Shown piece after piece: positions 1 through 64,000 of a stretch of DNA of 64,000 bases (position 1 is its first letter; each line of letters begins with the position of its first letter). The notes below the pieces were generated by a model that saw only the letters and a list, made by a program, of their open reading frames with translations, was not told the DNA's origin and made no database searches. Source of the DNA: Bacillota bacterium. GTDB lineage: Bacteria; Bacillota; Negativicutes; Sporomusales; Sporomusaceae. The position numbers and the translations under genes were made by a program. Where the stretch lies: contig JAGGAB010000014.1 of the NCBI GenBank assembly GCA_017889705.1, positions 16,968-80,967 on the forward strand, in the 5' to 3' direction.

Positions 1-1576
1 TAACTCCGACTTCCTGCCGAAAAACCCGACAAAAATAACTAGCATCCTGATAACCGGCTTCGGCAGCCACTCGAATTACTGTCTGCTCCGGATCCTGTAG
101 CATAATTTTTGCCTTATCAATCCGGACTTTGGTTAAAAACTCAACAAAGTTGCAGCCTTTCTCCGCTTTAAATATCCGGCTGAAATAGTAAGGACTCAAA
201 TGGACAGTTTGGGCAACCTCATCCAACGAAATGCTTTTATGGAAGTTCTCAGTTATATAGGCGCAAGCCTTATTGATTAGCCTTACATTCATACTGCTGC
301 GATTCTCCAGCATGTTATCCATGAATTGATCCAGCGAATCAAGAATCCAGCGATGTACTTCCTCCCGGTCAGAGCAGCTGATCAGGTGATTGATACAGTT
401 AAAATTAAGTAACGTTAACTTCTCCAGGTTGGCGCCGCCTTCCACAGCCGCCCGCGATAATACAATTAAGAGTTCCAGTACACATGCTTTGACAGTTTCC
501 ATACTAGCTTTAGCCACAAAAATTTCCTGTAAAAGCTGTTTTAAAATTTCCTTAGCCTGCTGCCGTTCACCACAGCGAACCTTATCCAGGAGATTGCGTT
601 CATAATTAAAGGGATAGCGGAAAGATGCAGCGACATTCAAATGCGGCACATCATCAATGTGGATAATTTGGTTGTCACCAATATAAAATTTCTGCTGTTC
701 TGCGCTGACCGCTTCCAAATAAGACTTATGAATCTGGAGCGGATCGGTATAATAGCGTCCAATACCAATGGTCAAGCTAATGCCAAGTTGAATGATGTCA
801 TCGCGGATTCTTCCGGCCATTTCCCGAACTTGCTTATCAACCTCTTGCTGGTCGACTTCGCCTTCATAGCCTATAAACAGAATAATTTCATCGCCGCCAA
901 AAGGCACCACCAGCACCTCTTTACCGGCAATATCACAGACATGTTGATACACCCGCTGCTTGACAACCTGCTTCTCAAGTTCCGAGGTTCTGCGGGTAAG
1001 CTGCTTAAAATTATCAATATTAGCAACCAAAATTACGGCAGAATCTGCCTTGATTCCGAAAAAGCCCGCTCTATCCCGAAAGTTTTTTAAATCAGTCACC
1101 TTACCGGAAATCACATCATGAATAAATGAATTTTTGATAAAGGGCATTGCTTGGTCAAGGTTTTGCCTGAGTTCGGCTTCTTCCTGTTTCTTGCGGTTGC
1201 GCTGAGCAACTTTGTCAACGGCTGCCTGCAAGGTCTGCAACAAATCTTTGGGCCGCAGCGGTTTCAACAAATATTCTGCCGCCCCTAGTGAAAGCGCTTC
1301 TTTGGCATAGTTGAATTCATCAAAGGCAGTAAGCATGACTATAGTAGTATCAGGCAGCGCTGTCCTTATAACTCGCGCCGCCTCTAATCCGTTGAGTTCG
1401 GGCATACGAATGTCCATAAGCACAATATCAGGCTTTTCGGCAACAGCAAGAGCGACCGCGCTCTTACCGTCACCTGTTTCCGCAATGATACGCACTTCGG
1501 GACAATCATTTTCAATGATAAACCGCAACGCCTGCCGTTCTAATTGTTCATCATCAGCAATCATCAGTGTGTACAT
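1..1576 (-). CDS. YesN-type response regulator with AraC DNA-binding domain (3' end outside window)
   Basis: The gene starts at 1576 and reads leftward off the window edge; about 525 codons are visible without a stop. The N-terminus is a receiver domain: the acidic pair IADDE at residues 6-10 and the phospho-acceptor Asp55 in VLMDIRMPE. The middle carries a degenerate GGDEF-like block (VPFGGDEIILF), as in many YesN-type regulators. The last visible part is an AraC-type double helix-turn-helix (SISLDEVAQTVHLSPYYFSR, then AAEAGYQDASYFCRVFR). Family knowledge: such proteins pair with YesM-like sensor kinases and usually control solute uptake or catabolic operons. The partner kinase is not in the window, so the target is unknown. 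The few missing residues lie upstream of position 1. Confidence 0.9.
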   Translation of the reverse strand, partial: MYTLMIADDEQLERQALRFIIENDCPEVRIIAETGDGKSAVALAVAEKPDIVLMDIRMPELNGLEAARVIRTALPDTTIVMLTAFDEFNYAKEALSLGAAEYLLKPLRPKDLLQTLQAAVDKVAQRNRKKQEEAELRQNLDQAMPFIKNSFIHDVISGKVTDLKNFRDRAGFFGIKADSAVILVANIDNFKQLTRRTSELEKQVVKQRVYQHVCDIAGKEVLVVPFGGDEIILFIGYEGEVDQQEVDKQVREMAGRIRDDIIQLGISLTIGIGRYYTDPLQIHKSYLEAVSAEQQKFYIGDNQIIHIDDVPHLNVAASFRYPFNYERNLLDKVRCGERQQAKEILKQLLQEIFVAKASMETVKACVLELLIVLSRAAVEGGANLEKLTLLNFNCINHLISCSDREEVHRWILDSLDQFMDNMLENRSSMNVRLINKACAYITENFHKSISLDEVAQTVHLSPYYFSRIFKAEKGCNFVEFLTKVRIDKAKIMLQDPEQTVIRVAAEAGYQDASYFCRVFRQEVGV

Positions 1577-1655
1577 ATTTGCGTCTCCCTATATCTTCTC
1601 CTCAGCAACCAGCAGACAGCCATTTATTCAGCAAAGCTAGCTTATATGGCGTATA

Positions 1656-2690
1656 TTACATACCTGCTACTTGCTGCGGTTCTGGTGTACTTAATTCAAA
1701 ATCTGAAAGTCTTGCCATATTATACATAGTATATGTCATGGTTTTAAGCATGGCAACCATCAATATGGCGCCAGTTCCCTCACCTAATGCCATATTGGCC
1801 TTTATAGGTATATCATCGGCCAATATATTACCTAGTAGCATCGCATATGACATTCCTGGCTCTTTCGACATATGAGAAGGCAGCCCACAGTGTTCCACCT
1901 CTTTATGAATCCTTGAAGCACAAGCAAAGGCAACTGCCGTGATAAACCCGTCAATAACAAACGGAGTTTTGCGTTTAGCGCACTCAATCATGGCCGAGCA
2001 AATGGCAACAATATCAAAACCACCGACTGAGCGTAAAATATCCTCAATACTGCGGAAGCTTTCCCGGTGCTGTTCAACACCTTTGGCCACGACAATGCAT
2101 TTCCTTCTAATAACTTCATTGGTCGGCGTGCTGGCACCATAGCCCACTACAAATTCAGGCAGTATTCCGGTCATGGCATGCAGCACAGCCGAGGAAGTGG
2201 TTGTATTGCCAATTCCCATTTCACCAAACGATAGGAGATTAGCGCCGTGGGTATCAACAACATAACTGACCATCTCTTCGCCGACACGCCAGGCCTGCTC
2301 AAATTCAGCCTGCGTCATGGCTTCCTCTTTCATAAAATTTTTGGTGCCATTCGCGATCCGGCGGTTAATACCTGTCGTATTTTTATGATTGATGCCGATA
2401 TCTACAACAGAATAAGGCACCTGATTTGCCTGACAAAAACAACTGATGGTGGCATGTCCGGCTACCATATTAGCCGCCTGGAGGTAGGTAATTTCTTGTG
2501 GGAAATTCACAACACCTTCTTCCACAACACCATTATCTGAGGCAAAAATTAAATGATAGGGTTTTATTTCCGGATGCATTGTTCCCCAGGCCAGTAACAT
2601 TTTCTTGAAAATCTTCTCCATTAGTCCCAGGCTATTTACCGGTTTGGCTGCACCATCAACTAATTCCTCAACTGTTGCCTGATAATTCAT
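1656..2690 (-). CDS. cobT: Nicotinate-nucleotide:base phosphoribosyltransferase, CobT family (divergent)
   Basis: 344 aa, start chosen at 2690 because GGAGG lies just upstream; an in-frame upstream ATG at 2774 has no such site and lies inside the riboswitch terminator. CobT activates the lower-ligand base of cobamides by transferring phosphoribose from nicotinate mononucleotide. Family motifs are visible: SDNGVVEEGV in place of the usual GDHGV, GEMGIGNTTTSS, and the C-terminal ALGEGTGA that carries the catalytic Glu. Changes such as DNG for DHG and GASTPTNE for the usual GRGTG-like stretch show a divergent member. Sporomusaceae make phenolic cobamides with the CobT-like pair ArsA/ArsB, so this copy may accept an unusual base; I cannot decide that from sequence. 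A cobalamin riboswitch precedes the gene. Confidence 0.88.
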   Translation of the reverse strand: MNYQATVEELVDGAAKPVNSLGLMEKIFKKMLLAWGTMHPEIKPYHLIFASDNGVVEEGVVNFPQEITYLQAANMVAGHATISCFCQANQVPYSVVDIGINHKNTTGINRRIANGTKNFMKEEAMTQAEFEQAWRVGEEMVSYVVDTHGANLLSFGEMGIGNTTTSSAVLHAMTGILPEFVVGYGASTPTNEVIRRKCIVVAKGVEQHRESFRSIEDILRSVGGFDIVAICSAMIECAKRKTPFVIDGFITAVAFACASRIHKEVEHCGLPSHMSKEPGMSYAMLLGNILADDIPIKANMALGEGTGAILMVAMLKTMTYTMYNMARLSDFELSTPEPQQVAGM

Positions 2691-2738
2691 GCCTATTCCT
2701 CCTATTTTAAATTCTGCGCCAATAAAATAAATAGAATA

Positions 2739-3015
2739 AACCCTAGCCCAAAAGGGCCAGGGTTTTAATTTCAAAAAAGTCCTGTCCTTCCGGTACTACC
2801 CCTGGCGCGGAGGTAAATAACAGCCAAAACAGGCAGGTCTCCTGGCTTACGGATCGTAAGAATACCTCGCCTTCCCGAATTACCGGTGGCATATTAAAAG
2901 CATTCTTCCCCGATTACAGTGGCGCGACCGCGTCGTTTAAGGATTTTCTATTGCAATCCTTCCGATCTTCCCTATTCTCCTCTTGTTGTACTAAGAGGCA
3001 CCTGTATGGTGGCGA
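2739..3015 (-). promoter_or_regulatory. Cobalamin riboswitch upstream of cobT
   Basis: On the minus strand the B12 box AGCCAGGAGACCTGCC (about 2831-2846), the GCCACTGT core element and the flanking GGTGCC hairpin are all present. A hairpin of CCCTGGCCC / GGGCTAGGG with a T-rich tail at about 2739-2766 is the likely expression-platform terminator, just before the cobT ribosome binding site. A second copy at 5682-5956 is almost identical. Confidence 0.95.
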
Positions 3016-3346
3016 TTATTAAGTTTTACTTTCTGTATATATTCTATTCTGCAGAGAAAACTATTCTCCTGTTAGTATATGTACAGTTCGCAAGATGTTG
3101 AAGTATTTAGTCAAAAAAGTTCTATTTTATCTTATTTGCGCAACCCAAGCCAGCTCAGCCTAAAAAACCGCGTCATAGTAAAGCCAGCTGGTGTAATCAT
3201 CCCTGCAATTATTACCGGATAGGTAACCCTTGTTATTATTTGTCATTTTTTTGCCAATGTCTTGTTTCTTCACCGCTCTCACCTTGCACAACAAGCAAAA
3301 TAATGTTACTCTTTTAAGAATCCAAGTATAAGGAGGCTATAGTTTG

Positions 3347-4504
3347 ATGGAAAAGGTTCATGAATATTTTATGACACCGATTAGTATCCTGGGCACAAGC
3401 TGCCTGGAACGAATTGTCACTTACATAAAACCAATGATGTTTAGAAAAGCCTTGATTGTCAGCGACAAAGTCCTTGTCGATACCGGATTGATTGACAAGC
3501 TGTTGACCTTGCTTGACGGCGAGGGAATTTTCTACATTATTTATAAAGATGTTTCACCCAACCCCACGGTGAACCAGGTAAATTATGGTCTAAAGCTCCT
3601 AAGGGACAACGGCTGTGACTTTTTAATATCCTTTGGCGGCGGCTCGCCGCACGATTGCGCCAAAGCCATTGCTCTATTAGCCACCAATGGCGGTGAAATT
3701 GCCGACTACGAGGGCTTGAACAAGTCGCAAAAACGGGCAACCCCACTTATTGCCATTAACACAACTGCTGGTACAGGCAGTGAACTTACCCGCTTTTGCG
3801 TCATTACCGATGAAGAACGCCATGTAAAAATGACCATTAATGACTGGCATGTTACCCCTATTATTGCCGTCAGCGACGCCGAACTTATGCTGGGTATGCC
3901 GCCCGGTCTTACGGCAACAACCGGCATGGATGCTCTGACCCATGCCATCGAAGCTTATGTATCAACAAACGCCAGCCCCGTAACTGATTGCAAAGCAGTA
4001 AAGGCCGTTGAATTAATTACCGGCAGTTTAGCTACTGCCTATAGTAACGGCAGTGATTTAAAATCACGCGAAGCCATGGTTTTCGCCGAATACCTGGCCG
4101 GTATCGCCTTTAATAATGCCAGCCTTGGTTATGTACATGCCCTGGCTCACCAGCTTGGCGGCTTATACAATCTGCCGCACGGTTTATGTAATGCCATTTT
4201 GCTGCCAGCCGTCATGAAATTCAACCTGCCGGCAGCCATCACCAAATATGCCGACCTTGCTCGTGCCGCCGACATTGATACTGCCAATCTGTCAGCCGAA
4301 AAAAGCGCCGAACACTTCATCGCCTTGGTACAGCAGCTTAACCACGCATTAGGCTTGCCAGCCCGCTTATCAGAGCTCCGCGGCTTTAAGGCCGAAGACA
4401 TTCCCCTGTTGGCTGAAAATGCGCTTAAAGATGTATGCTGCCTGACAAACCCCCGTCAGGGATCACAGGAAGATATTGAAGCTATCTACAAGTCAATATT
4501 ATAA
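3347..4504 (+). CDS. Iron-containing alcohol dehydrogenase
   Basis: 385 aa; AGGAGG at 3331-3336 precedes an ATG at 3347 (a TTG at 3344 is also possible). Group III Fe-ADH: the NAD-binding glycine stretch SFGGGSPHDCAKA at about residue 95-107, and the metal ligands in D-A-L-T-H-A-I-E, H-A-L-A-H-Q-L-G and LPHGLCNAI further on. It most resembles the 1,3-propanediol/ethanol/methanol dehydrogenase subgroup and should be a cytosolic NAD(P)H-dependent aldehyde/alcohol oxidoreductase. Length is typical of the family. It stands alone between two B12-controlled genes and an EutJ-like gene, which would fit ethanolamine or propanediol type fermentation, but no such lyase is visible here. The exact substrate is not deducible. 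Confidence 0.92.
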   Translation: MEKVHEYFMTPISILGTSCLERIVTYIKPMMFRKALIVSDKVLVDTGLIDKLLTLLDGEGIFYIIYKDVSPNPTVNQVNYGLKLLRDNGCDFLISFGGGSPHDCAKAIALLATNGGEIADYEGLNKSQKRATPLIAINTTAGTGSELTRFCVITDEERHVKMTINDWHVTPIIAVSDAELMLGMPPGLTATTGMDALTHAIEAYVSTNASPVTDCKAVKAVELITGSLATAYSNGSDLKSREAMVFAEYLAGIAFNNASLGYVHALAHQLGGLYNLPHGLCNAILLPAVMKFNLPAAITKYADLARAADIDTANLSAEKSAEHFIALVQQLNHALGLPARLSELRGFKAEDIPLLAENALKDVCCLTNPRQGSQEDIEAIYKSIL

Positions 4505-4520
4505 CACGGGAAGTAAGTAA

Positions 4521-4558
4521 TGCCCTGCAGTCCAAACATGAACTGCAGGGCATTTATT
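4521..4558. terminator. Bidirectional intrinsic terminator
   Basis: Perfect inverted repeat TGCCCTGCAGT / ACTGCAGGGCA with T/A-rich flanks, between the convergent alcohol dehydrogenase and permease genes. Confidence 0.85.
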
Positions 4559-4562
4559 GTTC

Positions 4563-5648
4563 CTACATCCCAAACATACTAATAAGCCATTTTACCAACA
4601 AACCCGAAACCATACCGACAAACGGATCAGATATGGCTGTCACCGTCATGGTTACACCGCCGACAATGGAATCCGCACTGCCCACACCGCCGCTCAGCGC
4701 CAACGTGGCGTTAATAGGTACGGTTACAATCCCGCCCAACACCAGCAGGAAACCGGCTATCGATTCGTTTGGTACATATTTGCCGATCTTAACCAGCAAA
4801 CCAGCACCTAAGATTGCCGCCATAATAACCATCATCAAAACACCGGCAGCCAGCGGATGTGGCGCAGCTCCGGTAGCGGAAATAATGGCTTGTACCGGTG
4901 CGCCGCCGAACAGGGAAGATACAATATCGGCAATACTGCTGATAATTGTCAGATGATCTAGATTGACTTCAGTCTTGGCCAGTGTCTGGGCAGTAATATT
5001 GCCGAAAGCAATATTGGCGCCAATATTAAGCGCACTTAACCCCAGCGCACCACGCACCACGTTTTTCGTAAAACCTAGTTTTTGCAGGGCAAACCGTTCA
5101 CGCGCTTCTTCAACTGCCACCTGATGATTCTTCTTTAACCAGACACTAACAAGCGACGATACAGCCACACAGCTAATAATCGCATATACAAGTTTGTCGG
5201 CCGGATTGGGAGTACCATAATAACTTATAAGAGCTGTAATAATCGAAACACTGCCAACAATAGGATTTCTTATTGTCATTTCCACAGCAACTTTCGCCAA
5301 AACAATACCCACACCGGCCATCATGGCATTGGTTATCACCGGGCCGATAAAGGCAACAATCACCTTAAACAGCCCCAACAGCCCGACAGCGAGCAAAATG
5401 ACACCTTCGAGAAAAATCATAGAAATTCGTTCCTGAATATTGCGGCCCATAGTTCCAACCAGAGTTAAGGTCTCGGCCTGAAAGGAAATGGGCGCTACAA
5501 CCCCCAGCACACCACAGCCGACAGCTCCGATAATAAACCCGGCAGCTGTTGGGACAGACGCAAACCCAAAGGTCAACGCATATAGACCTCCCGGTATGGC
5601 ATTGATTACTACGCCCAACGCTACAATCAGATCCTGCATACTTAGCAT
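4563..5648 (-). CDS. NCS2-like (nucleobase permease-like) membrane transporter under B12 riboswitch control
   Basis: 361 aa from ATG 5648, which has GAGGAG seven bases upstream. The protein is almost entirely hydrophobic with roughly 10-12 membrane segments and small-residue patterns such as ALTFGFASVPTAAG, GPVITNAMMAGVGIV and SADIVSSLFGG-like stretches reminiscent of the NCS2/xanthine-uracil permease fold. I cannot match it to a characterised member with certainty. A cobalamin riboswitch with its own terminator lies directly upstream, so its expression should fall when cobalamin is plentiful. The likely role is therefore import of something needed for cobamide synthesis; a nucleobase-like lower-ligand base (benzimidazole, adenine) would fit the fold. 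That link is inference. Confidence 0.65.
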   Translation of the reverse strand: MLSMQDLIVALGVVINAIPGGLYALTFGFASVPTAAGFIIGAVGCGVLGVVAPISFQAETLTLVGTMGRNIQERISMIFLEGVILLAVGLLGLFKVIVAFIGPVITNAMMAGVGIVLAKVAVEMTIRNPIVGSVSIITALISYYGTPNPADKLVYAIISCVAVSSLVSVWLKKNHQVAVEEARERFALQKLGFTKNVVRGALGLSALNIGANIAFGNITAQTLAKTEVNLDHLTIISSIADIVSSLFGGAPVQAIISATGAAPHPLAAGVLMMVIMAAILGAGLLVKIGKYVPNESIAGFLLVLGGIVTVPINATLALSGGVGSADSIVGGVTMTVTAISDPFVGMVSGLLVKWLISMFGM

Positions 5649-5681
5649 ATTTGTCTCCTCTTTTCTGCGCCGACACATATA

Positions 5682-5956
5682 AAACTCCCAGCCCAAAAGG
5701 GCTAGGAGTTTACTTTTTCGTGAAATCCTATCCTTCTGGTACTACCCCTGGCGCGGAGGTAAATAACAGCCAAAACAGGCAGGTCTCCTGGCTTACGGAT
5801 CGTAAGAATACCTCGCCTTCCCGGATTGCCGGTGGCATACTAAAGGCATTCTTCCCCGATTACAGTGGCGCGACCGCGTCGTTTAAGGATTTGCTATTGC
5901 AATCCTTCCGATCTTCCCTATTCTCCTCTTGGTTAAGAGGCACCTGTATGGTGGCG
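5682..5956 (-). promoter_or_regulatory. Cobalamin riboswitch upstream of the NCS2-like permease
   Basis: Same B12 box (AGCCAGGAGACCTGCC on the minus strand) and core as the copy before cobT, with only scattered differences over about 200 bases. The expression platform is a hairpin of CTCCTAGCCC / GGGCTGGGAG at 5682-5712 immediately before the permease ribosome binding site. Confidence 0.95.
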
Positions 5957-6070
5957 TTATTAAGTTTTACTTCTTACTTTGCAACTCGTTCCACAATGAT
6001 AATTATTTTCCTGCCACGCTAGGTTACGTTGGCAAGATGTTAAAGTATTTAGTCTAAAAAATCCTATTTT

Positions 6071-6886
6071 TTAGCCAAACATAGCAATGCCAAGCGGAGT
6101 CACCAATAGCGGATGGGGCGGTACATGCACCTTACGTCCAAAAGCTTTGCCAAACTCGTTCTCAAACCCTTGCAAATAGGCAGTGCCGCCTACCACATAA
6201 ACAGGATAATCATTAAATTCTTCATATCCAACCAGCATCTCTTTTACGACAGTGGCCATTTTTTCCACAACCGGCAAAATTACCGGCATAATTTTGCGGT
6301 GCTGGGCATAATCACGCTTCAATAACTCGGCTTCTTCAAAGGAAATCTTGTAGGCACCGGCAAGCACCAAGGAAACATGAGTGCCACCTGTCGGTTCATC
6401 AGCCGTAAAGACCAATTCACCATTGCGCAATACGGCAATTCCGGTTGTACCGCCGCCGATATCGACCACAATGCCATGGGTGATTCCTAGTGCCTCAGCT
6501 GCTGCCACCGGTTCATCTACCTGACAGATAGGTTCAAGGCCAGCTCCGGCAATAACGTGACCACAGGCTGCCGCATTTCGCCCCACTGTTCCAGGCGGAA
6601 TGGCAGTAGCGCCCTTATCCAGGCTAATCCCCATGCGTTCTTCGACCTCTGCCTTAAGTTCTTCGACAATAACCATGGCCCCCCGGAAATCCACCACCAA
6701 GCCATCCTTAACCACCGAGGCCCAGCGCATACTGCCGGCAACCGGGTTACCTGCCTCATCAATAACAACCAACACGACATCAGCTGTTCCCAAGTCCACT
6801 CCTACCTTGTAGGGGCCTGGCAAATCAGCAACCGTTTTGGTTTCAATTAAATCGTATAATTTATGAATTTTCTCATAAGCTTCCAC
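6071..6886 (-). CDS. eutJ: EutJ-like actin/HSP70-fold protein
   Basis: 271 aa from GTG 6886, preceded by AGGGGG at suitable spacing; a longer ORF reaches 6958 but EutJ proteins begin about here. The actin-fold ATPase signatures are clear: GVDLGTADVV near residue 28, PPGTVGRNA, DEPVAAAEALGI, VVDIGGGTTGIAV and the closing YVVGGTAYLQGF. EutJ is encoded in ethanolamine-utilisation operons and has been proposed to act as a chaperone for their proteins; its exact role is unresolved. No eutBC or microcompartment shell gene is visible here, so this copy is either an orphan or serves a B12-dependent enzyme encoded elsewhere. It is followed by the second cobalamin riboswitch, which controls the next gene and not this one. 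Confidence 0.85.
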   Translation of the reverse strand: MEAYEKIHKLYDLIETKTVADLPGPYKVGVDLGTADVVLVVIDEAGNPVAGSMRWASVVKDGLVVDFRGAMVIVEELKAEVEERMGISLDKGATAIPPGTVGRNAAACGHVIAGAGLEPICQVDEPVAAAEALGITHGIVVDIGGGTTGIAVLRNGELVFTADEPTGGTHVSLVLAGAYKISFEEAELLKRDYAQHRKIMPVILPVVEKMATVVKEMLVGYEEFNDYPVYVVGGTAYLQGFENEFGKAFGRKVHVPPHPLLVTPLGIAMFG

Positions 6887-6992
6887 GTAGTAGTCCCCCT
6901 CACCCGCATTCCCATCACTCGGGATTATGTGTATTTGACTTCCCCAAACCCCAGTCAAATACCTGTCACCTTAATTTTAAATAAGTGCCAAA

Positions 6993-7595
6993 TTATTTTA
7001 ATTTTTTGCGCAAAATACTTAAATACCAGATTAAAACGCCAGCAAGTACAACTCCTACTAAGTAAAACCCCATAGAATTGCCAAATTCGGTTATCTGCCG
7101 CCAGTTGTTTCCCAGCCCCATTCCCAGATAAATAAGCGCGCTGCACCAAATGATTGAACTTACAGCACTTCCCAGCATATAGACTTTTCCCGGCATATGG
7201 ACGAAGCCCGCGGAAACCGGAACTGCACCACGGATTACAGGTAAAACTCTCCCGACAACTACTGCAAAAGCACCATATTTATTCAGCCAGTCTTCTATAG
7301 CGACCAATTTAGATTCGGCAGGTATAAGAAAAGAAAAATACCGGGCTATGATCTTGTTCCTGCCAAACCGTCCTAATTGATAACTAATGACTGCCCCCAG
7401 CAAGTCTCCTAATGCAGTCGCTAAGACAGCAGGCGTTAAATCCATTTGACCACTATACACTAAATAACCGGTTAAACCCAAAGTTAATTCACCAGGTAAA
7501 GGCAGTCCGATACCGGTAAGCAGCATTGCCGAAAATACAGCGAAATATCTATATGTCTCGATGTTACCAGAAATTTGCTGTAGTGATTGTTCCAT
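6993..7595 (-). CDS. DedA family membrane protein
   Basis: 200 aa integral membrane protein. The DedA/SNARE-associated motifs are present: GIGLPLPGELTLGLTGYL near residues 28-45, LGDLLGAVISYQLGRFGR, then GRVLPVIRGAVPVSAGFVHMP near the middle, followed by two C-terminal membrane spans. DedA proteins take part in lipid (undecaprenyl phosphate or phospholipid) flipping and proton-motive-force homeostasis. Single gene, with an ATG at 7595 almost abutting the upstream region of the divergent DJ-1 gene. Confidence 0.93.
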   Translation of the reverse strand: MEQSLQQISGNIETYRYFAVFSAMLLTGIGLPLPGELTLGLTGYLVYSGQMDLTPAVLATALGDLLGAVISYQLGRFGRNKIIARYFSFLIPAESKLVAIEDWLNKYGAFAVVVGRVLPVIRGAVPVSAGFVHMPGKVYMLGSAVSSIIWCSALIYLGMGLGNNWRQITEFGNSMGFYLVGVVLAGVLIWYLSILRKKLK

Positions 7596-7736
7596 AGTTA
7601 CCTATACCTTAGGCAAATAAATTTGCCTCTATTTTTATTTAGCCTACTTCACAAAATTAGTATTTCCTGTAAAATTAAATACAAGCACCCATTTAGAATT
7701 AAAAATATACGCAGTTACTTGTCAGGAGTGGTTTTA

Positions 7737-8315
7737 ATGATAAAAATAGGTATAGTACTATTCCCCCAGGTGGAGGAGCTGGATTTTGTCGCTCCTTTTG
7801 AAGTGTTAAGCTATATAAATAAGCTTAAACCCGGCAGCACTCAGGTTATGCTGGCAGCCGAAACCCTTGAACCCATTACCGCGTTTAACGGCCTGAAAGT
7901 AATCCCTGATATAACCCTTGCTGAAGCTCCTCAGTTTGACATCATCGTTATCCCCGGTGGCAAAGGCCGAATAGCTGCCATGAAAAATCCGGCTATCTGT
8001 CAGTTTGTCCAAAAACAATCGGCGCAAACCCTGTATACCACATCAGTCTGCACCGGCGCATTCATTCTGGCCGGAGCCGGTTTACTGACAAATAAAAAAG
8101 CCACTACCTATCACACGGCGCTGGATGAATTAGCGGCCTATTCTGTAAAAGTCAAACAACAGAAGGTTGTACAGGACGGTAACATCATTACCGCTGCCGG
8201 CGTAAGTTCCGGACTTGAATTGGGGCTATATGTACTTAAACTTTTATTTGGCCTGGCACTTTCCCAGGAAGTTGCAAATAAAATTGAATACCCAATTGAT
8301 GTATCCCTACTGTAA
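7737..8315 (+). CDS. DJ-1/PfpI family protein
   Basis: 192 aa, started at ATG 7737 behind CAGGAG; the open frame extends further upstream but the DJ-1 fold begins at MIKIGIVLFPQVEELD. The class I glutamine amidotransferase-like fold shows IPGGKGR and the nucleophile elbow TSVCTGAFILAGAGLL with Cys near residue 104, followed by AGVSSGLELGLY. Members include isonitrile hydratase, deglycase-like proteins and intracellular proteases; substrate cannot be inferred. It ends at a terminator shared with the convergent nitroreductase gene. Confidence 0.88.
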   Translation: MIKIGIVLFPQVEELDFVAPFEVLSYINKLKPGSTQVMLAAETLEPITAFNGLKVIPDITLAEAPQFDIIVIPGGKGRIAAMKNPAICQFVQKQSAQTLYTTSVCTGAFILAGAGLLTNKKATTYHTALDELAAYSVKVKQQKVVQDGNIITAAGVSSGLELGLYVLKLLFGLALSQEVANKIEYPIDVSLL

Positions 8316-8322
8316 AATAAAA

Positions 8323-8364
8323 ATGACGCTGCTAAGTAATATAACTTAACAGCGTCATCTTTAT
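8323..8364. terminator. Bidirectional intrinsic terminator
   Basis: Inverted repeat ATGACGCTGCTAAGT / ACTTAACAGCGTCAT followed by TTTATTTT, between the convergent DJ-1 and nitroreductase genes. Confidence 0.88.
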
Positions 8365-8365
8365 T

Positions 8366-9001
8366 TTACTTAATGAATGTTACCACTTCTTCCACCGGTT
8401 TACGCGGCGGTGATGATAATTTATCCGAAGCAGGTACTCCCAGCGGCGTCATGGCTGCCAAATAGTAGCCTTCCTTCTTGAATCCGATGTATTCGGAAAT
8501 CTCTTTATCAGCATAGGTCGGACCTGTCATCCAGCAAGTGCCATACCCCTTGTCGGCAGCTGCCAACAGCAGATTTTCCAGCGCGGCGGCAATGTTTTGG
8601 ACACCGGGATTGGGTTTAGCATATTGGGCAACTTCCTCTGGCGGCATAACACCATCAGCCAACAGCATATCAGCTATCGTATCATACTTGCCGGCATATA
8701 CAAGGATTAGCACCGGCGCACCTTTAAAAACAGTCTGATAACCCACCATACCTGTAAAACCCTTAATTTTTGCCTCATCACGTAAAGACTTGCTCAGTTC
8801 AACATTCTTTCTTTCGACAATCCTGGCAATCTCAGCAATCTTTTCCTTGTTGCTGACAACAACAAAATGCCAGTTCTGCTGGTTTTTCCCTGAAGGTGCA
8901 TAGGTAGCTGCTTTAACGAGTTCTTTAATTGTTTGTTCTGGAATCTCTTCCTCAGTAAATTTCCTTACGCTGTGACGTTTGTAAATAAATTCCATGTCCA
9001 C
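8366..9001 (-). CDS. Nitroreductase family flavoprotein
   Basis: 211 aa from GTG 9001, nine bases after AAGGAGG; ATG 8995 is a close alternative. FMN-binding motifs of the family are visible at the start (RHSVRKFTEEEIP, then ATYAPSGKNQQNWHFVVV) and near the end (GYGTCWMTGP and MTPLGVP). These cytosolic enzymes use NAD(P)H to reduce nitro compounds, quinones or other electron-poor substrates. Monocistronic as far as visible. Confidence 0.92.
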   Translation of the reverse strand: MDMEFIYKRHSVRKFTEEEIPEQTIKELVKAATYAPSGKNQQNWHFVVVSNKEKIAEIARIVERKNVELSKSLRDEAKIKGFTGMVGYQTVFKGAPVLILVYAGKYDTIADMLLADGVMPPEEVAQYAKPNPGVQNIAAALENLLLAAADKGYGTCWMTGPTYADKEISEYIGFKKEGYYLAAMTPLGVPASDKLSSPPRKPVEEVVTFIK

Positions 9002-9363
9002 CTTAATCAACCTCCTTAACTAGATGTCTCACATAATATTTATACATTACCAGAATTTGTCCTGCTATGCAAATGCGAACTTAACGCCAACAACAGATTG
9101 ACTGCCACACTGCCCCGACTAGTTTACTTACGTATGAAAATAATCCGATTCACTGGCCTTTCCTTTTGAGGAAACTATATTTTTTATTGCAGACTATACT
9201 TTTAGATAGTGCGATTCCATGAAGTTTCTGGTATAATTTGTCTAATAGTACCCAATATTGTTAATTTCGTTACAAAAGTGTTGGAATCATAAGCACGATT
9301 TAAAGCGTAAGTAAAATATTAGTTATGTTGTAACTATACTTAGTTAGATAGGCGGGTATATTA
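9002..9363. other. Intergenic region ahead of the ketoacyl synthase locus
   Basis: A 360-base AT-rich divergent region. A TATAAT at about 9231-9236 could be a -10 element for the rightward genes, with a poor -35. I see no tRNA, riboswitch core or repeat here. Confidence 0.4.
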
Positions 9364-10359
9364 GTGGACAAAAAAAATGCAGCTATTACCGGGGTAGGTA
9401 TCTGTGTTCCTAATCAAGTGCTCACTAATGATGAAGTGGCCAAATACACGAAAACCACAGCTGAGTGGATAGAGAGCCGGACGGGAATCAGCAAACGGCG
9501 TATTGCTAGTCCTGAGCAAGCAGCTTCTGATTTAGGGGTAATTGCGGCCGAACAGGCGTTAACTAATGCCGGACTATCTGCCAAAGACGTGGATTTAATC
9601 ATTGCGGCAACTGCTACGCCTGATATGTTATTTCCTGCGACTGCCTGCATTATTCAGCATAAGCTCGGACTTAAAAACACAGCCGCCTTTGATTTAGAAG
9701 CAGGCTGCTCTGGTTTTATATATGCGCTCAATGTAGGCTCTCATTTTATTACCAGCGGGCAGTACCGCACCGTTTTAGTTATTGGTACAGAAGTACTGTC
9801 CCGATTGCTAGATTGGGAGGATCGTGAAACCAGTGTAATTATGGGTGACGGTGCAGGTGCTGTTGTGCTGCAACCGGCGCTGCCGGGCTATGGCATCTTG
9901 TCCTGCTGTCTGGGCGCCGATGGTTCCGGCGGCGAATATCTCCGGCTTCCTGCCGGCGGTTCCCGTATGCCAATTACGCATCAGGCGATTGACCAAAAAA
10001 TGCATCTGTTTAAAATGAATGGCCCGGAGGTCTTTCGTTTTGCTATGCAAAAAGTACCGGAAGCTATTAATCAGGTTCTTGCCTTATCACAAACTTCGTT
10101 GGAAGAAGTATCGCTCATTGTTCCCCATCAAGCCAATCTGCGGATTTTGGAGGCGGTTGCCAGAGTCATGGATATTTCCATGGATAAATTTATAGTAAAT
10201 ATGGACAGGTATGGCAATACCTCTTCCGCCTCTATTCCCATTGCATTATATGAGGCTTTGGCAGAAGGTCGAATCAACCATGGCGATCACATTGTCCTTA
10301 CCGGCTTCGGGGCTGGCTTAACATGGGGTTCAATTCATATGTGCTGGCAAGCTAAATAG
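9364..10359 (+). CDS. FabH-like 3-oxoacyl-ACP synthase III (KAS III), copy A
   Basis: 331 aa, GTG start. The full KAS III catalytic triad is visible: Cys115 in LEAGCSGFIY, His255 in VPHQAN and Asn285 in GNTSSAS, with the closing GFGAGLTWGS. KAS III enzymes condense an acyl-CoA with malonyl-ACP or, in secondary metabolism, transfer an acyl group. A close paralogue lies at 11954-12952 and a free acyl carrier protein between them. Two FabH genes with only one ACP and none of the housekeeping fatty-acid genes (fabD, fabG, fabF) point to a specialised pathway rather than bulk fatty acid synthesis. Confidence 0.92.
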   Translation: MDKKNAAITGVGICVPNQVLTNDEVAKYTKTTAEWIESRTGISKRRIASPEQAASDLGVIAAEQALTNAGLSAKDVDLIIAATATPDMLFPATACIIQHKLGLKNTAAFDLEAGCSGFIYALNVGSHFITSGQYRTVLVIGTEVLSRLLDWEDRETSVIMGDGAGAVVLQPALPGYGILSCCLGADGSGGEYLRLPAGGSRMPITHQAIDQKMHLFKMNGPEVFRFAMQKVPEAINQVLALSQTSLEEVSLIVPHQANLRILEAVARVMDISMDKFIVNMDRYGNTSSASIPIALYEALAEGRINHGDHIVLTGFGAGLTWGSIHMCWQAK

Positions 10360-10434
10360 AGACTAGCATTCAGATAAAGGAGTTCTTAGTTTGCTTTACC
10401 CTCACTGGCACTAGCTGCAAGGAAGGAGCCTAGG

Positions 10435-11436
10435 ATGACTGAATGGTCAATTGTTCCTGTTGATAAAAATAATATTGGACAAGTTCCCGCTTTATTCCGA
10501 AAAGTATATGATGATGAGTATTTGCACAAAAAAGTATACCAGCCAGACATATTATGGCAGCAAATACAAACCGGAAATTTAGCGGCTGTGCTGGCTTATT
10601 CTCCGTCAGGCTTGCCGATTGGCTATGTGGCATTAGGCAGATTGCATTCCAATCCTCGCCTTTGGGAAGAGCAAGGGCTGATTGTTGATCCGGCACACAA
10701 GGATTCGGGTGTAGCAGTTCCCTTGGCAGAATACTTCACGAAACGGGAAAACCACCGAAATATCGAAATTGACGGCATATTTTCTTATGCGGTCTGTTAT
10801 CATTATTTTACCCAGATAATTTGTGCAAAAGCCGGCTGGAATGATTGTTTTTTATTGCTGGATTATATCAACAAATCGCTTTATACCCGCCAACCAGCTG
10901 CTGACAGAGTAGCTTGCGTCATGATGTATTCGGAATTTATAGAGCAGACAAATGTCTCCTATTTACCACGCTGTTATGAAGAATTCATTCGTCAAATTTC
11001 CCAGCCTTTGTATCCAAGAGATTTTCAATTGGGAAAAGCTCTCTTGCCAAACAACCAAACGACCATTTGGGAAGAAGTCGGTCATCTGCCAACAGGCAGC
11101 AGGCAGATAGCAGTTCAAACCCTTGGCAGCGATTGGTCAGAGGTAGCAGGAAACATTCTGGAGCATGCAAAGCAGCATAAGCTAATCAGCCTGCAGGTAA
11201 TTCTTAATATGGCTTGTCCTTGTATTGATACGGCTGTAACTATCTTGCGGCAACAGGGATTTTTTCTTGGCGGTTTGGCACCTCGCTGGTTTGGCAGTGA
11301 TGGTATTGTAATGCAAAGAATTCTGGATAAGGAGCCGGATTACAATACGATTAAACTATATACCAAAACCGGCAAAAATTTATTAGCTGCAATCCAAGCC
11401 GATCAGCAAACCGTGCAACAGCAATCTTTCCTGTAA
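10435..11436 (+). CDS. GNAT-like protein, family member A
   Basis: 333 aa. The N-terminal half looks like a GNAT acyltransferase fold (VPALFRKVYDDEY, GYVALGRLHSNPR, GLIVDPAHKDSGVAVPL), though the usual acetyl-CoA loop RxxGxG is degenerate. The C-terminal half is a second conserved region ending in GFFLGGLAPRWFGSDG and IKLYTKTGKNLL. Three relatives lie nearby (12963-13964, 17680-18702 and, more distantly, 21244-22545). It directly follows the first KAS III gene, and its sister directly faces the second, so a KAS III/GNAT pairing seems functional. A plausible role is transfer of an ACP- or CoA-bound acyl chain to an amine, but no substrate can be named. Confidence 0.7.
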   Translation: MTEWSIVPVDKNNIGQVPALFRKVYDDEYLHKKVYQPDILWQQIQTGNLAAVLAYSPSGLPIGYVALGRLHSNPRLWEEQGLIVDPAHKDSGVAVPLAEYFTKRENHRNIEIDGIFSYAVCYHYFTQIICAKAGWNDCFLLLDYINKSLYTRQPAADRVACVMMYSEFIEQTNVSYLPRCYEEFIRQISQPLYPRDFQLGKALLPNNQTTIWEEVGHLPTGSRQIAVQTLGSDWSEVAGNILEHAKQHKLISLQVILNMACPCIDTAVTILRQQGFFLGGLAPRWFGSDGIVMQRILDKEPDYNTIKLYTKTGKNLLAAIQADQQTVQQQSFL

Positions 11437-11568
11437 TCGAAAAAATCATTTAGAAAAAATGATTTTGTTTGTATAATAGTAAACTATTACCTTTTCTCTG
11501 CTCACCACGGTACACCGAGCAATTGGGGGTGATAGCACTATAGAATAATGTTGAGAGGAGAATTAACA

Positions 11569-11811
11569 ATGGCAACAATGGAAAGATTAAGCGGTGTAAT
11601 TCTGAAGTTTAAAAAAGGTAAAATTTCGGAGGAAGCCCTTAAACCGGAAGCTTTGTTTGTAGAAAACCTAGGCTTTGATTCTCTGGATTTTAGCGAATTG
11701 CTTGTTCTGGTTGAGAATGAGTTTGGGTTGGAATTGGAATTGGACGGTCTGAGACAGTATACTACGCTCCAATCTATGGTCAGCTATATTGACAGCCGTC
11801 TTGCTGGCTAA
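11569..11811 (+). CDS. Acyl carrier protein
   Basis: 80 aa, ATG 11569 behind GAGAGGAG. The phosphopantetheine attachment site is Ser38 in GFDSLDFSELLVLVE, the usual D-S-L context at the start of helix 2; the rest is acidic and helical as expected. It sits between two KAS III genes and is followed by a strong terminator, so it is probably the dedicated carrier of this locus rather than the housekeeping AcpP. Confidence 0.93.
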   Translation: MATMERLSGVILKFKKGKISEEALKPEALFVENLGFDSLDFSELLVLVENEFGLELELDGLRQYTTLQSMVSYIDSRLAG

Positions 11812-11840
11812 ATTTATTGACTCTGTGGTAATGAAATGAC

Positions 11841-11889
11841 AAAAACCTCCGCTATTAGGTACAAAAAGGCTTGATAGAGGAGGTTTTTG
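11841..11889 (+). terminator. Intrinsic terminator after the ACP gene
   Basis: AAAAACCTCC and GGAGGTTTTT form the outer arms of a hairpin followed by T-rich sequence. It separates the ACP unit from the second KAS III gene. Confidence 0.75.
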
Positions 11890-11953
11890 TTATAACCATA
11901 TATAATTGCTTATACGTTTTTCAGCCATACAAAACTACCGTGGGGTGAAGAAT

Positions 11954-12952
11954 ATGTCTAAAAATAAGCTTCGGTCAGGTATTGCCGGCGTTGGTATGTA
12001 TGTTCCCGACAAAACAGTGACCAATGCCGAATTGGAAAAAATTGTAGAAACCAGTGATGAGTGGATTCAATCCCGTACTGGAATTAAGGAGCGACATATT
12101 GCCAGTACCGAACAGGCGGCATCCGATCTGGGAGTTATTGCTGCAAAACAAGCCCTGGCAAACGCAAAAATTTCACCGTCAGAAGTAGATCTAATTATTG
12201 TTGCGACAGCAACTAGTGACATGCAATTCCCCTCTACTGCCTGCATCATACAGGCCGCTCTGGGGCTAAATGACGTTCCGGCTTTCGACGTGACAGCAGG
12301 ATGTGCCGGCTTTATTTATGGGCTGTCTATAGGAAGTCAGTTCATTGAAAATGGGACATATGAAAATGTATTGGTAATAGGAACCGAAGTGTTATCGAAA
12401 ATAACCAATTGGACAGATCGGGAAACCTGTGTACTACTGGCTGACGGTGCTGGCGCAGTTGTGCTGCGTCCTGCTTTGCCGGGATACGGATTACTGGCTT
12501 TGCGTTTGGGGGCTGACGGCTCCGGTGGCAAACACTTATTGATGCCGGCGGGGGGGTCGCGTATGCCGGTAACGTCGGAGGCTATTGAGAAGAACCTAAA
12601 TACCTTACATATGAATGGGCACGAAGTATTTAAGTTTGCCATGAAAAAACTGCCGGAAGCAGTGGAACAGGTATTGATGGCAGCCCAGATAGACAAGAAC
12701 GAGGTTGCTCTAGTAATACCTCATCAGGCCAACCGGCGCATCATTGAAGCTGCGGCTCGCAACTTAGAGATGCCTATTGAAAAGTTTATGATAAATTTAG
12801 ACAGATACGGCAATACTTCTTCGGCCTCTATCCCGATTGCTTTGTATGAAGCTCTTGAGAATTACCTGATAAAACCAGGTGATAACATTGTTCTGGTTGG
12901 TTTTGGCGCAGGATTGACCTGGGGCGCTGTTGCCATGCGCTGGGGCATGTAA
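11954..12952 (+). CDS. FabH-like 3-oxoacyl-ACP synthase III (KAS III), copy B
   Basis: 332 aa; the start at ATG 11954 follows GGGGTGA, and the open frame upstream carries no family sequence. Same triad as copy A: Cys in VTAGCAGFIYGL, His in IPHQANRR, Asn in GNTSSASIP. The two proteins are alike along their full length, so they arose by duplication. It ends 10 bases before the convergent GNAT-like gene. Either enzyme could prime a short acyl chain, or the two could form a heteromeric or sequential pair. Confidence 0.92.
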   Translation: MSKNKLRSGIAGVGMYVPDKTVTNAELEKIVETSDEWIQSRTGIKERHIASTEQAASDLGVIAAKQALANAKISPSEVDLIIVATATSDMQFPSTACIIQAALGLNDVPAFDVTAGCAGFIYGLSIGSQFIENGTYENVLVIGTEVLSKITNWTDRETCVLLADGAGAVVLRPALPGYGLLALRLGADGSGGKHLLMPAGGSRMPVTSEAIEKNLNTLHMNGHEVFKFAMKKLPEAVEQVLMAAQIDKNEVALVIPHQANRRIIEAAARNLEMPIEKFMINLDRYGNTSSASIPIALYEALENYLIKPGDNIVLVGFGAGLTWGAVAMRWGM

Positions 12953-12962
12953 GAATGGCGCC

Positions 12963-13964
12963 TCAGCGATTTACTGCTTCGCGATCAGCACGGATAAAAG
13001 CCAGCAAATCTTTGGCTGTTTTGCTGTATAGCTTAATCTGCTCATAATCAGGTTCTGTCTCCAGTAATTTTTGCAGCAGCAATCCGTCGCTGCCAAACCA
13101 CTGTGGCAGCAAGCCACCCAGGAAAAACCCACGGTCCCGCATAGCTTTTACAGCTGCACCCAAAGCAGGGTAAGCTGTATTGACAGCAATTTGCAGACTG
13201 ATTACCTTTCTGCTGGCAGCTTCATGTAATAGTTCATCTAGGCAAGCCAGCCAGTCGGCACCAATTTCCCGGACAGAAATCTTCCAAGTCTGAGCTGCTG
13301 CGTAATAATTTTCCTCTCTGACAGTCAAGCCAGTCATAGGCAGGGGGCCATCGGCTGGCAAAATTGCTCTCGGTTTCAAAGACTGAACTAAACTACCCAC
13401 AATCCCTACATATTCTGGCGGAACATAAACAGGGGTAATTGGCTCCGACTTTTCCTGAAAACTCATCACACAGGATATTCGTTGGGAAGACACAGCACGA
13501 TGATCTTTGAAACTTTCAGCTGAGAGTTGCAACAATTCTATGGCGCAATCATGCAGTCCTGATTTGGCGGCACCAATTTGCGTAACATAATGGTGGCACA
13601 CGGCTTCGCAAAAAATACCGTTGTAGTCAGTAAGACCGATAACTGCTGGCTCAAAGTAAATTTTTGTTAACAGTGACGATAAATTACTATATTTGAAAGC
13701 AGGATGTATTACCATATTTCCGGCCTCCCACAACCGGGGGTTAGGAGCATTTTTAAACATAGAAACATAACCTGCCGGCTGCCCCTGCCAGTCAAAAGCC
13801 AAAGCAGCATTTACGCGGCCGGCAGAAATTTCCTGCCATAAGATGTCCGGATCATATACATCTTTAACCGGAAAATCGTTACCATATACTGACTGGAATA
13901 CAGTACTAACGTGTCTGACATTAATACTGTCTACCGGCACAATCTGAAATTCCTCAGCAACCAA
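12963..13964 (-). CDS. GNAT-like protein, family member B
   Basis: 333 aa from TTG 13964, preceded by GGAGGGG. Same architecture and length as member A: N-terminal GNAT-like half (FQSVYGNDFPVKDVYDPDILW, GNMVIHPAFKYSNLSSLL) and a C-terminal half ending GFFLGGLLPQWFGSDG and IKLYSKTAKDLL. It begins a leftward series of genes on the opposite strand to the KAS III genes. The shared stretch DPDILWQ in both copies and the conserved C-terminus suggest a defined family rather than two unrelated acetyltransferases. Function unknown. Confidence 0.7.
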   Translation of the reverse strand: MVAEEFQIVPVDSINVRHVSTVFQSVYGNDFPVKDVYDPDILWQEISAGRVNAALAFDWQGQPAGYVSMFKNAPNPRLWEAGNMVIHPAFKYSNLSSLLTKIYFEPAVIGLTDYNGIFCEAVCHHYVTQIGAAKSGLHDCAIELLQLSAESFKDHRAVSSQRISCVMSFQEKSEPITPVYVPPEYVGIVGSLVQSLKPRAILPADGPLPMTGLTVREENYYAAAQTWKISVREIGADWLACLDELLHEAASRKVISLQIAVNTAYPALGAAVKAMRDRGFFLGGLLPQWFGSDGLLLQKLLETEPDYEQIKLYSKTAKDLLAFIRADREAVNR

Positions 13965-14029
13965 CCATTTCCCCTCCAGTACCTGTGTGTTATAAAATGT
14001 ACAAACCTCTATTTATATATTTCTAAACT

Positions 14030-14875
14030 TTACCGTGATTGCAAATGTGAGCTTAATGACAACAGCAAATTGCCTGCTACTTGCCGCCGGTAGGCGGCAC
14101 CAGCCCGGACATCATTAATCGGACTGACACCGTCAGCTGCCAACTTCGCAGCCTGCCGTAAAACATCTGTTGTCAAAACTTTTCCCTTGAGAAAGGCTTC
14201 CACTTCCGGCAGCATGACAATAGTTTTTCCCACACTGCCCCAGGCTAGTTTAATTTGATTCAATCTGTTATCCTGCCCTAATTCCAGTAAAACAGCCAAA
14301 CTGACAACGGCAATCGCCAACGCTTGGCGTTTGCCAACCTTATAATAATGAGACTGCACCGCTTCTGCCGGCAGCGGCAAGCTAACTCCAGTCACAATTT
14401 CGCCTGGCTGCAATACTGTACTGCCAGGTCCCAGAATAAACTCCACAATAGGCACCCTGCGCAATCCCCGTACACTTGCCACCACTACTACCGCACCAAA
14501 AACATAAAGTGGTGCCAGCGTATCGCCTGCCGGCGAGGCTGTGCAAAGATTGCCGCCCAAGGTAGCACAATGCCTGATGGGCGGAGATGCAAATACATTC
14601 AACGCCTCCCACAATGCCCGAAAACGTTTCTGAATGATTTCATGCTCCAGCAACTGCTGAATAGTTACACCGGCTCCGATAAAAAGCCCATCTTGCTCCT
14701 GGGTTATTGTTTGCAGATTAGGTAATTTTTCGAGGGCAAACAGCACCGGCACCTTTTCACCGCTTTTGCGCAGCCGCACTAAAAGGTCGGTTCCCCCTGC
14801 TAGTATTTGCCCGGCAGGGTACTGCTCAAACTGACGCCACAACTCTTCCAGCGAGGTCGGAAAGAAAATGTGCAT
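14030..14875 (-). CDS. Molybdenum hydroxylase FAD-binding subunit (CoxM/XdhB-like)
   Basis: 281 aa; ATG 14875 overlaps the stop of the iron-sulfur subunit gene (TAATG). The PCMH-type FAD domain shows AGGTDLLVRLRKSG and ATLGGNLCTASPAGDTLAPL. With the next two genes it forms a complete xanthine-dehydrogenase-family heterotrimer: this subunit passes electrons from the 2Fe-2S subunit to FAD and then to NAD or another acceptor. Confidence 0.93.
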   Translation of the reverse strand: MHIFFPTSLEELWRQFEQYPAGQILAGGTDLLVRLRKSGEKVPVLFALEKLPNLQTITQEQDGLFIGAGVTIQQLLEHEIIQKRFRALWEALNVFASPPIRHCATLGGNLCTASPAGDTLAPLYVFGAVVVVASVRGLRRVPIVEFILGPGSTVLQPGEIVTGVSLPLPAEAVQSHYYKVGKRQALAIAVVSLAVLLELGQDNRLNQIKLAWGSVGKTIVMLPEVEAFLKGKVLTTDVLRQAAKLAADGVSPINDVRAGAAYRRQVAGNLLLSLSSHLQSR

Positions 14876-15348
14876 TAACTCTCCCTCCCTTGCAGCTGGC
14901 GGGCTGCCATTAATACGGCTTCCACAATTTTTTGATAACCAGTACAGCGGCAAAGGTTGCCACTCAACCCTACCCGCACCTGGTCTGGCGTCGGATCAGG
15001 GCAGCGATTTAGTAAATCAAGCGAGGCCAAAATCATACCAGGGATGCAAAAACCGCACTGTACGGCACCGCAATCAATAAAGGCCTGCTGCATAACATGT
15101 AGCCTTTCTTCAATAGCTACGCCTTCCGCTGTGAGAATTTGGCGATTTTCGAGCTGTGCTGCCAGCATAAGGCAAGACAGGCGGCTTTCGCCGTCAACCA
15201 AAATTGTGCAAGCACCGCACTCGCCAGCCCCACAGCATTCTTTTACACCGGTAAGCCCCAGATCTTCCCGCAGCAAATCCACCACCCGGCGGTCAGGTTT
15301 GGTTTCTATCGTAGTTTCTTTGCCATTGAGTATAAATGTCAGCTTCAT
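14875..15348 (-). CDS. Molybdenum hydroxylase 2Fe-2S subunit (CoxS/XdhC-like)
   Basis: 157 aa. The N-terminal plant-type ferredoxin cluster ligands are in ECCGAGECGACTILVDG with the fourth Cys in SCLMLA, and the C-terminal cluster in CGAVQCGFCIPGM and GNLCRCTGYQKI. Typical length. It overlaps the catalytic subunit gene by four bases and the FAD subunit gene by one, showing tight translational coupling. Confidence 0.96.
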   Translation of the reverse strand: MKLTFILNGKETTIETKPDRRVVDLLREDLGLTGVKECCGAGECGACTILVDGESRLSCLMLAAQLENRQILTAEGVAIEERLHVMQQAFIDCGAVQCGFCIPGMILASLDLLNRCPDPTPDQVRVGLSGNLCRCTGYQKIVEAVLMAARQLQGRES

Positions 15349-17699
15349 GAATTGCCCGCCTTTCTGTTTTTTTCCATTGCCAGCAAAATCTTTTCAGCTG
15401 TCAGCGGGCCGCCGGCAATTCTTGTTCCGGTTATGGAAGCAATAGCATTTGCCAGCGCCGGCAAAATACCGTTAACCCCAATCTCGCCGACACCTTTCAT
15501 GCCAAACGGGCCGTCATCCTGATTAAGCGGAACAACAATCGTCTCCATCGGGGGTAAATCAAGTGCAGTCGGCAAAATATAGGTGGAAAAATCACCTGTC
15601 ACAATTTTGCCCTCTTTGACGATAAAATCTTCAAACAAAGCATATCCCAGCCCCTGCGCCGCACCGCCCTGGATTTGCTGTTCAAATAGTTGCGGATTAA
15701 GCACCCGTCCAGCTTCCACACAGGTTAATAAATCACAGACTCTAACACTACCTGTCAGTTGGTCAACCTCTATCCGGACCAATTGAACGGCAAAAGAAAA
15801 TATCTTATGGGGATAGCCATGTATGCGAAGATTAGCGCCAGTAGCAGGAATCTGCGCAGCAGGTTCACAGGTATAGCTATAGGTTGCCACACGCTCGGTC
15901 GCATCCATCATACTTGCGGCCAGCGCAATTGGTATTCCCTTACCGGAAGCACCGTGTACAATCCGGCCCGGCAAAAGCAGCAAATCATCTCGCTTAACCG
16001 CTGTAAGCATTTGGAATGATAAGATTAACGCCGCCCTGTCAAGCAACTTGTTTTTTAACAATTCAGCCGCACCAATCAAAGCATTACCATAGGTAAACGT
16101 CGTCCGGCTGGCCGAAGAGGACGCGGACGGCAGTGTCAGCGAAGTATCAGGTAAAATCAATTCCATAGCCTCATAAGGCTGGCATAAAATGTGGCTGACA
16201 ATCTGCAAACAAGTTGTCGCATTACCCTGCCCCATATCAGCCACCCCGGAGTATACACTGATGGTTCCATTAGCCTTGAGTTCTAGCTTGGCATTAGCAT
16301 AATCGGCAACACTGGGGCCAAAGCCCTGACAATGATGACAAGCAGCTAGGCCAACACTCCGTTTTGTGAAAGGCGGAGCCGCCTGTTCCCATTCCTCCCG
16401 TTCTAACCAAAGTCTATGCTTATGCACAGTTTCCAGACATTCGGTAAACCCGGCTGCACTAGTAAGCACTACACCAGCCGGAGTGGTATCGCCACGCCGC
16501 AAGGCGTTTTTCAACCGGAACTCAAGCGGATCAAAGCTACCCAGTTTAACCAATTCATCAACAGCCTGTTCAATCCCGGCAGTAGCCTGCGGCACACCAA
16601 AACCGCGGAAAGCACTGGCCACCGGATTATTGGTATATACGGCCATCCCCTGAATAGAAGTATGCTCAATGCGATAAGGTCCGCCGGCATGTTCCATCGC
16701 CAATGCCAACACCTGCCCGCCTAAGGCTGAATAAGCTCCGCTGTCAAACACCAACCTGCAGTCGAGAGCGCGCAAATATCCGTCCTTATCACAACCCAAT
16801 CGGTAAGTAAGTTCTCCCGGATGCCGCTTGGTTCCGGCAAGTATGCTCTCTTCCCGTGAATACCATATCTTTACCGGTCGGCCGCCGGAATGAAAAGCAG
16901 CCAGTGCCAAAAAACCTTGAACAGTAACCCCGTCCTTGCCGCCAAACCCACCTCCAAGATAAGGGGCCGTCACCCGCATTTTCATCGGCGAAATGCCTAA
17001 TGCCTCAGCCAGCTCCAGCCGGTCACGAAACGGCGTTTGAGTCGATACAATCATATGTAATAGTCCTGCTTCATCAAGCCAGGCAACCCCAGTCTGCGTT
17101 TCCAAAAAAGCGTGTTCCTGCCAGTTAACCGTCACAGTCACTTCTGCTACTAAATCACACTCAGACAAATAAGCGGCTCCCCGACCACAGCTAATTTCGC
17201 CGCTAAGCAAAATATTGCCATCAGGCCGCCCTTCATGCAGCAGGGGCGCATCTTGTTTTAACGCATCCTTGGCCGCAAACACCGTCGGTATTGGTTCATA
17301 CTCAACGACTACAGCCGCCAAACCCTGTGACAAAGCCGTTTGGGTTTCTGCAATAACCAGCGCCACTGCATCCCCTAAATGCCGCACCTTATCATCCGCC
17401 AAAATGGGCTGGTCTTTTTCAAAAATCCCCAGGCGATTACTGCCCTTAATATCTTTAGAAGTTAGTACGGCAACAATCCCAGGCACCTGCTCGGCAGCAG
17501 CAATGTCGATATGCTTAATATAGGCATGCGCGTGTTCTGAGCGCTTTACTCCCGCCCAGACGAAGTTTTCAGGATAATAGTCTGCTGCATATTTCTCTTG
17601 TCCGGTAACCTTGCCCACGGCATCTACTCTTGGCGCATTGCGCCCAATCTCAAATTGGCCGCCGACAGCCTGCTCCAATTTATATTGTAGTGTTTCCAC
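15345..17699 (-). CDS. Molybdenum hydroxylase catalytic subunit (xanthine dehydrogenase family)
   Basis: 784 aa from GTG 17699, which lies downstream of GGAGG inside the end of the preceding gene. Molybdopterin-binding motifs include GGGFGGKDGV, ASAFRGFGVPQ and DMGQGNATT, and the catalytic Glu lies in GVGEIGVNGI near the C-terminus. The CO-dehydrogenase active-site signature (AYRCSFR) is absent; ASAFRGFGVPQ is found there, so this is a hydroxylase of an aromatic heterocycle, aldehyde or purine. It is embedded between two genes of the GNAT-like family, with which it shares an operon, so its natural substrate may be a product of this locus and not a free purine. Confidence 0.92.
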   Translation of the reverse strand: METLQYKLEQAVGGQFEIGRNAPRVDAVGKVTGQEKYAADYYPENFVWAGVKRSEHAHAYIKHIDIAAAEQVPGIVAVLTSKDIKGSNRLGIFEKDQPILADDKVRHLGDAVALVIAETQTALSQGLAAVVVEYEPIPTVFAAKDALKQDAPLLHEGRPDGNILLSGEISCGRGAAYLSECDLVAEVTVTVNWQEHAFLETQTGVAWLDEAGLLHMIVSTQTPFRDRLELAEALGISPMKMRVTAPYLGGGFGGKDGVTVQGFLALAAFHSGGRPVKIWYSREESILAGTKRHPGELTYRLGCDKDGYLRALDCRLVFDSGAYSALGGQVLALAMEHAGGPYRIEHTSIQGMAVYTNNPVASAFRGFGVPQATAGIEQAVDELVKLGSFDPLEFRLKNALRRGDTTPAGVVLTSAAGFTECLETVHKHRLWLEREEWEQAAPPFTKRSVGLAACHHCQGFGPSVADYANAKLELKANGTISVYSGVADMGQGNATTCLQIVSHILCQPYEAMELILPDTSLTLPSASSSASRTTFTYGNALIGAAELLKNKLLDRAALILSFQMLTAVKRDDLLLLPGRIVHGASGKGIPIALAASMMDATERVATYSYTCEPAAQIPATGANLRIHGYPHKIFSFAVQLVRIEVDQLTGSVRVCDLLTCVEAGRVLNPQLFEQQIQGGAAQGLGYALFEDFIVKEGKIVTGDFSTYILPTALDLPPMETIVVPLNQDDGPFGMKGVGEIGVNGILPALANAIASITGTRIAGGPLTAEKILLAMEKNRKAGNS

Positions 17700-18702
17700 C
17701 GTTGTCTTTAACCTCCTTCCAATCCTGCTTAACCAATTCCAATATTCTTTCAGACCGTTTGGTATAGAGCAATATTCCATCAAAGTTGGGGGTTCCGACT
17801 ATCTTCTGCATTAAACAACCATCCTCATCAAACCAGCGTGGCAAACAACCGCTAATAAAATACCCTCGCTGCCGCAAAACATTGACAACCGCGCCTGTCC
17901 ACGGTTGAGTTAATCGGAAGAAAACCTGTTTCACTACTATCCCGTCAACGCTAGTCTCTTGCTCCATTTTATCCAAACAAGCCGCAAAATCAGCGCCAAT
18001 TTCGATGAAAGTAATACGTGCCACCCCGGCACTGACAAATAAGTCACACTTGCCCACGGTCACCACATCTTGAGGCAAATCACCGACACCACGCATAAAG
18101 GCATGACCATAGTCAGGCCCTTCATATAAAAATGGAAGCACTTTTTCATATACCGACGGTACATAAATAGTCTGCGGCTTTGGTTTATACGTGCGGAAAA
18201 GCAGTAGTGCCGATACCCGCGTAGCAACCTCGGGCGAATTCTTCAAAGAGCTGGCAGATGCATTACCCGGCATCAAGTCAATCTCCATACCTGTTTCACA
18301 AAAACCTTGCTGCAAACCTACCTTTTGGGAGAAAATATGATTGGAAACAGCCTCCAGCCAGACTGTTTCCATTGCATGTTGGACTGGTATTTTTTCCAAA
18401 GCATACTTGCACAATTGCAGAGAAATCCTACTTTTCCGGTAATCAGGTCTCACCATCAGCTGACCATGTTCATATAACTCACGATTTGGCGGAGAAGAAC
18501 TAAAAAAGGCAACCATACCAATCACCTTACCTGATTGTGTACGAGCTACAACCCGATATGCATCACCTTGGCTTTGCCGGATATATTCTGCCGAGTCATA
18601 TACTGTCTTAATCGGGTAATTTTCGCCATAAACCGCCCTATAAAGTTCAACAACTCCTGCAGCATCCTCCGGGCTAAACATGTCGATTTCCCAATCCTCC
18701 AT
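17680..18702 (-). CDS. GNAT-like protein, family member C
   Basis: 340 aa from ATG 18702, preceded by GAGGAGG. The N-terminus is a recognisable GNAT fold (LYRAVYGENYPIKTVYDS, KVIGMVAFFSS, GQLMVRPDYRKSRISLQL); the C-terminus repeats the family ending, GYFISGCLPRWFDEDG and ILLYTKRSERILELV. More diverged than A and B. Its last 20 bases overlap the molybdenum hydroxylase gene, and it follows the MATE gene by 20 bases, so it belongs to the leftward operon MATE-GNAT-hydroxylase. Confidence 0.72.
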   Translation of the reverse strand: MEDWEIDMFSPEDAAGVVELYRAVYGENYPIKTVYDSAEYIRQSQGDAYRVVARTQSGKVIGMVAFFSSSPPNRELYEHGQLMVRPDYRKSRISLQLCKYALEKIPVQHAMETVWLEAVSNHIFSQKVGLQQGFCETGMEIDLMPGNASASSLKNSPEVATRVSALLLFRTYKPKPQTIYVPSVYEKVLPFLYEGPDYGHAFMRGVGDLPQDVVTVGKCDLFVSAGVARITFIEIGADFAACLDKMEQETSVDGIVVKQVFFRLTQPWTGAVVNVLRQRGYFISGCLPRWFDEDGCLMQKIVGTPNFDGILLYTKRSERILELVKQDWKEVKDNGGNTTI

Positions 18703-18722
18703 AGAATCCTCCTCTTCTCCTA

Positions 18723-20114
18723 TCATTGGCAAACAGCCGTCTTGTCCGTTTCGCATTTTTTTTCACCTTTAGCAAGCAGCTTAATTAATAGTCCAATAGC
18801 CACTAGCCCGGCAATAAACGTAGACGCCGGATGGCTCCAAAACACGCCCTGGCCGCCCCATAGTCCGGCAAGCCAATAAGCCAGGGGAAGCCGCAATACA
18901 ACAATATATAAAATAATCATAGTCAACATATAAACCGGACGTTTTAATCCTTGCGCCATGCTATTCAGAGCAATTAGCAACGGCGCAAACACCATGGATA
19001 CCCCTGCAGCATGAACAGCAACGCTGGCCAAAACCAAAAGTTCAGGAACTGGTTTATAAATATACAATAACTCATGGGAGAAGAAAAAAAAGAGTAACGC
19101 CGCTGGCATAATGATACAGCAAGCCAATATAAGAAAAGTCTTCAATCCGGCTCGTATCCGATTATAATCCTGTCGTCCCATATTAAAACCGGCGAACACA
19201 GCCAATGCATTGCCCATACCCGCTACAGGCAATAACACCATCATCTCCATGCGTGACATCATATTCCAAGCACCAATTGCGTTTGGCCCAAACTTAGCAA
19301 GTATACCGTTTAGCACCATTATCCCTATCGGGCTAACCAAAAAACCTACTGTAATAAATAGTCCCTGTTTAAGAATCTGCCCCCATGCGCTAAGCATGGT
19401 TTTATCCGGAATAAAGGACAACGCAGTTCCGGTTAGCTTGCAGTACTTTCTTCCTAAATACAAAGCTGCTGCAAATTGGGCGATGAAAGTAGCGCCGCCT
19501 GCCCCGGCTACTCCCCATTTCAATCCAAAGATGAACAGCGGATCAAGACAGATATTGATGATATTGCCTAAAATCATGCCCTTCATAGGTGTTACGGTAT
19601 CACCGTTACTCATCAGCAGTGCTTCCACCGCCATCGAATAACCGAGCACGGGAAACCCCAATACCATCCAGACAGTAAACCAGTAAACCTGCTCTAAAAT
19701 CTCTCCACTGGCACCTAGCAAAGAAAAAAAGCGATTACATACCTCAACTGATAATAGCGGCAATAGCAAACACATAACCATTGTCATCAGAGGCAGTACC
19801 GCGCGGCTTACCGCCTCTGCCCCAGCCTGATCGCCAGCACCGCGTGCGTACCCAATGATGACGGCGCTTCCCATTCCAACTCCCTTGGCCAGCGAAAAAG
19901 CTACATAAGTAAGCGGAACAGCCATCGATATAGCTGCTAAAGGAACTCCACCCAACCAAGATACAAAGATTGTATTAATGAAGGAATATAGGTTTTGAAA
20001 GAACATGGAAAGCATCATTGGCACTGCTAAGCAAATAATTACGCCTGATACTGAACCGCTTGCCATATCTACCTGACTACCGCCTGCCAATAGCCGTTGC
20101 ACCTTATTTAACAT
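18723..20114 (-). CDS. MATE family efflux transporter
   Basis: 463 aa with about twelve membrane segments in two homologous halves. Family signatures are PMMLSMFFQNLYSFINTIFVSWLGG near the start and GWGVAGAGGA-like sequence (LKWGVAGAGGATFIAQ) in the middle. MATE proteins export cationic or amphipathic small molecules with Na+ or H+. Placed 10 bases behind the aminotransferase gene and ahead of a GNAT-like gene, it could export the product of the locus. Confidence 0.93.
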   Translation of the reverse strand: MLNKVQRLLAGGSQVDMASGSVSGVIICLAVPMMLSMFFQNLYSFINTIFVSWLGGVPLAAISMAVPLTYVAFSLAKGVGMGSAVIIGYARGAGDQAGAEAVSRAVLPLMTMVMCLLLPLLSVEVCNRFFSLLGASGEILEQVYWFTVWMVLGFPVLGYSMAVEALLMSNGDTVTPMKGMILGNIINICLDPLFIFGLKWGVAGAGGATFIAQFAAALYLGRKYCKLTGTALSFIPDKTMLSAWGQILKQGLFITVGFLVSPIGIMVLNGILAKFGPNAIGAWNMMSRMEMMVLLPVAGMGNALAVFAGFNMGRQDYNRIRAGLKTFLILACCIIMPAALLFFFFSHELLYIYKPVPELLVLASVAVHAAGVSMVFAPLLIALNSMAQGLKRPVYMLTMIILYIVVLRLPLAYWLAGLWGGQGVFWSHPASTFIAGLVAIGLLIKLLAKGEKKCETDKTAVCQ

Positions 20115-20123
20115 AGTACACCA

Positions 20124-21242
20124 TCATTTCTTCAGTACTTCAGTCAAAGCTTTGATAAATCCTTCCATCACCGGCAATGGCTGTAAGGTTACTCGGATAT
20201 GATTGGGAAAACGAAATCCTGTCATGGTTCTCACCATGTATCCTAAACGCATGAGTTTACGATAAATAAGCATGTCACTCATTGGCAGGCGAATAATAAC
20301 ATAACTGCCTTCCCCAGCTATAAAAGGTATATTGAGACACGTTAATTCACTCGTAAGATAATTCCTGGACTCCCGAATCATGGCCCGGGTTTTAGCCATA
20401 TGCTCATCTGCATCAATTAGCGTTGCCAAAGCAGCTGTCTGCGCCAAGGCATTTACCGAATATACCACACATGTGCGCCGAATAACATCAACCACTTCCA
20501 GACTTCCTGCCAAATAGCCAATCCTAAGTGCCGCCAAACCAAACATCTTGGAAAATGTCCGAAACACTACCAGATTAGGGTAATCCTTAATCAGTTCCAT
20601 ACAATCCGGGAAATCAGGTGCTTCCACAAACTCAGAATAGGCTTCATCGACAACAACGATCGTGCGCCCGTCTATTTTATCAAGAAAAGCCTTTAGCCTC
20701 TCTTTGTTCCAATAAGTCCCGGTCGGATTATTGGGGTTGCAGACAAACACGATTTTGGTACGTTCATCAATCGCTGATAACATTGCCTGGTCATCAAAAC
20801 CATAATCCTTAAGTGGTATGAGCTTGGCTTCAAATCCAGAAAACTCAGCTACCCACTCATATACCGCAAAGGTCTTATCAGCAGTAATAATATTGTCACC
20901 TTTCTGGCAAAAGGCATTAATTGCAAAAGCAATAACCTCATTGGCGCCATTACCTACCAAAAAAGCATCTGGTGACAAGCCAAACCGTTCGCCTAAACGG
21001 CAGCGCAAGAAGTAGGCATCACCGCTTGGATATACAGCCGCCTGTACCGGGTCAAAATTCTTAATCGCCGCTAAGGCAGCAGTGGTTGGCCCCAAGGCAT
21101 TTTCGTTATTATTAAGGCGATGCAGCGTACTGCAGCCATACATTTCCTTAAGCACCGCATCAGGTTTACTGGGAATATAGGGCTCAATTTTCCTAATATG
21201 GGGTGGAACCAGTACATCAAGTGCAGGAAACTTTCCCGGCAT
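20124..21242 (-). CDS. HisC-like PLP aminotransferase
   Basis: 372 aa from ATG 21242, one base after the stop of the upstream gene and behind GGGGGAGG. Fold type I class II aminotransferase: LNNNENALGP, VCNPNNPTGTYW, VVDEAYSEFVE and the PLP-lysine in RTFSKMFGLAALRIGY. It resembles histidinol-phosphate aminotransferase and also the related threonine-phosphate decarboxylase CobD. No other histidine genes are near; the context (acyl carrier protein, ketoacyl synthases, MATE exporter) suggests amination of a pathway intermediate. Confidence 0.88.
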   Translation of the reverse strand: MPGKFPALDVLVPPHIRKIEPYIPSKPDAVLKEMYGCSTLHRLNNNENALGPTTAALAAIKNFDPVQAAVYPSGDAYFLRCRLGERFGLSPDAFLVGNGANEVIAFAINAFCQKGDNIITADKTFAVYEWVAEFSGFEAKLIPLKDYGFDDQAMLSAIDERTKIVFVCNPNNPTGTYWNKERLKAFLDKIDGRTIVVVDEAYSEFVEAPDFPDCMELIKDYPNLVVFRTFSKMFGLAALRIGYLAGSLEVVDVIRRTCVVYSVNALAQTAALATLIDADEHMAKTRAMIRESRNYLTSELTCLNIPFIAGEGSYVIIRLPMSDMLIYRKLMRLGYMVRTMTGFRFPNHIRVTLQPLPVMEGFIKALTEVLKK

Positions 21243-21243
21243 A

Positions 21244-22545
21244 CTAAAATACCTCCCCCTGCTGAAACAACACCAAATCACCATATCCTCCCCAGGGAAG
21301 AACCAAACGGGGAGTAAAACCAGCACCAAGTAATGCCGGCACCAAAAGAGCTTCCTCAGCTTTACCGGCATCTAAATAAAAGAATAGGTTAACTATGCCT
21401 TCTTGCCGCAAAAACACTACATGTTCTTTCAGGTTATTAAGGGCATCTTGTCCCACTGCCAACACTGACAAAAAGGCCTGACCCCGCGGCCAGTCGAGCG
21501 CCACCGAAAAGGCTGAGTGCGCGAGGATAGCTTCGCCCGCATACTCTGTTGTCAGCAAAGTGCGCGGCAAAACCAGACGATCATAACTTTCTTCCATAAA
21601 TCCTGCTATTTTAGGGTGCACAAACACCTTAGCACCATTATCCTCTTCCAGCTGCCGATATAGCACCTGATGTTTGACATCCTCTTTCTCGACATCGCCG
21701 GCTGTAATAGCAATCTCGCCCAAGGTCTCAAAATAATCTTGCGGCACTTCTGTTGTCGGCTGCAAATTGACCATGCAGAGCGCCTGGCTCCGTGCCAATT
21801 TAATCAGCGCTTGATCGGTAACTGCCTGAGCAAGGTCTTCCTGACCAATAAACATATAGGGACCAAAGAACTCTATCATTTTACCGGTTTGCCGCCAAAA
21901 TATACCGCCACCGACATATCCCTGCTTGTTTACCGCCAGTACCGCATCATATTCGCCACTGGCGACCATGTCAACGACTTTGCCGGGAAATGCAAAAAAA
22001 GCGGGGGCAATTTTTGCATAGGCCTTACTTACCCGCTTGGCAAACTGTTTCAATATTTCATGACTGGTGGCCTGCACAACATAACCGTCCTGTTCAACAA
22101 GCGGTTCAAGGCCAGTTGACGCCGCCGGATACTCTTTTTCCACCACCAACCGCAATTCCAGGAATTCACGGTTTTCCCGCACAACCTCTAAACGGTCAAC
22201 CGCCCGTGCAGCGAGCAGCAGCCCCATTTCTTCCAACGAGGCATCATCATCCAAACTGACCTTAGCTGTTATATTAAAAGCTGCCGCAGGCAGGATATGC
22301 AAAGGAAATAAACAGGCCAGTACCACATAATATCCTCCATTGCGGCAAGTCACTCGCACAGTACTTTGCTGTTCATCTTGTTTAGCCAAAAAAACAAATA
22401 ACTCTTCCATCGCCAGCACCAGTTTATGCTGCTGCGCCTGGGTTAATCCGAAAGCCTTTCCTGTCTGTTCAGCAAAACCTGTCACTACCGGCAGCATTTC
22501 AGTTATCAGTAGAACTGATATTTCAGCAGTCATTATATTGCTCAT
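21244..22545 (-). CDS. Histidine-kinase-like ATPase domain fused to GNAT-like domain, family member D
   Basis: 433 aa. The first 130 residues resemble an RsbW/SpoIIAB-type ATPase domain: hydrophobic-acidic helix with LVLAMEELFVF, then LEEMGLLLAARAVDRLEVV in place of the G-box. The remaining 300 residues look like the GNAT-like family of this locus (FFAFPGKVVDMVASGEYDAVLAV, GYVGGGIFWRQ, and the end GAGFTPRLVLPWGGYGDL). Such a fusion of an anti-sigma-like ATPase fold with an acyltransferase-like domain is unusual. First gene of the leftward operon that includes the aminotransferase, MATE, member C and the hydroxylase. Confidence 0.65.
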   Translation of the reverse strand: MSNIMTAEISVLLITEMLPVVTGFAEQTGKAFGLTQAQQHKLVLAMEELFVFLAKQDEQQSTVRVTCRNGGYYVVLACLFPLHILPAAAFNITAKVSLDDDASLEEMGLLLAARAVDRLEVVRENREFLELRLVVEKEYPAASTGLEPLVEQDGYVVQATSHEILKQFAKRVSKAYAKIAPAFFAFPGKVVDMVASGEYDAVLAVNKQGYVGGGIFWRQTGKMIEFFGPYMFIGQEDLAQAVTDQALIKLARSQALCMVNLQPTTEVPQDYFETLGEIAITAGDVEKEDVKHQVLYRQLEEDNGAKVFVHPKIAGFMEESYDRLVLPRTLLTTEYAGEAILAHSAFSVALDWPRGQAFLSVLAVGQDALNNLKEHVVFLRQEGIVNLFFYLDAGKAEEALLVPALLGAGFTPRLVLPWGGYGDLVLFQQGEVF

Positions 22546-22619
22546 TAATTGCCCTCCAAATCTGTAAATACCAGGACATTCCTATCTTTACATTACTTTC
22601 CTTGCCGGTTCTTGTCAAT

Positions 22620-22664
22620 AGAAAAAGCAGCTCATCGAAACTTCCATTCCAATACAGCTGCTTT
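22620..22664 (-). terminator. Intrinsic terminator after the gamma-carbonic anhydrase gene
   Basis: On the minus strand, AAAGCAGCT and AGCTGCTTTTTC form a hairpin with a T-run. It isolates the carbonic anhydrase gene from the leftward operon beginning at 22545. Confidence 0.8.
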
Positions 22665-22677
22665 CGTAATTCAACAA

Positions 22678-23226
22678 TTATACTATTTTTTCACCGTGAT
22701 AGCGTTCGCCGCCTGCATCTGGCATATGATTATAGCGTTCGCTCCACAGCGTTTTGTATTTTACCGCCTGGGAATGAATGCTGTCCCAATCCTCAGGTAC
22801 AAATTTCACTACTTTTCCCGGTACACCGACCACCAACGAATGCGGCGAAATTACTTGTTTCTCTTTAACTACCGCGCCGGCAGCAATGATACTGCCCTTG
22901 CCGATCACCGCTCCATTAAGAACAATGGCCCCCATGCCAATTAAACAATGTTCTTCAATGGTACAGCCATGGATGATAGCATTGTGCCCGATCGTCACAT
23001 AGTCGCCAATTATGGTGGGATAATCGTCTGCTACATGCACCACACTATTATCCTGAACATTGGTGTAGCGGCCAATCTCAATATGGCTGACGTCACCTCT
23101 AACAACCACATTAGGCCACAGACTGCTATATTCTTTCATCGTAACTTTTCCAATAACCTTAGCTCCGTCAGCTATGTAAGTTTTCTCATCAATATTGGGC
23201 TTAACGCCTTCAAATTCTTTAATCAT
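22678..23226 (-). CDS. Gamma-carbonic anhydrase family protein
   Basis: 182 aa left-handed beta-helix protein. Hexapeptide repeats begin at IGKVTMKEYSSLWPNVVVRGD, and the metal-binding His residues appear in VVHVADD, IGHNAIIHGC. Homologues (YrdA, CaiE, PaaY) are gamma-type carbonic anhydrases or thioesterases. Single gene with its own terminator. Confidence 0.92.
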   Translation of the reverse strand: MIKEFEGVKPNIDEKTYIADGAKVIGKVTMKEYSSLWPNVVVRGDVSHIEIGRYTNVQDNSVVHVADDYPTIIGDYVTIGHNAIIHGCTIEEHCLIGMGAIVLNGAVIGKGSIIAAGAVVKEKQVISPHSLVVGVPGKVVKFVPEDWDSIHSQAVKYKTLWSERYNHMPDAGGERYHGEKIV

Positions 23227-23379
23227 AACTACATCTCCTCGTTGTTAGGAACTATATCTGATTTCTTCTATAGATTGCCTATCTTTATTGCAGTAATTTT
23301 ACATATATAGGAAGGGCATTTTGATTATTTTTTATTAGAATACCACACAAGCTATTTAATGTCAAAATTATGCACTCTT

Positions 23380-24783
23380 TTAGTACCACAAGCCAAGCAA
23401 TTTCCAATAAACAACTCCAACCGTCAGATAAAGTGCAACATGCAGCAAGGTAATCACCGTGCCGGTACTCCACCACCTTTTTTTATCATTATAACCTTTT
23501 TCCATCAATAATGGGCCTAAAGCATTGCCATAGTGGGTCATCGTACAGGACACAACCATTAGATAAGCCAAAATAAAAAACGCCGGATATCTTGGCACAT
23601 CGGTTGCCGCAACAAACGAAAAGGCCAGTGGCGAAAAAGCGACCACATAACCGGTAAACGACACAAAAAAGTAGTGCGGCACAATAGCCAGCACCGCTAT
23701 TACCAGCAAAATACTATAAGCCCCTAGTCCGGCCGTTGGTAGCAGCAGCTTAATGATACCGGCAAACCAGTTGAAAAAGCCCAGTTTGGTTAAAGCCGCC
23801 GAAAATCCCAAAATCGCACCAAACCAGATGAGAAATGACCACATTTCCTTGTTTTCGGCTAAATCATCCCATTCGAGAACTCCCGTTATCAGCATTAGTG
23901 ATATGCCAATAAAAGCAACCAGCGTACTGTCTATTTTGGTTACTGTGCTTGTAGACCATAAAAGCAATATTGTCAAAAATATACCGGCGGCTGTCAATTC
24001 ACTACTGCCGAGCCGCCCCATAGCAAATAACTCGCTACCAGCTCGCGCCCTTACCTCCAGCATAGATGTGCTATCTGGCGGACACAATTTATATACAACA
24101 TAAGGTGTCAGTAAAAAACCGATAAATCCTGGCAAGGCCGCCAACGTCCATAATGGCCAACTAACACTGATGCCAAGCACATCTTGTGCCAGTTTAACAT
24201 TAATCAGATTAGGCCCCATACCGGTCATAAACAGACTGCCGCTAAGCATGCTGGCCATAAAAGCCAATAGCGTAAAATAAGCGCCTGTCCGCGCTTTGCC
24301 TTCTTTACTTGAGCTGCCAACATCAATAACTCCTTCGGCCAGCGGGTACACCAAACCGCCTGTCCGGGCCGGCGAAGCCGGTGTGCTGGTAGCCAAAACT
24401 AGGTCAATAAAACTTAAAATATAACCAATCCTAAGTGTCGTCTTGCCAAACTTACTGATTAACATCAGACCTATACGCTTGGTCAAGCCTGACTTCTTTA
24501 AGCCAATACCAATCATCATGGCAATTAAGGTCAGCCACAACATAGTGTCTGTATACCCGACTAATATCTCCTGCACCGGCAATACAAACATACCTGCCAG
24601 TGTTGTAATCACAGTTAGCAGCGTAGGCTCCGGATAAGGCTGTAATATAAGGCCAAGTATTAACGCAATAAATACACCAAACAAATGCCACGCCGTCACA
24701 CTTAAGCCACCAGGAGCCGGATATAAAAAGAATATGCCGGCAACAGCTAATAGCGCAGCAATTTTGGTAAAGCGCACATTCAT
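23380..24783 (-). CDS. DASS family dicarboxylate/anion:sodium symporter
   Basis: 467 aa with 11-13 membrane segments. Signature motifs are ATSTPASPARTGG near residue 132 and the second binding-hairpin region in the C-terminal half (VPHYFFVSFTGYVVAFSPL). CitT/SLC13-like members import di- or tricarboxylates or sulfate, often by exchange. Located downstream of the racemase terminator, with a 230-base leader of its own. Confidence 0.9.
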   Translation of the reverse strand: MNVRFTKIAALLAVAGIFFLYPAPGGLSVTAWHLFGVFIALILGLILQPYPEPTLLTVITTLAGMFVLPVQEILVGYTDTMLWLTLIAMMIGIGLKKSGLTKRIGLMLISKFGKTTLRIGYILSFIDLVLATSTPASPARTGGLVYPLAEGVIDVGSSSKEGKARTGAYFTLLAFMASMLSGSLFMTGMGPNLINVKLAQDVLGISVSWPLWTLAALPGFIGFLLTPYVVYKLCPPDSTSMLEVRARAGSELFAMGRLGSSELTAAGIFLTILLLWSTSTVTKIDSTLVAFIGISLMLITGVLEWDDLAENKEMWSFLIWFGAILGFSAALTKLGFFNWFAGIIKLLLPTAGLGAYSILLVIAVLAIVPHYFFVSFTGYVVAFSPLAFSFVAATDVPRYPAFFILAYLMVVSCTMTHYGNALGPLLMEKGYNDKKRWWSTGTVITLLHVALYLTVGVVYWKLLGLWY

Positions 24784-25020
24784 GTACTCATCTCCCTAAA
24801 ACCAAAAACTTCTTTAATCCTATCACTTTCTAAGTGAATTTACAAAACTATTTTTACCTGTTTTGCGGCACTTCCACAAAACCACTGCCTACCAGCTAGC
24901 ATTATCATTTTCAAACTCCGGTGATTTATTCCCCAATAAAGAAAACACGGCGTGCGCCGAGCGTTAGTGAAAGCGGAAGCCGATGTTGCCCTTATCCTGT
25001 TTCTGTTAGGGTAAATATAA
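24784..25020 (-). promoter_or_regulatory. Leader region before the DASS transporter gene, possible attenuator
   Basis: On the minus strand a small hairpin CGGCG-CA-CGCCG followed by TGTTTTCTTTATT lies at about 24938-24962, with further short pairings before it. It could be an attenuator; I recognise no known riboswitch core. Confidence 0.3.
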
Positions 25021-25062
25021 ACAAGAATTCAGGCGGCATCAAAACGCCGCCTGAATTCTTGT
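25021..25062. terminator. Intrinsic terminator after the racemase gene
   Basis: Perfect inverted repeat ACAAGAATTCAGGCGGC / GCCGCCTGAATTCTTGT. Confidence 0.88.
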
Positions 25063-25076
25063 CATCGAATAAAGAT

Positions 25077-25772
25077 CTAGTTTTCCAAGGCAAACCTAAC
25101 AGCAGCCTCGGCATGCAGGGTCATAGTATCAAAAACCGGCACAGTTACATCAGCCTGCTTAATGAGGAGTGGAATTTCGGTGCAGCCCAGCACAATTCCC
25201 TCAGCCCCTTGCACTACCAGGTTATTGATAATCTTTTGAAACTCTTCTTTCGATTGCTGACTAAGGATACCCAAACACAGTTCCTGGAAGATTACGTTGT
25301 TAATCCTATGCCGCTCAGCTTCTTCCGGTATGATAACTTCAATTCCATGCTGTTCATTAAGACGTTGCCGATAGAAATCCTCTTCCATGACAAATCGCGT
25401 TCCCAAGAGGCCCACTTTCTTGACGCCTTGTTCTTTACTCTTTTGTGCAGCCGCATCGGCAATATGGATAAGCTGCATTCCAGTCTGTTCTCTTATACTG
25501 TCAGCGCATTTATGCATGGTATTGGAACAAATCATAAGAAACTCTGCCCCGCCTCGCTGCAGCCGCAGTGCCACATCAACAAGCAGCTTGTCAATCTGCT
25601 GCCAGTCTCCCTGCCGCATGTGTTCTTCAACAGGTCCAAAATCAACCGAATACAGCAAACTTTGTGCCGAATGAAGCCCGCCTAACCGATCTTTTATGCC
25701 TTCATTAATCAGCCGGTAATATTCTACCGAAGATTCCCAGCTCAGTCCGCCAATAAGGCCTATTGTCTTCAA
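25077..25772 (-). CDS. Aspartate/glutamate racemase family protein
   Basis: 231 aa from TTG 25772, overlapping the stop of the PhzF-like gene by four bases. The two catalytic cysteines are present: MICSNTMHK near residue 82 and VLGCTEIPLL near 195, and the N-terminus GLIGGLSWESSVEYY is typical of aspartate racemases. PLP-independent. Last gene of a mocR-phzF-racemase operon. Confidence 0.92.
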   Translation of the reverse strand: MKTIGLIGGLSWESSVEYYRLINEGIKDRLGGLHSAQSLLYSVDFGPVEEHMRQGDWQQIDKLLVDVALRLQRGGAEFLMICSNTMHKCADSIREQTGMQLIHIADAAAQKSKEQGVKKVGLLGTRFVMEEDFYRQRLNEQHGIEVIIPEEAERHRINNVIFQELCLGILSQQSKEEFQKIINNLVVQGAEGIVLGCTEIPLLIKQADVTVPVFDTMTLHAEAAVRFALEN

Positions 25773-26659
25773 AACCGCAGCTCTCCTTCCAGTACAGCCA
25801 CTGCGCTGCCGCCGACTTTAACAGTCGTGACCTTGTCAGCCTGTTTACTGACAAGGATACTGACTTTGCCGGGGCGTCCCACTTCCAGACCGGCTTCCCC
25901 CACCCAGGCAGTCTCCCCATCCACACTTAGTAGATTATGAGCGGCAATATAGGCAGTTGCCGAACCGTTTCCAGTCCCACAAACCGGATCTTCATTGATG
26001 CCATCCATTGGACAAAATGCTCGGGAATGGAAACTGCAATCCGGCTGCGCCGTTTCCAGGCAAAACGGTACAAAACCTTCAAACCCGCATTTTTTACTCA
26101 TAGCAGTAATTGCGGAAAAGTCGGGCTGCGCCTGACTTAATTTTGCAAGGCTTTTGACACCGATTACCAGCCACCACAAACCGGTAGACACTTTTAACGG
26201 TTTTTCAGCAATCAAATCCTCAGCCGCAAGCCCTAAGCCAGCAGCAATTTCTTCTCTTGTCAGTTCGACTTCAGCCAGCTGCGGCACCGCCTGAGTCATC
26301 ATAAAAGTCACCTGGTTTCCCGCTTTTATGACTTCAACCGGCAGAACCCCAGCTTTGGTTTCCTGATAAAAAACATTTTTGGACTGATCAAGTTTTCCCT
26401 CTGCATATAGTGTGGCAAATGTAGCAATAGTCGCATGCCCGCATAGCGGCACTTCAGTATTGGGCGTAAAAAACTGCACTTTAAAATCAGCCACAGCAGA
26501 CTGAGAGACAAACGCGGTTTCCGACAGATTCATCTCGCGAGCAATCTTTTGTTTCTGCTCATCATTGAGATTATTGGCATCAGTGACTACTCCAGCCGGG
26601 TTGCCACCAAACGCTTGGGTTGTAAACGCATCCACCTGTTTAATTTTCACAGTATTCAT
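25769..26659 (-). CDS. PhzF family isomerase/epimerase-like protein
   Basis: 296 aa. PhzF motifs: VDAFTTQAFGGNPAGVV at the start, NLSETAFV with the catalytic Glu, PLCGHATIA and EDPVCGTGNGS. PhzF enzymes isomerise trans-2,3-dihydro-3-hydroxyanthranilate; many relatives are of unknown function. Starts 23 bases after the MocR regulator gene. Confidence 0.95.
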   Translation of the reverse strand: MNTVKIKQVDAFTTQAFGGNPAGVVTDANNLNDEQKQKIAREMNLSETAFVSQSAVADFKVQFFTPNTEVPLCGHATIATFATLYAEGKLDQSKNVFYQETKAGVLPVEVIKAGNQVTFMMTQAVPQLAEVELTREEIAAGLGLAAEDLIAEKPLKVSTGLWWLVIGVKSLAKLSQAQPDFSAITAMSKKCGFEGFVPFCLETAQPDCSFHSRAFCPMDGINEDPVCGTGNGSATAYIAAHNLLSVDGETAWVGEAGLEVGRPGKVSILVSKQADKVTTVKVGGSAVAVLEGELRF

Positions 26660-26682
26660 CCAAGATCGCCTCCTGGTATTAT

Positions 26683-28197
26683 TTACACCAACGGTTTACT
26701 ATTGTGACTACTCAGCTGGCCACTGCCAGCACTCACAGTTTCTTTTACCGCCTGCATTAGCAGTTTTATGCCGGTTTCAAGCTTTTCGATATCGGCAAAA
26801 GTATAATTTAATCTGACATGGGTATCGCCTTGCGTGCCATCAGGATAGAAAACCTCACCTGGCAAAAATACAACGCCTTTTTTTCCAGCACTCGCCACCA
26901 ATTTGTGCCTGACAATATTGTCAGGCAGCCGACACCAGATATAATAACCGCCGGCCGGCTTATTCCAACTGGTTCCGGGAACTTTATACCTATCTAGAGC
27001 ATGCAGCATAACTTCTCGGCGTTTAGCATATTCGCTGCGCAGCAGCCCAAGATGTTGTTCATAATGCCCCTTGCGAATAAATGCATCTAAAAGCAGTTGC
27101 GCCGGTGTATTGACATGTAGGTCGGTCATTTGCTTAAGCTGGGCGAATTTAGCAAGCACCTGTGGCGCAGCCGTTATCCACCCCACCCGCAAGCCCAAAA
27201 ACAGCGATTTAGAAAAAGTACTTAAATACATGACATAACCATGTTTATCAAGAGCTTTGAGCGGCGGAATCGGCACACTGTCATAATACAACTCGCCATA
27301 AGGATCATCTTCCAGTATGGGCAGTTGGTACTGATAAGCCAGCTTCAACAGTTGATAACGCCGCTCTAAGCTCATGGTAACTCCTGACGGATTTTGAAAG
27401 GTAGGCAGTGTATAAATAAATTTAGGCTTGTGGCGCGAGAGCAAAGCTTCCAGCACATCAGTCCGCAGGCCATCCTTATCAATAGGCACACCAATAACCC
27501 GTGCACCGGCAGCCCGGAATATCTGGATTGCCCCAAAGAAAGTTGGTTCTTCTACAAGCACAGTATCACCTGGCCGAATAAAGATTCTTGCCGCAAAATC
27601 CAGTCCTTGCTGGGAACCTGAAAGCACGACAATATCTTTTGCTGCTGCCGTTATTTGACGTTGCCGCAGTAAATAGCCAATACTTTCTCTCAGCGGATAA
27701 TAGCCTTCAACTGAGCTGTGTAGAAACAGTTCTCGGCCAGCAGTTTGGAATAATTCAGCTTGAATTTCCCGCATACTTTCTACCGGATACAAATCCGGAG
27801 TTGGAATACCACCGGCAAAAGAGATGATATTGTCGCCACTATTGATTGCCATAATATCACCGATAACATTGTCATTACTAGCAGCAATAGGTTCAGTAAA
27901 AAGCTGATACCAAGGCAGTGGATTAATATATCCCTCTGACAGCGATGTTTTTTCTCCGGCCTGTGACACAACTACTGTACCTTTGCCGACATAAGAAGCC
28001 ACCAGTCCGTCAGCCTTAAGTTCCTGGTAAGCTTTAATCACTGTGCTGCGGTTAACATCCAGTTCTTTGGCCAAACTTCGTTCAGGCGGCAATATCATGC
28101 CTTCCGGTAATACATCGGAAAAAATCATCTCTCTTAATTGATTTTTTATTTGCAAATACACCGGGGTATCTGCATTACGATTAATTATGATGCGCAT
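26683..28197 (-). CDS. MocR-family regulator (GntR domain fused to aminotransferase domain)
   Basis: 504 aa from ATG 28197. Residues 1-75 form a winged helix of GntR type (YLQIKNQLREMIFSDVLPEG, LAKELDVNRSTVIKAYQEL). The rest is a fold type I aminotransferase with TLPTFQNPSGVTM and the PLP lysine in STFSKSLFLGLRVGW. MocR proteins sense PLP or amino-acid-like ligands. It probably controls the PhzF and racemase genes that follow it. Confidence 0.93.
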   Translation of the reverse strand: MRIIINRNADTPVYLQIKNQLREMIFSDVLPEGMILPPERSLAKELDVNRSTVIKAYQELKADGLVASYVGKGTVVVSQAGEKTSLSEGYINPLPWYQLFTEPIAASNDNVIGDIMAINSGDNIISFAGGIPTPDLYPVESMREIQAELFQTAGRELFLHSSVEGYYPLRESIGYLLRQRQITAAAKDIVVLSGSQQGLDFAARIFIRPGDTVLVEEPTFFGAIQIFRAAGARVIGVPIDKDGLRTDVLEALLSRHKPKFIYTLPTFQNPSGVTMSLERRYQLLKLAYQYQLPILEDDPYGELYYDSVPIPPLKALDKHGYVMYLSTFSKSLFLGLRVGWITAAPQVLAKFAQLKQMTDLHVNTPAQLLLDAFIRKGHYEQHLGLLRSEYAKRREVMLHALDRYKVPGTSWNKPAGGYYIWCRLPDNIVRHKLVASAGKKGVVFLPGEVFYPDGTQGDTHVRLNYTFADIEKLETGIKLLMQAVKETVSAGSGQLSSHNSKPLV

Positions 28198-28320
28198 CAA
28201 ATCACTCTTCTTTGTACTTTTAGGATTGGTACCATCCAATTATCATTTTACCAGATATATTATTAAAAGAAACCGCCAATTGGTATATCTTGCAGCCATC
28301 CAATATGATACGTTGCAAAC

Positions 28321-28355
28321 AAAAAACACCAGTTGAGCATTGCCCAAACTGGTGC
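28321..28355 (-). terminator. Intrinsic terminator after the 34-residue peptide gene
   Basis: CACCAGTT / AACTGGTG hairpin followed by TTTTTTG on the minus strand. Confidence 0.8.
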
Positions 28356-28381
28356 TTTCTTCATAAACCACTTCGTACCAA

Positions 28382-28486
28382 TTAATGTTTCGAATTAAGT
28401 CCGAGAAGCTTACATGACTGATGGTAAAGACCTGCAACCCAGGCAACTCCCACCATAGCCAAAAGTAAAAATTCCTGTCCGTTCAT
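28382..28486 (-). CDS. Small hydrophobic peptide, 34 residues
   Basis: ATG 28486 lies nine bases after CGGAGGTG. The product begins MNGQEFLLLAMVGVAWVAGL, a probable single membrane span, followed by a short polar tail with one Cys (YHQSCKLLGLNSKH). The gene has its own promoter, a structured leader and a terminator, which supports expression. I do not recognise a family. Confidence 0.6.
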   Translation of the reverse strand: MNGQEFLLLAMVGVAWVAGLYHQSCKLLGLNSKH

Positions 28487-28665
28487 ACGAATGCACCTCC
28501 GTTTTATTTGAAGGCGGACATCCGGTTAGAAGGAGCTTCCCAGGGATTTTACTACTAGAATTATTGAGCCTTTCTTTCGCTTCAAAAGGTTCCGTCCTTC
28601 TAGACCTACCAGGAAGTTATTCTTGTTGGTTGGCCGTAATACTTAAATTATACCATACTTTTTTC
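28487..28665 (-). promoter_or_regulatory. Promoter and structured leader of the small peptide gene
   Basis: On the minus strand TTGCAA and TATAAT, 16 bases apart, form a good promoter at about 28644-28672. The transcript then has alternative pairings: TAGAAGGA with TCCTTCTA, or GAAGG(A)CGGA with TCCGCCTTC next to the ribosome binding site, and an internal CCTTT/AAAGG hairpin. Mutually exclusive helices suggest a switch. No known riboswitch core recognised. Confidence 0.5.
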
Positions 28666-28697
28666 ATTTTGCAACTATCCATTCAGATTATTTGCCA

Positions 28698-29549
28698 TTA
28701 AATCTGTCTACTTCCTGGCAACGTAAAGCCTCGTCCCATAACCTCTGCGGCATCCTGCACAATCATAAAAGCTTGCGGATCAACTTCATCCACCAGTTGT
28801 TTGATCTTCGCAATTTGCATTAAGCTGACAACAACAAACAGCACTTGTTTGGACTGGCGGGTATATGCACCTTGTCCGTGCAAAATAGTAACACCCCGAC
28901 CCACTTCTTTTAAGATAACATCCACAATAGCATCTGTATTATAAGAAACTATAAAGATTGTTTTTTTGCGGTTGAAACCCTCTACTACCTTATCTGTGAG
29001 ATTGGCACCAATAAACATGGAAATCAACGTCAAGATCGCCAGCTTGAGGCCAAACAACCCCGCAGCCACAACCATAATTAAGCAGTTAATGCCAAACCCA
29101 ACAGCCCCAAAATTAAGCGAATAAAACTTCCGTACAATAGCTGCAACAATATCTAGCCCGCCGGCGCTGCCATTCACGCGAAAAATAAGACCACTGCCGA
29201 TACCGGAGACAACACCGCCGGTAATGGCGGAAATCATGGGATCATCAATAAGATTTAACTGCGACACATACCTGGTAGCATCAACTGCCAGAGAAAATAG
29301 TATGGTCCCGTAAATAGTGCCAATGGTGTATTCTTTGCCTAAAAACCGGTAGGCCGCATATAAAAGCGGCAGATTCATCACCAGAATTTGCATACCAATC
29401 GGCAAACCAAAAAGAAAGTAAAAGATAATAGCCAGACCCGAAACTCCACCACTCAATAAATGGTGCGGCACCAAAAACGCATTGATTGAGATAGCACTAA
29501 TCAAGCATCCGATTGCTACCCACACATATTGATTGATTGTTTTTTTCAT
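28698..29549 (-). CDS. YitT family membrane protein
   Basis: 283 aa from ATG 29549 behind CGGAGG. Five to six N-terminal membrane segments (ISINAFLVPHHLLSGGVSGLAIIFY, then GVVSGIGSGLIFRVNGSAGGLDI) and a C-terminal DUF2179 cytosolic domain (GRGVTILHGQGAYT). Function of the family is not established; some members are linked to transport. Monocistronic. Confidence 0.93.
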   Translation of the reverse strand: MKKTINQYVWVAIGCLISAISINAFLVPHHLLSGGVSGLAIIFYFLFGLPIGMQILVMNLPLLYAAYRFLGKEYTIGTIYGTILFSLAVDATRYVSQLNLIDDPMISAITGGVVSGIGSGLIFRVNGSAGGLDIVAAIVRKFYSLNFGAVGFGINCLIMVVAAGLFGLKLAILTLISMFIGANLTDKVVEGFNRKKTIFIVSYNTDAIVDVILKEVGRGVTILHGQGAYTRQSKQVLFVVVSLMQIAKIKQLVDEVDPQAFMIVQDAAEVMGRGFTLPGSRQI

Positions 29550-29695
29550 AGAACCTCCGTTACATTTGTCTTCACTGCACACATATTAATCAAATTTTAC
29601 CATACTATTGGTATATCGTGAATATCTTTGGTTATTATCAGTCGCAATTACTATTATAATATCCAAATGTATTGTACTCTAGTTTGCTGATAACA

Positions 29696-29761
29696 AGAAC
29701 GGGATTGCCCCGTTACTGCATACAATAATGTCATTGCAGCAGTGACTGGAGGCAATCCCGC
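29696..29761 (-). terminator. Intrinsic terminator after cooS
   Basis: GGGATTGCC / GGCAATCCC outer stem with an inner ACTGC/GCAGT pairing and T-rich downstream sequence on the minus strand. Confidence 0.75.
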
Positions 29762-29774
29762 ACTTGACTTTTGG

Positions 29775-31895
29775 CTAATTTAATCCTAATTCTTTGCGTT
29801 TTCCTTCAATATGATTTACATAGATTTGCACGGTTTTATCGGCGCTGGTTTCCACAGTAAGCTTACCCAGCCCCAGTGTTTCGGTAGTTTCCGTTAAGGT
29901 TTTGACAACAAGGTCACTGCCGGTAACCGACGGAACTGGAGCCACATGCACCAGCCAGCCGAGCGCAATCGCCGTACAGGCATCGGCAACAGCCTTTTGC
30001 TCCAGATATTCAGGAGCGCCGATTACCAGCGGCAATTTATTGGTATCTACATCTAATGCGTCTGCAATCTCTTTTGCCGTGTGGGTCATTTTTCCAATAT
30101 CAACACAGGCGCCATAAGAAAGTACCGGTGGAATGCCTAGTGCCTTACAGACTTCCTTAAGCCCAGGGCCACATTCCTCAGCAGCCGTCGGATTGGTAAG
30201 TCCGGTATATTGCATAACAGATGAGGTGCAGCCGCCTGAGAGTACCAAAATGTCTTTTTCAATGAGACCTTTGGTGATCCGGAATATGTTGCTGCCCCCT
30301 TGGCCATAGCGGGCAGTTGTGCAACCGACAATAGTAGCAATACCACGGATCTTACCGGCCGCGATAGCATCAATCAACGGTTTCCAGGAGCCACCCAAGG
30401 CTTCCTTGACCGATTCGGTACTAAAGCCAATCACGCAACCTTCAGAAATATGAGGCGGAATATAGACTTCCCGATTTTCGGCTTTGCGTTTGCCAAATGC
30501 TTCAATAGCCATATCTAGAATCTTTTCTGCCTGTTTTTTCATTTCTTCAGGTTTAAACTCGACAACCTCAGTACCTGGCATACGAATAACCTCATGGGTG
30601 CTGACCATTCTTGTCCCAAACCGCTCAGCATAAAGCGGTAAGGTTGGGATTGTGCAGTTATAATCAAACATAAAAAGATCAACTGCACCTGTGGCAAACA
30701 AATATTCTTCGCTCAGCCATTCGCCTTCCTGACCGCCATACGCACTCATTTCACCGGTATCTTTGTAATTGAGGAGCTGCTGCCCTTCACAGACATGCCC
30801 TAGTATCTGCATGCCAGAAGCTCCCGCCTTTTTGGCTTTTTCCTGCCATTCAGGCATAGAGGCCAGTTCAATTACAATATGAGCAGTCAAAGGCATATGA
30901 CCATTAGTAATGATATTAACCATATCCTTTTTCAGCAAACCCATATTTTGCTTGGCTGTACGAATTTTTTGGGTACCCATGAGAATTTCCTGTAGAATAT
31001 CAAGTGCAAACAGTCCCTGATATTCGTTAATCACCCCGAGCCGCACCGAAGTCAGCAAAAAGTCAATCGGATCGGCATTGAGGTTTGTCATGCATTTGGT
31101 TTGGGCAAACCCCACTTCACTAAAACCGCCCCCCGGATAAACATTAAGTTTGCGCCACAATTCCTGACGTTTAGGCGGAGCAAAAGTTTGCACTAAAGCC
31201 GACTCTTCCCAATAGGGTTTTCCCATATCCTCCAGCACCCAATTGGCAAAATTAACAGCAACCTTATTGACATCTTCATGACTGTTGAGCCCCGCCATTT
31301 CCGCATATTTAAGGAGTTTTTCCTTATCCCGGATTTTAAGACCGCTTTCCGGTTTCTCAGCAGCCGCCTTGAGGGTTCTGGCAGCTTGCTGGGCATGGAA
31401 TATATTCGCCGAGGTTCCAATAGTCACATGGCGATAAACAAAGTTTCTGGCCACCATAACATCGGCATCAACGCCGCAGTTGCCACGCGGTGCTTTGGGA
31501 CTGATGCGGCACGGCCCATTCGCACACAGCTGGCAGGATAAACCTGAGGAGCAAAAACTACAGCGAATTTTCTCCTGTTGCTCAAAACGGTCAAAGACAT
31601 TGGTCAGCCCTTGAGCATGTACATGCTGGTACATTTCTCGCATAGCCGGATCAACAATCACATTTAACGGAAAGCCGTCTTGGCTTTGATCGTGAACTTT
31701 AATATGTTCTCGCTGCCATTTATGCACTTCAGGCATAGCGGCAGGGGCTTTTTCAATTTCATAATACTTTTTAGCATTCTTATGCACGTCAAAATGCTCG
31801 TCCGGGTTATTAGTGCCACTGGCATCCCCTTTATTTAGAACTGATTCAACATCGCCCTGGCTGGTAGTATCGTCGCTTTTAATTAACGTAGGCAT
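29775..31895 (-). CDS. cooS: Ni-Fe carbon monoxide dehydrogenase, CooS type (variant)
   Basis: 706 aa, longer than the usual 620-640 because of a 60-80 residue N-terminal extension. The cluster-binding region reads RCSFCSSGLSCQLCANGPC followed by RGNCGVDAD: a CxxC spacing where many CooS have CxxxxxxxC for the bridging D-cluster. Later Cys ligands appear in FDYNCTIPTL, ISEGCVIGFS, IVGCTTARYGQGG, LSGGCTSS and YGACVDIGK. I do not see the MRHG-like His of canonical enzymes in the GHVCEGQQLLNYKDTG stretch. Stand-alone: no cooC, cooF or acetyl-CoA synthase genes nearby. It probably oxidises CO or acts in CO sensing or detoxification. Confidence 0.9.
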   Translation of the reverse strand: MPTLIKSDDTTSQGDVESVLNKGDASGTNNPDEHFDVHKNAKKYYEIEKAPAAMPEVHKWQREHIKVHDQSQDGFPLNVIVDPAMREMYQHVHAQGLTNVFDRFEQQEKIRCSFCSSGLSCQLCANGPCRISPKAPRGNCGVDADVMVARNFVYRHVTIGTSANIFHAQQAARTLKAAAEKPESGLKIRDKEKLLKYAEMAGLNSHEDVNKVAVNFANWVLEDMGKPYWEESALVQTFAPPKRQELWRKLNVYPGGGFSEVGFAQTKCMTNLNADPIDFLLTSVRLGVINEYQGLFALDILQEILMGTQKIRTAKQNMGLLKKDMVNIITNGHMPLTAHIVIELASMPEWQEKAKKAGASGMQILGHVCEGQQLLNYKDTGEMSAYGGQEGEWLSEEYLFATGAVDLFMFDYNCTIPTLPLYAERFGTRMVSTHEVIRMPGTEVVEFKPEEMKKQAEKILDMAIEAFGKRKAENREVYIPPHISEGCVIGFSTESVKEALGGSWKPLIDAIAAGKIRGIATIVGCTTARYGQGGSNIFRITKGLIEKDILVLSGGCTSSVMQYTGLTNPTAAEECGPGLKEVCKALGIPPVLSYGACVDIGKMTHTAKEIADALDVDTNKLPLVIGAPEYLEQKAVADACTAIALGWLVHVAPVPSVTGSDLVVKTLTETTETLGLGKLTVETSADKTVQIYVNHIEGKRKELGLN

Positions 31896-32047
31896 GTATA
31901 TTATAACCTCCTTTGGTTTCTCTGGTTAGTTTGATACCAAAAGAGGAAAACTATAACTACCTTTGTATTTCTTTAGCTTAAAAGTTAATAATCCTTGCTC
32001 CCATCCGGTCTATCTGGTAGAATTTTAATATTGGGAGGAATTCAAAA

Positions 32048-32611
32048 ATGAAATTACTTAAAGAAATTGCTGACTGGGCCTACAGTCTAGCCATAGCCCT
32101 GGCGTTAGCCATCGTAATTAATGCCTTCGTATTTCAGCCAACCCGTGTTGTGGGCAGCTCCATGGAACCAAACCTCCACAACAACGATTACGTTTTTGTG
32201 TCTAAATTAGCTCATACCTTTGTGGGCACACCGGATTATAACGATATTGTGATTATCGACAGCCGGGTTCTCCGTGAGCGCAACGTAAAAGATGATCTTG
32301 CTGACCCGGTTTCTACGTATCTAAGCGTAGTAAAACTGGCCGAAGTTGACAATCATATCTGGATTAAGCGAGTTATTGGCAAGCCTGGCGATACCATTGA
32401 AATTAAAGACGGCCAAGTATATCGCAATGGCACAGTCCTGGAAGAATCTTATATTAAGGAGCCAATGCGTCCTGCCGCTTCTAAGAAAATCATTGTGCCT
32501 CCAAGTCAAGTCTATGTCCTTGGCGATAACCGCAACAACTCCAGCGACAGCCGTTATATTGGCCCGGTTCCTGTTAGTCATGTATTAGGCAAAGTAGTAA
32601 TGGTACTATAG
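32048..32611 (+). CDS. lepB: Signal peptidase I
   Basis: 187 aa with one N-terminal membrane anchor. The catalytic Ser is in VGSSMEPNLHNND and the Lys in WIKRVIGKPGDTIE; the C-terminal box GDNRNNSSDSR is intact. Type I signal peptidases cleave exported preproteins on the outer face of the inner membrane. Monocistronic with a strong terminator. Confidence 0.96.
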   Translation: MKLLKEIADWAYSLAIALALAIVINAFVFQPTRVVGSSMEPNLHNNDYVFVSKLAHTFVGTPDYNDIVIIDSRVLRERNVKDDLADPVSTYLSVVKLAEVDNHIWIKRVIGKPGDTIEIKDGQVYRNGTVLEESYIKEPMRPAASKKIIVPPSQVYVLGDNRNNSSDSRYIGPVPVSHVLGKVVMVL

Positions 32612-32630
32612 CCTATTAGTCCGATAAACC

Positions 32631-32669
32631 AAAAATCCGGTATCACTTTTACAGTGATACCGGATTTTT
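32631..32669. terminator. Bidirectional intrinsic terminator
   Basis: Perfect inverted repeat AAAAATCCGGTATCACT / AGTGATACCGGATTTTT between lepB and the convergent ABC-2 permease gene. Confidence 0.92.
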
Positions 32670-33412
32670 CAGTCTCTCACCCGAATCATCGTCCAGGCGC
32701 CGACAGCCAATAATGCTATCGTATAAACAGCCAAAACCCCAACAGACAGCCACGGTGTCTCCAGCCCTGCACCAATTGCCCTGAGCGCATAAGTCGCATG
32801 TGTCAGCGGCAGTAAATCAATAAACCATCTGACCACACTAGGCAACCGGTCTGGCAAAAAAAAGGTTGCACATAAAAAAGACATCGGTAAAAGCACATAC
32901 GTATTAAAGCTGGCCATATCCTCATGGGAGTTTATCAACATAGCAGCCACCAGTCCCATAGCAGCAAACAACAGACAAGTCAAAGCCAATGTCAAAATAA
33001 AGCCCGCATTAACCGCAAGGTTAGCGCCAAACACATATGCCAATACAAAAATTACTGCACAGGATATCAGCCCTCTTAGTGCCCCTGCCAGCACTTTGCC
33101 GGCAACAAAGGAACCCGGACTGACAGGTGCAATCAAATATTCTTCCAGTGTTTTATGATATAGGCGGCTCATATTAAGCGGCGATCCCACTGCGCTAAAA
33201 CTGATATTCATGGCATTTAGCGCCATAATCCCGGGAAGAATAAAATCCAGATAATTGCCACCATTAACCGGCAAACTGCGCCCAATCCCCCAGCCAAAAG
33301 CCACTAAATATAATACCGGACTTATCATCCGAGACAAAACAAACTTGACCAGCCGCCGGTTTAACACCACCCAGTCCCGCCAAAATACCGTGTATACATC
33401 TTCCAATCGCAA
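32669..33412 (-). CDS. ABC-2 type transporter permease
   Basis: 247 aa from TTG 33412, six membrane segments; the ABC-2 motif region is recognisable in PLTHATYALRAIGAG. It resembles NodJ/DrrB-type export permeases. No ATP-binding partner is adjacent, so the ATPase must be encoded elsewhere, unlike the usual paired arrangement. Confidence 0.85.
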   Translation of the reverse strand: MRLEDVYTVFWRDWVVLNRRLVKFVLSRMISPVLYLVAFGWGIGRSLPVNGGNYLDFILPGIMALNAMNISFSAVGSPLNMSRLYHKTLEEYLIAPVSPGSFVAGKVLAGALRGLISCAVIFVLAYVFGANLAVNAGFILTLALTCLLFAAMGLVAAMLINSHEDMASFNTYVLLPMSFLCATFFLPDRLPSVVRWFIDLLPLTHATYALRAIGAGLETPWLSVGVLAVYTIALLAVGAWTMIRVRD

Positions 33413-33445
33413 TTTGTCTCCAACCTTTCAATAGTAGGGTAAGAA

Positions 33446-33483
33446 ATAAGGTATATAATCCCGGCAAGGACTATATACCTTAT
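33446..33483. terminator. Inverted repeat, probable terminator
   Basis: ATAAGGTATATA / TATATACCTTAT with a 14-base loop, between the 55-residue gene and the ABC-2 permease gene. Confidence 0.5.
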
Positions 33484-33539
33484 ACTATGGCCGTCCAACT
33501 ATGCTTCTGTCAAGAATAATTTGCTAACTAACATCAGAC

Positions 33540-33707
33540 TCAGGACCAAACGGCATTCTTCCAAAACTCCTTTGTCCGTGTAATATCTAAGGCAGCCGGA
33601 ATTAACGTTTTTGTGTCCCGGCCATCATTAGGTATTTTTTCTTTAATTATTTTCTTACTGCTGCCAGGATATTTGCTCTGAGGTACTTGGGTATATGGGC
33701 TCTGCAT
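33540..33707 (-). CDS. Small basic protein, 55 residues, unknown function
   Basis: ATG 33707 is seven bases behind AGGAGGTG, a better start than the longer frame from 33800. Begins MQSPYTQVPQSKYPGSSKK and is rich in Lys and Pro, with no Cys, membrane span or recognised domain. It lies between metX and an ABC-2 permease gene. Confidence 0.5.
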   Translation of the reverse strand: MQSPYTQVPQSKYPGSSKKIIKEKIPNDGRDTKTLIPAALDITRTKEFWKNAVWS

Positions 33708-33820
33708 GACCTCACCTCCTCGCGCCGTACTTGCATATTCTCTTATAGTATATGCAACAATGGCGCGAGGTATCCTGTTATCCGACATAATAAAGCACAC
33801 ATATTTATAAAAGCTTATCC

Positions 33821-35038
33821 TTAGTTGGAAACAGCCTCATACTGTAGTTTTGGTACAAGCCGCGCTCCCAAATAAGCCAGATTGGAAGCCCGGAAATGAA
33901 TCCATTGCCTGCGCGGTACCGTACCGGCAACCGGCAAAGGCTTATTAATAAAGTCAACAAGGATTGGACGCAACAATTGGAAATCTATCAAAAACCCATC
34001 ATGTCCATGTGGACTATCGATAACTGCAAAATTTGTCCGCACTCCTACCCGGCGCATGGTTTCGGCCAATTCTTTCTGCTGGTGCAGCGGATACAAAATA
34101 TCTGAGCTTACGCCCACAATCAATACCCGTGCTTTAATACAGGCCAAAGCCTGTTCACAGGATTCATACCCTGAGCTTATATCAAATAAATCCAGTGCAC
34201 GCAACAGGCAGAGATACGAGTTGGCATCAAACCTTCTAACAAGACTTGTTCCCTGATGATCCAGATAATTCTCCACTTCAAACTGTCCTTTACGGGTACG
34301 GCGGCCAAATTTATATTCCATTGAGTCTTCGCTCTGATAGGTAATCATGCCTAATGCCCGGGCAGCCGCCAAGCCCTTTTTCGGTCCTGCTTCTCCATAG
34401 TACTCGCCGTTTTTCCAGTCGGCATCAAGCATGATAGCCTGGCGTCCCACGCGATTATAGGCAATGGCTTGTGGCGAAGAGTACGCTGGCGCGGCAATCA
34501 CCACAACAGTATCCATAAAATCCGGATAATTAACCGCCCACTCCAATGCCTGCATACCTCCCATGGAGCCACCAATTACCATCGCTAAATGCTTGATTCC
34601 GAGCTGTTCCAATAACCGCTTCTGTACCTGAACAATATCACTAATAGTAATCTCCGGAAAACTTGTCCCGTAAGCCTTACCAGTAGACGGATCAAGTGAC
34701 GCCGGGCCTGTTGTTCCTTGACAACCGCCCAATACATTAGCACAAATGACAAAAAACCGGTCAGTATCAATTGACCGTCCAGAGCCGATTAGCGGCTCCC
34801 ACCAGCCTTTTTCATCATAAGGGTCATGAGATGCTGCATGGCTGTCACCAGTCAGGGCGTGCGCAATTAATACGACGTTATCCGCAGTAGCCGACAACGT
34901 ACCATACGTTTCATAAGCCACGGTAACATCATTCAGGCAACCGCCTTGCTTTAAGACAAGCGGATTTTTCGGACTGGCTACCTGAACCAGGTTGAGCTGT
35001 TTGCGCCATTTAAAACCCGAAAAAAAGGTAACTACCAT
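33821..35038 (-). CDS. metX: Homoserine O-acetyltransferase
   Basis: 405 aa from ATG 35038 behind GGGAGG. Alpha/beta hydrolase fold: GGCQGTTGPASLDP, nucleophile Ser in IGGSMGGMQALEW and the Asp/His pair in the C-terminal region (SSDILYP, SPHGHDGFLID). MetX activates homoserine for methionine synthesis. An S-box riboswitch directly upstream confirms methionine-pathway control. Confidence 0.96.
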   Translation of the reverse strand: MVVTFFSGFKWRKQLNLVQVASPKNPLVLKQGGCLNDVTVAYETYGTLSATADNVVLIAHALTGDSHAASHDPYDEKGWWEPLIGSGRSIDTDRFFVICANVLGGCQGTTGPASLDPSTGKAYGTSFPEITISDIVQVQKRLLEQLGIKHLAMVIGGSMGGMQALEWAVNYPDFMDTVVVIAAPAYSSPQAIAYNRVGRQAIMLDADWKNGEYYGEAGPKKGLAAARALGMITYQSEDSMEYKFGRRTRKGQFEVENYLDHQGTSLVRRFDANSYLCLLRALDLFDISSGYESCEQALACIKARVLIVGVSSDILYPLHQQKELAETMRRVGVRTNFAVIDSPHGHDGFLIDFQLLRPILVDFINKPLPVAGTVPRRQWIHFRASNLAYLGARLVPKLQYEAVSN

Positions 35039-35070
35039 ACGCTCGCCTCCCTTCACTATTTGTATACATT

Positions 35071-35228
35071 AAAAATGCCCCCTCAAATAAGAGGGGGCAT
35101 TTATTCTAGATTGAATCCCCTCTCATCTCCCAGGAATACTCTGCTTCCTGCTGGAATTAGCACCACTGCATAAAATGCCGGTTGCCGGGTGTCATCGGGC
35201 CAGTCCCTCGACCTCTCTGGATAAGAGT
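35071..35228 (-). promoter_or_regulatory. SAM riboswitch (S-box) before metX
   Basis: Minus strand: CTCTTATC ... AGAGGTCGAGGGACTGGCC ... GATGACACCCGGCAACC ... GGTGCTAATTCCAGC ... GATGAGAG, the complete S-box core, followed by a terminator ATGCCCCCTC / GAGGGGGCAT with a T-run. Confidence 0.98.
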
Positions 35229-35311
35229 TAGCTATTTAATTTTTAGTATTGTATACATGATACTCAACCAGAATACATTTGTCAAGAATATCCTGTCCAC
35301 AAAATTACAAG

Positions 35312-36421
35312 TTACCCCATCATTTCAAGAAAAGCCTGTACTCTTGTTTTAATTTGTTCCACATCACCTTGCGAATAATCGGTCTCTACCTGCAGGAACG
35401 GTGTATTACCATTTTTCTTTAAGAACTCTTTGACTACCCGGCTTTCTACATTATAGGTATGACAGCCCTGCCAGGTGATATCGACAACACCGTCAATCTG
35501 ATATTCCTCAATCAATTTGGCCAGATTCTCCAGACGGATAGGATTGGGGCTCATACAGGAGCAAGGAGTTGCCAGGTATTTCTCGGCAATGGCTTCAAGC
35601 GGCGGTTTGGTTTCATCAACAAGTGTGACAAATTGCTTCATGCCTGAACAGTTTTCAATATAGACAACCGCTGCACCACAGTCTTCAATGATTTTAATAA
35701 CTTTTTCCGAACCTACGCCGGTCGGCACTCCAGTAACCAAAATGCGTTTCGCGCCTTGTGGCATAGCAGCTTCGCCTTTGGCAATGCTTTCCTTCATATC
35801 AACGGTAATATCTTTAATTTGTTGAGCAAAATCTGCCCGGTCAGTAACAAAATTCCGGCCCCACATGAGTTTTAAAAAGTCCTGGCCATTCATAGGAACA
35901 GGATCATGCTTCATACATTCGGACAATTCCTGCATCAGGCGGCGTTCCTCATTAAGCACTTTTATGGCTTCTTTGAGCTTATCATCAGTAATCTCGGTAC
36001 CCAGCTCTTTCTCCAGCAATTCCTTTAAGATTTTCACTTCATTTAGCCAATACGCCTTATCACTGTCATCCAGATAAGTCTGCGGCAGTTTCATAACATG
36101 CACAGGTTTAAAGTCCTTCATAAGCTCAAACATTTTCTTTTTGCCATCACAGGTCGTTTCGCCAATAATAATATCCGAATAGAGGAAATACGGACACTTA
36201 TCGGTTACCGCAAAGCCATATGAAGATTTGATAAGCGGACAAAAATTACGCGGCAATGTTTTTTCCCCGTCAGGAATGGCTTCTTCCTTGGTAGCGCACA
36301 ACGCAAAGCCCAACGCGTCAGCAGCCAGCACCAATTCCTGCGGCGCATACACACAGTAAAACCCGACTACTTTTTTCCCTGTTTCTTTAATACCCTTGAG
36401 CATAGTAAATGCATCAGCCAT
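35312..36421 (-). CDS. 2-hydroxyacyl-CoA dehydratase/double-cubane cluster protein (HgdB/YjiM-like)
   Basis: 369 aa from ATG 36421. The HgdB-like fold shows YAPQELVLAADALGF, NFCPLIKSSYGF, SDIIIGETTCDGKKKMFE and QGCHTYNVES; there are at least eight Cys in conserved positions. Two families share this fold: the dehydratase subunit, and the homodimeric double-cubane [8Fe-9S] protein that reduces small substrates such as acetylene with ATP. The single-gene arrangement with one activator matches the latter or the YjiM/YjiL group better than a two-subunit dehydratase. Cotranscribed with the activator gene, 24 bases apart. Confidence 0.85.
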   Translation of the reverse strand: MADAFTMLKGIKETGKKVVGFYCVYAPQELVLAADALGFALCATKEEAIPDGEKTLPRNFCPLIKSSYGFAVTDKCPYFLYSDIIIGETTCDGKKKMFELMKDFKPVHVMKLPQTYLDDSDKAYWLNEVKILKELLEKELGTEITDDKLKEAIKVLNEERRLMQELSECMKHDPVPMNGQDFLKLMWGRNFVTDRADFAQQIKDITVDMKESIAKGEAAMPQGAKRILVTGVPTGVGSEKVIKIIEDCGAAVVYIENCSGMKQFVTLVDETKPPLEAIAEKYLATPCSCMSPNPIRLENLAKLIEEYQIDGVVDITWQGCHTYNVESRVVKEFLKKNGNTPFLQVETDYSQGDVEQIKTRVQAFLEMMG

Positions 36422-36445
36422 AGTCTCTTCCCCCATATCTATAGT

Positions 36446-37228
36446 TTATTTAGTTCGAACGGCATCCCACGCATACAGCGCGGCACCGATAGACCCGGCA
36501 AAAATCGCTTGTTCGTGAGTAATAACCGTGAGTCCCAGCCTGTCGGCAAGTTCACGCCCAAGTGCCTGATTCCGAGCAACACCGCCAGTAAAGGCAACAG
36601 GCGACGTTGGCTGAATACCTGCAGCCATAGCCGCAACCCGTTTAGCGATGGAAGTGTACAACGCACCAATAATCGCCTCTCGGGGAACTCCGCGATTAAC
36701 AAGCCCAATAACCTCAGATTCTGCAAATACGGTACACATCGCGTTGATCGTACATTCCTGGTTTGGCGCACCCACTTCAAGCTGACCGATCTCAGCCACA
36801 TCAAGCCCTAGGGCATTCGCCATAACCTGTAGAAATCGGCCTGTCCCAGCAGCGCATTTGTCATTCATAACAAAATCCAACACTTTGCCGCTGTCATCGG
36901 TTCGAATAGCCTTGGCATCTTGCCCACCAATATCCAAAACGGTTTTAGCCGCAGGCAGCAAATAAGAAGCACCGCGAGCATGGCAGGTTATTTCGGTCAT
37001 GGCTTTAGTCACAAACGGCAGATTGGAACGTCCGTACCCTGTACCAACAATATAGGCCGGTGTATCGGCATTCTGAGCGCCAAGCGCGGCTGCCAGCAGG
37101 TTTGCAGCCTGCTCCTTGGGATTCCAGCCCGAAGGACAGCTTATGTTTTCCATTTGTCTGCCATCATACAAACTTAGTTTTATTGCGGAAGAACCGGCAT
37201 CAATACCGGCAACCAGTATTTGGTTCAT
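36446..37228 (-). CDS. Activator ATPase of the HgdC/YjiL family
   Basis: 260 aa, actin/BadF-type ATPase. Motifs: GIDAGSSAIKLSLYDG, VLDIGGQDAKAI, and the [4Fe-4S] ligands in NDKCAAGTGRF and TINAMCTVFAESEVI; FTGGVARNQAL closes the fold. The homodimer injects a low-potential electron into its partner with ATP hydrolysis, the same logic as nitrogenase Fe protein. First gene of the two-gene unit. Confidence 0.93.
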   Translation of the reverse strand: MNQILVAGIDAGSSAIKLSLYDGRQMENISCPSGWNPKEQAANLLAAALGAQNADTPAYIVGTGYGRSNLPFVTKAMTEITCHARGASYLLPAAKTVLDIGGQDAKAIRTDDSGKVLDFVMNDKCAAGTGRFLQVMANALGLDVAEIGQLEVGAPNQECTINAMCTVFAESEVIGLVNRGVPREAIIGALYTSIAKRVAAMAAGIQPTSPVAFTGGVARNQALGRELADRLGLTVITHEQAIFAGSIGAALYAWDAVRTK

Positions 37229-37327
37229 CTGACACCCACCAAATTTATTATAGACTAATTGTAATGCGTCAATCTAAATATTCTATATAGCTATTCGTCG
37301 CCAGACTGTGTATTCCTGTTCGGCAAA

Positions 37328-37371
37328 CAAAAAAGCATTCCAGCCGCATAACTGCGTGCCTGGAATGCTTT
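37328..37371 (-). terminator. Intrinsic terminator after cysK copy 1
   Basis: AAAGCATTCCAG / CTGGAATGCTTTTTTG on the minus strand. Confidence 0.88.
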
Positions 37372-37394
37372 AAGTCATTTAATTATTTTTACGT

Positions 37395-38330
37395 TTATTC
37401 TTCCCCAAACAGTGGAGTCGATAAGTAGCGTTCACCGGTATCTGGCAGAATAACAACAATGTTTTTGCCTTTGTTTTCCGGACGTTTTGCTAGTTCAGCA
37501 GCAGCATGAAGTGCTGCACCGCTAGAAATACCTACAAGCAAACCTTCGGTGGTAGCCGCATCTCTGGCAGCCTGGAAAGCTTCGTCAGTCTCAACTTTGA
37601 AGATCTCGTCAATGGCTTTGCTATTGAATACATCAGGGACAAAACCAGCACCAATACCTTGAATCTTATGCGGACCAGGATTGCCACCAGACAATACTGG
37701 AGAATCAGCAGGTTCAACGGCAACTGCCTTTAGCTGAGGATTACGCTGTTTCAGTACTTCGGCAATACCGGTAATGGTACCGCCCGTACCTACCCCGCCG
37801 ACAACGATATCAACATTACCGTCAGTGTCACGCCAGATTTCTTCAGCAGTCGTTTTCCGGTGAACTTCAGGATTAGCCGGGTTTTTGAATTGTTGTGGAA
37901 TCCAGGCGTTAGGAGTAGTTTTTTGAAGCTCTTCGGCACGTTCAATGGCACCTTTCATACCTTTGGCACCAGGAGTAAGATCAAGCTGCGCCCCAAGAGC
38001 TTTGAGCAGTTTACGGCGTTCAATGCTCATGGTTTCCGGCATGGTAAGAATAAGTTTGTAGCCCCGGGCTGCTGCCACAAAGGCCAAGCCAACACCAGTG
38101 TTACCACTTGTAGGTTCAACAATAACGGTATCTTTATTGATAAGCCCTTTATCTTCGGCATCTTTAATCATGGCATAACCAATGCGGTCTTTAACACTGC
38201 CTAATGGATTAAAATATTCCACTTTTGCAATAACTTTGGCGCTCACTTGTCTTTTAGCACCATAATTCTTGAGTTCTACCAGCGGTGTGTTACCAATAAG
38301 TTCTGTCAGACTTCCGTAAATTTTAGCCAT
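37395..38330 (-). CDS. cysK: Cysteine synthase A, copy 1
   Basis: 311 aa from ATG 38330 behind AGGGGAT. O-acetylserine sulfhydrylase with the PLP-lysine in [11 protein letters not shown], the substrate loop [22 protein letters not shown] and the C-terminal [10 protein letters not shown]. It makes cysteine from O-acetylserine and sulfide. A near relative is at 45053-45982; both have the new leader element upstream (here 38399-38466), which puts this gene in the same regulon as the nitrogenase-like genes. Confidence 0.96.
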
Positions 38331-38398
38331 AATATCCATCCCCTTAACTTTAATTAATAATATACTACCCTTGTTTACAGCAAATAAGTATAGCGACC

Positions 38399-38466
38399 CT
38401 AAAAAACAAAAGGAGGCAATCGAAGCTGACTCAGCGATCGATTGCCTCCGGTTTTCCGGTCAGCAA
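38399..38466 (-). promoter_or_regulatory. Regulon leader element L1 (before cysK copy 1)
   Basis: Minus strand: TTGCTGA, stem CCGG-aaaa-CCGG, AGGCAATCGA and a terminator closed by TCGATTGCCTCC with T-run. The bases TTGCT can pair with GGCAA, the 5' arm of the terminator, giving an alternative antiterminator. A strong promoter precedes it: TTGACA (38513-38518) and TAGTAT (38490-38495), 17 bases apart. The stem is CCGG/CCGG here where other copies have TCAG/CTGA, a compensatory change. Confidence 0.85.
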
Positions 38467-38532
38467 GGAAATATTTACATCGTGTTTTTATACTAGCACG
38501 AATATATTTACCTGTCAACCAAAATTTCTAAA

Positions 38533-39702
38533 TTATAGTTTTGGAGTAATTTTTTCCTTAAACAATTGCTTGCCGTCTTTCATTTCCAGAACAACAGCAC
38601 TCTTAATCGGATTATGGTTGGCATCAATTGTCATCATGCCTGTGCTTAATTGCAAGTTTTTAGTTTGTTCTAGCGCCTCACGGATTTTTTCAGGTTCAGT
38701 GCTGTTTGCCCGTTTAATTGCGTCAATCAGAAGCAAACCGGCATCATAGCCAAGAGCCGAGAAAACGCTAGGTTCTTGATTGTATTCTTTCTTATAGGCT
38801 TCAATGAATTTAACCACATTAGGATCAGTATCTTGAGACGAATAATGGCTGCTGAAATAGGTATTATTCAGCGGAGCTGCTCCGGCGATTTCTACTACTT
38901 TCGCATCATCCCAGCCATCAGTTCCAAGGAACGGCATATTCATACCCATTTCGCGGGCTTGCTTAACGATTTTGCCAACTTCTTCATAATAAGCCGGTAA
39001 GAATACGACATCCGGATTCATAGCTTTAATCTTGGTAAGGGTGGATTTAAAGTCTTGATCTTTTTGCAGGAAAGCTTCCTGACCTAAAATTTTACCACCG
39101 TTTTTGGTAAATACTTCAGTAAAAGATTGGGCAAGACCTTTAGAATAGTCGGAACTGCTGTCAATATAAATAGCTGCGGTTTTCACTTTCAGGGTATTGC
39201 TGGCGAAATTAGCCATGATTGTACCTTGAAGCGGATCGATAAAACAGGATCTAAATGCATAAGGACGGGTTTTGCCATTATCAACGGTAATCTTTTCACT
39301 GGTACCGGTTGGGGTAATTACCGGAATTTTGTTATCTTGTGATACTTGTAGGGTTGCAATTGTATTGGAGCTTGTTGCCGGACCAAATACGGCTACAACC
39401 TTGTCCTGGGTAATTAATTTCGTAATTGCATTGGTAGCCTCAGCGGCCTCTGACTTGTTGTCAGCCAATACTAATTTGATTTGTTTACCCAAAACACCGC
39501 CAGATGCATTAGCTTGCTTAATAGCCAGTTGAATACCGTTAACTGCTTGTTTACCGTAGTTGGCTACGCCACCGGTTAACTCAAAGTTGCCGCCAATTTT
39601 AATTTCATTAGACGCTTCCTGTTTAGCGCCACCGCCACAACCGGCTAATGCGCCAGCCATGAGCAATGTGCTTATCGCTACTGCTAACATTTTTTTACGC
39701 AT
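38533..39702 (-). CDS. Branched-chain amino acid type ABC substrate-binding lipoprotein
   Basis: 389 aa. Signal peptide with lipobox LAGC at residues 19-22, then a type I periplasmic binding fold (IKIGGNFELTGGVANYGKQAVNG, VFGPATSSNTIA). LivJ-like proteins deliver branched-chain amino acids or other small ligands to a Liv-type permease. No permease or ATPase is adjacent, so it either serves a distant transporter or has become a sensor. Confidence 0.92.
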   Translation of the reverse strand: MRKKMLAVAISTLLMAGALAGCGGGAKQEASNEIKIGGNFELTGGVANYGKQAVNGIQLAIKQANASGGVLGKQIKLVLADNKSEAAEATNAITKLITQDKVVAVFGPATSSNTIATLQVSQDNKIPVITPTGTSEKITVDNGKTRPYAFRSCFIDPLQGTIMANFASNTLKVKTAAIYIDSSSDYSKGLAQSFTEVFTKNGGKILGQEAFLQKDQDFKSTLTKIKAMNPDVVFLPAYYEEVGKIVKQAREMGMNMPFLGTDGWDDAKVVEIAGAAPLNNTYFSSHYSSQDTDPNVVKFIEAYKKEYNQEPSVFSALGYDAGLLLIDAIKRANSTEPEKIREALEQTKNLQLSTGMMTIDANHNPIKSAVVLEMKDGKQLFKEKITPKL

Positions 39703-39929
39703 ATTTCTTCAATCCCCTCTTTTTCCCCGTATCAATACACAACTTCTTTCTTACGGTTCCGTTCGCCTGGAGTGTACTGTACTAAGGACTGTACTTTTTC
39801 TACTCTCATTGAATATACACCTTTACACGTTTGTTGTCAATGGACTTTTGCGGGTCTATTTTTAAGAGATTAATGTACGCGATACAAACACATGAAGTTC
39901 TGCATAATTCTTCTTTTTCCTGATAATGT

Positions 39930-39966
39930 AAAAAACTGCGATGAGTCAACGTAGGCTCACCGCAGT
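39930..39966 (-). terminator. Intrinsic terminator after the YezD-like/HydE-like operon
   Basis: CTGCG-TGAG / CTCA-CGCAG hairpin with TTTTTT on the minus strand. Confidence 0.82.
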
Positions 39967-39971
39967 CTATA

Positions 39972-40301
39972 TTAAATTCCGTCACCATTGAGTCCAGTAA
40001 GTTTGCCAACCCGGTATTTTTCGGTTCTTTCAACTTGCATAATCTGGCCTGATTGAATTTGGATAGCCACCTTGCCATACTCCATACCGCTGACAGCCTG
40101 TAAAACCCGTGTCTTACAACTGCCTGCATCAGCCGGCTTATTTACACATTTAGCAGGTTTTTCACCAAAACGGATTTTTTCAAGTTTTTCCATTTGAATA
40201 ATCCGCGCATCCTGCAATACCAAGGTAACCGAGCCAAAACCTATTTCTTTAATGGCTTGTTCAATGAGAGCAAGCACTTCTTCTGTTATATCTTTACTCA
40301 T
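39972..40301 (-). CDS. Tandem YezD (DUF2292) protein, copy 1
   Basis: 109 aa made of two YezD-like units: residues about 10-43 (IKEIGFGSVTLVLQDARIIQ then MEKLEKIRF) and about 66-98 (VSGMEYGKVAIQIQSGQIMQ then VERTEKYRV). Single YezD units of about 55 aa are usually found in sulfur-assimilation operons of Firmicutes; their biochemistry is unknown. It lies 23 bases after the HydE-like radical SAM gene. The linker contains Cys residues (AKCVNKPADAGSCKT). A second, leader-controlled copy is at 43535-43888. Confidence 0.8.
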   Translation of the reverse strand: MSKDITEEVLALIEQAIKEIGFGSVTLVLQDARIIQMEKLEKIRFGEKPAKCVNKPADAGSCKTRVLQAVSGMEYGKVAIQIQSGQIMQVERTEKYRVGKLTGLNGDGI

Positions 40302-40324
40302 TCCTACAATCCCCTCTGTGGCTG

Positions 40325-41377
40325 TTAGGCACGTTTAGCCCGGAAACCATGAGTCTCCGATACCCTCCGGCCAATACCCGTAATTTTGCCGGTAATGCAA
40401 GAACGACAGTGAGCCGGCGTGTCATTAATACAGATTTTTCCCGGATACAGCATATATTTCTGGCGGTATTCGCCTTCGGTTACATTTGGCATAACAACAT
40501 TAGCGCCCCGTTGCAAGGCCAGCACCCGCCCCTGTGGGTTTAGTGATTCCATAGCTGTTGTTGCCGGAATATTAATATCAGGCAACAACAGACGAGTGAG
40601 CGCCATGACTTTGGTACTCAATTCAAACGTACCGCCGGCCTCTCCCGCCAAGGGCGTATCAGGATTAGGAATAAATGGGCCTACGCCAATCATGTCGGCA
40701 TCCATAGTTTTAAAAAAGAGAATATCATCAGCCAACGACTCCACTGTTTGACCGGGAATTCCGACAAGACAGCCTGTTCCCAGCTCAAAACCCAGCTCTT
40801 TTAAATCCTGCAAACATCGCACCCGGTTATCCCAGTTCATACCTGGGTCAAGTTTCTCGTATAATTCTTTATCTGTTGTCTCAATTCTCAGGAGGTAACG
40901 ATCAGCGCCGGCATCACGATAGGCCTGGTACACTTCTCTTGGCTTCTCACCAACACTAACCGTAATCGCCAAACCAAGTTCTTTGATTTTTTTAATGATC
41001 GATACCATTTTATCCACATCAAACCATTCGTCTTCGCCTGACTGCAGCACCACGGTGCGGTAGCCATACGCTTTGGCCTTAGTAGCAAAATCTATAATAG
41101 TGTCTTCATCCAGGCGATACCGACTAACTTTCGGATTATCGCGCCGTAGACCACAATATAAGCAGTTTTGCTTGCACTTGTTAGAAAACTCAATAAGCCC
41201 ACGCAAATGCACTTCATCGCCCACATATTTCTGGCGTACCCGGTCGGCGGCAGCAAATAGTTCCGCCTCATACTGCCGATCTTTCAGCAGAGCAACAAGT
41301 TCATCTTTAGTAAGTTCATGAGTTGTTTCCGCTTTATTAATTAGCGCCTCAATGCCGCTATATTTATTCACAGACAT
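40325..41377 (-). CDS. hydE: HydE-like radical SAM protein
   Basis: 350 aa. Radical SAM cluster motif CKQNCLYC with Cys at 68, 72 and 75, and BATS-like C-terminus (ITGKITGIGRR region with PAHCRSC). Overall it matches HydE, the [FeFe]-hydrogenase maturase related to BioB and PylB. HydF, HydG and hydrogenase genes are not in the window, and its operon partner is a YezD protein, so a role outside hydrogenase assembly is possible. Confidence 0.85.
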   Translation of the reverse strand: MSVNKYSGIEALINKAETTHELTKDELVALLKDRQYEAELFAAADRVRQKYVGDEVHLRGLIEFSNKCKQNCLYCGLRRDNPKVSRYRLDEDTIIDFATKAKAYGYRTVVLQSGEDEWFDVDKMVSIIKKIKELGLAITVSVGEKPREVYQAYRDAGADRYLLRIETTDKELYEKLDPGMNWDNRVRCLQDLKELGFELGTGCLVGIPGQTVESLADDILFFKTMDADMIGVGPFIPNPDTPLAGEAGGTFELSTKVMALTRLLLPDINIPATTAMESLNPQGRVLALQRGANVVMPNVTEGEYRQKYMLYPGKICINDTPAHCRSCITGKITGIGRRVSETHGFRAKRA

Positions 41378-41537
41378 TGCCTCCTCTCTGACACCCGATT
41401 GTTTCTTTTAAATCATCATATATGGTTTTTTTAGCAGCGTCAATAAAAAATATATGCAATACTTTTAGAATGTCTATTGACAAACCAGGTTGAACTATGT
41501 AAAAATAGGATTCAATAAATTCTCAACTGAATACTGA

Positions 41538-41680
41538 AACTTATCAAGAGTGGTCGAGGGACTGGCCCTATGACACCCGGCAACCGGCATTTTATGCAAG
41601 GTGCTAAATCCAGCGGAGCAATCCGGAAGATGAGTTATTTGCGCACATAGGCGACTCTTCTTACGGAAGAGTCGTTTTTA
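41538..41680 (+). promoter_or_regulatory. SAM riboswitch (S-box) before the cystathionine synthase/lyase gene
   Basis: AACTTATC ... AGAGTGGTCGAGGGACTGGCC ... ATGACACCCGGCAACC ... GGTGCTAAATCCAGC ... GATGAGTT, then a terminator GCGACTCTTC / GGAAGAGTCG with TTTTTA at 41651-41679. Confidence 0.98.
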
Positions 41681-41705
41681 ATTTTAAACCAGGAGATGAT
41701 AGTTC

Positions 41706-42848
41706 ATGAAAATTTCTACTAAAGCCGTCCAAGCAGGTCTGGTCACTGACAAAACTACCGGTGCCATCAGCACTCCTATCTATCAAACAGCTACCTTTCG
41801 TCATCCCGAACTTGGCCAAAGCACCGGTTATGATTATTCCCGCACACAAAACCCCACCCGCAAAGCAGTTGAAGATGCTTTGGCATCGCTGGAAGAGGGC
41901 CATGCGGGCTTTGCCTTTGCCTCTGGCATGGCTGCAATTACCGCACTGCTTATGCTTTACCGTCCCGGCGATCATCTTATTATTACTGAAGATTGTTATG
42001 GCGGAACTTACCGCCTGCTTGACAAACTATTTATCCAATTTGGCTTATCTGCCACTTTTGTCGACACCAGCGACATTGAAGAGGTACGCCATGCCCTGCA
42101 GCCGTCAACCAAAGCTATTCTCCTGGAAACACCCACTAACCCGCTGATGAAAATTGCCGATATTAAGGCAATAACATCACTGGCCTGTAAAACCACTTCT
42201 CCCATTCATGTCATTGTTGACAACACCTTTCTTTCTCCCTACCTGCAGCGCCCCCTGACACTTGGGGCTGATATTGTCATCCACAGCGGCAGCAAATACT
42301 TGTCCGGCCATAATGATGTGGTCTGCGGCCTGGTAACAGCTAAAGATCCTGCGCTCTGCGAAAAAATCGGCTTTATCCAAAATGCCACCGGCGCTATTCT
42401 CGGCCCACAGGACAGCTGGCTGCTCCTGCGCGGATTGAAAACACTGGCAATCCGCATACGCCAGCAGCAGGAAAATGCGCTGGCTGTTGCCAAGTGGCTT
42501 ACCACTCACCCTAGTGTGACTAAAGTCTATTATCCGGGTCTGACCGACCATCCTGGCAGAGCTATTCAAGAATCCCAAGCCTCAGGCTATGGCGGCATGC
42601 TGTCTTTTGTTGTCGATCATCCCCGTTTGCCGGCCCAGGTATTACGCAAGGTAAAAGTACTGCAGTTCGCAGAAAGCCTTGGTGGTGTAGAGTCACTCAT
42701 TACCTTTCCGTCCGTTCAGACCCATGCCGACATCCCGGCAGATGTACGCGAGCGCTTAGGCATCAGTGATTGTTTGCTGCGTTTGTCTGTTGGCATAGAA
42801 GATGTTGAAGATATTATTGCCGATTTGGCCCAAGCCTTAGAACAATAA
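41706..42848 (+). CDS. Cystathionine gamma-synthase/lyase (trans-sulfuration PLP enzyme)
   Basis: 380 aa. Cys/Met metabolism PLP enzyme: ASGMAAITAL, the ETPTNPL stretch, VDNTFLSPYLQ and PLP-lysine in HSGSKYLSGHNDVV. Length fits MetB/MccB. S-box control argues for the methionine direction (cystathionine gamma-synthase or O-acetylhomoserine sulfhydrylase), consistent with MetX supplying O-acetylhomoserine, but lyase activity cannot be excluded from sequence. Confidence 0.92.
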   Translation: MKISTKAVQAGLVTDKTTGAISTPIYQTATFRHPELGQSTGYDYSRTQNPTRKAVEDALASLEEGHAGFAFASGMAAITALLMLYRPGDHLIITEDCYGGTYRLLDKLFIQFGLSATFVDTSDIEEVRHALQPSTKAILLETPTNPLMKIADIKAITSLACKTTSPIHVIVDNTFLSPYLQRPLTLGADIVIHSGSKYLSGHNDVVCGLVTAKDPALCEKIGFIQNATGAILGPQDSWLLLRGLKTLAIRIRQQQENALAVAKWLTTHPSVTKVYYPGLTDHPGRAIQESQASGYGGMLSFVVDHPRLPAQVLRKVKVLQFAESLGGVESLITFPSVQTHADIPADVRERLGISDCLLRLSVGIEDVEDIIADLAQALEQ

Positions 42849-42864
42849 ATTAATGAAAATAAAA

Positions 42865-42898
42865 TGAGTCAGAGAGCATCTCTGACTCGTTTTATTTT
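42865..42898. terminator. Bidirectional intrinsic terminator
   Basis: GAGTCAGAGA / TCTCTGACTC hairpin followed by GTTTTATTTTT between convergent genes. Confidence 0.9.
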
Positions 42899-43503
42899 TC
42901 ATTAGCTTTAACATAATGCCGAACTTTGAATCCAACCCCAATTTCATCGGCAATTTTCCGGCAAACTTCAATATCTTTTGGCGGCATAATATCAACAACC
43001 GATAGTTGTACTTGCGGCACGTATTTTTTGCATTTAACGGCAAAGTCCAGCATAGCGTCATACGCTTTTTCACCATACTGAGACAGACATATCTGTTGAT
43101 ACTCTTTGCCATTTTTGGCATTCATGCTTATAGATACAGCGTCCACAAATCCTGCTAACATGGGAGTAACATCCCTGCTGCAAATCAAATTAGCATGCCC
43201 GTTTGTATTTATGCGAATAGGTATTTTGTACAGTTCTTTGAGTTTCTCACAAATCCTAATAACAGTATAAGTCCGTGTCATGGGTTCCCCATATCCGCAA
43301 AAGACAAACTCCCGATACTTTTTAGCATCCCATTTCTGAATATCTTCCAAAACCTCATCAATAGTAGGCTCTTTTTCCAGCCATAAATCAATACCCGGCA
43401 ATAGTCCCACCTGACTATTTCTTACGCAAAAGGAGCAATTGTTGGTACAACGGTTAGTGATATTAAGATATAGTGCATCACCGATCTCATAAGTAATCGC
43501 CAT
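42892..43503 (-). CDS. TatD-linked type radical SAM protein
   Basis: 203 aa from ATG 43503 behind GGAGAGG. The radical SAM motif CTNNCSFC (Cys 19, 23, 26) follows ALYLNITNR, the pattern of the TatD-associated radical SAM family; FCGYGEPMTR is the SAM-binding GGE-like strand. Small, single-domain, product unknown. Second gene behind leader L2, 31 bases after a tandem YezD gene. Confidence 0.85.
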   Translation of the reverse strand: MAITYEIGDALYLNITNRCTNNCSFCVRNSQVGLLPGIDLWLEKEPTIDEVLEDIQKWDAKKYREFVFCGYGEPMTRTYTVIRICEKLKELYKIPIRINTNGHANLICSRDVTPMLAGFVDAVSISMNAKNGKEYQQICLSQYGEKAYDAMLDFAVKCKKYVPQVQLSVVDIMPPKDIEVCRKIADEIGVGFKVRHYVKANEK

Positions 43504-43534
43504 GTTATACCTCTCCTTTTCAGTTTCCGGCAAC

Positions 43535-43888
43535 TTAGATACCATCTCCATATGTTCCTTCATATTCATTGATACGGCGTTTTTCAGTTTTTTCTATTTG
43601 TTCGACCTTACCATCTTCAATCCGAATAATCAATTGTCCATACATCAACCCTTTAAGCTGGGCGAGAATTTTGGGCTGAAGCGAGTGTTGTTCTGCCGGA
43701 ATATTATGCATGATATAACCTGATTTGTTTTTCGATGAAAATATGAATTTTTCCGTTCGTTCCATCTTTATTACACAGCCGTCTTGCACTGTCAAGATCA
43801 AATATCCGTACTGGATAGTATGCAGCGAATGCCGGAGTAACTCAATAACTTGCGGCAATAAGTTTCTTTGGGGATGTAGTTTTTCCAT
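43535..43888 (-). CDS. Tandem YezD (DUF2292) protein, copy 2
   Basis: 117 aa from ATG 43888, eight bases after GGAGG. Two YezD-like repeats again: IQYGYLILTVQDGCVIKMER and MYGQLIIRIEDGKVEQIEK, with a linker of about 35 residues. Same architecture as 39972-40301, and both end in GDGI, so the duplication is ancient and shared. First gene after leader L2 and followed by a radical SAM gene, as its paralogue is paired with HydE-like. Confidence 0.8.
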   Translation of the reverse strand: MEKLHPQRNLLPQVIELLRHSLHTIQYGYLILTVQDGCVIKMERTEKFIFSSKNKSGYIMHNIPAEQHSLQPKILAQLKGLMYGQLIIRIEDGKVEQIEKTEKRRINEYEGTYGDGI

Positions 43889-43950
43889 ACATTGCACCTC
43901 CGAACAAATTTTAATATACAACCCATCAGCTAAATAAGCTGCACAAATAC

Positions 43951-44101
43951 GAAAAAGGCTAAGAGACTTTCCATTAAGATAAAATCAAACTTGTCATCCT
44001 TGCTCAAGGTTAACAACAGCCTGATTTTCCTTTTGTACCATTAGAAAAGGTCTAACCTCTAATGATAAAAGTCTCTTAGCCTTCAGTATATCTGATCAGC
44101 T
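43951..44101 (-). promoter_or_regulatory. Regulon leader element L2 (before the YezD-like/radical SAM pair)
   Basis: Minus strand: TTAGCTGA, stem TCAG-atata-CTGA, AGGCTAAGAGACTTT, terminator closed by AAAGTCTCTTAGCC and T-run. TTAGCT can pair with GGCTAA. Unlike other copies the terminator loop is about 80 bases and contains its own CATTAGA/TCTAATG hairpin. I see no strong promoter immediately upstream, so it may act inside the longer transcript from cysK copy 2. Confidence 0.8.
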
Positions 44102-44133
44102 AATGCAATTATTTAATTTACTGAACATCAAGC

Positions 44134-45015
44134 TTATAAAGCTGCAGACGAAGATATGGAGTCAGCTACATTTTGGTTAGCCACTTTGGTTTTGTCTGCT
44201 GTAAAATGTTCATTTTGCAACAGTTCCCATATCTTATGACGAATCCAGCCAAAATCGGCTGATGAACGAATACCATCCCGCGGTCTAGGCAAATTGATAT
44301 CGACAATCTCCTTAATGGTTCCGGGATTTGCCGTCATTACCGCTACCCGGTCTGCCAAAAATACCGCTTCATCAATGCCATGAGTTACAAAAATTATGGT
44401 CTTCTTGGTGGTCTCCCAGATGCGCAGCAATTCTTCCTGCAAGGTTTCCCTGGTCTGCGCGTCCACTGCTGCAAAAGGTTCATCCATAAGTAAAACTTCT
44501 GGATCATACGCTAACGCCCTGGCAATGGCCACACGCTGTTTCATACCGCCAGATAACTCATGCGGATATCGGTCCCCAAAATTTTTCAGTCCGACTAATT
44601 CAAGATATTGCTCACTAATTTCCTGGCGTTCCTTTTGCGGTACTTTTTTGATCTCAAGACCAAATTCAACATTTTTTCTCACTGTTCGCCAGGGAAACAG
44701 CGCATACCCTTGCATTACAATTCCTCTATCCAAGGCTGGGCCGGTTATGGGCTTACCATCCATAAATATTTCGCCAGAACTTGGTTTAGCCAATCCCGCA
44801 ATCATATCCAGAAAAGTGGATTTTCCACAGCCGCTTGGTCCGACAATCGCCAAAAATTCCCCTTGTTTAACCGACAGATCTAGCTTCTTAATGGCCTCGA
44901 ATTCTGTAGCTTCTTCATTTGGGTTGCGTTTAATTTGGTATACACGCCGTATATTGCGGGCAATGATTTTATCATTTGTTCCAGCAACTGCCGTCGCATC
45001 CTGATTGTTGGACAT
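44134..45015 (-). CDS. ABC transporter ATP-binding protein, nitrate/sulfonate/taurine type
   Basis: 293 aa. Walker A GPSGCGKST, signature LSGGMKQR, Walker B VLLMDEPFAAVDA and switch His in VTHGIDEA; the family-typical QGYALFPWRTVRKNV links it to SsuB/TauB/NrtD. The C-terminal 30 residues are an extra low-complexity tail. Permease and binding protein are not encoded nearby. Operon with cysK copy 2, 37 bases after it, which suggests import of an organosulfur compound or sulfate-like anion. Confidence 0.9.
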   Translation of the reverse strand: MSNNQDATAVAGTNDKIIARNIRRVYQIKRNPNEEATEFEAIKKLDLSVKQGEFLAIVGPSGCGKSTFLDMIAGLAKPSSGEIFMDGKPITGPALDRGIVMQGYALFPWRTVRKNVEFGLEIKKVPQKERQEISEQYLELVGLKNFGDRYPHELSGGMKQRVAIARALAYDPEVLLMDEPFAAVDAQTRETLQEELLRIWETTKKTIIFVTHGIDEAVFLADRVAVMTANPGTIKEIVDINLPRPRDGIRSSADFGWIRHKIWELLQNEHFTADKTKVANQNVADSISSSAAL

Positions 45016-45052
45016 AAAGTTTCCTCCTTTATAGTTAAACTAAAATCCCTAG

Positions 45053-45982
45053 CTAACTCTCTGAAAAAAGCACGGTACTAAGGTATCGCTCCCCTGTGTC
45101 CGGCAAAATAGCCACTACGACTTTTCCTTTGTTGCTCTGCCGCTTAGCAAGCTGCAAAGCGGCAAAAGTCGCAGCCCCTGATGATATACCTACTAATATA
45201 CCTTCTTCTTTTGCCAACCGCTGCGCGGTAATGAGCGCTTCTTCATTTTTGACTTTAAAGATTTCATCTACAATATCTAAATTCAATACGTTAGGAACAA
45301 AGCCGGCACCAATTCCCTGAATTTTATGCGGTCCCGGCTGACCACCTGAAAGAACGGGAGAATCAAAAGGTTCCACTGCTACCACTTGGATTTTAGGGTT
45401 GCGCTTTTTAAGCACTTCGCCAACACCGGTAATGGTACCGCCTGTACCGACACCACCAACAATAACATCCACCTTACCATCGGTGTCCTGCCAGATCTCC
45501 TCGGCGGTAATAGCCCGGTGAATCGCCGGATTGGCTGGATTATTAAATTGTTGCGGAATAAATGAATTGGGTGTTACAGCCGCTAGTTCCTCTGCCTTTA
45601 GAACAGCACCTTTCATACCTGCAGCTCCCGGAGTCAACACTAATTCCGCCCCATACGCTTTTAACAGACTGCGTCGTTCCACACTCATGGTCTCCGGCAT
45701 GGTCAGAATTAATCGATAGCCTTTTGCCGCGGCAATATAGGCCAGAGCAATACCGGTATTGCCGCTGGTAGGCTCAATAATTACCGTATCCTTATTAATA
45801 AGTCCTTTTTCCTCGGCATCTTTGATCATACTAAAACCAATACGGTCTTTAATGCTTCCTCCCGGGTTAAACGACTCGAGTTTGACCACTACCTCAGCCT
45901 GATTATCTTCAGCAACTTTATTCAGGCGGAGTAAAGGTGTACTGCCGATCAATGCAGTTATACTGTTGGCAATCTTAGCCAT
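45053..45982 (-). CDS. cysK: Cysteine synthase A, copy 2
   Basis: 309 aa. Same motifs as copy 1 ([11 protein letters not shown] with the PLP lysine, [31 protein letters not shown]). Behind leader L3 and a consensus promoter, followed by the sulfonate-type ABC ATPase. Having two CysK copies in one regulon suggests that sulfide or a thiol is handled at high flux when the system is on; differing substrate preference is possible. Confidence 0.96.
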
Positions 45983-46032
45983 AGCATACCCTCCTTAATA
46001 AAAATCCTCTAAAAACATCTTATGTTTACATA

Positions 46033-46093
46033 CAGAAAGGCTAAGGCATATCCTCGCGGAAATACCTTAGCCTTCAGTCTTTCTGATCAGCTA
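46033..46093 (-). promoter_or_regulatory. Regulon leader element L3 (before cysK copy 2)
   Basis: Minus strand: TTAGCTGA, stem TCAG-aaaga-CTGA, AGGCTAAGGTAT, terminator closed by ATGCCTTAGCC and T-rich tail. TTAGCT pairs with GGCTAA as alternative. Promoter TTGACA (46141-46146) and TATAAT (46119-46124), 16 bases apart. Confidence 0.88.
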
Positions 46094-46163
46094 ACCACTA
46101 CTATTCCTAATAACTACAATTATACTTATAGGGAAATATTTGTCAATCTGCTTTTCTTGCTAG

Positions 46164-47444
46164 TTACAGGGCCTGTCGGCGTGACAGTTCCTCTATCTGG
46201 GTAGCTGTATACCGGAGACCAGTTTCTACGGTATCGCAGTATTCCGAAATATAAATTCCCTTTTTCCCTAACTGTTCTTTTGCATGATATCCGATACGCA
46301 TAGTCAATACTGCATTACAATCCTGTAATGCTTCCAGAATTTTATCCCGTCCGCAATCTTCCCCTGTGTCACATTCGGTCATGCCGGCACAATACTGATT
46401 TACAGTCCTAGTTTCACGGAGTTCAAATTCCTTCCCATCACCCTGGTAAATAAGCAATTGCGTAGCATGGCCGAAATGCTGATCAACCAGTTTTCCATGC
46501 TTCGATGTCACGGCAATTTGATAGACTTTACTAGTTTCAGTTTTCGGCACCATACTCTCAGTTATGCGGTTGCACATACGAAATTCCTGGGAACGGTCTT
46601 GACCCAGCAAACCAATGGCATCGGCCCGGCATTGCTGGCAGTGACGCATTTGCTGAATATCCAGTTGACACACATCCCGCAGTGCATTGAGTTCCTTCAT
46701 GCTGGTTTGGGGCAGATGTTCAAAAGCACTGCCTGAAGCAGGAATAAGCGGCATAATATTAGTGACAAAGACCCCTAATTCTTTTACCTTTTTGACAACG
46801 GCCGGTATATGGCTGTCATTAATTCCTTTAATCATGACAATATTGATCTTGACTAAAATACCATGTTTTACCAGGTACTCAATGCCGGCTAGCTGATTGA
46901 CTAACAGCAGTTCTGCCGCTTGAACACCCTCATAGCGTTTTCCTTGGTAGGTCACAAATTTATAGATTTTTGCCCCAATAACCGGATCTAGTGTATTAAC
47001 GGTCACAGTAACATGCTTGATACCTAAAGCAACAATTTCGTGAGCGTATTGGGGCAACAGCAATCCATTTGTTGATAAACAAAAAATAATATCAGGGTTG
47101 ACGGCTTTTATATTCTCGATTGTCTTTTTGGTCAGCGGCCAGTCGGCAAGGGCATCTCCCGGCCCGGCAATACCAACAACACTAAGGTTTTCAATTTCTT
47201 CTTTCACCCATATAAATTTGTCCCGTGCAAAATCTGGTGTCAGCACCTCACTCGTGACACCAGGACGGCTCTCGTTTACGCAGTCAAACTTCCGGTTGCA
47301 ATAATTGCATTGAATATTGCACCGGGGAGCTACCGGCAAGTGCATCCGGGCATATTTATGATGAGCATCTGCAGAATAGCAGGGATGTTGGTTGGTTTTT
47401 TCCAAAACATCAGCACTCATCGTACCCGAGCATACGCAACCCAT
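46164..47444 (-). CDS. NifB-like radical SAM protein with C-terminal NifX-type domain
   Basis: 426 aa from ATG 47444 behind GAGAGGTG. HPCYSADAHHKYARMHLPVA precedes the radical SAM motif CNIQCNYC (Cys 42, 46, 49), the exact NifB arrangement, then CVNESRPGV. Residues about 310-415 form a dinitrogenase-cofactor (NifX/NafY-like) domain (AVTSKHGKLVDQHFGHA). NifB makes the carbide-containing [8Fe-9S-C] precursor of nitrogenase cofactors. It follows the NifH-like gene by 106 bases under leader L4. Together with NifD-like and NifH-like it implies a complex Fe-S-carbide cofactor is built here. Confidence 0.92.
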   Translation of the reverse strand: MGCVCSGTMSADVLEKTNQHPCYSADAHHKYARMHLPVAPRCNIQCNYCNRKFDCVNESRPGVTSEVLTPDFARDKFIWVKEEIENLSVVGIAGPGDALADWPLTKKTIENIKAVNPDIIFCLSTNGLLLPQYAHEIVALGIKHVTVTVNTLDPVIGAKIYKFVTYQGKRYEGVQAAELLLVNQLAGIEYLVKHGILVKINIVMIKGINDSHIPAVVKKVKELGVFVTNIMPLIPASGSAFEHLPQTSMKELNALRDVCQLDIQQMRHCQQCRADAIGLLGQDRSQEFRMCNRITESMVPKTETSKVYQIAVTSKHGKLVDQHFGHATQLLIYQGDGKEFELRETRTVNQYCAGMTECDTGEDCGRDKILEALQDCNAVLTMRIGYHAKEQLGKKGIYISEYCDTVETGLRYTATQIEELSRRQAL

Positions 47445-47550
47445 ACTGTTCACCTCTCTTTTTTGCCCAAGGGCTGGCACAAGCCATGTCTTGCTTATAT
47501 TGTATTTTGGGCAATAAGCCTAGGAACGAGCTTTACTGCAGAAAATTCAC

Positions 47551-48426
47551 TTAGATACCTGCTGCAGCACTGCGAACTTCGCCAGTCTCTATAGCCAGCA
47601 GCTGATCGGCCCACGAAGCTGCCCACTCACGCAATTCAGATGTTTCCAAAGGTGATGGAACTTTTGATTCTGTCGTTTCCACTATTTTTTTCGCTAGGCG
47701 ACTATATACTTTTGCCTGCTCGGAGTCTGGCGCAGCCTCAATAGTTGTTTTCCCTTGAAGCTCAGCCTGCGTCACAGTAACCGACCTAGGCACATACTCT
47801 ACTACCTGGGTTTGTGTCCGCTTAACAAAATCGTCAACAATTTCTTTTGCATAAGGCGCATTAATCGAATTGGCAATCAATCCACCCAGCAGCGCACCAC
47901 CTGAATTGGAGTATTTTTTTATACCTTTAAACAAATTATTAGCTGCATAAATAGCCATAAAATCAGCGGAAGATACAGTAAATACATGTTCTGCAATACC
48001 TTCGCGAATGGGTACGGCAAATCCTCCGCATACCACATCACCTAATACATCGTAAATAACAACATCAAGATCAAGTTCGTCATATACTTTTAATTGTTTG
48101 AGCAATTGAACCGCTGTAATAATTCCCCGTCCGGCGCAGCCAACACCAGGAGCCGGGCCGCCTGCCTCTACGCAATATACGCCATTAAACCCTTTAAAAA
48201 TGACATCTGCCGCTTCCACTTTATTTTTCTCCCGCAGCGTATCAAGCACTGTCGGAATATAAGTGCCCCCCCGCAGCGTATTAGTGGAGTCAGCTTTCGG
48301 GTCGCAGCCAAACTGCATTACTTTTAAACCTTGTTTTGATAACGCAGCACTAATGTTGGACGTTGTGGTTGATTTACCAATACCACCTTTACCATAGATT
48401 GCGATTTGTTTAATCTTTTTGCTCAT
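47551..48426 (-). CDS. NifH-like Fe protein (nitrogenase-like reductase component)
   Basis: 291 aa. P-loop [10 protein letters not shown] (11-20), Switch I Lys/Asp region DPKADST, and both [4Fe-4S] bridging cysteines, Cys97 in [11 protein letters not shown] and Cys133 in [13 protein letters not shown]. These place it in the NifH/BchL/CfbC superfamily. The neighbourhood (NifB-, NifD-, NifK-like, sulfur genes) separates it from chlorophyll synthesis and F430 synthesis. It would transfer electrons with ATP hydrolysis to the NifD-like catalytic component. First gene after leader L4. Confidence 0.95.
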
Positions 48427-48455
48427 GTTCTACCCCTCCTGGATTGTTTAAGAAA

Positions 48456-48522
48456 ACAAAAAGGCCAGAATCGCAGTTCCGGAGAACTGTTATTCTGACC
48501 TTCGGTTCATAACCAATCAGTC
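48456..48522 (-). promoter_or_regulatory. Regulon leader element L4 (before nifH-like)
   Basis: Minus strand: GACTGA, stem TTGGTT-atg-AACCGA, AGGTCAGAAT, terminator closed by ATTCTGGCC and T-run. Alternative helix GACT/GGTC replaces GCT/GGC of other copies, and the inner stem is changed on both sides, the best single case of covariation. Promoter TTGTAA (48570-48575) and TATAAT (48547-48552), 17 bases apart. Confidence 0.85.
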
Positions 48523-48668
48523 TATTATTTTTTAAACTTGTAATCTATTATAGCGAGCAAATTCTAAAATTACAAGACACTTGAAGAAATTTTTATGAAT
48601 TTATTTCCTTTCTTGACAACATTCCTTATGAATGATAGCCTATAAGCATATAATTATTAACTTTAATT

Positions 48669-48730
48669 TAGCTGATCAGAATGCCTGAAGGCTAAGTCCG
48701 TCTAAGTTTGACGTACTTTAGCCTTTTTTC
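48669..48730 (+). promoter_or_regulatory. Regulon leader element L5 (before patB-like)
   Basis: TTAGCTGA, stem TCAG-aatgc-CTGA, AGGCTAAGTCCGTC, terminator closed by GACGTACTTTAGCC and TTTTTT. TTAGCT pairs with GGCTAA. A TATAAT at 48649-48654 has TTATGA 17 bases upstream; TTGACA at 48613-48618 is further away. Confidence 0.88.
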
Positions 48731-48782
48731 GTATATCCTTCTCCATTTTGATTAGCTTACTTCTCAAGAATAGGGTGATATT

Positions 48783-49967
48783 ATGGCAAATACAAACTCA
48801 AAAAAATTCGATACTATAATCAGTCGTCAACACAGCGGCAGCACAAAATGGGATGACGCCCCTGCGCTCTTTGGTTCAAGTGACGTGCTACCATTTTGGG
48901 TAGCTGACATGGATTTTTCTTCGCCCCCAGCTGTAACCGAAGCACTTGCAGCCCGGGTTGAGCATGGCATTTTTGGTTACCCTTCTCCTCATTCCTACTC
49001 CTACGACGCCATTGTCGCCTGGCTGGAAAAACGCCACAACTGGAACACCAATCCATCCTGGATGGTAAGCACCCCTGGAGTTGTAACTGCCCTTACTTTA
49101 GCCGTACAGACTTTTACCAAACCTGGCGACAAGGTTATTATTCAACCGCCGGTTTATCCCCCCTTCTTTTCCAGTATACAAAATCAAAACCGCCTTGTAC
49201 TGGAAAATCCATTGGTTTATGAAAACGGCAGTTATCACATAGATTTTGATGACTTAGCCAGCAAAGCTAAAGAAGCCAAACTTCTGATTTTATGCAGCCC
49301 ACACAATCCTGTTGGCCGGGTTTGGTCACGTTCAGAATTAACTCAGTTGTTAAAAATCTGCACAGAAAATAATATCTTAGTCGTTGCTGATGAAATTCAT
49401 GGTGATTTGGTATACACTGGCCATCAATACATACCGCTTGGCTCCTTAGATGCAACTAGCAAAGACCAAATAATTTCACTTACTGCCCCCAGTAAAACCT
49501 TTAACACCGCCGGCCTCTATACGTCGATTGCCATCATTCCGAATGATAAATTACGCAGCCAATTCTCGCGAGTTGTCCAGCAACTGGGAATTAACAAAAG
49601 CAATGTGTTTGGCATTACCGCACTGGAAGCCGCTTATCGCCATGGCGCGCCCTGGCTTGATGAGCTGCTGGTCTATCTGGAAGGCAACGCCGATTTCCTT
49701 ACGGATTTTATTGCCACAAATATTCCTGCCATTAAAGTTGATAAACCGCAGGGCACTTATTTGGCCTGGCTGGATTGCCGCAATTTAAAGCTTTCTCAGA
49801 AGGAACTCAGCAAGTTTTTTGCGCAGCAGGCTAAGGTTGGGCTTAATGACGGCGCAACCTTTGGCTCTCAGGGCAACGGCTTTATGCGACTTAATTTTGG
49901 CTGCCCACGTCCGCTGTTAGCCGAAGGACTTAATCGCATTGCTCAGGCAGTTAAGCAATTAAGGTAA
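48783..49967 (+). CDS. PatB/MalY-type cystathionine beta-lyase (C-S lyase aminotransferase)
   Basis: 394 aa. Fold type I PLP enzyme of the MalY/PatB group: LPFWVADMDFSSPPAV at the start, CSPHNPVGRVWS, VVADEIHGDLVY and the PLP lysine in APSKTFNTAGLY. These enzymes cleave the C-S bond of cystathionine, cysteine or S-substituted cysteines, releasing thiols, pyruvate and ammonia. Behind leader L5 and followed 19 bases later by a small secreted Cys-Cys protein. Confidence 0.93.
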   Translation: MANTNSKKFDTIISRQHSGSTKWDDAPALFGSSDVLPFWVADMDFSSPPAVTEALAARVEHGIFGYPSPHSYSYDAIVAWLEKRHNWNTNPSWMVSTPGVVTALTLAVQTFTKPGDKVIIQPPVYPPFFSSIQNQNRLVLENPLVYENGSYHIDFDDLASKAKEAKLLILCSPHNPVGRVWSRSELTQLLKICTENNILVVADEIHGDLVYTGHQYIPLGSLDATSKDQIISLTAPSKTFNTAGLYTSIAIIPNDKLRSQFSRVVQQLGINKSNVFGITALEAAYRHGAPWLDELLVYLEGNADFLTDFIATNIPAIKVDKPQGTYLAWLDCRNLKLSQKELSKFFAQQAKVGLNDGATFGSQGNGFMRLNFGCPRPLLAEGLNRIAQAVKQLR

Positions 49968-49986
49968 CGAAAGAGGGAGTTATTTG

Positions 49987-50190
49987 ATGATCAAAAAGAT
50001 TACTTTACTGGGGACACTAGCTGCTTTGTTTACTCTTGCCAATGCTTTTGCCGCTGCGTCGCCTACCCTGGAAGCGGCAGTTAGCCAGCTTTCGCCTGCC
50101 ACTACCAGGTATACAGCCGATAGTTCTGTCAAAGTTGATCATGAAAAGTCAGAAAAGAAATGCTGCAAAGACAGTGACGAGAACGAATAA
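49987..50190 (+). CDS. Small secreted protein with C-terminal Cys-Cys motif
   Basis: 67 aa from ATG 49987 behind AGAGGGAG. Signal peptide MIKKITLLGTLAALFTLANA-type with an Ala-X-Ala site near residue 23, then a short mature region ending EKKCCKDSDENE. The adjacent cysteines in a charged tail could bind a metal or carry sulfur in the periplasm. No family recognised. Cotranscribed with the PatB-like gene. Confidence 0.65.
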   Translation: MIKKITLLGTLAALFTLANAFAAASPTLEAAVSQLSPATTRYTADSSVKVDHEKSEKKCCKDSDENE

Positions 50191-50218
50191 CGCTAAAAAA
50201 ACATGCTATACAGTAAGA

Positions 50219-50266
50219 CAAGAAAGCATAACTTCATTTTTTTGAAGTTATGCTTTCTTACTTTTT
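50219..50266. terminator. Intrinsic terminator
   Basis: AAGAAAGCATAACTTCA / TGAAGTTATGCTTTCTT perfect hairpin, serving the rightward PatB-like unit and the leftward rhodanese unit. Confidence 0.92.
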
Positions 50267-50280
50267 GCCACAGCTATAGC

Positions 50281-50775
50281 TTACTTGTGATGAGCCGATG
50301 GTGGGCAGCAAGCTTTTGCATGAGCACTATTGTCATACTTTAACCAAGCATCTACCCCACCTTTTACAAGCCAACCGTCATAATCATGAGTACGAAGTGC
50401 AAAAACAGTATAAGCAGCGTTAGTATCCACATCACTAATCACATATATGTTTTTATTTTTAGCTAGTTCACTAAAGCGGTCATGTAGTTCGTTAAGTGGA
50501 ATATTAACAGCTCCCGCCACTGGTTTTTCCTTAAAAACAGCCGCTTCTCTTACATCCAAAATAATTATATCCTGGTTCTTTTTTAAACTTTCTTTTGCTT
50601 GTTGAACCTCAACTGCAAAGCCGTTATTTCCCGGCACCGATTTCAAAAAACCGTCTACTGCCTGGTGAAGTGTTTTACTTTCCGGTTGTTTTTCATGCTG
50701 TGCCTGAGCCAGCACCGGAAGTGCTGTAATGAAAAATGCCAGCAAAAAGACGCTCGTTATCCATGTTTTTTTCAT
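50281..50775 (-). CDS. Exported rhodanese-like protein without catalytic cysteine
   Basis: 164 aa from ATG 50775 behind AAGGAG. Signal peptide (KKTWITSVFLLAFFITALPV, Ala-rich cleavage region). Rhodanese fold: IIILDVREAAVFKEKPVAGAVNIPL, then YDGWLVKGGVDAWLKY. At the site where rhodaneses carry the active Cys loop the sequence is YVISDVDTNAAYTV, with no Cys, so thiosulfate sulfurtransferase activity is not expected. The C-terminus AKACCPPSAHHK has a Cys-Cys and three His, similar in idea to the nearby 67-residue protein. Controlled by leader L6. Confidence 0.82.
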   Translation of the reverse strand: MKKTWITSVFLLAFFITALPVLAQAQHEKQPESKTLHQAVDGFLKSVPGNNGFAVEVQQAKESLKKNQDIIILDVREAAVFKEKPVAGAVNIPLNELHDRFSELAKNKNIYVISDVDTNAAYTVFALRTHDYDGWLVKGGVDAWLKYDNSAHAKACCPPSAHHK

Positions 50776-50874
50776 ATCATTCTTCTCCTTCAATTTATTT
50801 TTTACCGTTTAACTCCGTGTACTATACCAACAATTCACCTCCTTAAAACCATCACCAAATCTGACTAGTTTTAA

Positions 50875-50942
50875 AAAAGTAAAAGGCCGGAAATACCCTC
50901 TTCAGGATATATCCAGCCTTTAGTTTTTTATCTAATCAGCTA
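50875..50942 (-). promoter_or_regulatory. Regulon leader element L6 (before the rhodanese-like gene)
   Basis: Minus strand: TAGCTGA, stem TTAG-ataaaaaa-CTAA, AGGCTGGATAT, terminator closed by ATTTCCGGCC and TTTTA. TAGCT pairs with GGCTG. Consensus promoter TTGACA (50984-50989), 17-base spacer, TATAAT (50961-50966). Confidence 0.88.
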
Positions 50943-51006
50943 CGATATTATTTTTCACCCATTATAATTGGGATGAAAATCTTTGTCAATATCCTCCATT
51001 TTTCTG

Positions 51007-51645
51007 TCAAAAAGAAATTAACCCATTCTTGTAAGCAAAGGCGATAAGCTGCATGCGATTTTGCAAATGCAGCTTATCCATAATATTACGCAAATGATTT
51101 TTAACTGTACTTTCACTAATACACAAGTTTTCGCCAATTTCTTTATTGCTCATCCCCTGGCTAACCAACTGAAGGACTTCCAGTTCCCGCTCAGATACCC
51201 TATTGTTTGACACATTAGGCTTTGGAATAGAAAATTCCTGTAATATCTTAGCCGCCAGCGCCCGGGAAATAGGAGCTTCACCCTGCACAATACTAATAAT
51301 ATAATCAATCCAATACTCGGGTTCCATGTTTTTTAACAGATATCCTTGGGCACCTTTTTTGATGGCTTCAAAAAAATCCTGCACATCGTCAGACACACTT
51401 AGAATAACAATTTTCACGTACGGCATTTCTTCTTTTATCAGCCTGGTGGCTTCCAAACCACCGATTCCCGGCATATTAATATCCATCAAAATAATATCAG
51501 GCATAAGTATCCTGGCTTGCTCCAATGCTTCCTGTCCGTTGGTAGCTTCCCCGGCAATAGCAAATTGGGGATGAGTTGAGAGAATACTGGCAATGCCTTT
51601 GCGTGATAGCAAATTATCGTCTACAACCAATACTCTAATACTCAT
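51007..51645 (-). CDS. NarL/FixJ-type response regulator
   Basis: 212 aa from ATG 51645 behind GGGGGAA. Receiver domain VLVVDDN with phospho-acceptor Asp55 in IILMDINMPG and Lys in the C-terminal strand; LuxR-type HTH at about 150-205 (SERELEVLQLVSQGMSNKEI, ISESTVKNHLRNIMDKLH). Thirteen bases after the sensor kinase gene, forming a two-component operon. No leader element of the repeated type precedes it, so it may be the regulator rather than a member of the regulon. Confidence 0.95.
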   Translation of the reverse strand: MSIRVLVVDDNLLSRKGIASILSTHPQFAIAGEATNGQEALEQARILMPDIILMDINMPGIGGLEATRLIKEEMPYVKIVILSVSDDVQDFFEAIKKGAQGYLLKNMEPEYWIDYIISIVQGEAPISRALAAKILQEFSIPKPNVSNNRVSERELEVLQLVSQGMSNKEIGENLCISESTVKNHLRNIMDKLHLQNRMQLIAFAYKNGLISF

Positions 51646-51658
51646 AGTTTGTTTCCCC

Positions 51659-52492
51659 CTATACATTCAGACTAATCGTAGCTGTCGTTCCCTGCCCAGG
51701 AGCACTCTTCATCGTTAACTGCCCACCTATCCCCCGGACATCCTCTTCCAAAATCTTCAATCCAAAGGACAGGCCGTGCTTCTTTATACTCTCTGTCGGC
51801 AATCCTTTGCCATCATCGCGGACTATCATAAAAAATTGATTATCTATCATTTCAAAACTAACATCTACATGCCTGGCATCAGCATGTTTGCGAATGTTTT
51901 GCAGAAGTTCCTGCAGTATGCGAAATAATCTATTTTGTACCTGTGAACTTAGGTTGCCACCGGCATTGTTTGTTATTGTCAAATCAACCGTTACATCGCC
52001 GTCCTCCTGATAATCGGCAATATATTTCCGGACAGCCTCCGATAAATTTATTTTCTCTTGCGGATCTTTCTGCAAAACAAAAATATGCTGCCTGATATCA
52101 GTATCTGTCAGTTTAATGGCTTCTTTTACTTCCCTAACGGCTTCCCATGGCTCCTGTTTTTGGCGCAGAGCGTTTTCAATTTCCGCCATTTTTATATTCA
52201 TAAAAAACAAGGCCTGGGCCACACTATCATGAAGTTCCCTGGCAATTCTATATCGTTCCTGTAAAACCGCAGTTTCTTCTTTTTCCTTTTGCAATTTGCT
52301 ATATAAGTTCTCTATCAACATGGAAATCCCGTGAAAATATATAAAAACCAACACACCAGTTACTATGGCAACCAAAACATTGCCCCAGTCCATCGAAATC
52401 ACATGCAAAAACTGATGTCGTAAAAATTCGAATGCACCAATCAATACAGCTGCTATCAATGCCGAAAGCCATTTCATTGTCCTTATATTCAT
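51659..52492 (-). CDS. NarX/DegS-type sensor histidine kinase
   Basis: 277 aa from ATG 52492 behind GGGGTGA. Two membrane spans in residues 8-60 with almost no extracytoplasmic domain, then HisKA_3 dimerisation with phospho-His in RIARELHDSVAQALFFM and a HATPase with ILQELLQNIRKHA and RDDGKGLP. Lacking a sensor domain, it may sense within the membrane or through a partner protein. Confidence 0.94.
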   Translation of the reverse strand: MNIRTMKWLSALIAAVLIGAFEFLRHQFLHVISMDWGNVLVAIVTGVLVFIYFHGISMLIENLYSKLQKEKEETAVLQERYRIARELHDSVAQALFFMNIKMAEIENALRQKQEPWEAVREVKEAIKLTDTDIRQHIFVLQKDPQEKINLSEAVRKYIADYQEDGDVTVDLTITNNAGGNLSSQVQNRLFRILQELLQNIRKHADARHVDVSFEMIDNQFFMIVRDDGKGLPTESIKKHGLSFGLKILEEDVRGIGGQLTMKSAPGQGTTATISLNV

Positions 52493-52748
52493 AAAATCAC
52501 CCCAAAAACTCTGGTCCTCACATTTCAACGTCCAGTGCACAACATATCATTTTGAATAATGTAATCGCAAACAGAAAGTTTGTCAACCATATGCTGGAAT
52601 ATTTCCCTCATCACAGCCTCCTAATTCTCGCTTGTACACAATAGTACTTTTATCCAAAATAATAGTACTTTTGGACAGTAGACACTAACAATAGCCCCTG
52701 TGGTATTATAAATATACAATTTAACCCGGTTATTTCGGTTATGTTCAT

Positions 52749-52815
52749 TCTGGTTGATTAGTTAAAAACTAAAGGCCGGATTTGTCTAAAGACAAATCCG
52801 GCCTTTTATTTTTTC
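52749..52815 (+). promoter_or_regulatory. Regulon leader element L7 (before the TonB-dependent receptor)
   Basis: CTGGTTGA, stem TTAG-ttaaaaa-CTAA, AGGCCGGATTTGTC, terminator closed by GACAAATCCGGCC and TTTTATTTTTT. CTGGTT can pair with GGCCGG; here the outer helix differs from TTAGCT/GGCTAA in both strands. Confidence 0.88.
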
Positions 52816-52889
52816 ATTTACTGAATAGAAAATAGCCGGAAACCAGGTGAAAATAGTTCTAGCAAATTCGTAATCAGGAGGCTCTTATC

Positions 52890-54851
52890 ATGAACAAAAC
52901 ATCTACGTTTATATTTTCTTTATTGCTTCTGGTAGCCACAGCAACACATGAAACAGTTGCTCTGGCTGCCGAAGAAGAAAAAAAAGAAGCTAAGGAACCC
53001 TTCACGGTTGAAGAAACGGTAGTAACCGCCCCGGCAGTGACCGATACGCTGACTGTTGAAACAGATCCCAAATTACCCCGTCAGCCTGTTCCAGCCAATG
53101 ACGGCGGCGGCTATCTGAAAAATATTCCGGGGTTTTCTGCAGTACGAAAAGGCGGTTCAGGCACAGACCCCACCTTTCGGGGGCTGGGCGGAACACGCCT
53201 CAATATTTTACTTGACGGCACTTACCTGCAGGGGGGCTGCGGCGGGCGAATGGATCCACCTACGGCCTATATTTTTCCCGAATCGTACAGTAAGATTACC
53301 GTATTGAAAGGCCCGGAGACTGTACTATATGGTGGTGGCAATATTGCAGGAACCGTACTATTTGAACGGAGTACCCCTCGTTTTGAAAAACCTGAGGTAC
53401 GAGTGAACACCAGCTTACTAACAGGCAGTTACGGCCGGAATGATGAACTTTTAGACGTGACAGCCGGCGATACTAAAGGTTATGTAAGAATTATCAGATC
53501 TCGCTCTCATGCAGATGATTATACAGACGGCAGCGACAACAAATATCATTCTTTTTACACCCGCAACAGCCTAACCGCTATATTAGGATATACGCCTGAC
53601 ACTAATACACTGTACGAATTTACGGTAGATAATAGCACTGCCCAGGCCGCCTACGCCGACCGCATGATGGATGGCAGTAAATTCGACCGCAATGATTATA
53701 GTTTTAAATTTGAAAAAAATAATCTCTCCCCTCATCTTAACCGCATTTCTTTTAGTGCCTACCACAACTATATCGACCATGTTATGGATAATTACTCATT
53801 GCGCACAAGCAATATGAAAAGTGCCAGCAACCCTGACCGTACCACCACTGGTGCGAGGCTGGCGGCTGATTTAACACTTAACGCGCACACTACCGCAACC
53901 GTCGGCCTCGATTACCAAAAAAATAAACATACCACCCGCAGCGGTGCAAATTATCAATCAGCCGCCCGTATACCAGATATGACTTTTGAAAACTATGGCA
54001 TCTTCGGCGACTTCAATCATAGTATCAATCCGCACTCACGCCTAAAAAGCGGCGTAAGGGTTGATTTTCTTGATGTAAAAAATCAAAAAACCTCTGACAG
54101 TGACAATAATACAACCTACGGCGCTTTCGTAAGGTATGAGCATGACTTAAAAAACGCGCCGATAACAGCTTATGTAGGGCTTGGGCATGCCGAGCGGCCA
54201 GCCGACTGGTGGGAAAGAAACAGATCATTTTCACTGAAACCCGAAAAAAACACCCAGCTTGACACCGGTCTGATTTACCATTCCGGCAAACTAAAAACCA
54301 GCCTGTCACTGTTCTACTCCAAAATTAACGACTTCATCCTGCTTACGAATAAAAACACCTCCGCCACCAATGTAAATGCCACACTCTATGGCGGTGAAGC
54401 AGAAGCTACTTATTCATTATCCGACAATTGGAAGGCTATCGCCACGTTAGCCTATACACGCGGCAATAACGATACCACCGGCGGTTCCTTGCCACAAATC
54501 GCTCCTTTAGAAGGTACGCTGAGCCTAAACTATACCAAAGATAAATTTGGCGCCGGCCTCCTCTGGCGGTGCGTTGCCGCTCAAAACCACGTTTCATTAA
54601 ATAACGGCAATGAGATGGGCTATGACCTTGGTCCCTCGGCCGGGTTTGGCACTCTGTCTGCCAATTTGTCTTATCATCCTACCAAGAACCTGCTTATCAG
54701 CGCCGGCGTAGACAATTTGTTTGATAAAACCTATGCCGAATATATCAGCAAGTCGACAAGTTCATCTATGGCCAATTTAGGTTTACCTGTTACATTCCGG
54801 ATAAATGAACCTGGGCGCACCTTCTGGCTGAAAACCAGCTATAGTTTCTAA
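52890..54851 (+). CDS. TonB-dependent outer membrane receptor, OprC/NosA copper-receptor type
   Basis: 653 aa with signal peptide, plug domain and 22-strand barrel ending in aromatic Phe (TSYSF). The plug contains GGCGGRMDPPTAYIFPES, typical of the TonB-dependent copper receptor family. In OprC copper is bound by CxxxM and HxM; here these are Cys117-Met121 and His297-Met299 (DHVMD). The region also has the TonB-box-like VEETVVTA near residue 40. Its own exbB, exbD and tonB follow. Copper uptake is the best-supported function; import of another soft-metal or thioether ligand is an alternative. Confidence 0.88.
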   Translation: MNKTSTFIFSLLLLVATATHETVALAAEEEKKEAKEPFTVEETVVTAPAVTDTLTVETDPKLPRQPVPANDGGGYLKNIPGFSAVRKGGSGTDPTFRGLGGTRLNILLDGTYLQGGCGGRMDPPTAYIFPESYSKITVLKGPETVLYGGGNIAGTVLFERSTPRFEKPEVRVNTSLLTGSYGRNDELLDVTAGDTKGYVRIIRSRSHADDYTDGSDNKYHSFYTRNSLTAILGYTPDTNTLYEFTVDNSTAQAAYADRMMDGSKFDRNDYSFKFEKNNLSPHLNRISFSAYHNYIDHVMDNYSLRTSNMKSASNPDRTTTGARLAADLTLNAHTTATVGLDYQKNKHTTRSGANYQSAARIPDMTFENYGIFGDFNHSINPHSRLKSGVRVDFLDVKNQKTSDSDNNTTYGAFVRYEHDLKNAPITAYVGLGHAERPADWWERNRSFSLKPEKNTQLDTGLIYHSGKLKTSLSLFYSKINDFILLTNKNTSATNVNATLYGGEAEATYSLSDNWKAIATLAYTRGNNDTTGGSLPQIAPLEGTLSLNYTKDKFGAGLLWRCVAAQNHVSLNNGNEMGYDLGPSAGFGTLSANLSYHPTKNLLISAGVDNLFDKTYAEYISKSTSSSMANLGLPVTFRINEPGRTFWLKTSYSF

Positions 54852-54941
54852 TGTGTTAAAAACCAAAGTAAAATGTTGTCAATACACCACCTGCCTGCAA
54901 TTTTCTTTAATGGAGAATATTTTAGCAAAGGAGATCTGTTT

Positions 54942-55565
54942 ATGGATTTATCAACAACGCTCCAGCTTTTCAGCAAGGGCGGGCTAGTTATGTATCCCCT
55001 GCTGGCATGCTCAATACTTTCATTTGCCATCGGTTTGGAACGTTTTCTATTTCACCGCGTTCACCATACAGATACCACAGCCTTTTTATTTTTAATTAAA
55101 CCAGCCCTCGACCAGCACGATTGGAACAAAATACAAGAAATATGCCAATCTGTTAGCGGTGACATAGCTAGAATTTTAGAACATTCCCTTGCAGAACATC
55201 CGAATAATCCTCAAACGTTGCAGCAAATTTTAGAAACAAAATCGTCGCTTGCCGCAGCACGTTTACGGGAAAGGCTAAGCACCCTGGAAAACATTGTTAC
55301 AGTAGCCCCTTTGCTGGGTTTATTAGGTACTGTTGTCGGTATGATACACACTTTCGGTGCTATAACACTTCAGTCCGGGCAACCCCATGCTATCACCGGC
55401 GGAGTCGGAGAAGCTTTAGTGGCTACTGGCACTGGATTAAGTGTAGCCATATTTGCCTTTGTGATTCACAGCTATTTTGTCAACAGACTGGATAAAGAGA
55501 TTACCAATATGGAAGAAGTGTTTGGAAATATACTAATTCACTTTACCCGGAATAAGCACTTATGA
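54942..55565 (+). CDS. exbB: ExbB/TolQ/MotA family proton channel protein
   Basis: 207 aa from ATG 54942 behind AAGGAG. Three membrane spans: MYPLLACSILSFAIGLERF, APLLGLLGTVVGMIHTFGAI and TGLSVAIFAFVIHSYF; the MotA_ExbB motif LLGLLGTVVGM is intact. Forms the stator with ExbD that energises TonB. Overlaps exbD by four bases. Confidence 0.95.
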   Translation: MDLSTTLQLFSKGGLVMYPLLACSILSFAIGLERFLFHRVHHTDTTAFLFLIKPALDQHDWNKIQEICQSVSGDIARILEHSLAEHPNNPQTLQQILETKSSLAAARLRERLSTLENIVTVAPLLGLLGTVVGMIHTFGAITLQSGQPHAITGGVGEALVATGTGLSVAIFAFVIHSYFVNRLDKEITNMEEVFGNILIHFTRNKHL

Positions 55566-55972
55566 AACTACGTAATTTACGCATAGAACGGCACCCCAAA
55601 TTCATGATTATCCCGATGATTGACATTATATTTTTTCTCTTAGTTTTCTTTATGATGAGCTCACTTTCCATGGTGCAGCAGGCAACCCTGCCTGTTGCCC
55701 TGCCGCAATCATCAGCAGCACAAAAAGATAGTAATAAGCATATTGCCGTTACCATTACTGACAACGGTTCTATTTTTCTTGACCAAGAAGAGATTTCTGC
55801 CGACTTAATGGATAAACGTATCCGCATGGCACTTGCTGATAAACCTGATGCAACCTTTGTCCTTAGAGCACATAAAGAAATCCCCTATGGTGTTGTTATC
55901 GCGGTAATGGATGTATTGAAAAAAGCCGGGGCACGTCATTTATCAGTTGCAGCTGAACTCCGTGGAAGTTAA
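55562..55972 (+). CDS. exbD: ExbD/TolR family protein
   Basis: 136 aa, one N-terminal membrane span with the conserved Asp in IPMIDIIFFLLVFFM, then a periplasmic domain with TFVLRAHKEIPYGVV. Partner of the preceding ExbB. Confidence 0.94.
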   Translation: MKLRNLRIERHPKFMIIPMIDIIFFLLVFFMMSSLSMVQQATLPVALPQSSAAQKDSNKHIAVTITDNGSIFLDQEEISADLMDKRIRMALADKPDATFVLRAHKEIPYGVVIAVMDVLKKAGARHLSVAAELRGS

Positions 55973-55987
55973 GGCAGGTGACAGCAA

Positions 55988-56677
55988 TTGAAACGCGCTC
56001 TCTTATTGTCCTTTGTAATTCATTTGGCATTACTGCCGGTCATTGGTTATTATCTTCAGCAACTCTCCGTCAACCAATTAGAACAACCTGTAATAGAAAT
56101 CGAGCTCACTTCTGAAAGCAGCGCAGCTTTACCAGACTCCGCCACTACAACTCCACCTTCGCTTTATTCACCTTCTCTGTCGACATCTGAAACTACACCT
56201 GCAGCTTCAGGTGCTGCAGCAATTAATACGTTTTATCAGCAAACTGTCCCTGATAATTCAATATCGAGCAGCAATAGCCCCCTTGCTTTTTCATCGCAAA
56301 TAGCAGCAGTATCTGTGCAAACAGGAGCCCCCTCCGACACTGTAGTCTCGGCCTCACCAAACAGCATTGATAAAAGTGGCCGTCAACCAGCGCCACACAC
56401 GATCACTCCGCCAAAAATCTTGCGAAAACTAGAGCCGGAATATCCGGAACAAGCCCGCAAAAAACAAATACAAGGAGCTGTTACTCTAAAAGTTGAAATT
56501 CTTGCCTCAGGCAAAGCGACCAACATTAGTATCCTTGCTTCCTCCGGCTCAGCTTTATTAGATCAAACTGCTATCGACTCTGTGCGACAATGGTCGTTTG
56601 TTCCCGCTAAAGATAGTGTTACCGGCGAACCGGTAAGTTGCATTACCCATATCCCTTTCCTCTTCCGCACAGATTAG
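55988..56677 (+). CDS. tonB: TonB protein
   Basis: 229 aa from TTG 55988 behind AGGCAGGTGA. N-terminal membrane anchor, Ser/Pro/Thr-rich periplasmic linker (residues about 45-140) instead of the usual Pro-Lys repeats, and a C-terminal TonB domain: PEYPEQARKKQIQGAVTLKV and SALLDQTAIDSVRQWSFVPA. Completes the receptor-ExbBD-TonB unit behind leader L7. Confidence 0.93.
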   Translation: MKRALLLSFVIHLALLPVIGYYLQQLSVNQLEQPVIEIELTSESSAALPDSATTTPPSLYSPSLSTSETTPAASGAAAINTFYQQTVPDNSISSSNSPLAFSSQIAAVSVQTGAPSDTVVSASPNSIDKSGRQPAPHTITPPKILRKLEPEYPEQARKKQIQGAVTLKVEILASGKATNISILASSGSALLDQTAIDSVRQWSFVPAKDSVTGEPVSCITHIPFLFRTD

Positions 56678-56731
56678 ACCTACTTTACAAATACCAAGAC
56701 ATTTGTTATACTATAACCAATTAAATACTAA

Positions 56732-56788
56732 TGCTGATTAGAAAAACTAAAGGCTTTAACGCGGTACATACTGCGTTAAAGCCTTTGC
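56732..56788 (+). promoter_or_regulatory. Regulon leader element L8 (before the hydrolase gene)
   Basis: GCTGA, stem TTAG-aaaaa-CTAA, AGGCTTTAACGC, hairpin closed by GCGTTAAAGCC. The T-run after it is short (TTTGCATATT), and the hairpin ends close to the ribosome binding site. Promoter TTTACA (56684-56689), 17 bases, TATACT (56707-56712). Confidence 0.82.
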
Positions 56789-56810
56789 ATATTGTAAGGG
56801 GGAAATTACT

Positions 56811-57611
56811 ATGAAACAACACACCTGGATACCAAGTCAAGGTCGCAAGCTTTCGGCTATGATTCAAGCCCATAGCTTTACCTTAACACAAACTCCAATC
56901 GTCATCTGCTGCCACGGCTTTACCAGTGAAAAGGTCGGTTCCAATCAGCTAAACCTACATGTGGCCAATGCTATTGAAGCTGCCGGACTTATTGCTCTTC
57001 GTTTTGACTTTACCGGGTCAGGAGAAAGCGAAGGGGATTTTGCTGCTGATACAACCATCAAAAACTGGCGGGAGGATCTGCAAAGTGTAGTCCAATGGGT
57101 TAAGAACATCCCGGAATTTGAAAATTTGCCTGTGTATTTATTGGGTCACAGCTTAGGTGGTTTAATCGTGCTTAGCCATAATGATACCGGTATTGCCGGT
57201 CGGATAGCCTTAGCCCCGGTTACCCAGCCTATTGATAATTTTCAAAATATCATTTTAGGACCGGATTTATGGCAAAACTCGCTTAACGGTCAAACTGTTG
57301 CCAACTTTTTAGATAAGGGCTTTAGCCTTAGTCCTAACTTTGTCCAAGATTTACTGGAAAACCGCTATGATCCGTTAACACTGGTTCAGTCGCACCGTAC
57401 ACCGCTGTTTGTTGTTCATGGCGACCAGGACATTGTTGTGCCGTCATCCGGCTCAGATATTTTATATGACCGTTACCCAGGCGAAAAAGAGATTGCCCGC
57501 ATCCAGGCCGACCATGTATTTACAAACAAACATGATGAGCTTACCGCACTGGTAACCGCATGGTTAGTTAAACAAAAAAAACAATGGTTCCCCATGTGTC
57601 ACGCCCATTAA
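56811..57611 (+). CDS. Alpha/beta hydrolase (serine esterase-like)
   Basis: 266 aa behind AAGGGGG. Oxyanion motif CCHGFTSEK, nucleophile elbow GHSLGGLIV, acid Asp in HGDQDIVVP and catalytic His in ADHVFTNK: a complete triad. Cytosolic (no signal peptide). Substrate unknown; its presence in the regulon hints at ester or thioester hydrolysis of an imported compound. Confidence 0.88.
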   Translation: MKQHTWIPSQGRKLSAMIQAHSFTLTQTPIVICCHGFTSEKVGSNQLNLHVANAIEAAGLIALRFDFTGSGESEGDFAADTTIKNWREDLQSVVQWVKNIPEFENLPVYLLGHSLGGLIVLSHNDTGIAGRIALAPVTQPIDNFQNIILGPDLWQNSLNGQTVANFLDKGFSLSPNFVQDLLENRYDPLTLVQSHRTPLFVVHGDQDIVVPSSGSDILYDRYPGEKEIARIQADHVFTNKHDELTALVTAWLVKQKKQWFPMCHAH

Positions 57612-57656
57612 AAACACGAGCGCTTTTCTAATTCAGAAAGCGCTCGTGTTTTTATA
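57610..57656. terminator. Bidirectional intrinsic terminator
   Basis: AAAACACGAGCGCTTT / AAAGCGCTCGTGTTTTT perfect hairpin between convergent genes. Confidence 0.92.
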
Positions 57657-57666
57657 TTATTTCCGG

Positions 57667-58335
57667 TTACTGGCATGCCACCATTTGTAGTGTCCCTGCC
57701 TCCAGTCGAAAAATTTCATCTGCTTGTGCTGCCAAACCTACGTCATGAGTAACAATAACTACGCCTGCTCCATCCCGCCGCGCTTGTAGCAGGCATTGGG
57801 CAACTTCCTCAGCCAAGGCTGGATCTAAATCATTAGTAGGTTCGTCAGCCAATAAAATAGCGGGTTTTAATAAAAGTGCTCTTGCCAGTGAAATCCGTCG
57901 CAATTGGCCAAGACTTAGCTCTTGCGGTTTATGATGTAAACGATGTGACAAACCGAATTGTTCTAATAAAGCTTTTGCCTGCTGCTCCACATTTTCCCCG
58001 TTGCGGATAAACCATGCCGGTGCCATTACGTTTTCCAAGGCAGTCAATGAATTGATTAAACGAGCTCTCTGAAATACAAAGCTCAAATACTGGCCACGCA
58101 GCTTAGCCATACTACGGGAATCGTAGCTATCTATCTCCTGACCATCTATTAATACTTGCCCTGAGGTGGCTTTTTGCAATAGCCCCATTATTGATAGCAA
58201 GGTAGTTTTTCCACCGCCGGAGTGTCCCACAATGGCTATCGCCGTTCCTCTGTTTAAAGTAAATGATATATTGGATAAAATGACATCATCGCCATAACGC
58301 TTGCCTATATTTTTCAATTCCAGCAAATCGCTCAT
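57667..58335 (-). CDS. ABC transporter ATP-binding protein, MacB/LolD type
   Basis: 222 aa. Walker A VGHSGGGKTT, signature LSLGQLRRIS, Walker B AILLADEPTNDLDP, His in VTHDVGLA. Pairs with the FtsX-type permease encoded 15 bases upstream. Such transporters drive lipoprotein or small-molecule export by a mechanotransmission mode; the pair belongs to the unit behind leader L9. Confidence 0.92.
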   Translation of the reverse strand: MSDLLELKNIGKRYGDDVILSNISFTLNRGTAIAIVGHSGGGKTTLLSIMGLLQKATSGQVLIDGQEIDSYDSRSMAKLRGQYLSFVFQRARLINSLTALENVMAPAWFIRNGENVEQQAKALLEQFGLSHRLHHKPQELSLGQLRRISLARALLLKPAILLADEPTNDLDPALAEEVAQCLLQARRDGAGVVIVTHDVGLAAQADEIFRLEAGTLQMVACQ

Positions 58336-58350
58336 ATTTCCCCTTCTCTC

Positions 58351-59550
58351 TTAATCAAATTCGCCTCTAGTCATAATAACACTGGGATCAATTTTACTGC
58401 CTTTATAGGCTGGCAGCCAGGCAGCCAAGGCTCCCAAGCCGGTGAATACTACGATAACGCCCAAAGCGGTACCGCCTAAAAAACTCCAGGTTGGCGCCAC
58501 AAAAGGAAACGACTGAAACTCTCCTAATAGCGCCAGACTTGCTTTATACAGACCGCTCCCTAACAGCAGCCCGGCAACTGAACCTGTCAGCGATACAATT
58601 GCCGCTTCCCCGACAATAACTGCACCGATATCCCGGCCGGAAGCTCCAAAGGCCAGGTAAAGGCCCCATTCAGCCTGCCGCTCCCAGGTCAGCGTATAAA
58701 ACCGGGAAAAAAGGTGCAGCAGTGAAGTAATGACTGTCAATAAACCAACACCACCAATTAAAAGCGCAAATACGGTAAATTGATCGGCTATCCGTTTTTT
58801 TACTTCAGCCGCAACAATGGGTTTCATAAGCCCGACATTTTGAATACCTGCCACTACATTATTAACATTTGCGTTTTCATCAACCTGCACTAAAATAGTT
58901 GATATGAGTTCAGACGGCTGACCTTGTTTTTTCCATATTTCTTTTAGCGAATTATCTTTCGCCACTACCCGCCTAGCTTCATTCATACTGACCAGCAATG
59001 AATAATCCAGCGTTGTCCCTGTTTCTTCCGCTATGGTGACAATATTGTACCATTTGCCCAAAATGGATATTTTGTTTTCTGTCCAAGTGGGTACTTTCGC
59101 ACCTAAAATAACTTCATCATCAGCAAGTTCTGTTTTATGCACTTTTTTCAGCCAGGGAGCTATAATCCAGTCACTAGTCGGATCATAACCAATCATCCGG
59201 TTTTGCGACCCAATATCATGGCAATCTGCCGTTAGGGAATGAGTGTAAAACTGCGGAGTAACAGTACGGACCCCCTGAATATTGCGAATGCCCTCCACAT
59301 ATGTTTCTGGCATATAGGAATTTGCCGTTGCCCCGCCAAATAAGAGCAAGCTGGGCTCTAGTGTCACTCCATAAGGCACAACAACGATATCTGCCCCCAT
59401 ACGCTTCTTCGAAAGTTCCATACCTGAGGCAACCCCGTTGTATAAAGCTGCAATACCAAAGACTATAGCTACGCCGACAGCAATAGACACAATTATGGCT
59501 ATACTTTGTAATCGTCGGTGCAGCAAACTCTTCCAAATAAGAAAAATCAT
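58351..59550 (-). CDS. FtsX/MacB-type ABC transporter permease
   Basis: 399 aa. N-terminal membrane span (SIAIIVSIAVGVAIVFGIA), a large periplasmic domain (residues about 40-260) containing the MacB-like core, and three C-terminal spans (FALLIGGVGLLTVITSLLHLF). Together with the ATPase it resembles MacB or LolCDE. Periplasmic substrate unknown; may handle a metallophore, lipoprotein or metal. Confidence 0.9.
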   Translation of the reverse strand: MIFLIWKSLLHRRLQSIAIIVSIAVGVAIVFGIAALYNGVASGMELSKKRMGADIVVVPYGVTLEPSLLLFGGATANSYMPETYVEGIRNIQGVRTVTPQFYTHSLTADCHDIGSQNRMIGYDPTSDWIIAPWLKKVHKTELADDEVILGAKVPTWTENKISILGKWYNIVTIAEETGTTLDYSLLVSMNEARRVVAKDNSLKEIWKKQGQPSELISTILVQVDENANVNNVVAGIQNVGLMKPIVAAEVKKRIADQFTVFALLIGGVGLLTVITSLLHLFSRFYTLTWERQAEWGLYLAFGASGRDIGAVIVGEAAIVSLTGSVAGLLLGSGLYKASLALLGEFQSFPFVAPTWSFLGGTALGVIVVFTGLGALAAWLPAYKGSKIDPSVIMTRGEFD

Positions 59551-59584
59551 TATCCTGTCTCCTCTCTACTCTTCTTTCAAAAAG

Positions 59585-59652
59585 AAAAAACCTGATTTCC
59601 CCCTGTCTTCCCAACAGGTGAAAACCAAGCCTCCAGTACATCTGGTCAACCT
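59585..59652 (-). promoter_or_regulatory. Regulon leader element L9 (before the MacB-like transporter)
   Basis: Minus strand: CAAGGTTGA, stem CCAG-atgta-CTGG, AGGCTTGGTTT, then a terminator ending AAATCAGGTTTTTT. CAAG..TT can pair with GGCTTG. TTGACA at 59698-59703 with a poor -10 17 bases later lies in the end of the NifK-like gene. Confidence 0.75.
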
Positions 59653-59676
59653 TGATAAACACTCTACTATTGTTAA

Positions 59677-60777
59677 TTACCTACTGCCGATAATGGCTGT
59701 CAATATATCGTTGGCAAGATGAAGCCCACCGCGATATCCGGAATATCCCTGGTCAGTAATGACCCGGTTAGTTATTGGATAGCTGACACTCAAGAAGCCC
59801 GCCTTTAAATCAGCAGCCAAATCGCGATCATAGGTACTGCCTAGAACAAACAGCGGGCTAACTGCCAAACCATAATCGCCACTTTCTTCAGTCAACTGCT
59901 TCTGCAATTTAGCTGCAATTTCACTGGTATCGGTTTCAAAAATAAGTGTAGGCCTTAGTTCCTGCTTGATGTCAGTAAAGCGCTGCCGTAGTTTGGCTTG
60001 CTCAATTTCATCAAGAGTATCGGTTATGGCAACAAAATAAGGAATCCAGCCAAAATCATCAGCTAAGAATTTAGTCAGAGCATAGCTGTAGTTTGCGTCC
60101 CCAATAATCACTGCAAACCGCTGCAAGTCCATATCATTATATATTTCGGCAACATTCTGCAGAAATCCGAAATATCTTGTTTTTTCCGCTTGCAATACTT
60201 GTTTTAGCTTCTCTTGGTCAATTTCAATATGCCGGGCTACTTCCAATAAAAATTCCTTTGTAGCTGTCGGCCCAATCGGCAATGGAATATTTACATAAGG
60301 AATACCATGCACTTCTTCAAAAACGTTAGCAGCCTCAGTACCATAGATATCTGATAATACAATGTTTAACACTGATTGCGAAGATTTTTTTATAGAATCC
60401 AAATCATCAAAAGGAGTAACAAAGGCATTGACCTGAATACCAAGTTCAGAAAAGATCCGTTTTAATTCCAGCAAATTTCCCCGCCAAAAAACATCCAACG
60501 CAGGTACCAGTCCTAACAAATTAATTTGCTTAGGTATTGTAGGCAAACCCTTCTCCACATACTGTGTGATTAAGGCACTCATGATAATGTCATATCCCTT
60601 ATAAGAATTACCTTTGAATCCGCCGGTTTCTGCCACAATAATAGAGCTTTTTGCTGTTTGAAATTCTTTGGCGACTGAAGAGACGTCATCACCAATAATC
60701 TCTGTCATACATCCTGTAATTACGGCAAATAAATCGGCATCAACTACGGCTAACGTACCTGCAATCTGTTCAGTCAA
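59677..60777 (-). CDS. NifK-like protein lacking the N-terminal domain
   Basis: 366 aa from TTG 60777; a stop codon lies four codons upstream in frame. The sequence is a nitrogenase beta-like chain from TGCMTEIIGDDV (third P-cluster Cys region) onward, with PYVNIPLPIGPTATKEFL and the C-terminal fold. The first about 100 residues, which hold the other two P-cluster cysteines, are absent. A strong ribosome binding site serves a 9-codon frame that ends eight bases inside this gene (60770-60799). Either an internal deletion made it a pseudogene, or it is a truncated protein started by coupled translation. Behind leader L10. Confidence 0.72.
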   Translation of the reverse strand: MTEQIAGTLAVVDADLFAVITGCMTEIIGDDVSSVAKEFQTAKSSIIVAETGGFKGNSYKGYDIIMSALITQYVEKGLPTIPKQINLLGLVPALDVFWRGNLLELKRIFSELGIQVNAFVTPFDDLDSIKKSSQSVLNIVLSDIYGTEAANVFEEVHGIPYVNIPLPIGPTATKEFLLEVARHIEIDQEKLKQVLQAEKTRYFGFLQNVAEIYNDMDLQRFAVIIGDANYSYALTKFLADDFGWIPYFVAITDTLDEIEQAKLRQRFTDIKQELRPTLIFETDTSEIAAKLQKQLTEESGDYGLAVSPLFVLGSTYDRDLAADLKAGFLSVSYPITNRVITDQGYSGYRGGLHLANDILTAIIGSR

Positions 60778-60799
60778 TCTTATCTTCTTTTAGACCCAT
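60770..60799 (-). other. Nine-codon open frame overlapping the NifK-like start
   Basis: AAAGGGG, nine bases, then ATG 60799 and a frame of nine sense codons (MGLKEDKID) ending at TGA 60772-60770. It overlaps the TTG at 60777. It could be the remnant of the original N-terminus or a coupling peptide. Confidence 0.45.
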
Positions 60800-60827
60800 T
60801 TGTATAACCCCTTTCCCAGCATTTTTG

Positions 60828-60890
60828 AAAAATCAAAAAGAGGCTGCGTCCCTTATCGGGTCACAGCCTCTAGTTTTACAACCAGTCAGC
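60828..60890 (-). promoter_or_regulatory. Regulon leader element L10 (before nifK-like)
   Basis: Minus strand: TGCTGA, stem CTGGTT-gta-AACTAG, AGGCTGTGACCC, terminator closed by GGGACGCAGCC and TTTTT. Promoter TTGACA (60927-60932), 17 bases, TATAAT (60904-60909); its -35 lies on the opposite strand of the -35 of L11. Confidence 0.85.
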
Positions 60891-60963
60891 AAATTTCAAT
60901 TAAATTATATATTAGGCTCAAGCTATTGTCAATATATTGTAATAAGCATTATACTATTATCAT

Positions 60964-61034
60964 CAGCTGATCAGCCAAAAACTGAAGGCAAAGCTTTCTG
61001 CTATAACAGAAAGCCTTGCCTTTAGTTTTTTTAT
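60964..61034 (+). promoter_or_regulatory. Regulon leader element L11 (before the MFS transporter)
   Basis: GCTGA, stem TCAG-ccaaaaa-CTGA, AGGCAAAGCTTTC, terminator closed by GAAAGCCTTGCC and TTTAGTTTTTTT. The outer helix is limited to GCT/GGC here. Promoter TTGTCA (60926-60931), 18 bases, TATACT (60950-60955). Confidence 0.86.
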
Positions 61035-61068
61035 ATCCAATGACAAATAAGAACCGGAGGCAGTAGCT

Positions 61069-62343
61069 ATGACTTTTTTTACAACAAGCAGCAAAGGCCA
61101 AAAACCCATAAATTCAAACAAGCGCTTTCACTATAGCTGGATTATCCTATTAGTAACATTTTTAGCGTTAATACTTGCAGCAGGTATCCGCTCCACACCG
61201 GGAGTACTCATTATTCCATTTGAGCATTATTTTGGCTGGAGTCGGTCTGCCATCAGCTTTGCTCTGGCAATTAATCTGCTGCTTTACGGCCTTTGCGGCC
61301 CTTTTGCCGGAGCTTTACTGGAATTGTACGGAACCCGGCAAACTATGGCCATGGCTTTGGGATTGATAGCAGTCGGAGCTGCGCTGTCATCCCAGATGAA
61401 CGCCACCTGGCATTTGATGGTACTATGGGGAGTTGTCATCGGCACTGGAAGTGGCTTTTTTTCACCGGTATTAGGGACAGTGGTTGCTAACCGCTGGTTT
61501 AGCAAACGCCGTGGTTTGGTCATCGGCATATTTAGTGCGGCAGGCTCAGCCGGACAGCTCATCTTTTTGCCACTTTTTTCGAAACTTCTTGAAATATATA
61601 CTTGGCAAATAGTGACTTGGTTTATAGCCTACTCCGCTATCGCTGTTATGATAATTGTCTGCCTGCTAATGCGAAATCATCCCCGTGATATTGGTTTATT
61701 ACCCTATGGTGCCAGCCAAGCGGCAAGTGCTGATCACCCCGAAAAAAATGGTTCTATTTCCGTAGTAATTACTGTCTTTAAGCAGGCTGTAACTAATAGA
61801 GATTTCTGGTTACTGACAGGCAGTTTCGTTGTTTGTGGCATTACCTCTAGCGGCCTGATCGGCACACATTTTATTCCGGCTTGCGCCGATCATGGGATAT
61901 CGGAGATTAGCGCTGCAGGCATGTTGTCCATATCGGGAATTTTCAACCTGCTGGGTGCTATGGCTGCCGGTTGGCTTTCAGACAAATTTGATAATCGCTG
62001 GCTATTATTCTGGTTTTATATGCTGCGCGGAGTAACGCTTGCCTGGCTGCCTTTCACTTTGGCTTCCGACACTTATAATTTAGCACTCTTTATTGTCTTT
62101 TACGGTTTAGATTGGGTGGCAACTGTGCCGCCGACAGTACGGCTAACTACCGACATTTTTGGCAAACAGAGCAGTATTGTTTTTGGCTGGATGATGATTT
62201 TCCATCAAGCCGGTGCTGCCCTTGCCGCTTATTCCGGCGGCGCTCTGCATACTCTGCTTGGCAGCTACCAATTGGCTTTTATCTCAGGCGGAGTACTCTG
62301 CTTACTTGCCTGCGGGCTTGTTATTAAAATTCGCCGAATATAA
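61069..62343 (+). CDS. MFS transporter (oxalate/formate antiporter or monocarboxylate-like group)
   Basis: 424 aa with twelve membrane spans. Features of the group: GWSRSAISFALAINLLLYG near residue 60, a GTGSGFFSPVLGTVVANRWF stretch near 130 and RRGLVIG after the fourth span, FDNRWL in the middle loop. Substrate likely a small carboxylate; behind leader L11 and divergent from the NifK-like gene. Confidence 0.9.
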   Translation: MTFFTTSSKGQKPINSNKRFHYSWIILLVTFLALILAAGIRSTPGVLIIPFEHYFGWSRSAISFALAINLLLYGLCGPFAGALLELYGTRQTMAMALGLIAVGAALSSQMNATWHLMVLWGVVIGTGSGFFSPVLGTVVANRWFSKRRGLVIGIFSAAGSAGQLIFLPLFSKLLEIYTWQIVTWFIAYSAIAVMIIVCLLMRNHPRDIGLLPYGASQAASADHPEKNGSISVVITVFKQAVTNRDFWLLTGSFVVCGITSSGLIGTHFIPACADHGISEISAAGMLSISGIFNLLGAMAAGWLSDKFDNRWLLFWFYMLRGVTLAWLPFTLASDTYNLALFIVFYGLDWVATVPPTVRLTTDIFGKQSSIVFGWMMIFHQAGAALAAYSGGALHTLLGSYQLAFISGGVLCLLACGLVIKIRRI

Positions 62344-62524
62344 GCTTTATGACATTCGTCGGATAAAATTCACTTTATTTACACAAGATTTTCTCCAAGC
62401 TATATTTATTCCAGATTCTCCATTGACATTTCCAATATTAGTGTAGTACTATTATTTCAAAATCATTTGCGGGTGCATTACGAACTTTTTTTGATGCAAC
62501 CCATGGTTCATACATAGTAAAATT

Positions 62525-62591
62525 AGCTGATCATTAAAAGATTGAAGGCTAAGGATATTTTAAAATGTCCTTAGTTTTCGGTCTTTTTTTA
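62525..62591 (+). promoter_or_regulatory. Regulon leader element L12 (before nifD-like)
   Basis: TTAGCTGA, stem TCAT-taaaaga-TTGA (three pairs), AGGCTAAGGA, terminator CTAAGGA / TCCTTAG with TTTTCGGTCTTTTTTT. TTAGCT can pair with GGCTAA. TTGACA with TACTAT 18 bases downstream lies about 90 bases before it (62426-62455). Confidence 0.82.
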
Positions 62592-62599
62592 TTTTCAGT

Positions 62600-62760
62600 T
62601 CAATAAATAAAGCAGACTTAGCTTCAGATGGGGTTTTAACCTCATCTGAAGGTTAGTCGCCCTTATCCAGGGACTTATCCGCTCTTACTCCCTTGTAGAA
62701 CTGGGAGTTTTAGAGCGGGTTAGTCGTCGGATAAAACACATTTACTAAAGGGTATTAGAA
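62600..62760 (+). repeat. Structured inverted repeats between L12 and nifD-like
   Basis: Two strong hairpins, CTTCAGATG / CATCTGAAG (about 62621-62652) and CCGCTCT-ACTCCC / GGGAGT-AGAGCGG (about 62679-62720), are flanked by two GGTTAGTCG copies and by TTATCC/GGATAA. This could be a mobile-element remnant or a further leader structure; neither is certain. Confidence 0.4.
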
Positions 62761-62774
62761 ACGGAGGAACGGCA

Positions 62775-64000
62775 ATGAGTATTAATTTAAATGAACCGGC
62801 AGTTGAACTTCGGGAATCCAGACTGGGAACTTTAACCGGGTATGAGGGAGATGCTGCCCATCTGCTCAGCAGAAATGATTTTCCCAACCGCGAGCGGTCA
62901 TTTACCCAATGCGGCTCATGCAGCGCCGACCAGGTTATGAATCTGTTTACCCAGATTCAAGATGCAGCAGTTGTCGAACATGGCCCCGCCGGTTGCGCTG
63001 CTGATATTCCCTACCGTAACGCTACTTTCCGCTTAGGCAACAGGCGTATGGGGTATCATGTCCATAATGTCAAATATATCAATACCAATCTTGATGAAAA
63101 TGATACTATTTACGGCGGTGGCGCTAAGCTGGAAAAAGCTATCAGAGAAGCCAAACGCCGCTTTAATCCTAAAGCTATTTTTGTTACAACCACCTGCGCT
63201 TCTGCCATCATCGGCGACGATGTTCCCGGAATTTGTGATGAGCTGGAAGAAGAACTGGGAATTCCGGTTGTCGCAACATTGTGCGAAGGCTTCCGTACCA
63301 ATATTTGGGCAACCGGCTTTGACTCTTCCAATCACAGCATTCTCCGTAAAATCGTTAAACCGGCGCGTCAGAAACAACCTGATTTAATTAATGTAATCAG
63401 TTTCCAACACCGCTTTCTGTTTGAAAGTGTTTTTAAACAGCTTGGCCTGCGCCCTAATCACATTGTTCCACTGTCTACAATCGACCAGCTTGAGCACATC
63501 TCCGAAGCAGCAGCAACAGTACAATACTGCGAATCGCTGGGAAGTTATCTTGCCGCCGGCCTTGAGGAGCATTTCGGCGTACCGGAAGTCAAAGCCCCTG
63601 CGCCGTTTGGCCTCAGAGCCTCTGATGAAATGCTGCGCGAAATTGGTCGGATGTTCCATAAAGAAGCAGAAGTCGAAAAGGTTATTATTGCAGAAAGAGA
63701 AAAAATCGCCAAAGACCTTGAACGGCTTCGCAGCAAACTGACAGGCAAAAGAGCCTTTATTGCCGCTGGCGGTCCGTTAGCCTATAATATCATTGCTCTT
63801 GTCAAGGATTTGGGCATGGAGGTTGCGGGAACCTGCATCTGGCACCATGACCAGAAATTCGATAACGATGATGAGCGGCTAAATTTCCTTAAATTTGACC
63901 TTAAGCATTACGGCAATTTTCATATTGGTGTTTGTAACAAACAAGCCTTTGAAGTAGCTAATGCCATTAATAAACACAAACCAGACATCGCCATTTCCCG
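62775..64000 (+). CDS. NifD-like catalytic subunit (3' end outside window)
   Basis: 408 codons visible from ATG 62775 behind GGAGG. The three P-cluster cysteine regions are present (FTQCGSCSADQ with Cys46/49, HGPAGCAAD Cys74, TTTCASAIIGDDV Cys141), and Cys252 in VQYCESLGSYLA corresponds to the cofactor-binding Cys of nitrogenase. Where nitrogenase has the catalytic GHHIA after CEGFR, this protein has CEGFRTNIWATGFDSSNHS, so the N2-site His is not conserved. It should bind P-cluster-like and NifB-derived clusters but reduce another substrate. A methylthio-alkane reductase-like role fits the sulfur context; not proven. Behind leader L12; a full NifK-like partner may lie beyond the window. Confidence 0.88.
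   Translation, partial: MSINLNEPAVELRESRLGTLTGYEGDAAHLLSRNDFPNRERSFTQCGSCSADQVMNLFTQIQDAAVVEHGPAGCAADIPYRNATFRLGNRRMGYHVHNVKYINTNLDENDTIYGGGAKLEKAIREAKRRFNPKAIFVTTTCASAIIGDDVPGICDELEEELGIPVVATLCEGFRTNIWATGFDSSNHSILRKIVKPARQKQPDLINVISFQHRFLFESVFKQLGLRPNHIVPLSTIDQLEHISEAAATVQYCESLGSYLAAGLEEHFGVPEVKAPAPFGLRASDEMLREIGRMFHKEAEVEKVIIAEREKIAKDLERLRSKLTGKRAFIAAGGPLAYNIIALVKDLGMEVAGTCIWHHDQKFDNDDERLNFLKFDLKHYGNFHIGVCNKQAFEVANAINKHKPDIAIS

Follow-up and report, generated by a model that had tools for sequence, protein, structure and literature searches.

The window, the 64-kb stretch of DNA analyzed here, contains twelve leaders that share one type of RNA element. This element is a hairpin composed of a helix P1, a GA/A internal loop and a second helix P2, and its signature combines TGA..AGG with the GA/A loop. 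The 3' side of the hairpin doubles as the 5' arm of a predicted intrinsic terminator. The elements, together with two DUF2292 proteins encoded among them, are as follows:

38441..38475, minus strand: element 1, before cysK (37395-38339, minus; TIGR01139)
39972..40301, minus strand: double-DUF2292 protein of 109 aa (PF10055 E=2.5e-27, two stretches), proposed trans-acting antiterminator
43535..43921, minus strand: second double-DUF2292 protein (PF10055 E=4.7e-18, two stretches), located behind element 2 and proposed to be an autoregulated antiterminator
44076..44111, minus strand: element 2, before the double-DUF2292 gene 43535-43921 (minus), with a long insert in the terminator
46067..46102, minus strand: element 3, before cysK (45053-45982, minus) and an ABC ATPase gene (44134-45015, minus)
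48495..48532, minus strand: element 4, before a nifH-like gene (47551-48426, minus) and a nifB-like gene (46164-47480, minus)
48660..48695, plus strand: element 5, before a PatB-type C-S lyase gene (48783-49967, plus)
50913..50951, minus strand: element 6, before a rhodanese-domain gene (50281-50793, minus)
52742..52779, plus strand: element 7, before a TonB-dependent receptor gene (52890-54851, plus) and TolQ/ExbD/TonB-like genes
56722..56757, plus strand: element 8, before an alpha/beta-hydrolase-like gene (56811-57611, plus; family matches weak only)
59626..59661, minus strand: element 9, before a MacB/FtsX permease gene (58351-59550, minus) and a LolD-like ATPase gene (57667-58335, minus)
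60863..60901, minus strand: element 10, before a nitrogenase component-1-like gene (59677-60777, minus)
60955..60992, plus strand: element 11, before an MFS transporter gene (61069-62343, plus)
62515..62552, plus strand: element 12, before a nitrogenase component-1-like gene (62775 onward, plus)

The first-pass annotation had proposed twelve such elements, and all 12 were found where it had placed them, each in the sense orientation relative to the next gene. It had also reported their absence from the first 38 kb. None was found there, and a covariance model built from the 12 copies, which recovers its own seeds by construction, returned exactly these 12 in the window (E up to 1). An independent structure-only scan of both strands, requiring a 3-bp P1, GA, a 4-bp P2, a loop, A, the P1 complement and an overlapping terminator with a T-run, with no other fixed bases, recovered 11/12 elements and nothing else; the one missed, 62515, has a P2 of just 3 bp. 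According to RNAfold, the P1/P2 hairpin is the minimum-energy fold in 11/12 window copies, the exception being 60955, while in element 59626 the A of the loop is paired rather than unpaired.

The count of twelve holds for the window but not for the genome, which carries 36 copies, 24 of them outside it; the match L034:872 was left out as coding. These copies are mostly located before genes for cysteine and methionine metabolism, sulfur uptake and nitrogenase-like proteins, in agreement with the sulfur/nitrogenase-like regulon suggested at first pass. The proposed covariation was also borne out, in both helices. In the 36 own copies 89.4% of cells were paired and 52 cells were changed on both sides, versus 18.9 in shuffles (0/500). 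The signal was not lost when more genomes were added, since in 81 matches from other genomes 90.2% of cells were paired, with 123 both-side changes versus 40.9 in shuffles (0/500). In both sets, just about 60% of copies can form the two outermost pairs of P1, and the hairpin loops are variable, mostly 4-5 nt long. Search model R1 had its 5' strand one column out of register; model R2 and the covariation count of the own copies use the corrected structure.

Since the 3' strand of the hairpin is the 5' arm of the terminator, the two structures are predicted to be mutually exclusive, as the annotation had envisaged. A terminator was located in 35/36 own-genome copies, the copy at C130 69004 being the one in which none was located, and in 32 of these 35 its predicted stability exceeded that of the antiterminator (predicted means of -19.7 and -8.1 kcal/mol, respectively). 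As to promoters of their own, 11/12 elements have a consensus-like site in the roughly 100 nt upstream of them (at least 9/12 hexamer matches; raw count); the best site of element 44076 scores just 8, and for both 62515 and 44076 the best site lies more than 60 nt away.

Concerning the regulator, the annotation correctly saw no BglG-type protein here, but it overlooked a candidate partner that is encoded twice in the window. Both proteins listed above pass the Pfam cut-off for DUF2292 (PF10055), and the one at 43535-43921 also matched the OscA model, below its cut-off. No element was found in front of the DUF2292 gene 39972-40301. The AlphaFold models are of middling confidence: that of 39972-40301 (pLDDT 72.7, pTM 0.60) consists of two alpha-beta-beta units, another model scored pLDDT 71.7 and pTM 0.43, and a fold comparison of one of them matched no informative solved fold.

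Relatives up to the class level commonly carry the element, and its occurrence through the phylum is scattered. DUF2292 was present in 40/41 element-positive versus 3/19 element-negative relatives (Fisher p=1e-10, a value that ignores kinship), with element presence counted by model R1 under strict filters and not every match inspected. The sole element-positive relative lacking DUF2292 is a 58% complete genome. Presence or absence of the two also coincides within genera: in one, G013 and G027 (87% complete) have neither and G020, G023 and G025 have both, while in another G048 has neither and G058 has both. In the phylum sample, DUF2292 was found in 15/16 carriers judged genuine, compared with 51/299 genomes overall (p=6e-12). 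Four R2 matches (G112, G169, G241 and G353), read as coding, had been excluded ahead of the search for DUF2292, and G340, in which no terminator was seen, was excluded after it; with all 21 raw matches kept, the figure is 15/21 (p=1e-8). The genuine carrier with no DUF2292 match, G244, has its element 548 nt from the contig start. As DUF2292 is itself a sulfur gene, part of this co-occurrence could reflect shared biology.

The association extends to individual loci. In 22/52 loci the DUF2292 stop codon is followed, no more than 330 nt to its 3' side, by an element with the architecture described above, versus 0.30 expected from shuffles, and a reading of the sequences places these elements before sat, cysK, cysH, ssuC-like and other genes. 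Within dense sulfur islands such linkage is partly expected. Two of the 22 loci are prophage or viral; variant hairpins were seen at prophage and viral DUF2292 loci, and two of four viral loci have no element, one of which ends about 190 nt behind the gene. It is unlikely that another RNA-binding protein is the antiterminator and that DUF2292 co-occurs because both serve sulfur metabolism. Such a protein would accommodate the DUF2292 genes without a detected element, namely those on four plasmids of Bacilli and Alphaproteobacteria (Priestia, Paenibacillus and two of Novosphingobium) and those of 20/51 DUF2292-positive sampled genomes, where only the vicinity of the DUF2292 gene was searched and the G280 locus was left out. 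However, the DUF2292 stop codon and the element are linked in cis across operons that are unrelated, as well as at loci of prophage or viral origin, and the RNA-binding domain CAT_RBD (PF03123), present in 14/60 relatives, gave no match at E<=0.01 in either G000 or the eight other genomes of its genus (one 58% complete). A specific candidate would be DUF2325, a 95-aa protein whose gene frequently has one or two of the elements in its leader. Elements lie at most 700 nt in front of it in 16/30 loci, with two elements in 9, and it occurs at E<=0.001 in 34/41 element-positive relatives. It is present, however, in just 5/16 carriers of the phylum sample and missing from 11, including G104 with its 10 elements, so that its role as the antiterminator appears highly improbable.

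The conserved bases of the element are few and lie in the internal loop, where among the 81 foreign matches the U.G pair is kept in 75/81, GA in 75/81 and A in 81/81. This conservation would also suit a small-molecule riboswitch, in which the hairpin of about 30 nt binds a sulfur metabolite, e.g., O-acetylserine, that stabilizes the antiterminator, and DUF2292, a candidate partner by sequence, is merely a frequent member of the regulon, to which it does belong as element 2 precedes its gene. We regard this as improbable, given that so few conserved bases are little for an aptamer, that no conserved domain upstream of the hairpin appeared in the alignments, that co-occurrence with DUF2292 is near-obligate between genomes and that the linkage persists in prophage and viral loci.

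We believe that the covarying, terminator-overlapping hairpin is likely bound by DUF2292, which would keep the terminator from forming and thereby turn on genes for sulfur acquisition under sulfur shortage. Given the hairpin, its overlap with the terminator, the covariation of both helices, the 36 copies and the linkage at genome and gene level, all read from sequence, DUF2292 (YezD/OscA) is best interpreted as a new family of RNA-binding antiterminators, for which the binding of RNA, the direction of regulation and sulfur as the signal are inferences. A leader without bound protein would terminate, because the terminator is predicted to be the more stable structure. A DUF2292 dimer, or a fused double-DUF2292 protein, would hold the hairpin and exclude the terminator through the shared strand. 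A DUF2292 gene ahead of an element would escape attenuation and be made first, while one behind an element, such as 43535-43921, would create positive feedback. The inducing signal may be sulfur or cysteine limitation, a guess from gene content and the literature on OscA. Since the direction of control goes beyond the sequence itself, DUF2292 might bind the hairpin and act oppositely, or on RNA stability or translation instead of termination. We consider this very unlikely, as a held hairpin excludes the terminator and as oscA inactivation is reported to render Pseudomonas corrugata chromate-sensitive, with a link to sulfate starvation (Viti 2009, as cited).

If antitermination by DUF2292 is correct, an uncharacterized protein family that has so far been linked chiefly to sulfur starvation would gain a function, and the short list of known local antitermination systems would be extended by a new pair of RNA and protein. 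It would also account for the way in which dozens of operons for sulfur scavenging, many nitrogenase-like enzymes among them, are coordinated in Sporomusa-type anaerobes. An antiterminator of about 50 residues with a target of about 30 nt would also be a compact genetic tool. More tentatively, and with somewhat less than even chances, DUF2292/YezD/OscA may be a very small new antiterminator family acting on GA/A-loop attenuators in multi-operon sulfur regulons of Bacillota and in a phage early-to-late switch, with OscA of Proteobacteria working by the same principle.

RAT hairpins have an asymmetric internal loop. The likeness to RAT sites noted at first pass holds, as in both cases a hairpin of about 30 nt overlaps the terminator with its foot and the two exclude each other (for BglG/SacY/LicT, PMC9981650). 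The same source describes, in nagY-nagE, an antiterminator gene inside the regulated operon, an arrangement also seen for the candidate here. Nevertheless, the element is not a RAT member, differing in its GA/A loop, TGA..AGG signature, sulfur instead of sugar genes and candidate protein. With the ANTAR antiterminators (EutV, NasR, AmiR) it would share protein-dependent local antitermination of several leaders, but ANTAR targets comprise a pair of hairpins whose hexanucleotide loops are conserved at positions 1 and 4 (PMC3369931), whereas here there is one hairpin, with mostly 4-5-nt loops and its conserved bases in the internal loop. The S-box (SAM) and the cysteine T-box likewise place sulfur genes of Bacillota under terminator-based control (PMC2940859). 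In contrast to them, the elements match no Rfam model: none was detected at the gathering score, and E up to 5 gave only weak overlaps at chance level, while two SAM (35120, 41538) and two cobalamin riboswitches were found elsewhere in the window.

OscA/YezD, a small DUF2292 protein like those discussed here, is tied to sulfur starvation. In Pseudomonas, oscA and sbp are described as one transcription unit, and both fall together upon PA2504 deletion in P. aeruginosa (one table of PMC8466066). Neither this RNA nor a molecular function of DUF2292 was found in the literature searched, which included few subscription journals and, for OscA, covered the matches listed; the items found on DUF2292/YezD, a genome announcement and an expression profile, do not concern function in the parts available. 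RNA antitermination is a proposal of the present work. Finally, PMC2965389 mentions an attenuator, given no name, that precedes a sulfonate transporter in bacilli and could be related to this element.

The element described by the first-pass annotation in twelve leaders of the window is present in all 12, each time in the sense orientation. It is a hairpin whose P1 stem (e.g. TTAGCT paired with GGCTAA) is separated by an internal loop of 5'-GA opposite 3'-A from a P2 stem of mostly 4 bp (TCAG/CTGA, TTAG/CTAA, CCGG/CCGG and others), capped by a short loop. The 3' strands of P2 and P1 also form the start of a predicted intrinsic terminator, and therefore the hairpin and the terminator are mutually exclusive. 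A structure-only scan of the window, with GA and A as the sole fixed bases, recovered 11 of the 12 elements and gave no further match on either strand of the 64 kb. Besides the 12 in the window, the genome carries 19 copies on contig C130 and 5 spread over four further contigs, 36 in total with one match in coding sequence left out; some leaders hold two elements in series. A terminator was found in 35 of the 36 copies, and in 32 of those 35 its predicted stability exceeds that of the antiterminator; in the three exceptions the script halted at a 3' arm just 6-9 nt away, and one of them, element 48660 of the window, folds in full into a long hairpin.

The covariation initially noticed in the stem persists well beyond the window. 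Within the 36 copies of the own genome, pairing reaches 89.4% of cells and both sides are altered in 52 cells, compared to 18.9 in shuffles (0 of 500 attained 52), while the respective values for 81 matches from other genomes are 90.2%, 123 and 40.9; both alignments are model-fitted, which favours the structure, and kinship among the sequences inflates the double-change counts. In slid controls pairing drops to about 56% or less in both alignments. Among the other-genome matches, 75 of 81 have U.G as the P1 pair adjoining the internal loop, 75 have GA on the 5' side of this loop, and all 81 have A on its 3' side. The suggested Rfam comparison of the window elements returned no family match.

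The proposed sulfur/nitrogenase-like regulon was also borne out, since mostly sulfur-related genes lie downstream across the 36 copies, among them cysteine synthases, O-acetylhomoserine sulfhydrylase-like genes, a rhodanese, ABC transporters of the cystine, sulfonate and methionine types, corrinoid methyltransferase-like genes and several nitrogenase-like component-1 genes. Outside the sulfur theme, elements also precede a TonB-dependent receptor, a hydrolase-like gene and an MFS transporter (gene names beyond the window were read from sequences, DUF2325 alone being assigned by family search). Both the RNA element and a regulon made up mostly of sulfur-related genes are regarded as real with very high confidence. 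According to translations, contig C130 contains an island of approximately 90 kb in which sulfur genes abound; it includes many nitrogenase-like component-1 genes, frequently located close to transporter genes, as well as genes resembling corrinoid methyltransferases. In genome G044 (locus L056), a gene resembling a LoaP/NusG paralog stands behind an element. Other features of the window are:

2815-3020, minus strand, cobalamin riboswitch
5761-5962, minus strand, cobalamin riboswitch
35120-35227, minus strand, SAM riboswitch
39972-40301, minus strand, double-domain DUF2292 gene
41538-41636, plus strand, SAM riboswitch
41706-42848, plus strand, cystathionine gamma-synthase/lyase-like gene, directly preceded by the latter SAM riboswitch
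43535-43921, minus strand, double-domain DUF2292 gene

Given that SAM riboswitches are present alongside the elements, the region holds two attenuator classes.

The element was detected in 41 of 60 relatives. The genus of the window is probably Sporomusa, as the element coordinates in a genome of the same genus (G004) coincide with those on a contig of S. acidovorans. An exact pattern matches 16 loci, including named Sporomusa, Pelosinus, Anaerospora, Clostridium luticellarii and Clostridiaceae BL-3, as well as a Pelotomaculum MAG and other Bacillota MAGs. Under strict filters, 21 of 299 genomes of a phylum-wide sample had a match, 16 of which were counted genuine carriers. DUF2292 follows this distribution closely, being present in 40 of the 41 element-positive relatives but in 3 of the 19 element-negative ones; the sole exception among the former is a 58% complete genome. 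Two genera contain members with both DUF2292 and the element as well as members with neither. In the phylum sample DUF2292 occurs in 15 of the 16 carriers (15 of all 21 raw matches) compared to 51 of 299 genomes overall.

The two are also linked physically. Of 52 DUF2292 loci (40 fetched by coordinate and 12 returned by search), 22 have an element with this architecture no more than 330 nt 3' of the DUF2292 stop, with 0.30 expected from shuffles; P2 has 4 bp in 17 of the 22 and just 3 bp in 5. Elsewhere in these loci, 10 of 664 background segments score as well, some loci holding further model matches. In four loci of the strict scan no more than 10 nt separate the stop codon from the start of the element, and several genomes with a DUF2292-linked element had scored element-negative in the strict genome search. 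Of the 51 DUF2292-positive sample genomes, 31 have an element after adding 13 by near-gene model match (E up to 0.016, filters off) and 3 by structural scan alone, and none was found in the other 20. In the relatives, at least 18 of 64 DUF2292 genes have a same-strand element no farther than 450 nt away among the 136 elements listed, proximity within dense islands being partly expected. At one locus (G301 C9:590062) DUF2292 has His replacing the usual Gln (IHEG), and the hairpin behind it keeps the GA/A loop with a P1 of TTC/GAA; protein and target possibly changed together.

Regarding other regulators, a search of the nine genomes of the genus detected no BglG/LicT RNA-binding domain, in agreement with the initial remark that no such protein is encoded here. 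The 95-aa DUF2325 protein could be considered as the antiterminator, as its gene stands behind one or two elements in 16 of 30 loci, but 11 of the 16 carriers lack it, which makes it an improbable candidate. It is a frequent regulon member (e.g. in G304, at 14866-15150 of C130 locus L033 and in many relatives), often behind two tandem elements; the second paralog of the own genome, on contig C30, has no element. Judging from these sequence comparisons, DUF2292 is the best-supported candidate for the antiterminator protein.

The mechanism is likely antitermination, and its best reading is a protein-dependent, local one. Termination would be the default state of the leader, to be relieved once the hairpin is held by DUF2292. 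A gene for DUF2292 ahead of the attenuator would be expressed without need of relief, while one behind it would boost its own expression; examples of both arrangements exist. AlphaFold predicts, with middling confidence, two alpha-beta-beta units in the double-domain protein and one in a single-domain protein, and structure comparison of the double-domain model gave no informative match.

Related arrangements are found in phage and viral loci. G166 has two loci with distant DUF2292-like proteins and variant hairpins, one of them on a 38,728-bp contig that is identical at the gene to an equal-sized IMG/VR contig (L258, L274). PHROG matches identify a Holliday junction resolvase as neighbour in L257 and a phage transcription regulator in L258. 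On a second IMG/VR contig (L271), a DUF2292-like gene is followed by one small gene, then by an element and a gene read from its sequence as sigma-like. No element was found in viral loci L272 and L273, the sequence of the latter stopping about 190 nt behind the gene. Such a place is the usual seat of phage late-gene antiterminators, and the combination of small DUF2292-like proteins with variant hairpins ahead of probable phage regulators in L274, L257, L258 and L271 may represent a phage antitermination switch. Pseudomonas OscA, of the DUF2292 family, is reported to share one transcript with sbp and to be part of the sulfur starvation and chromate response.
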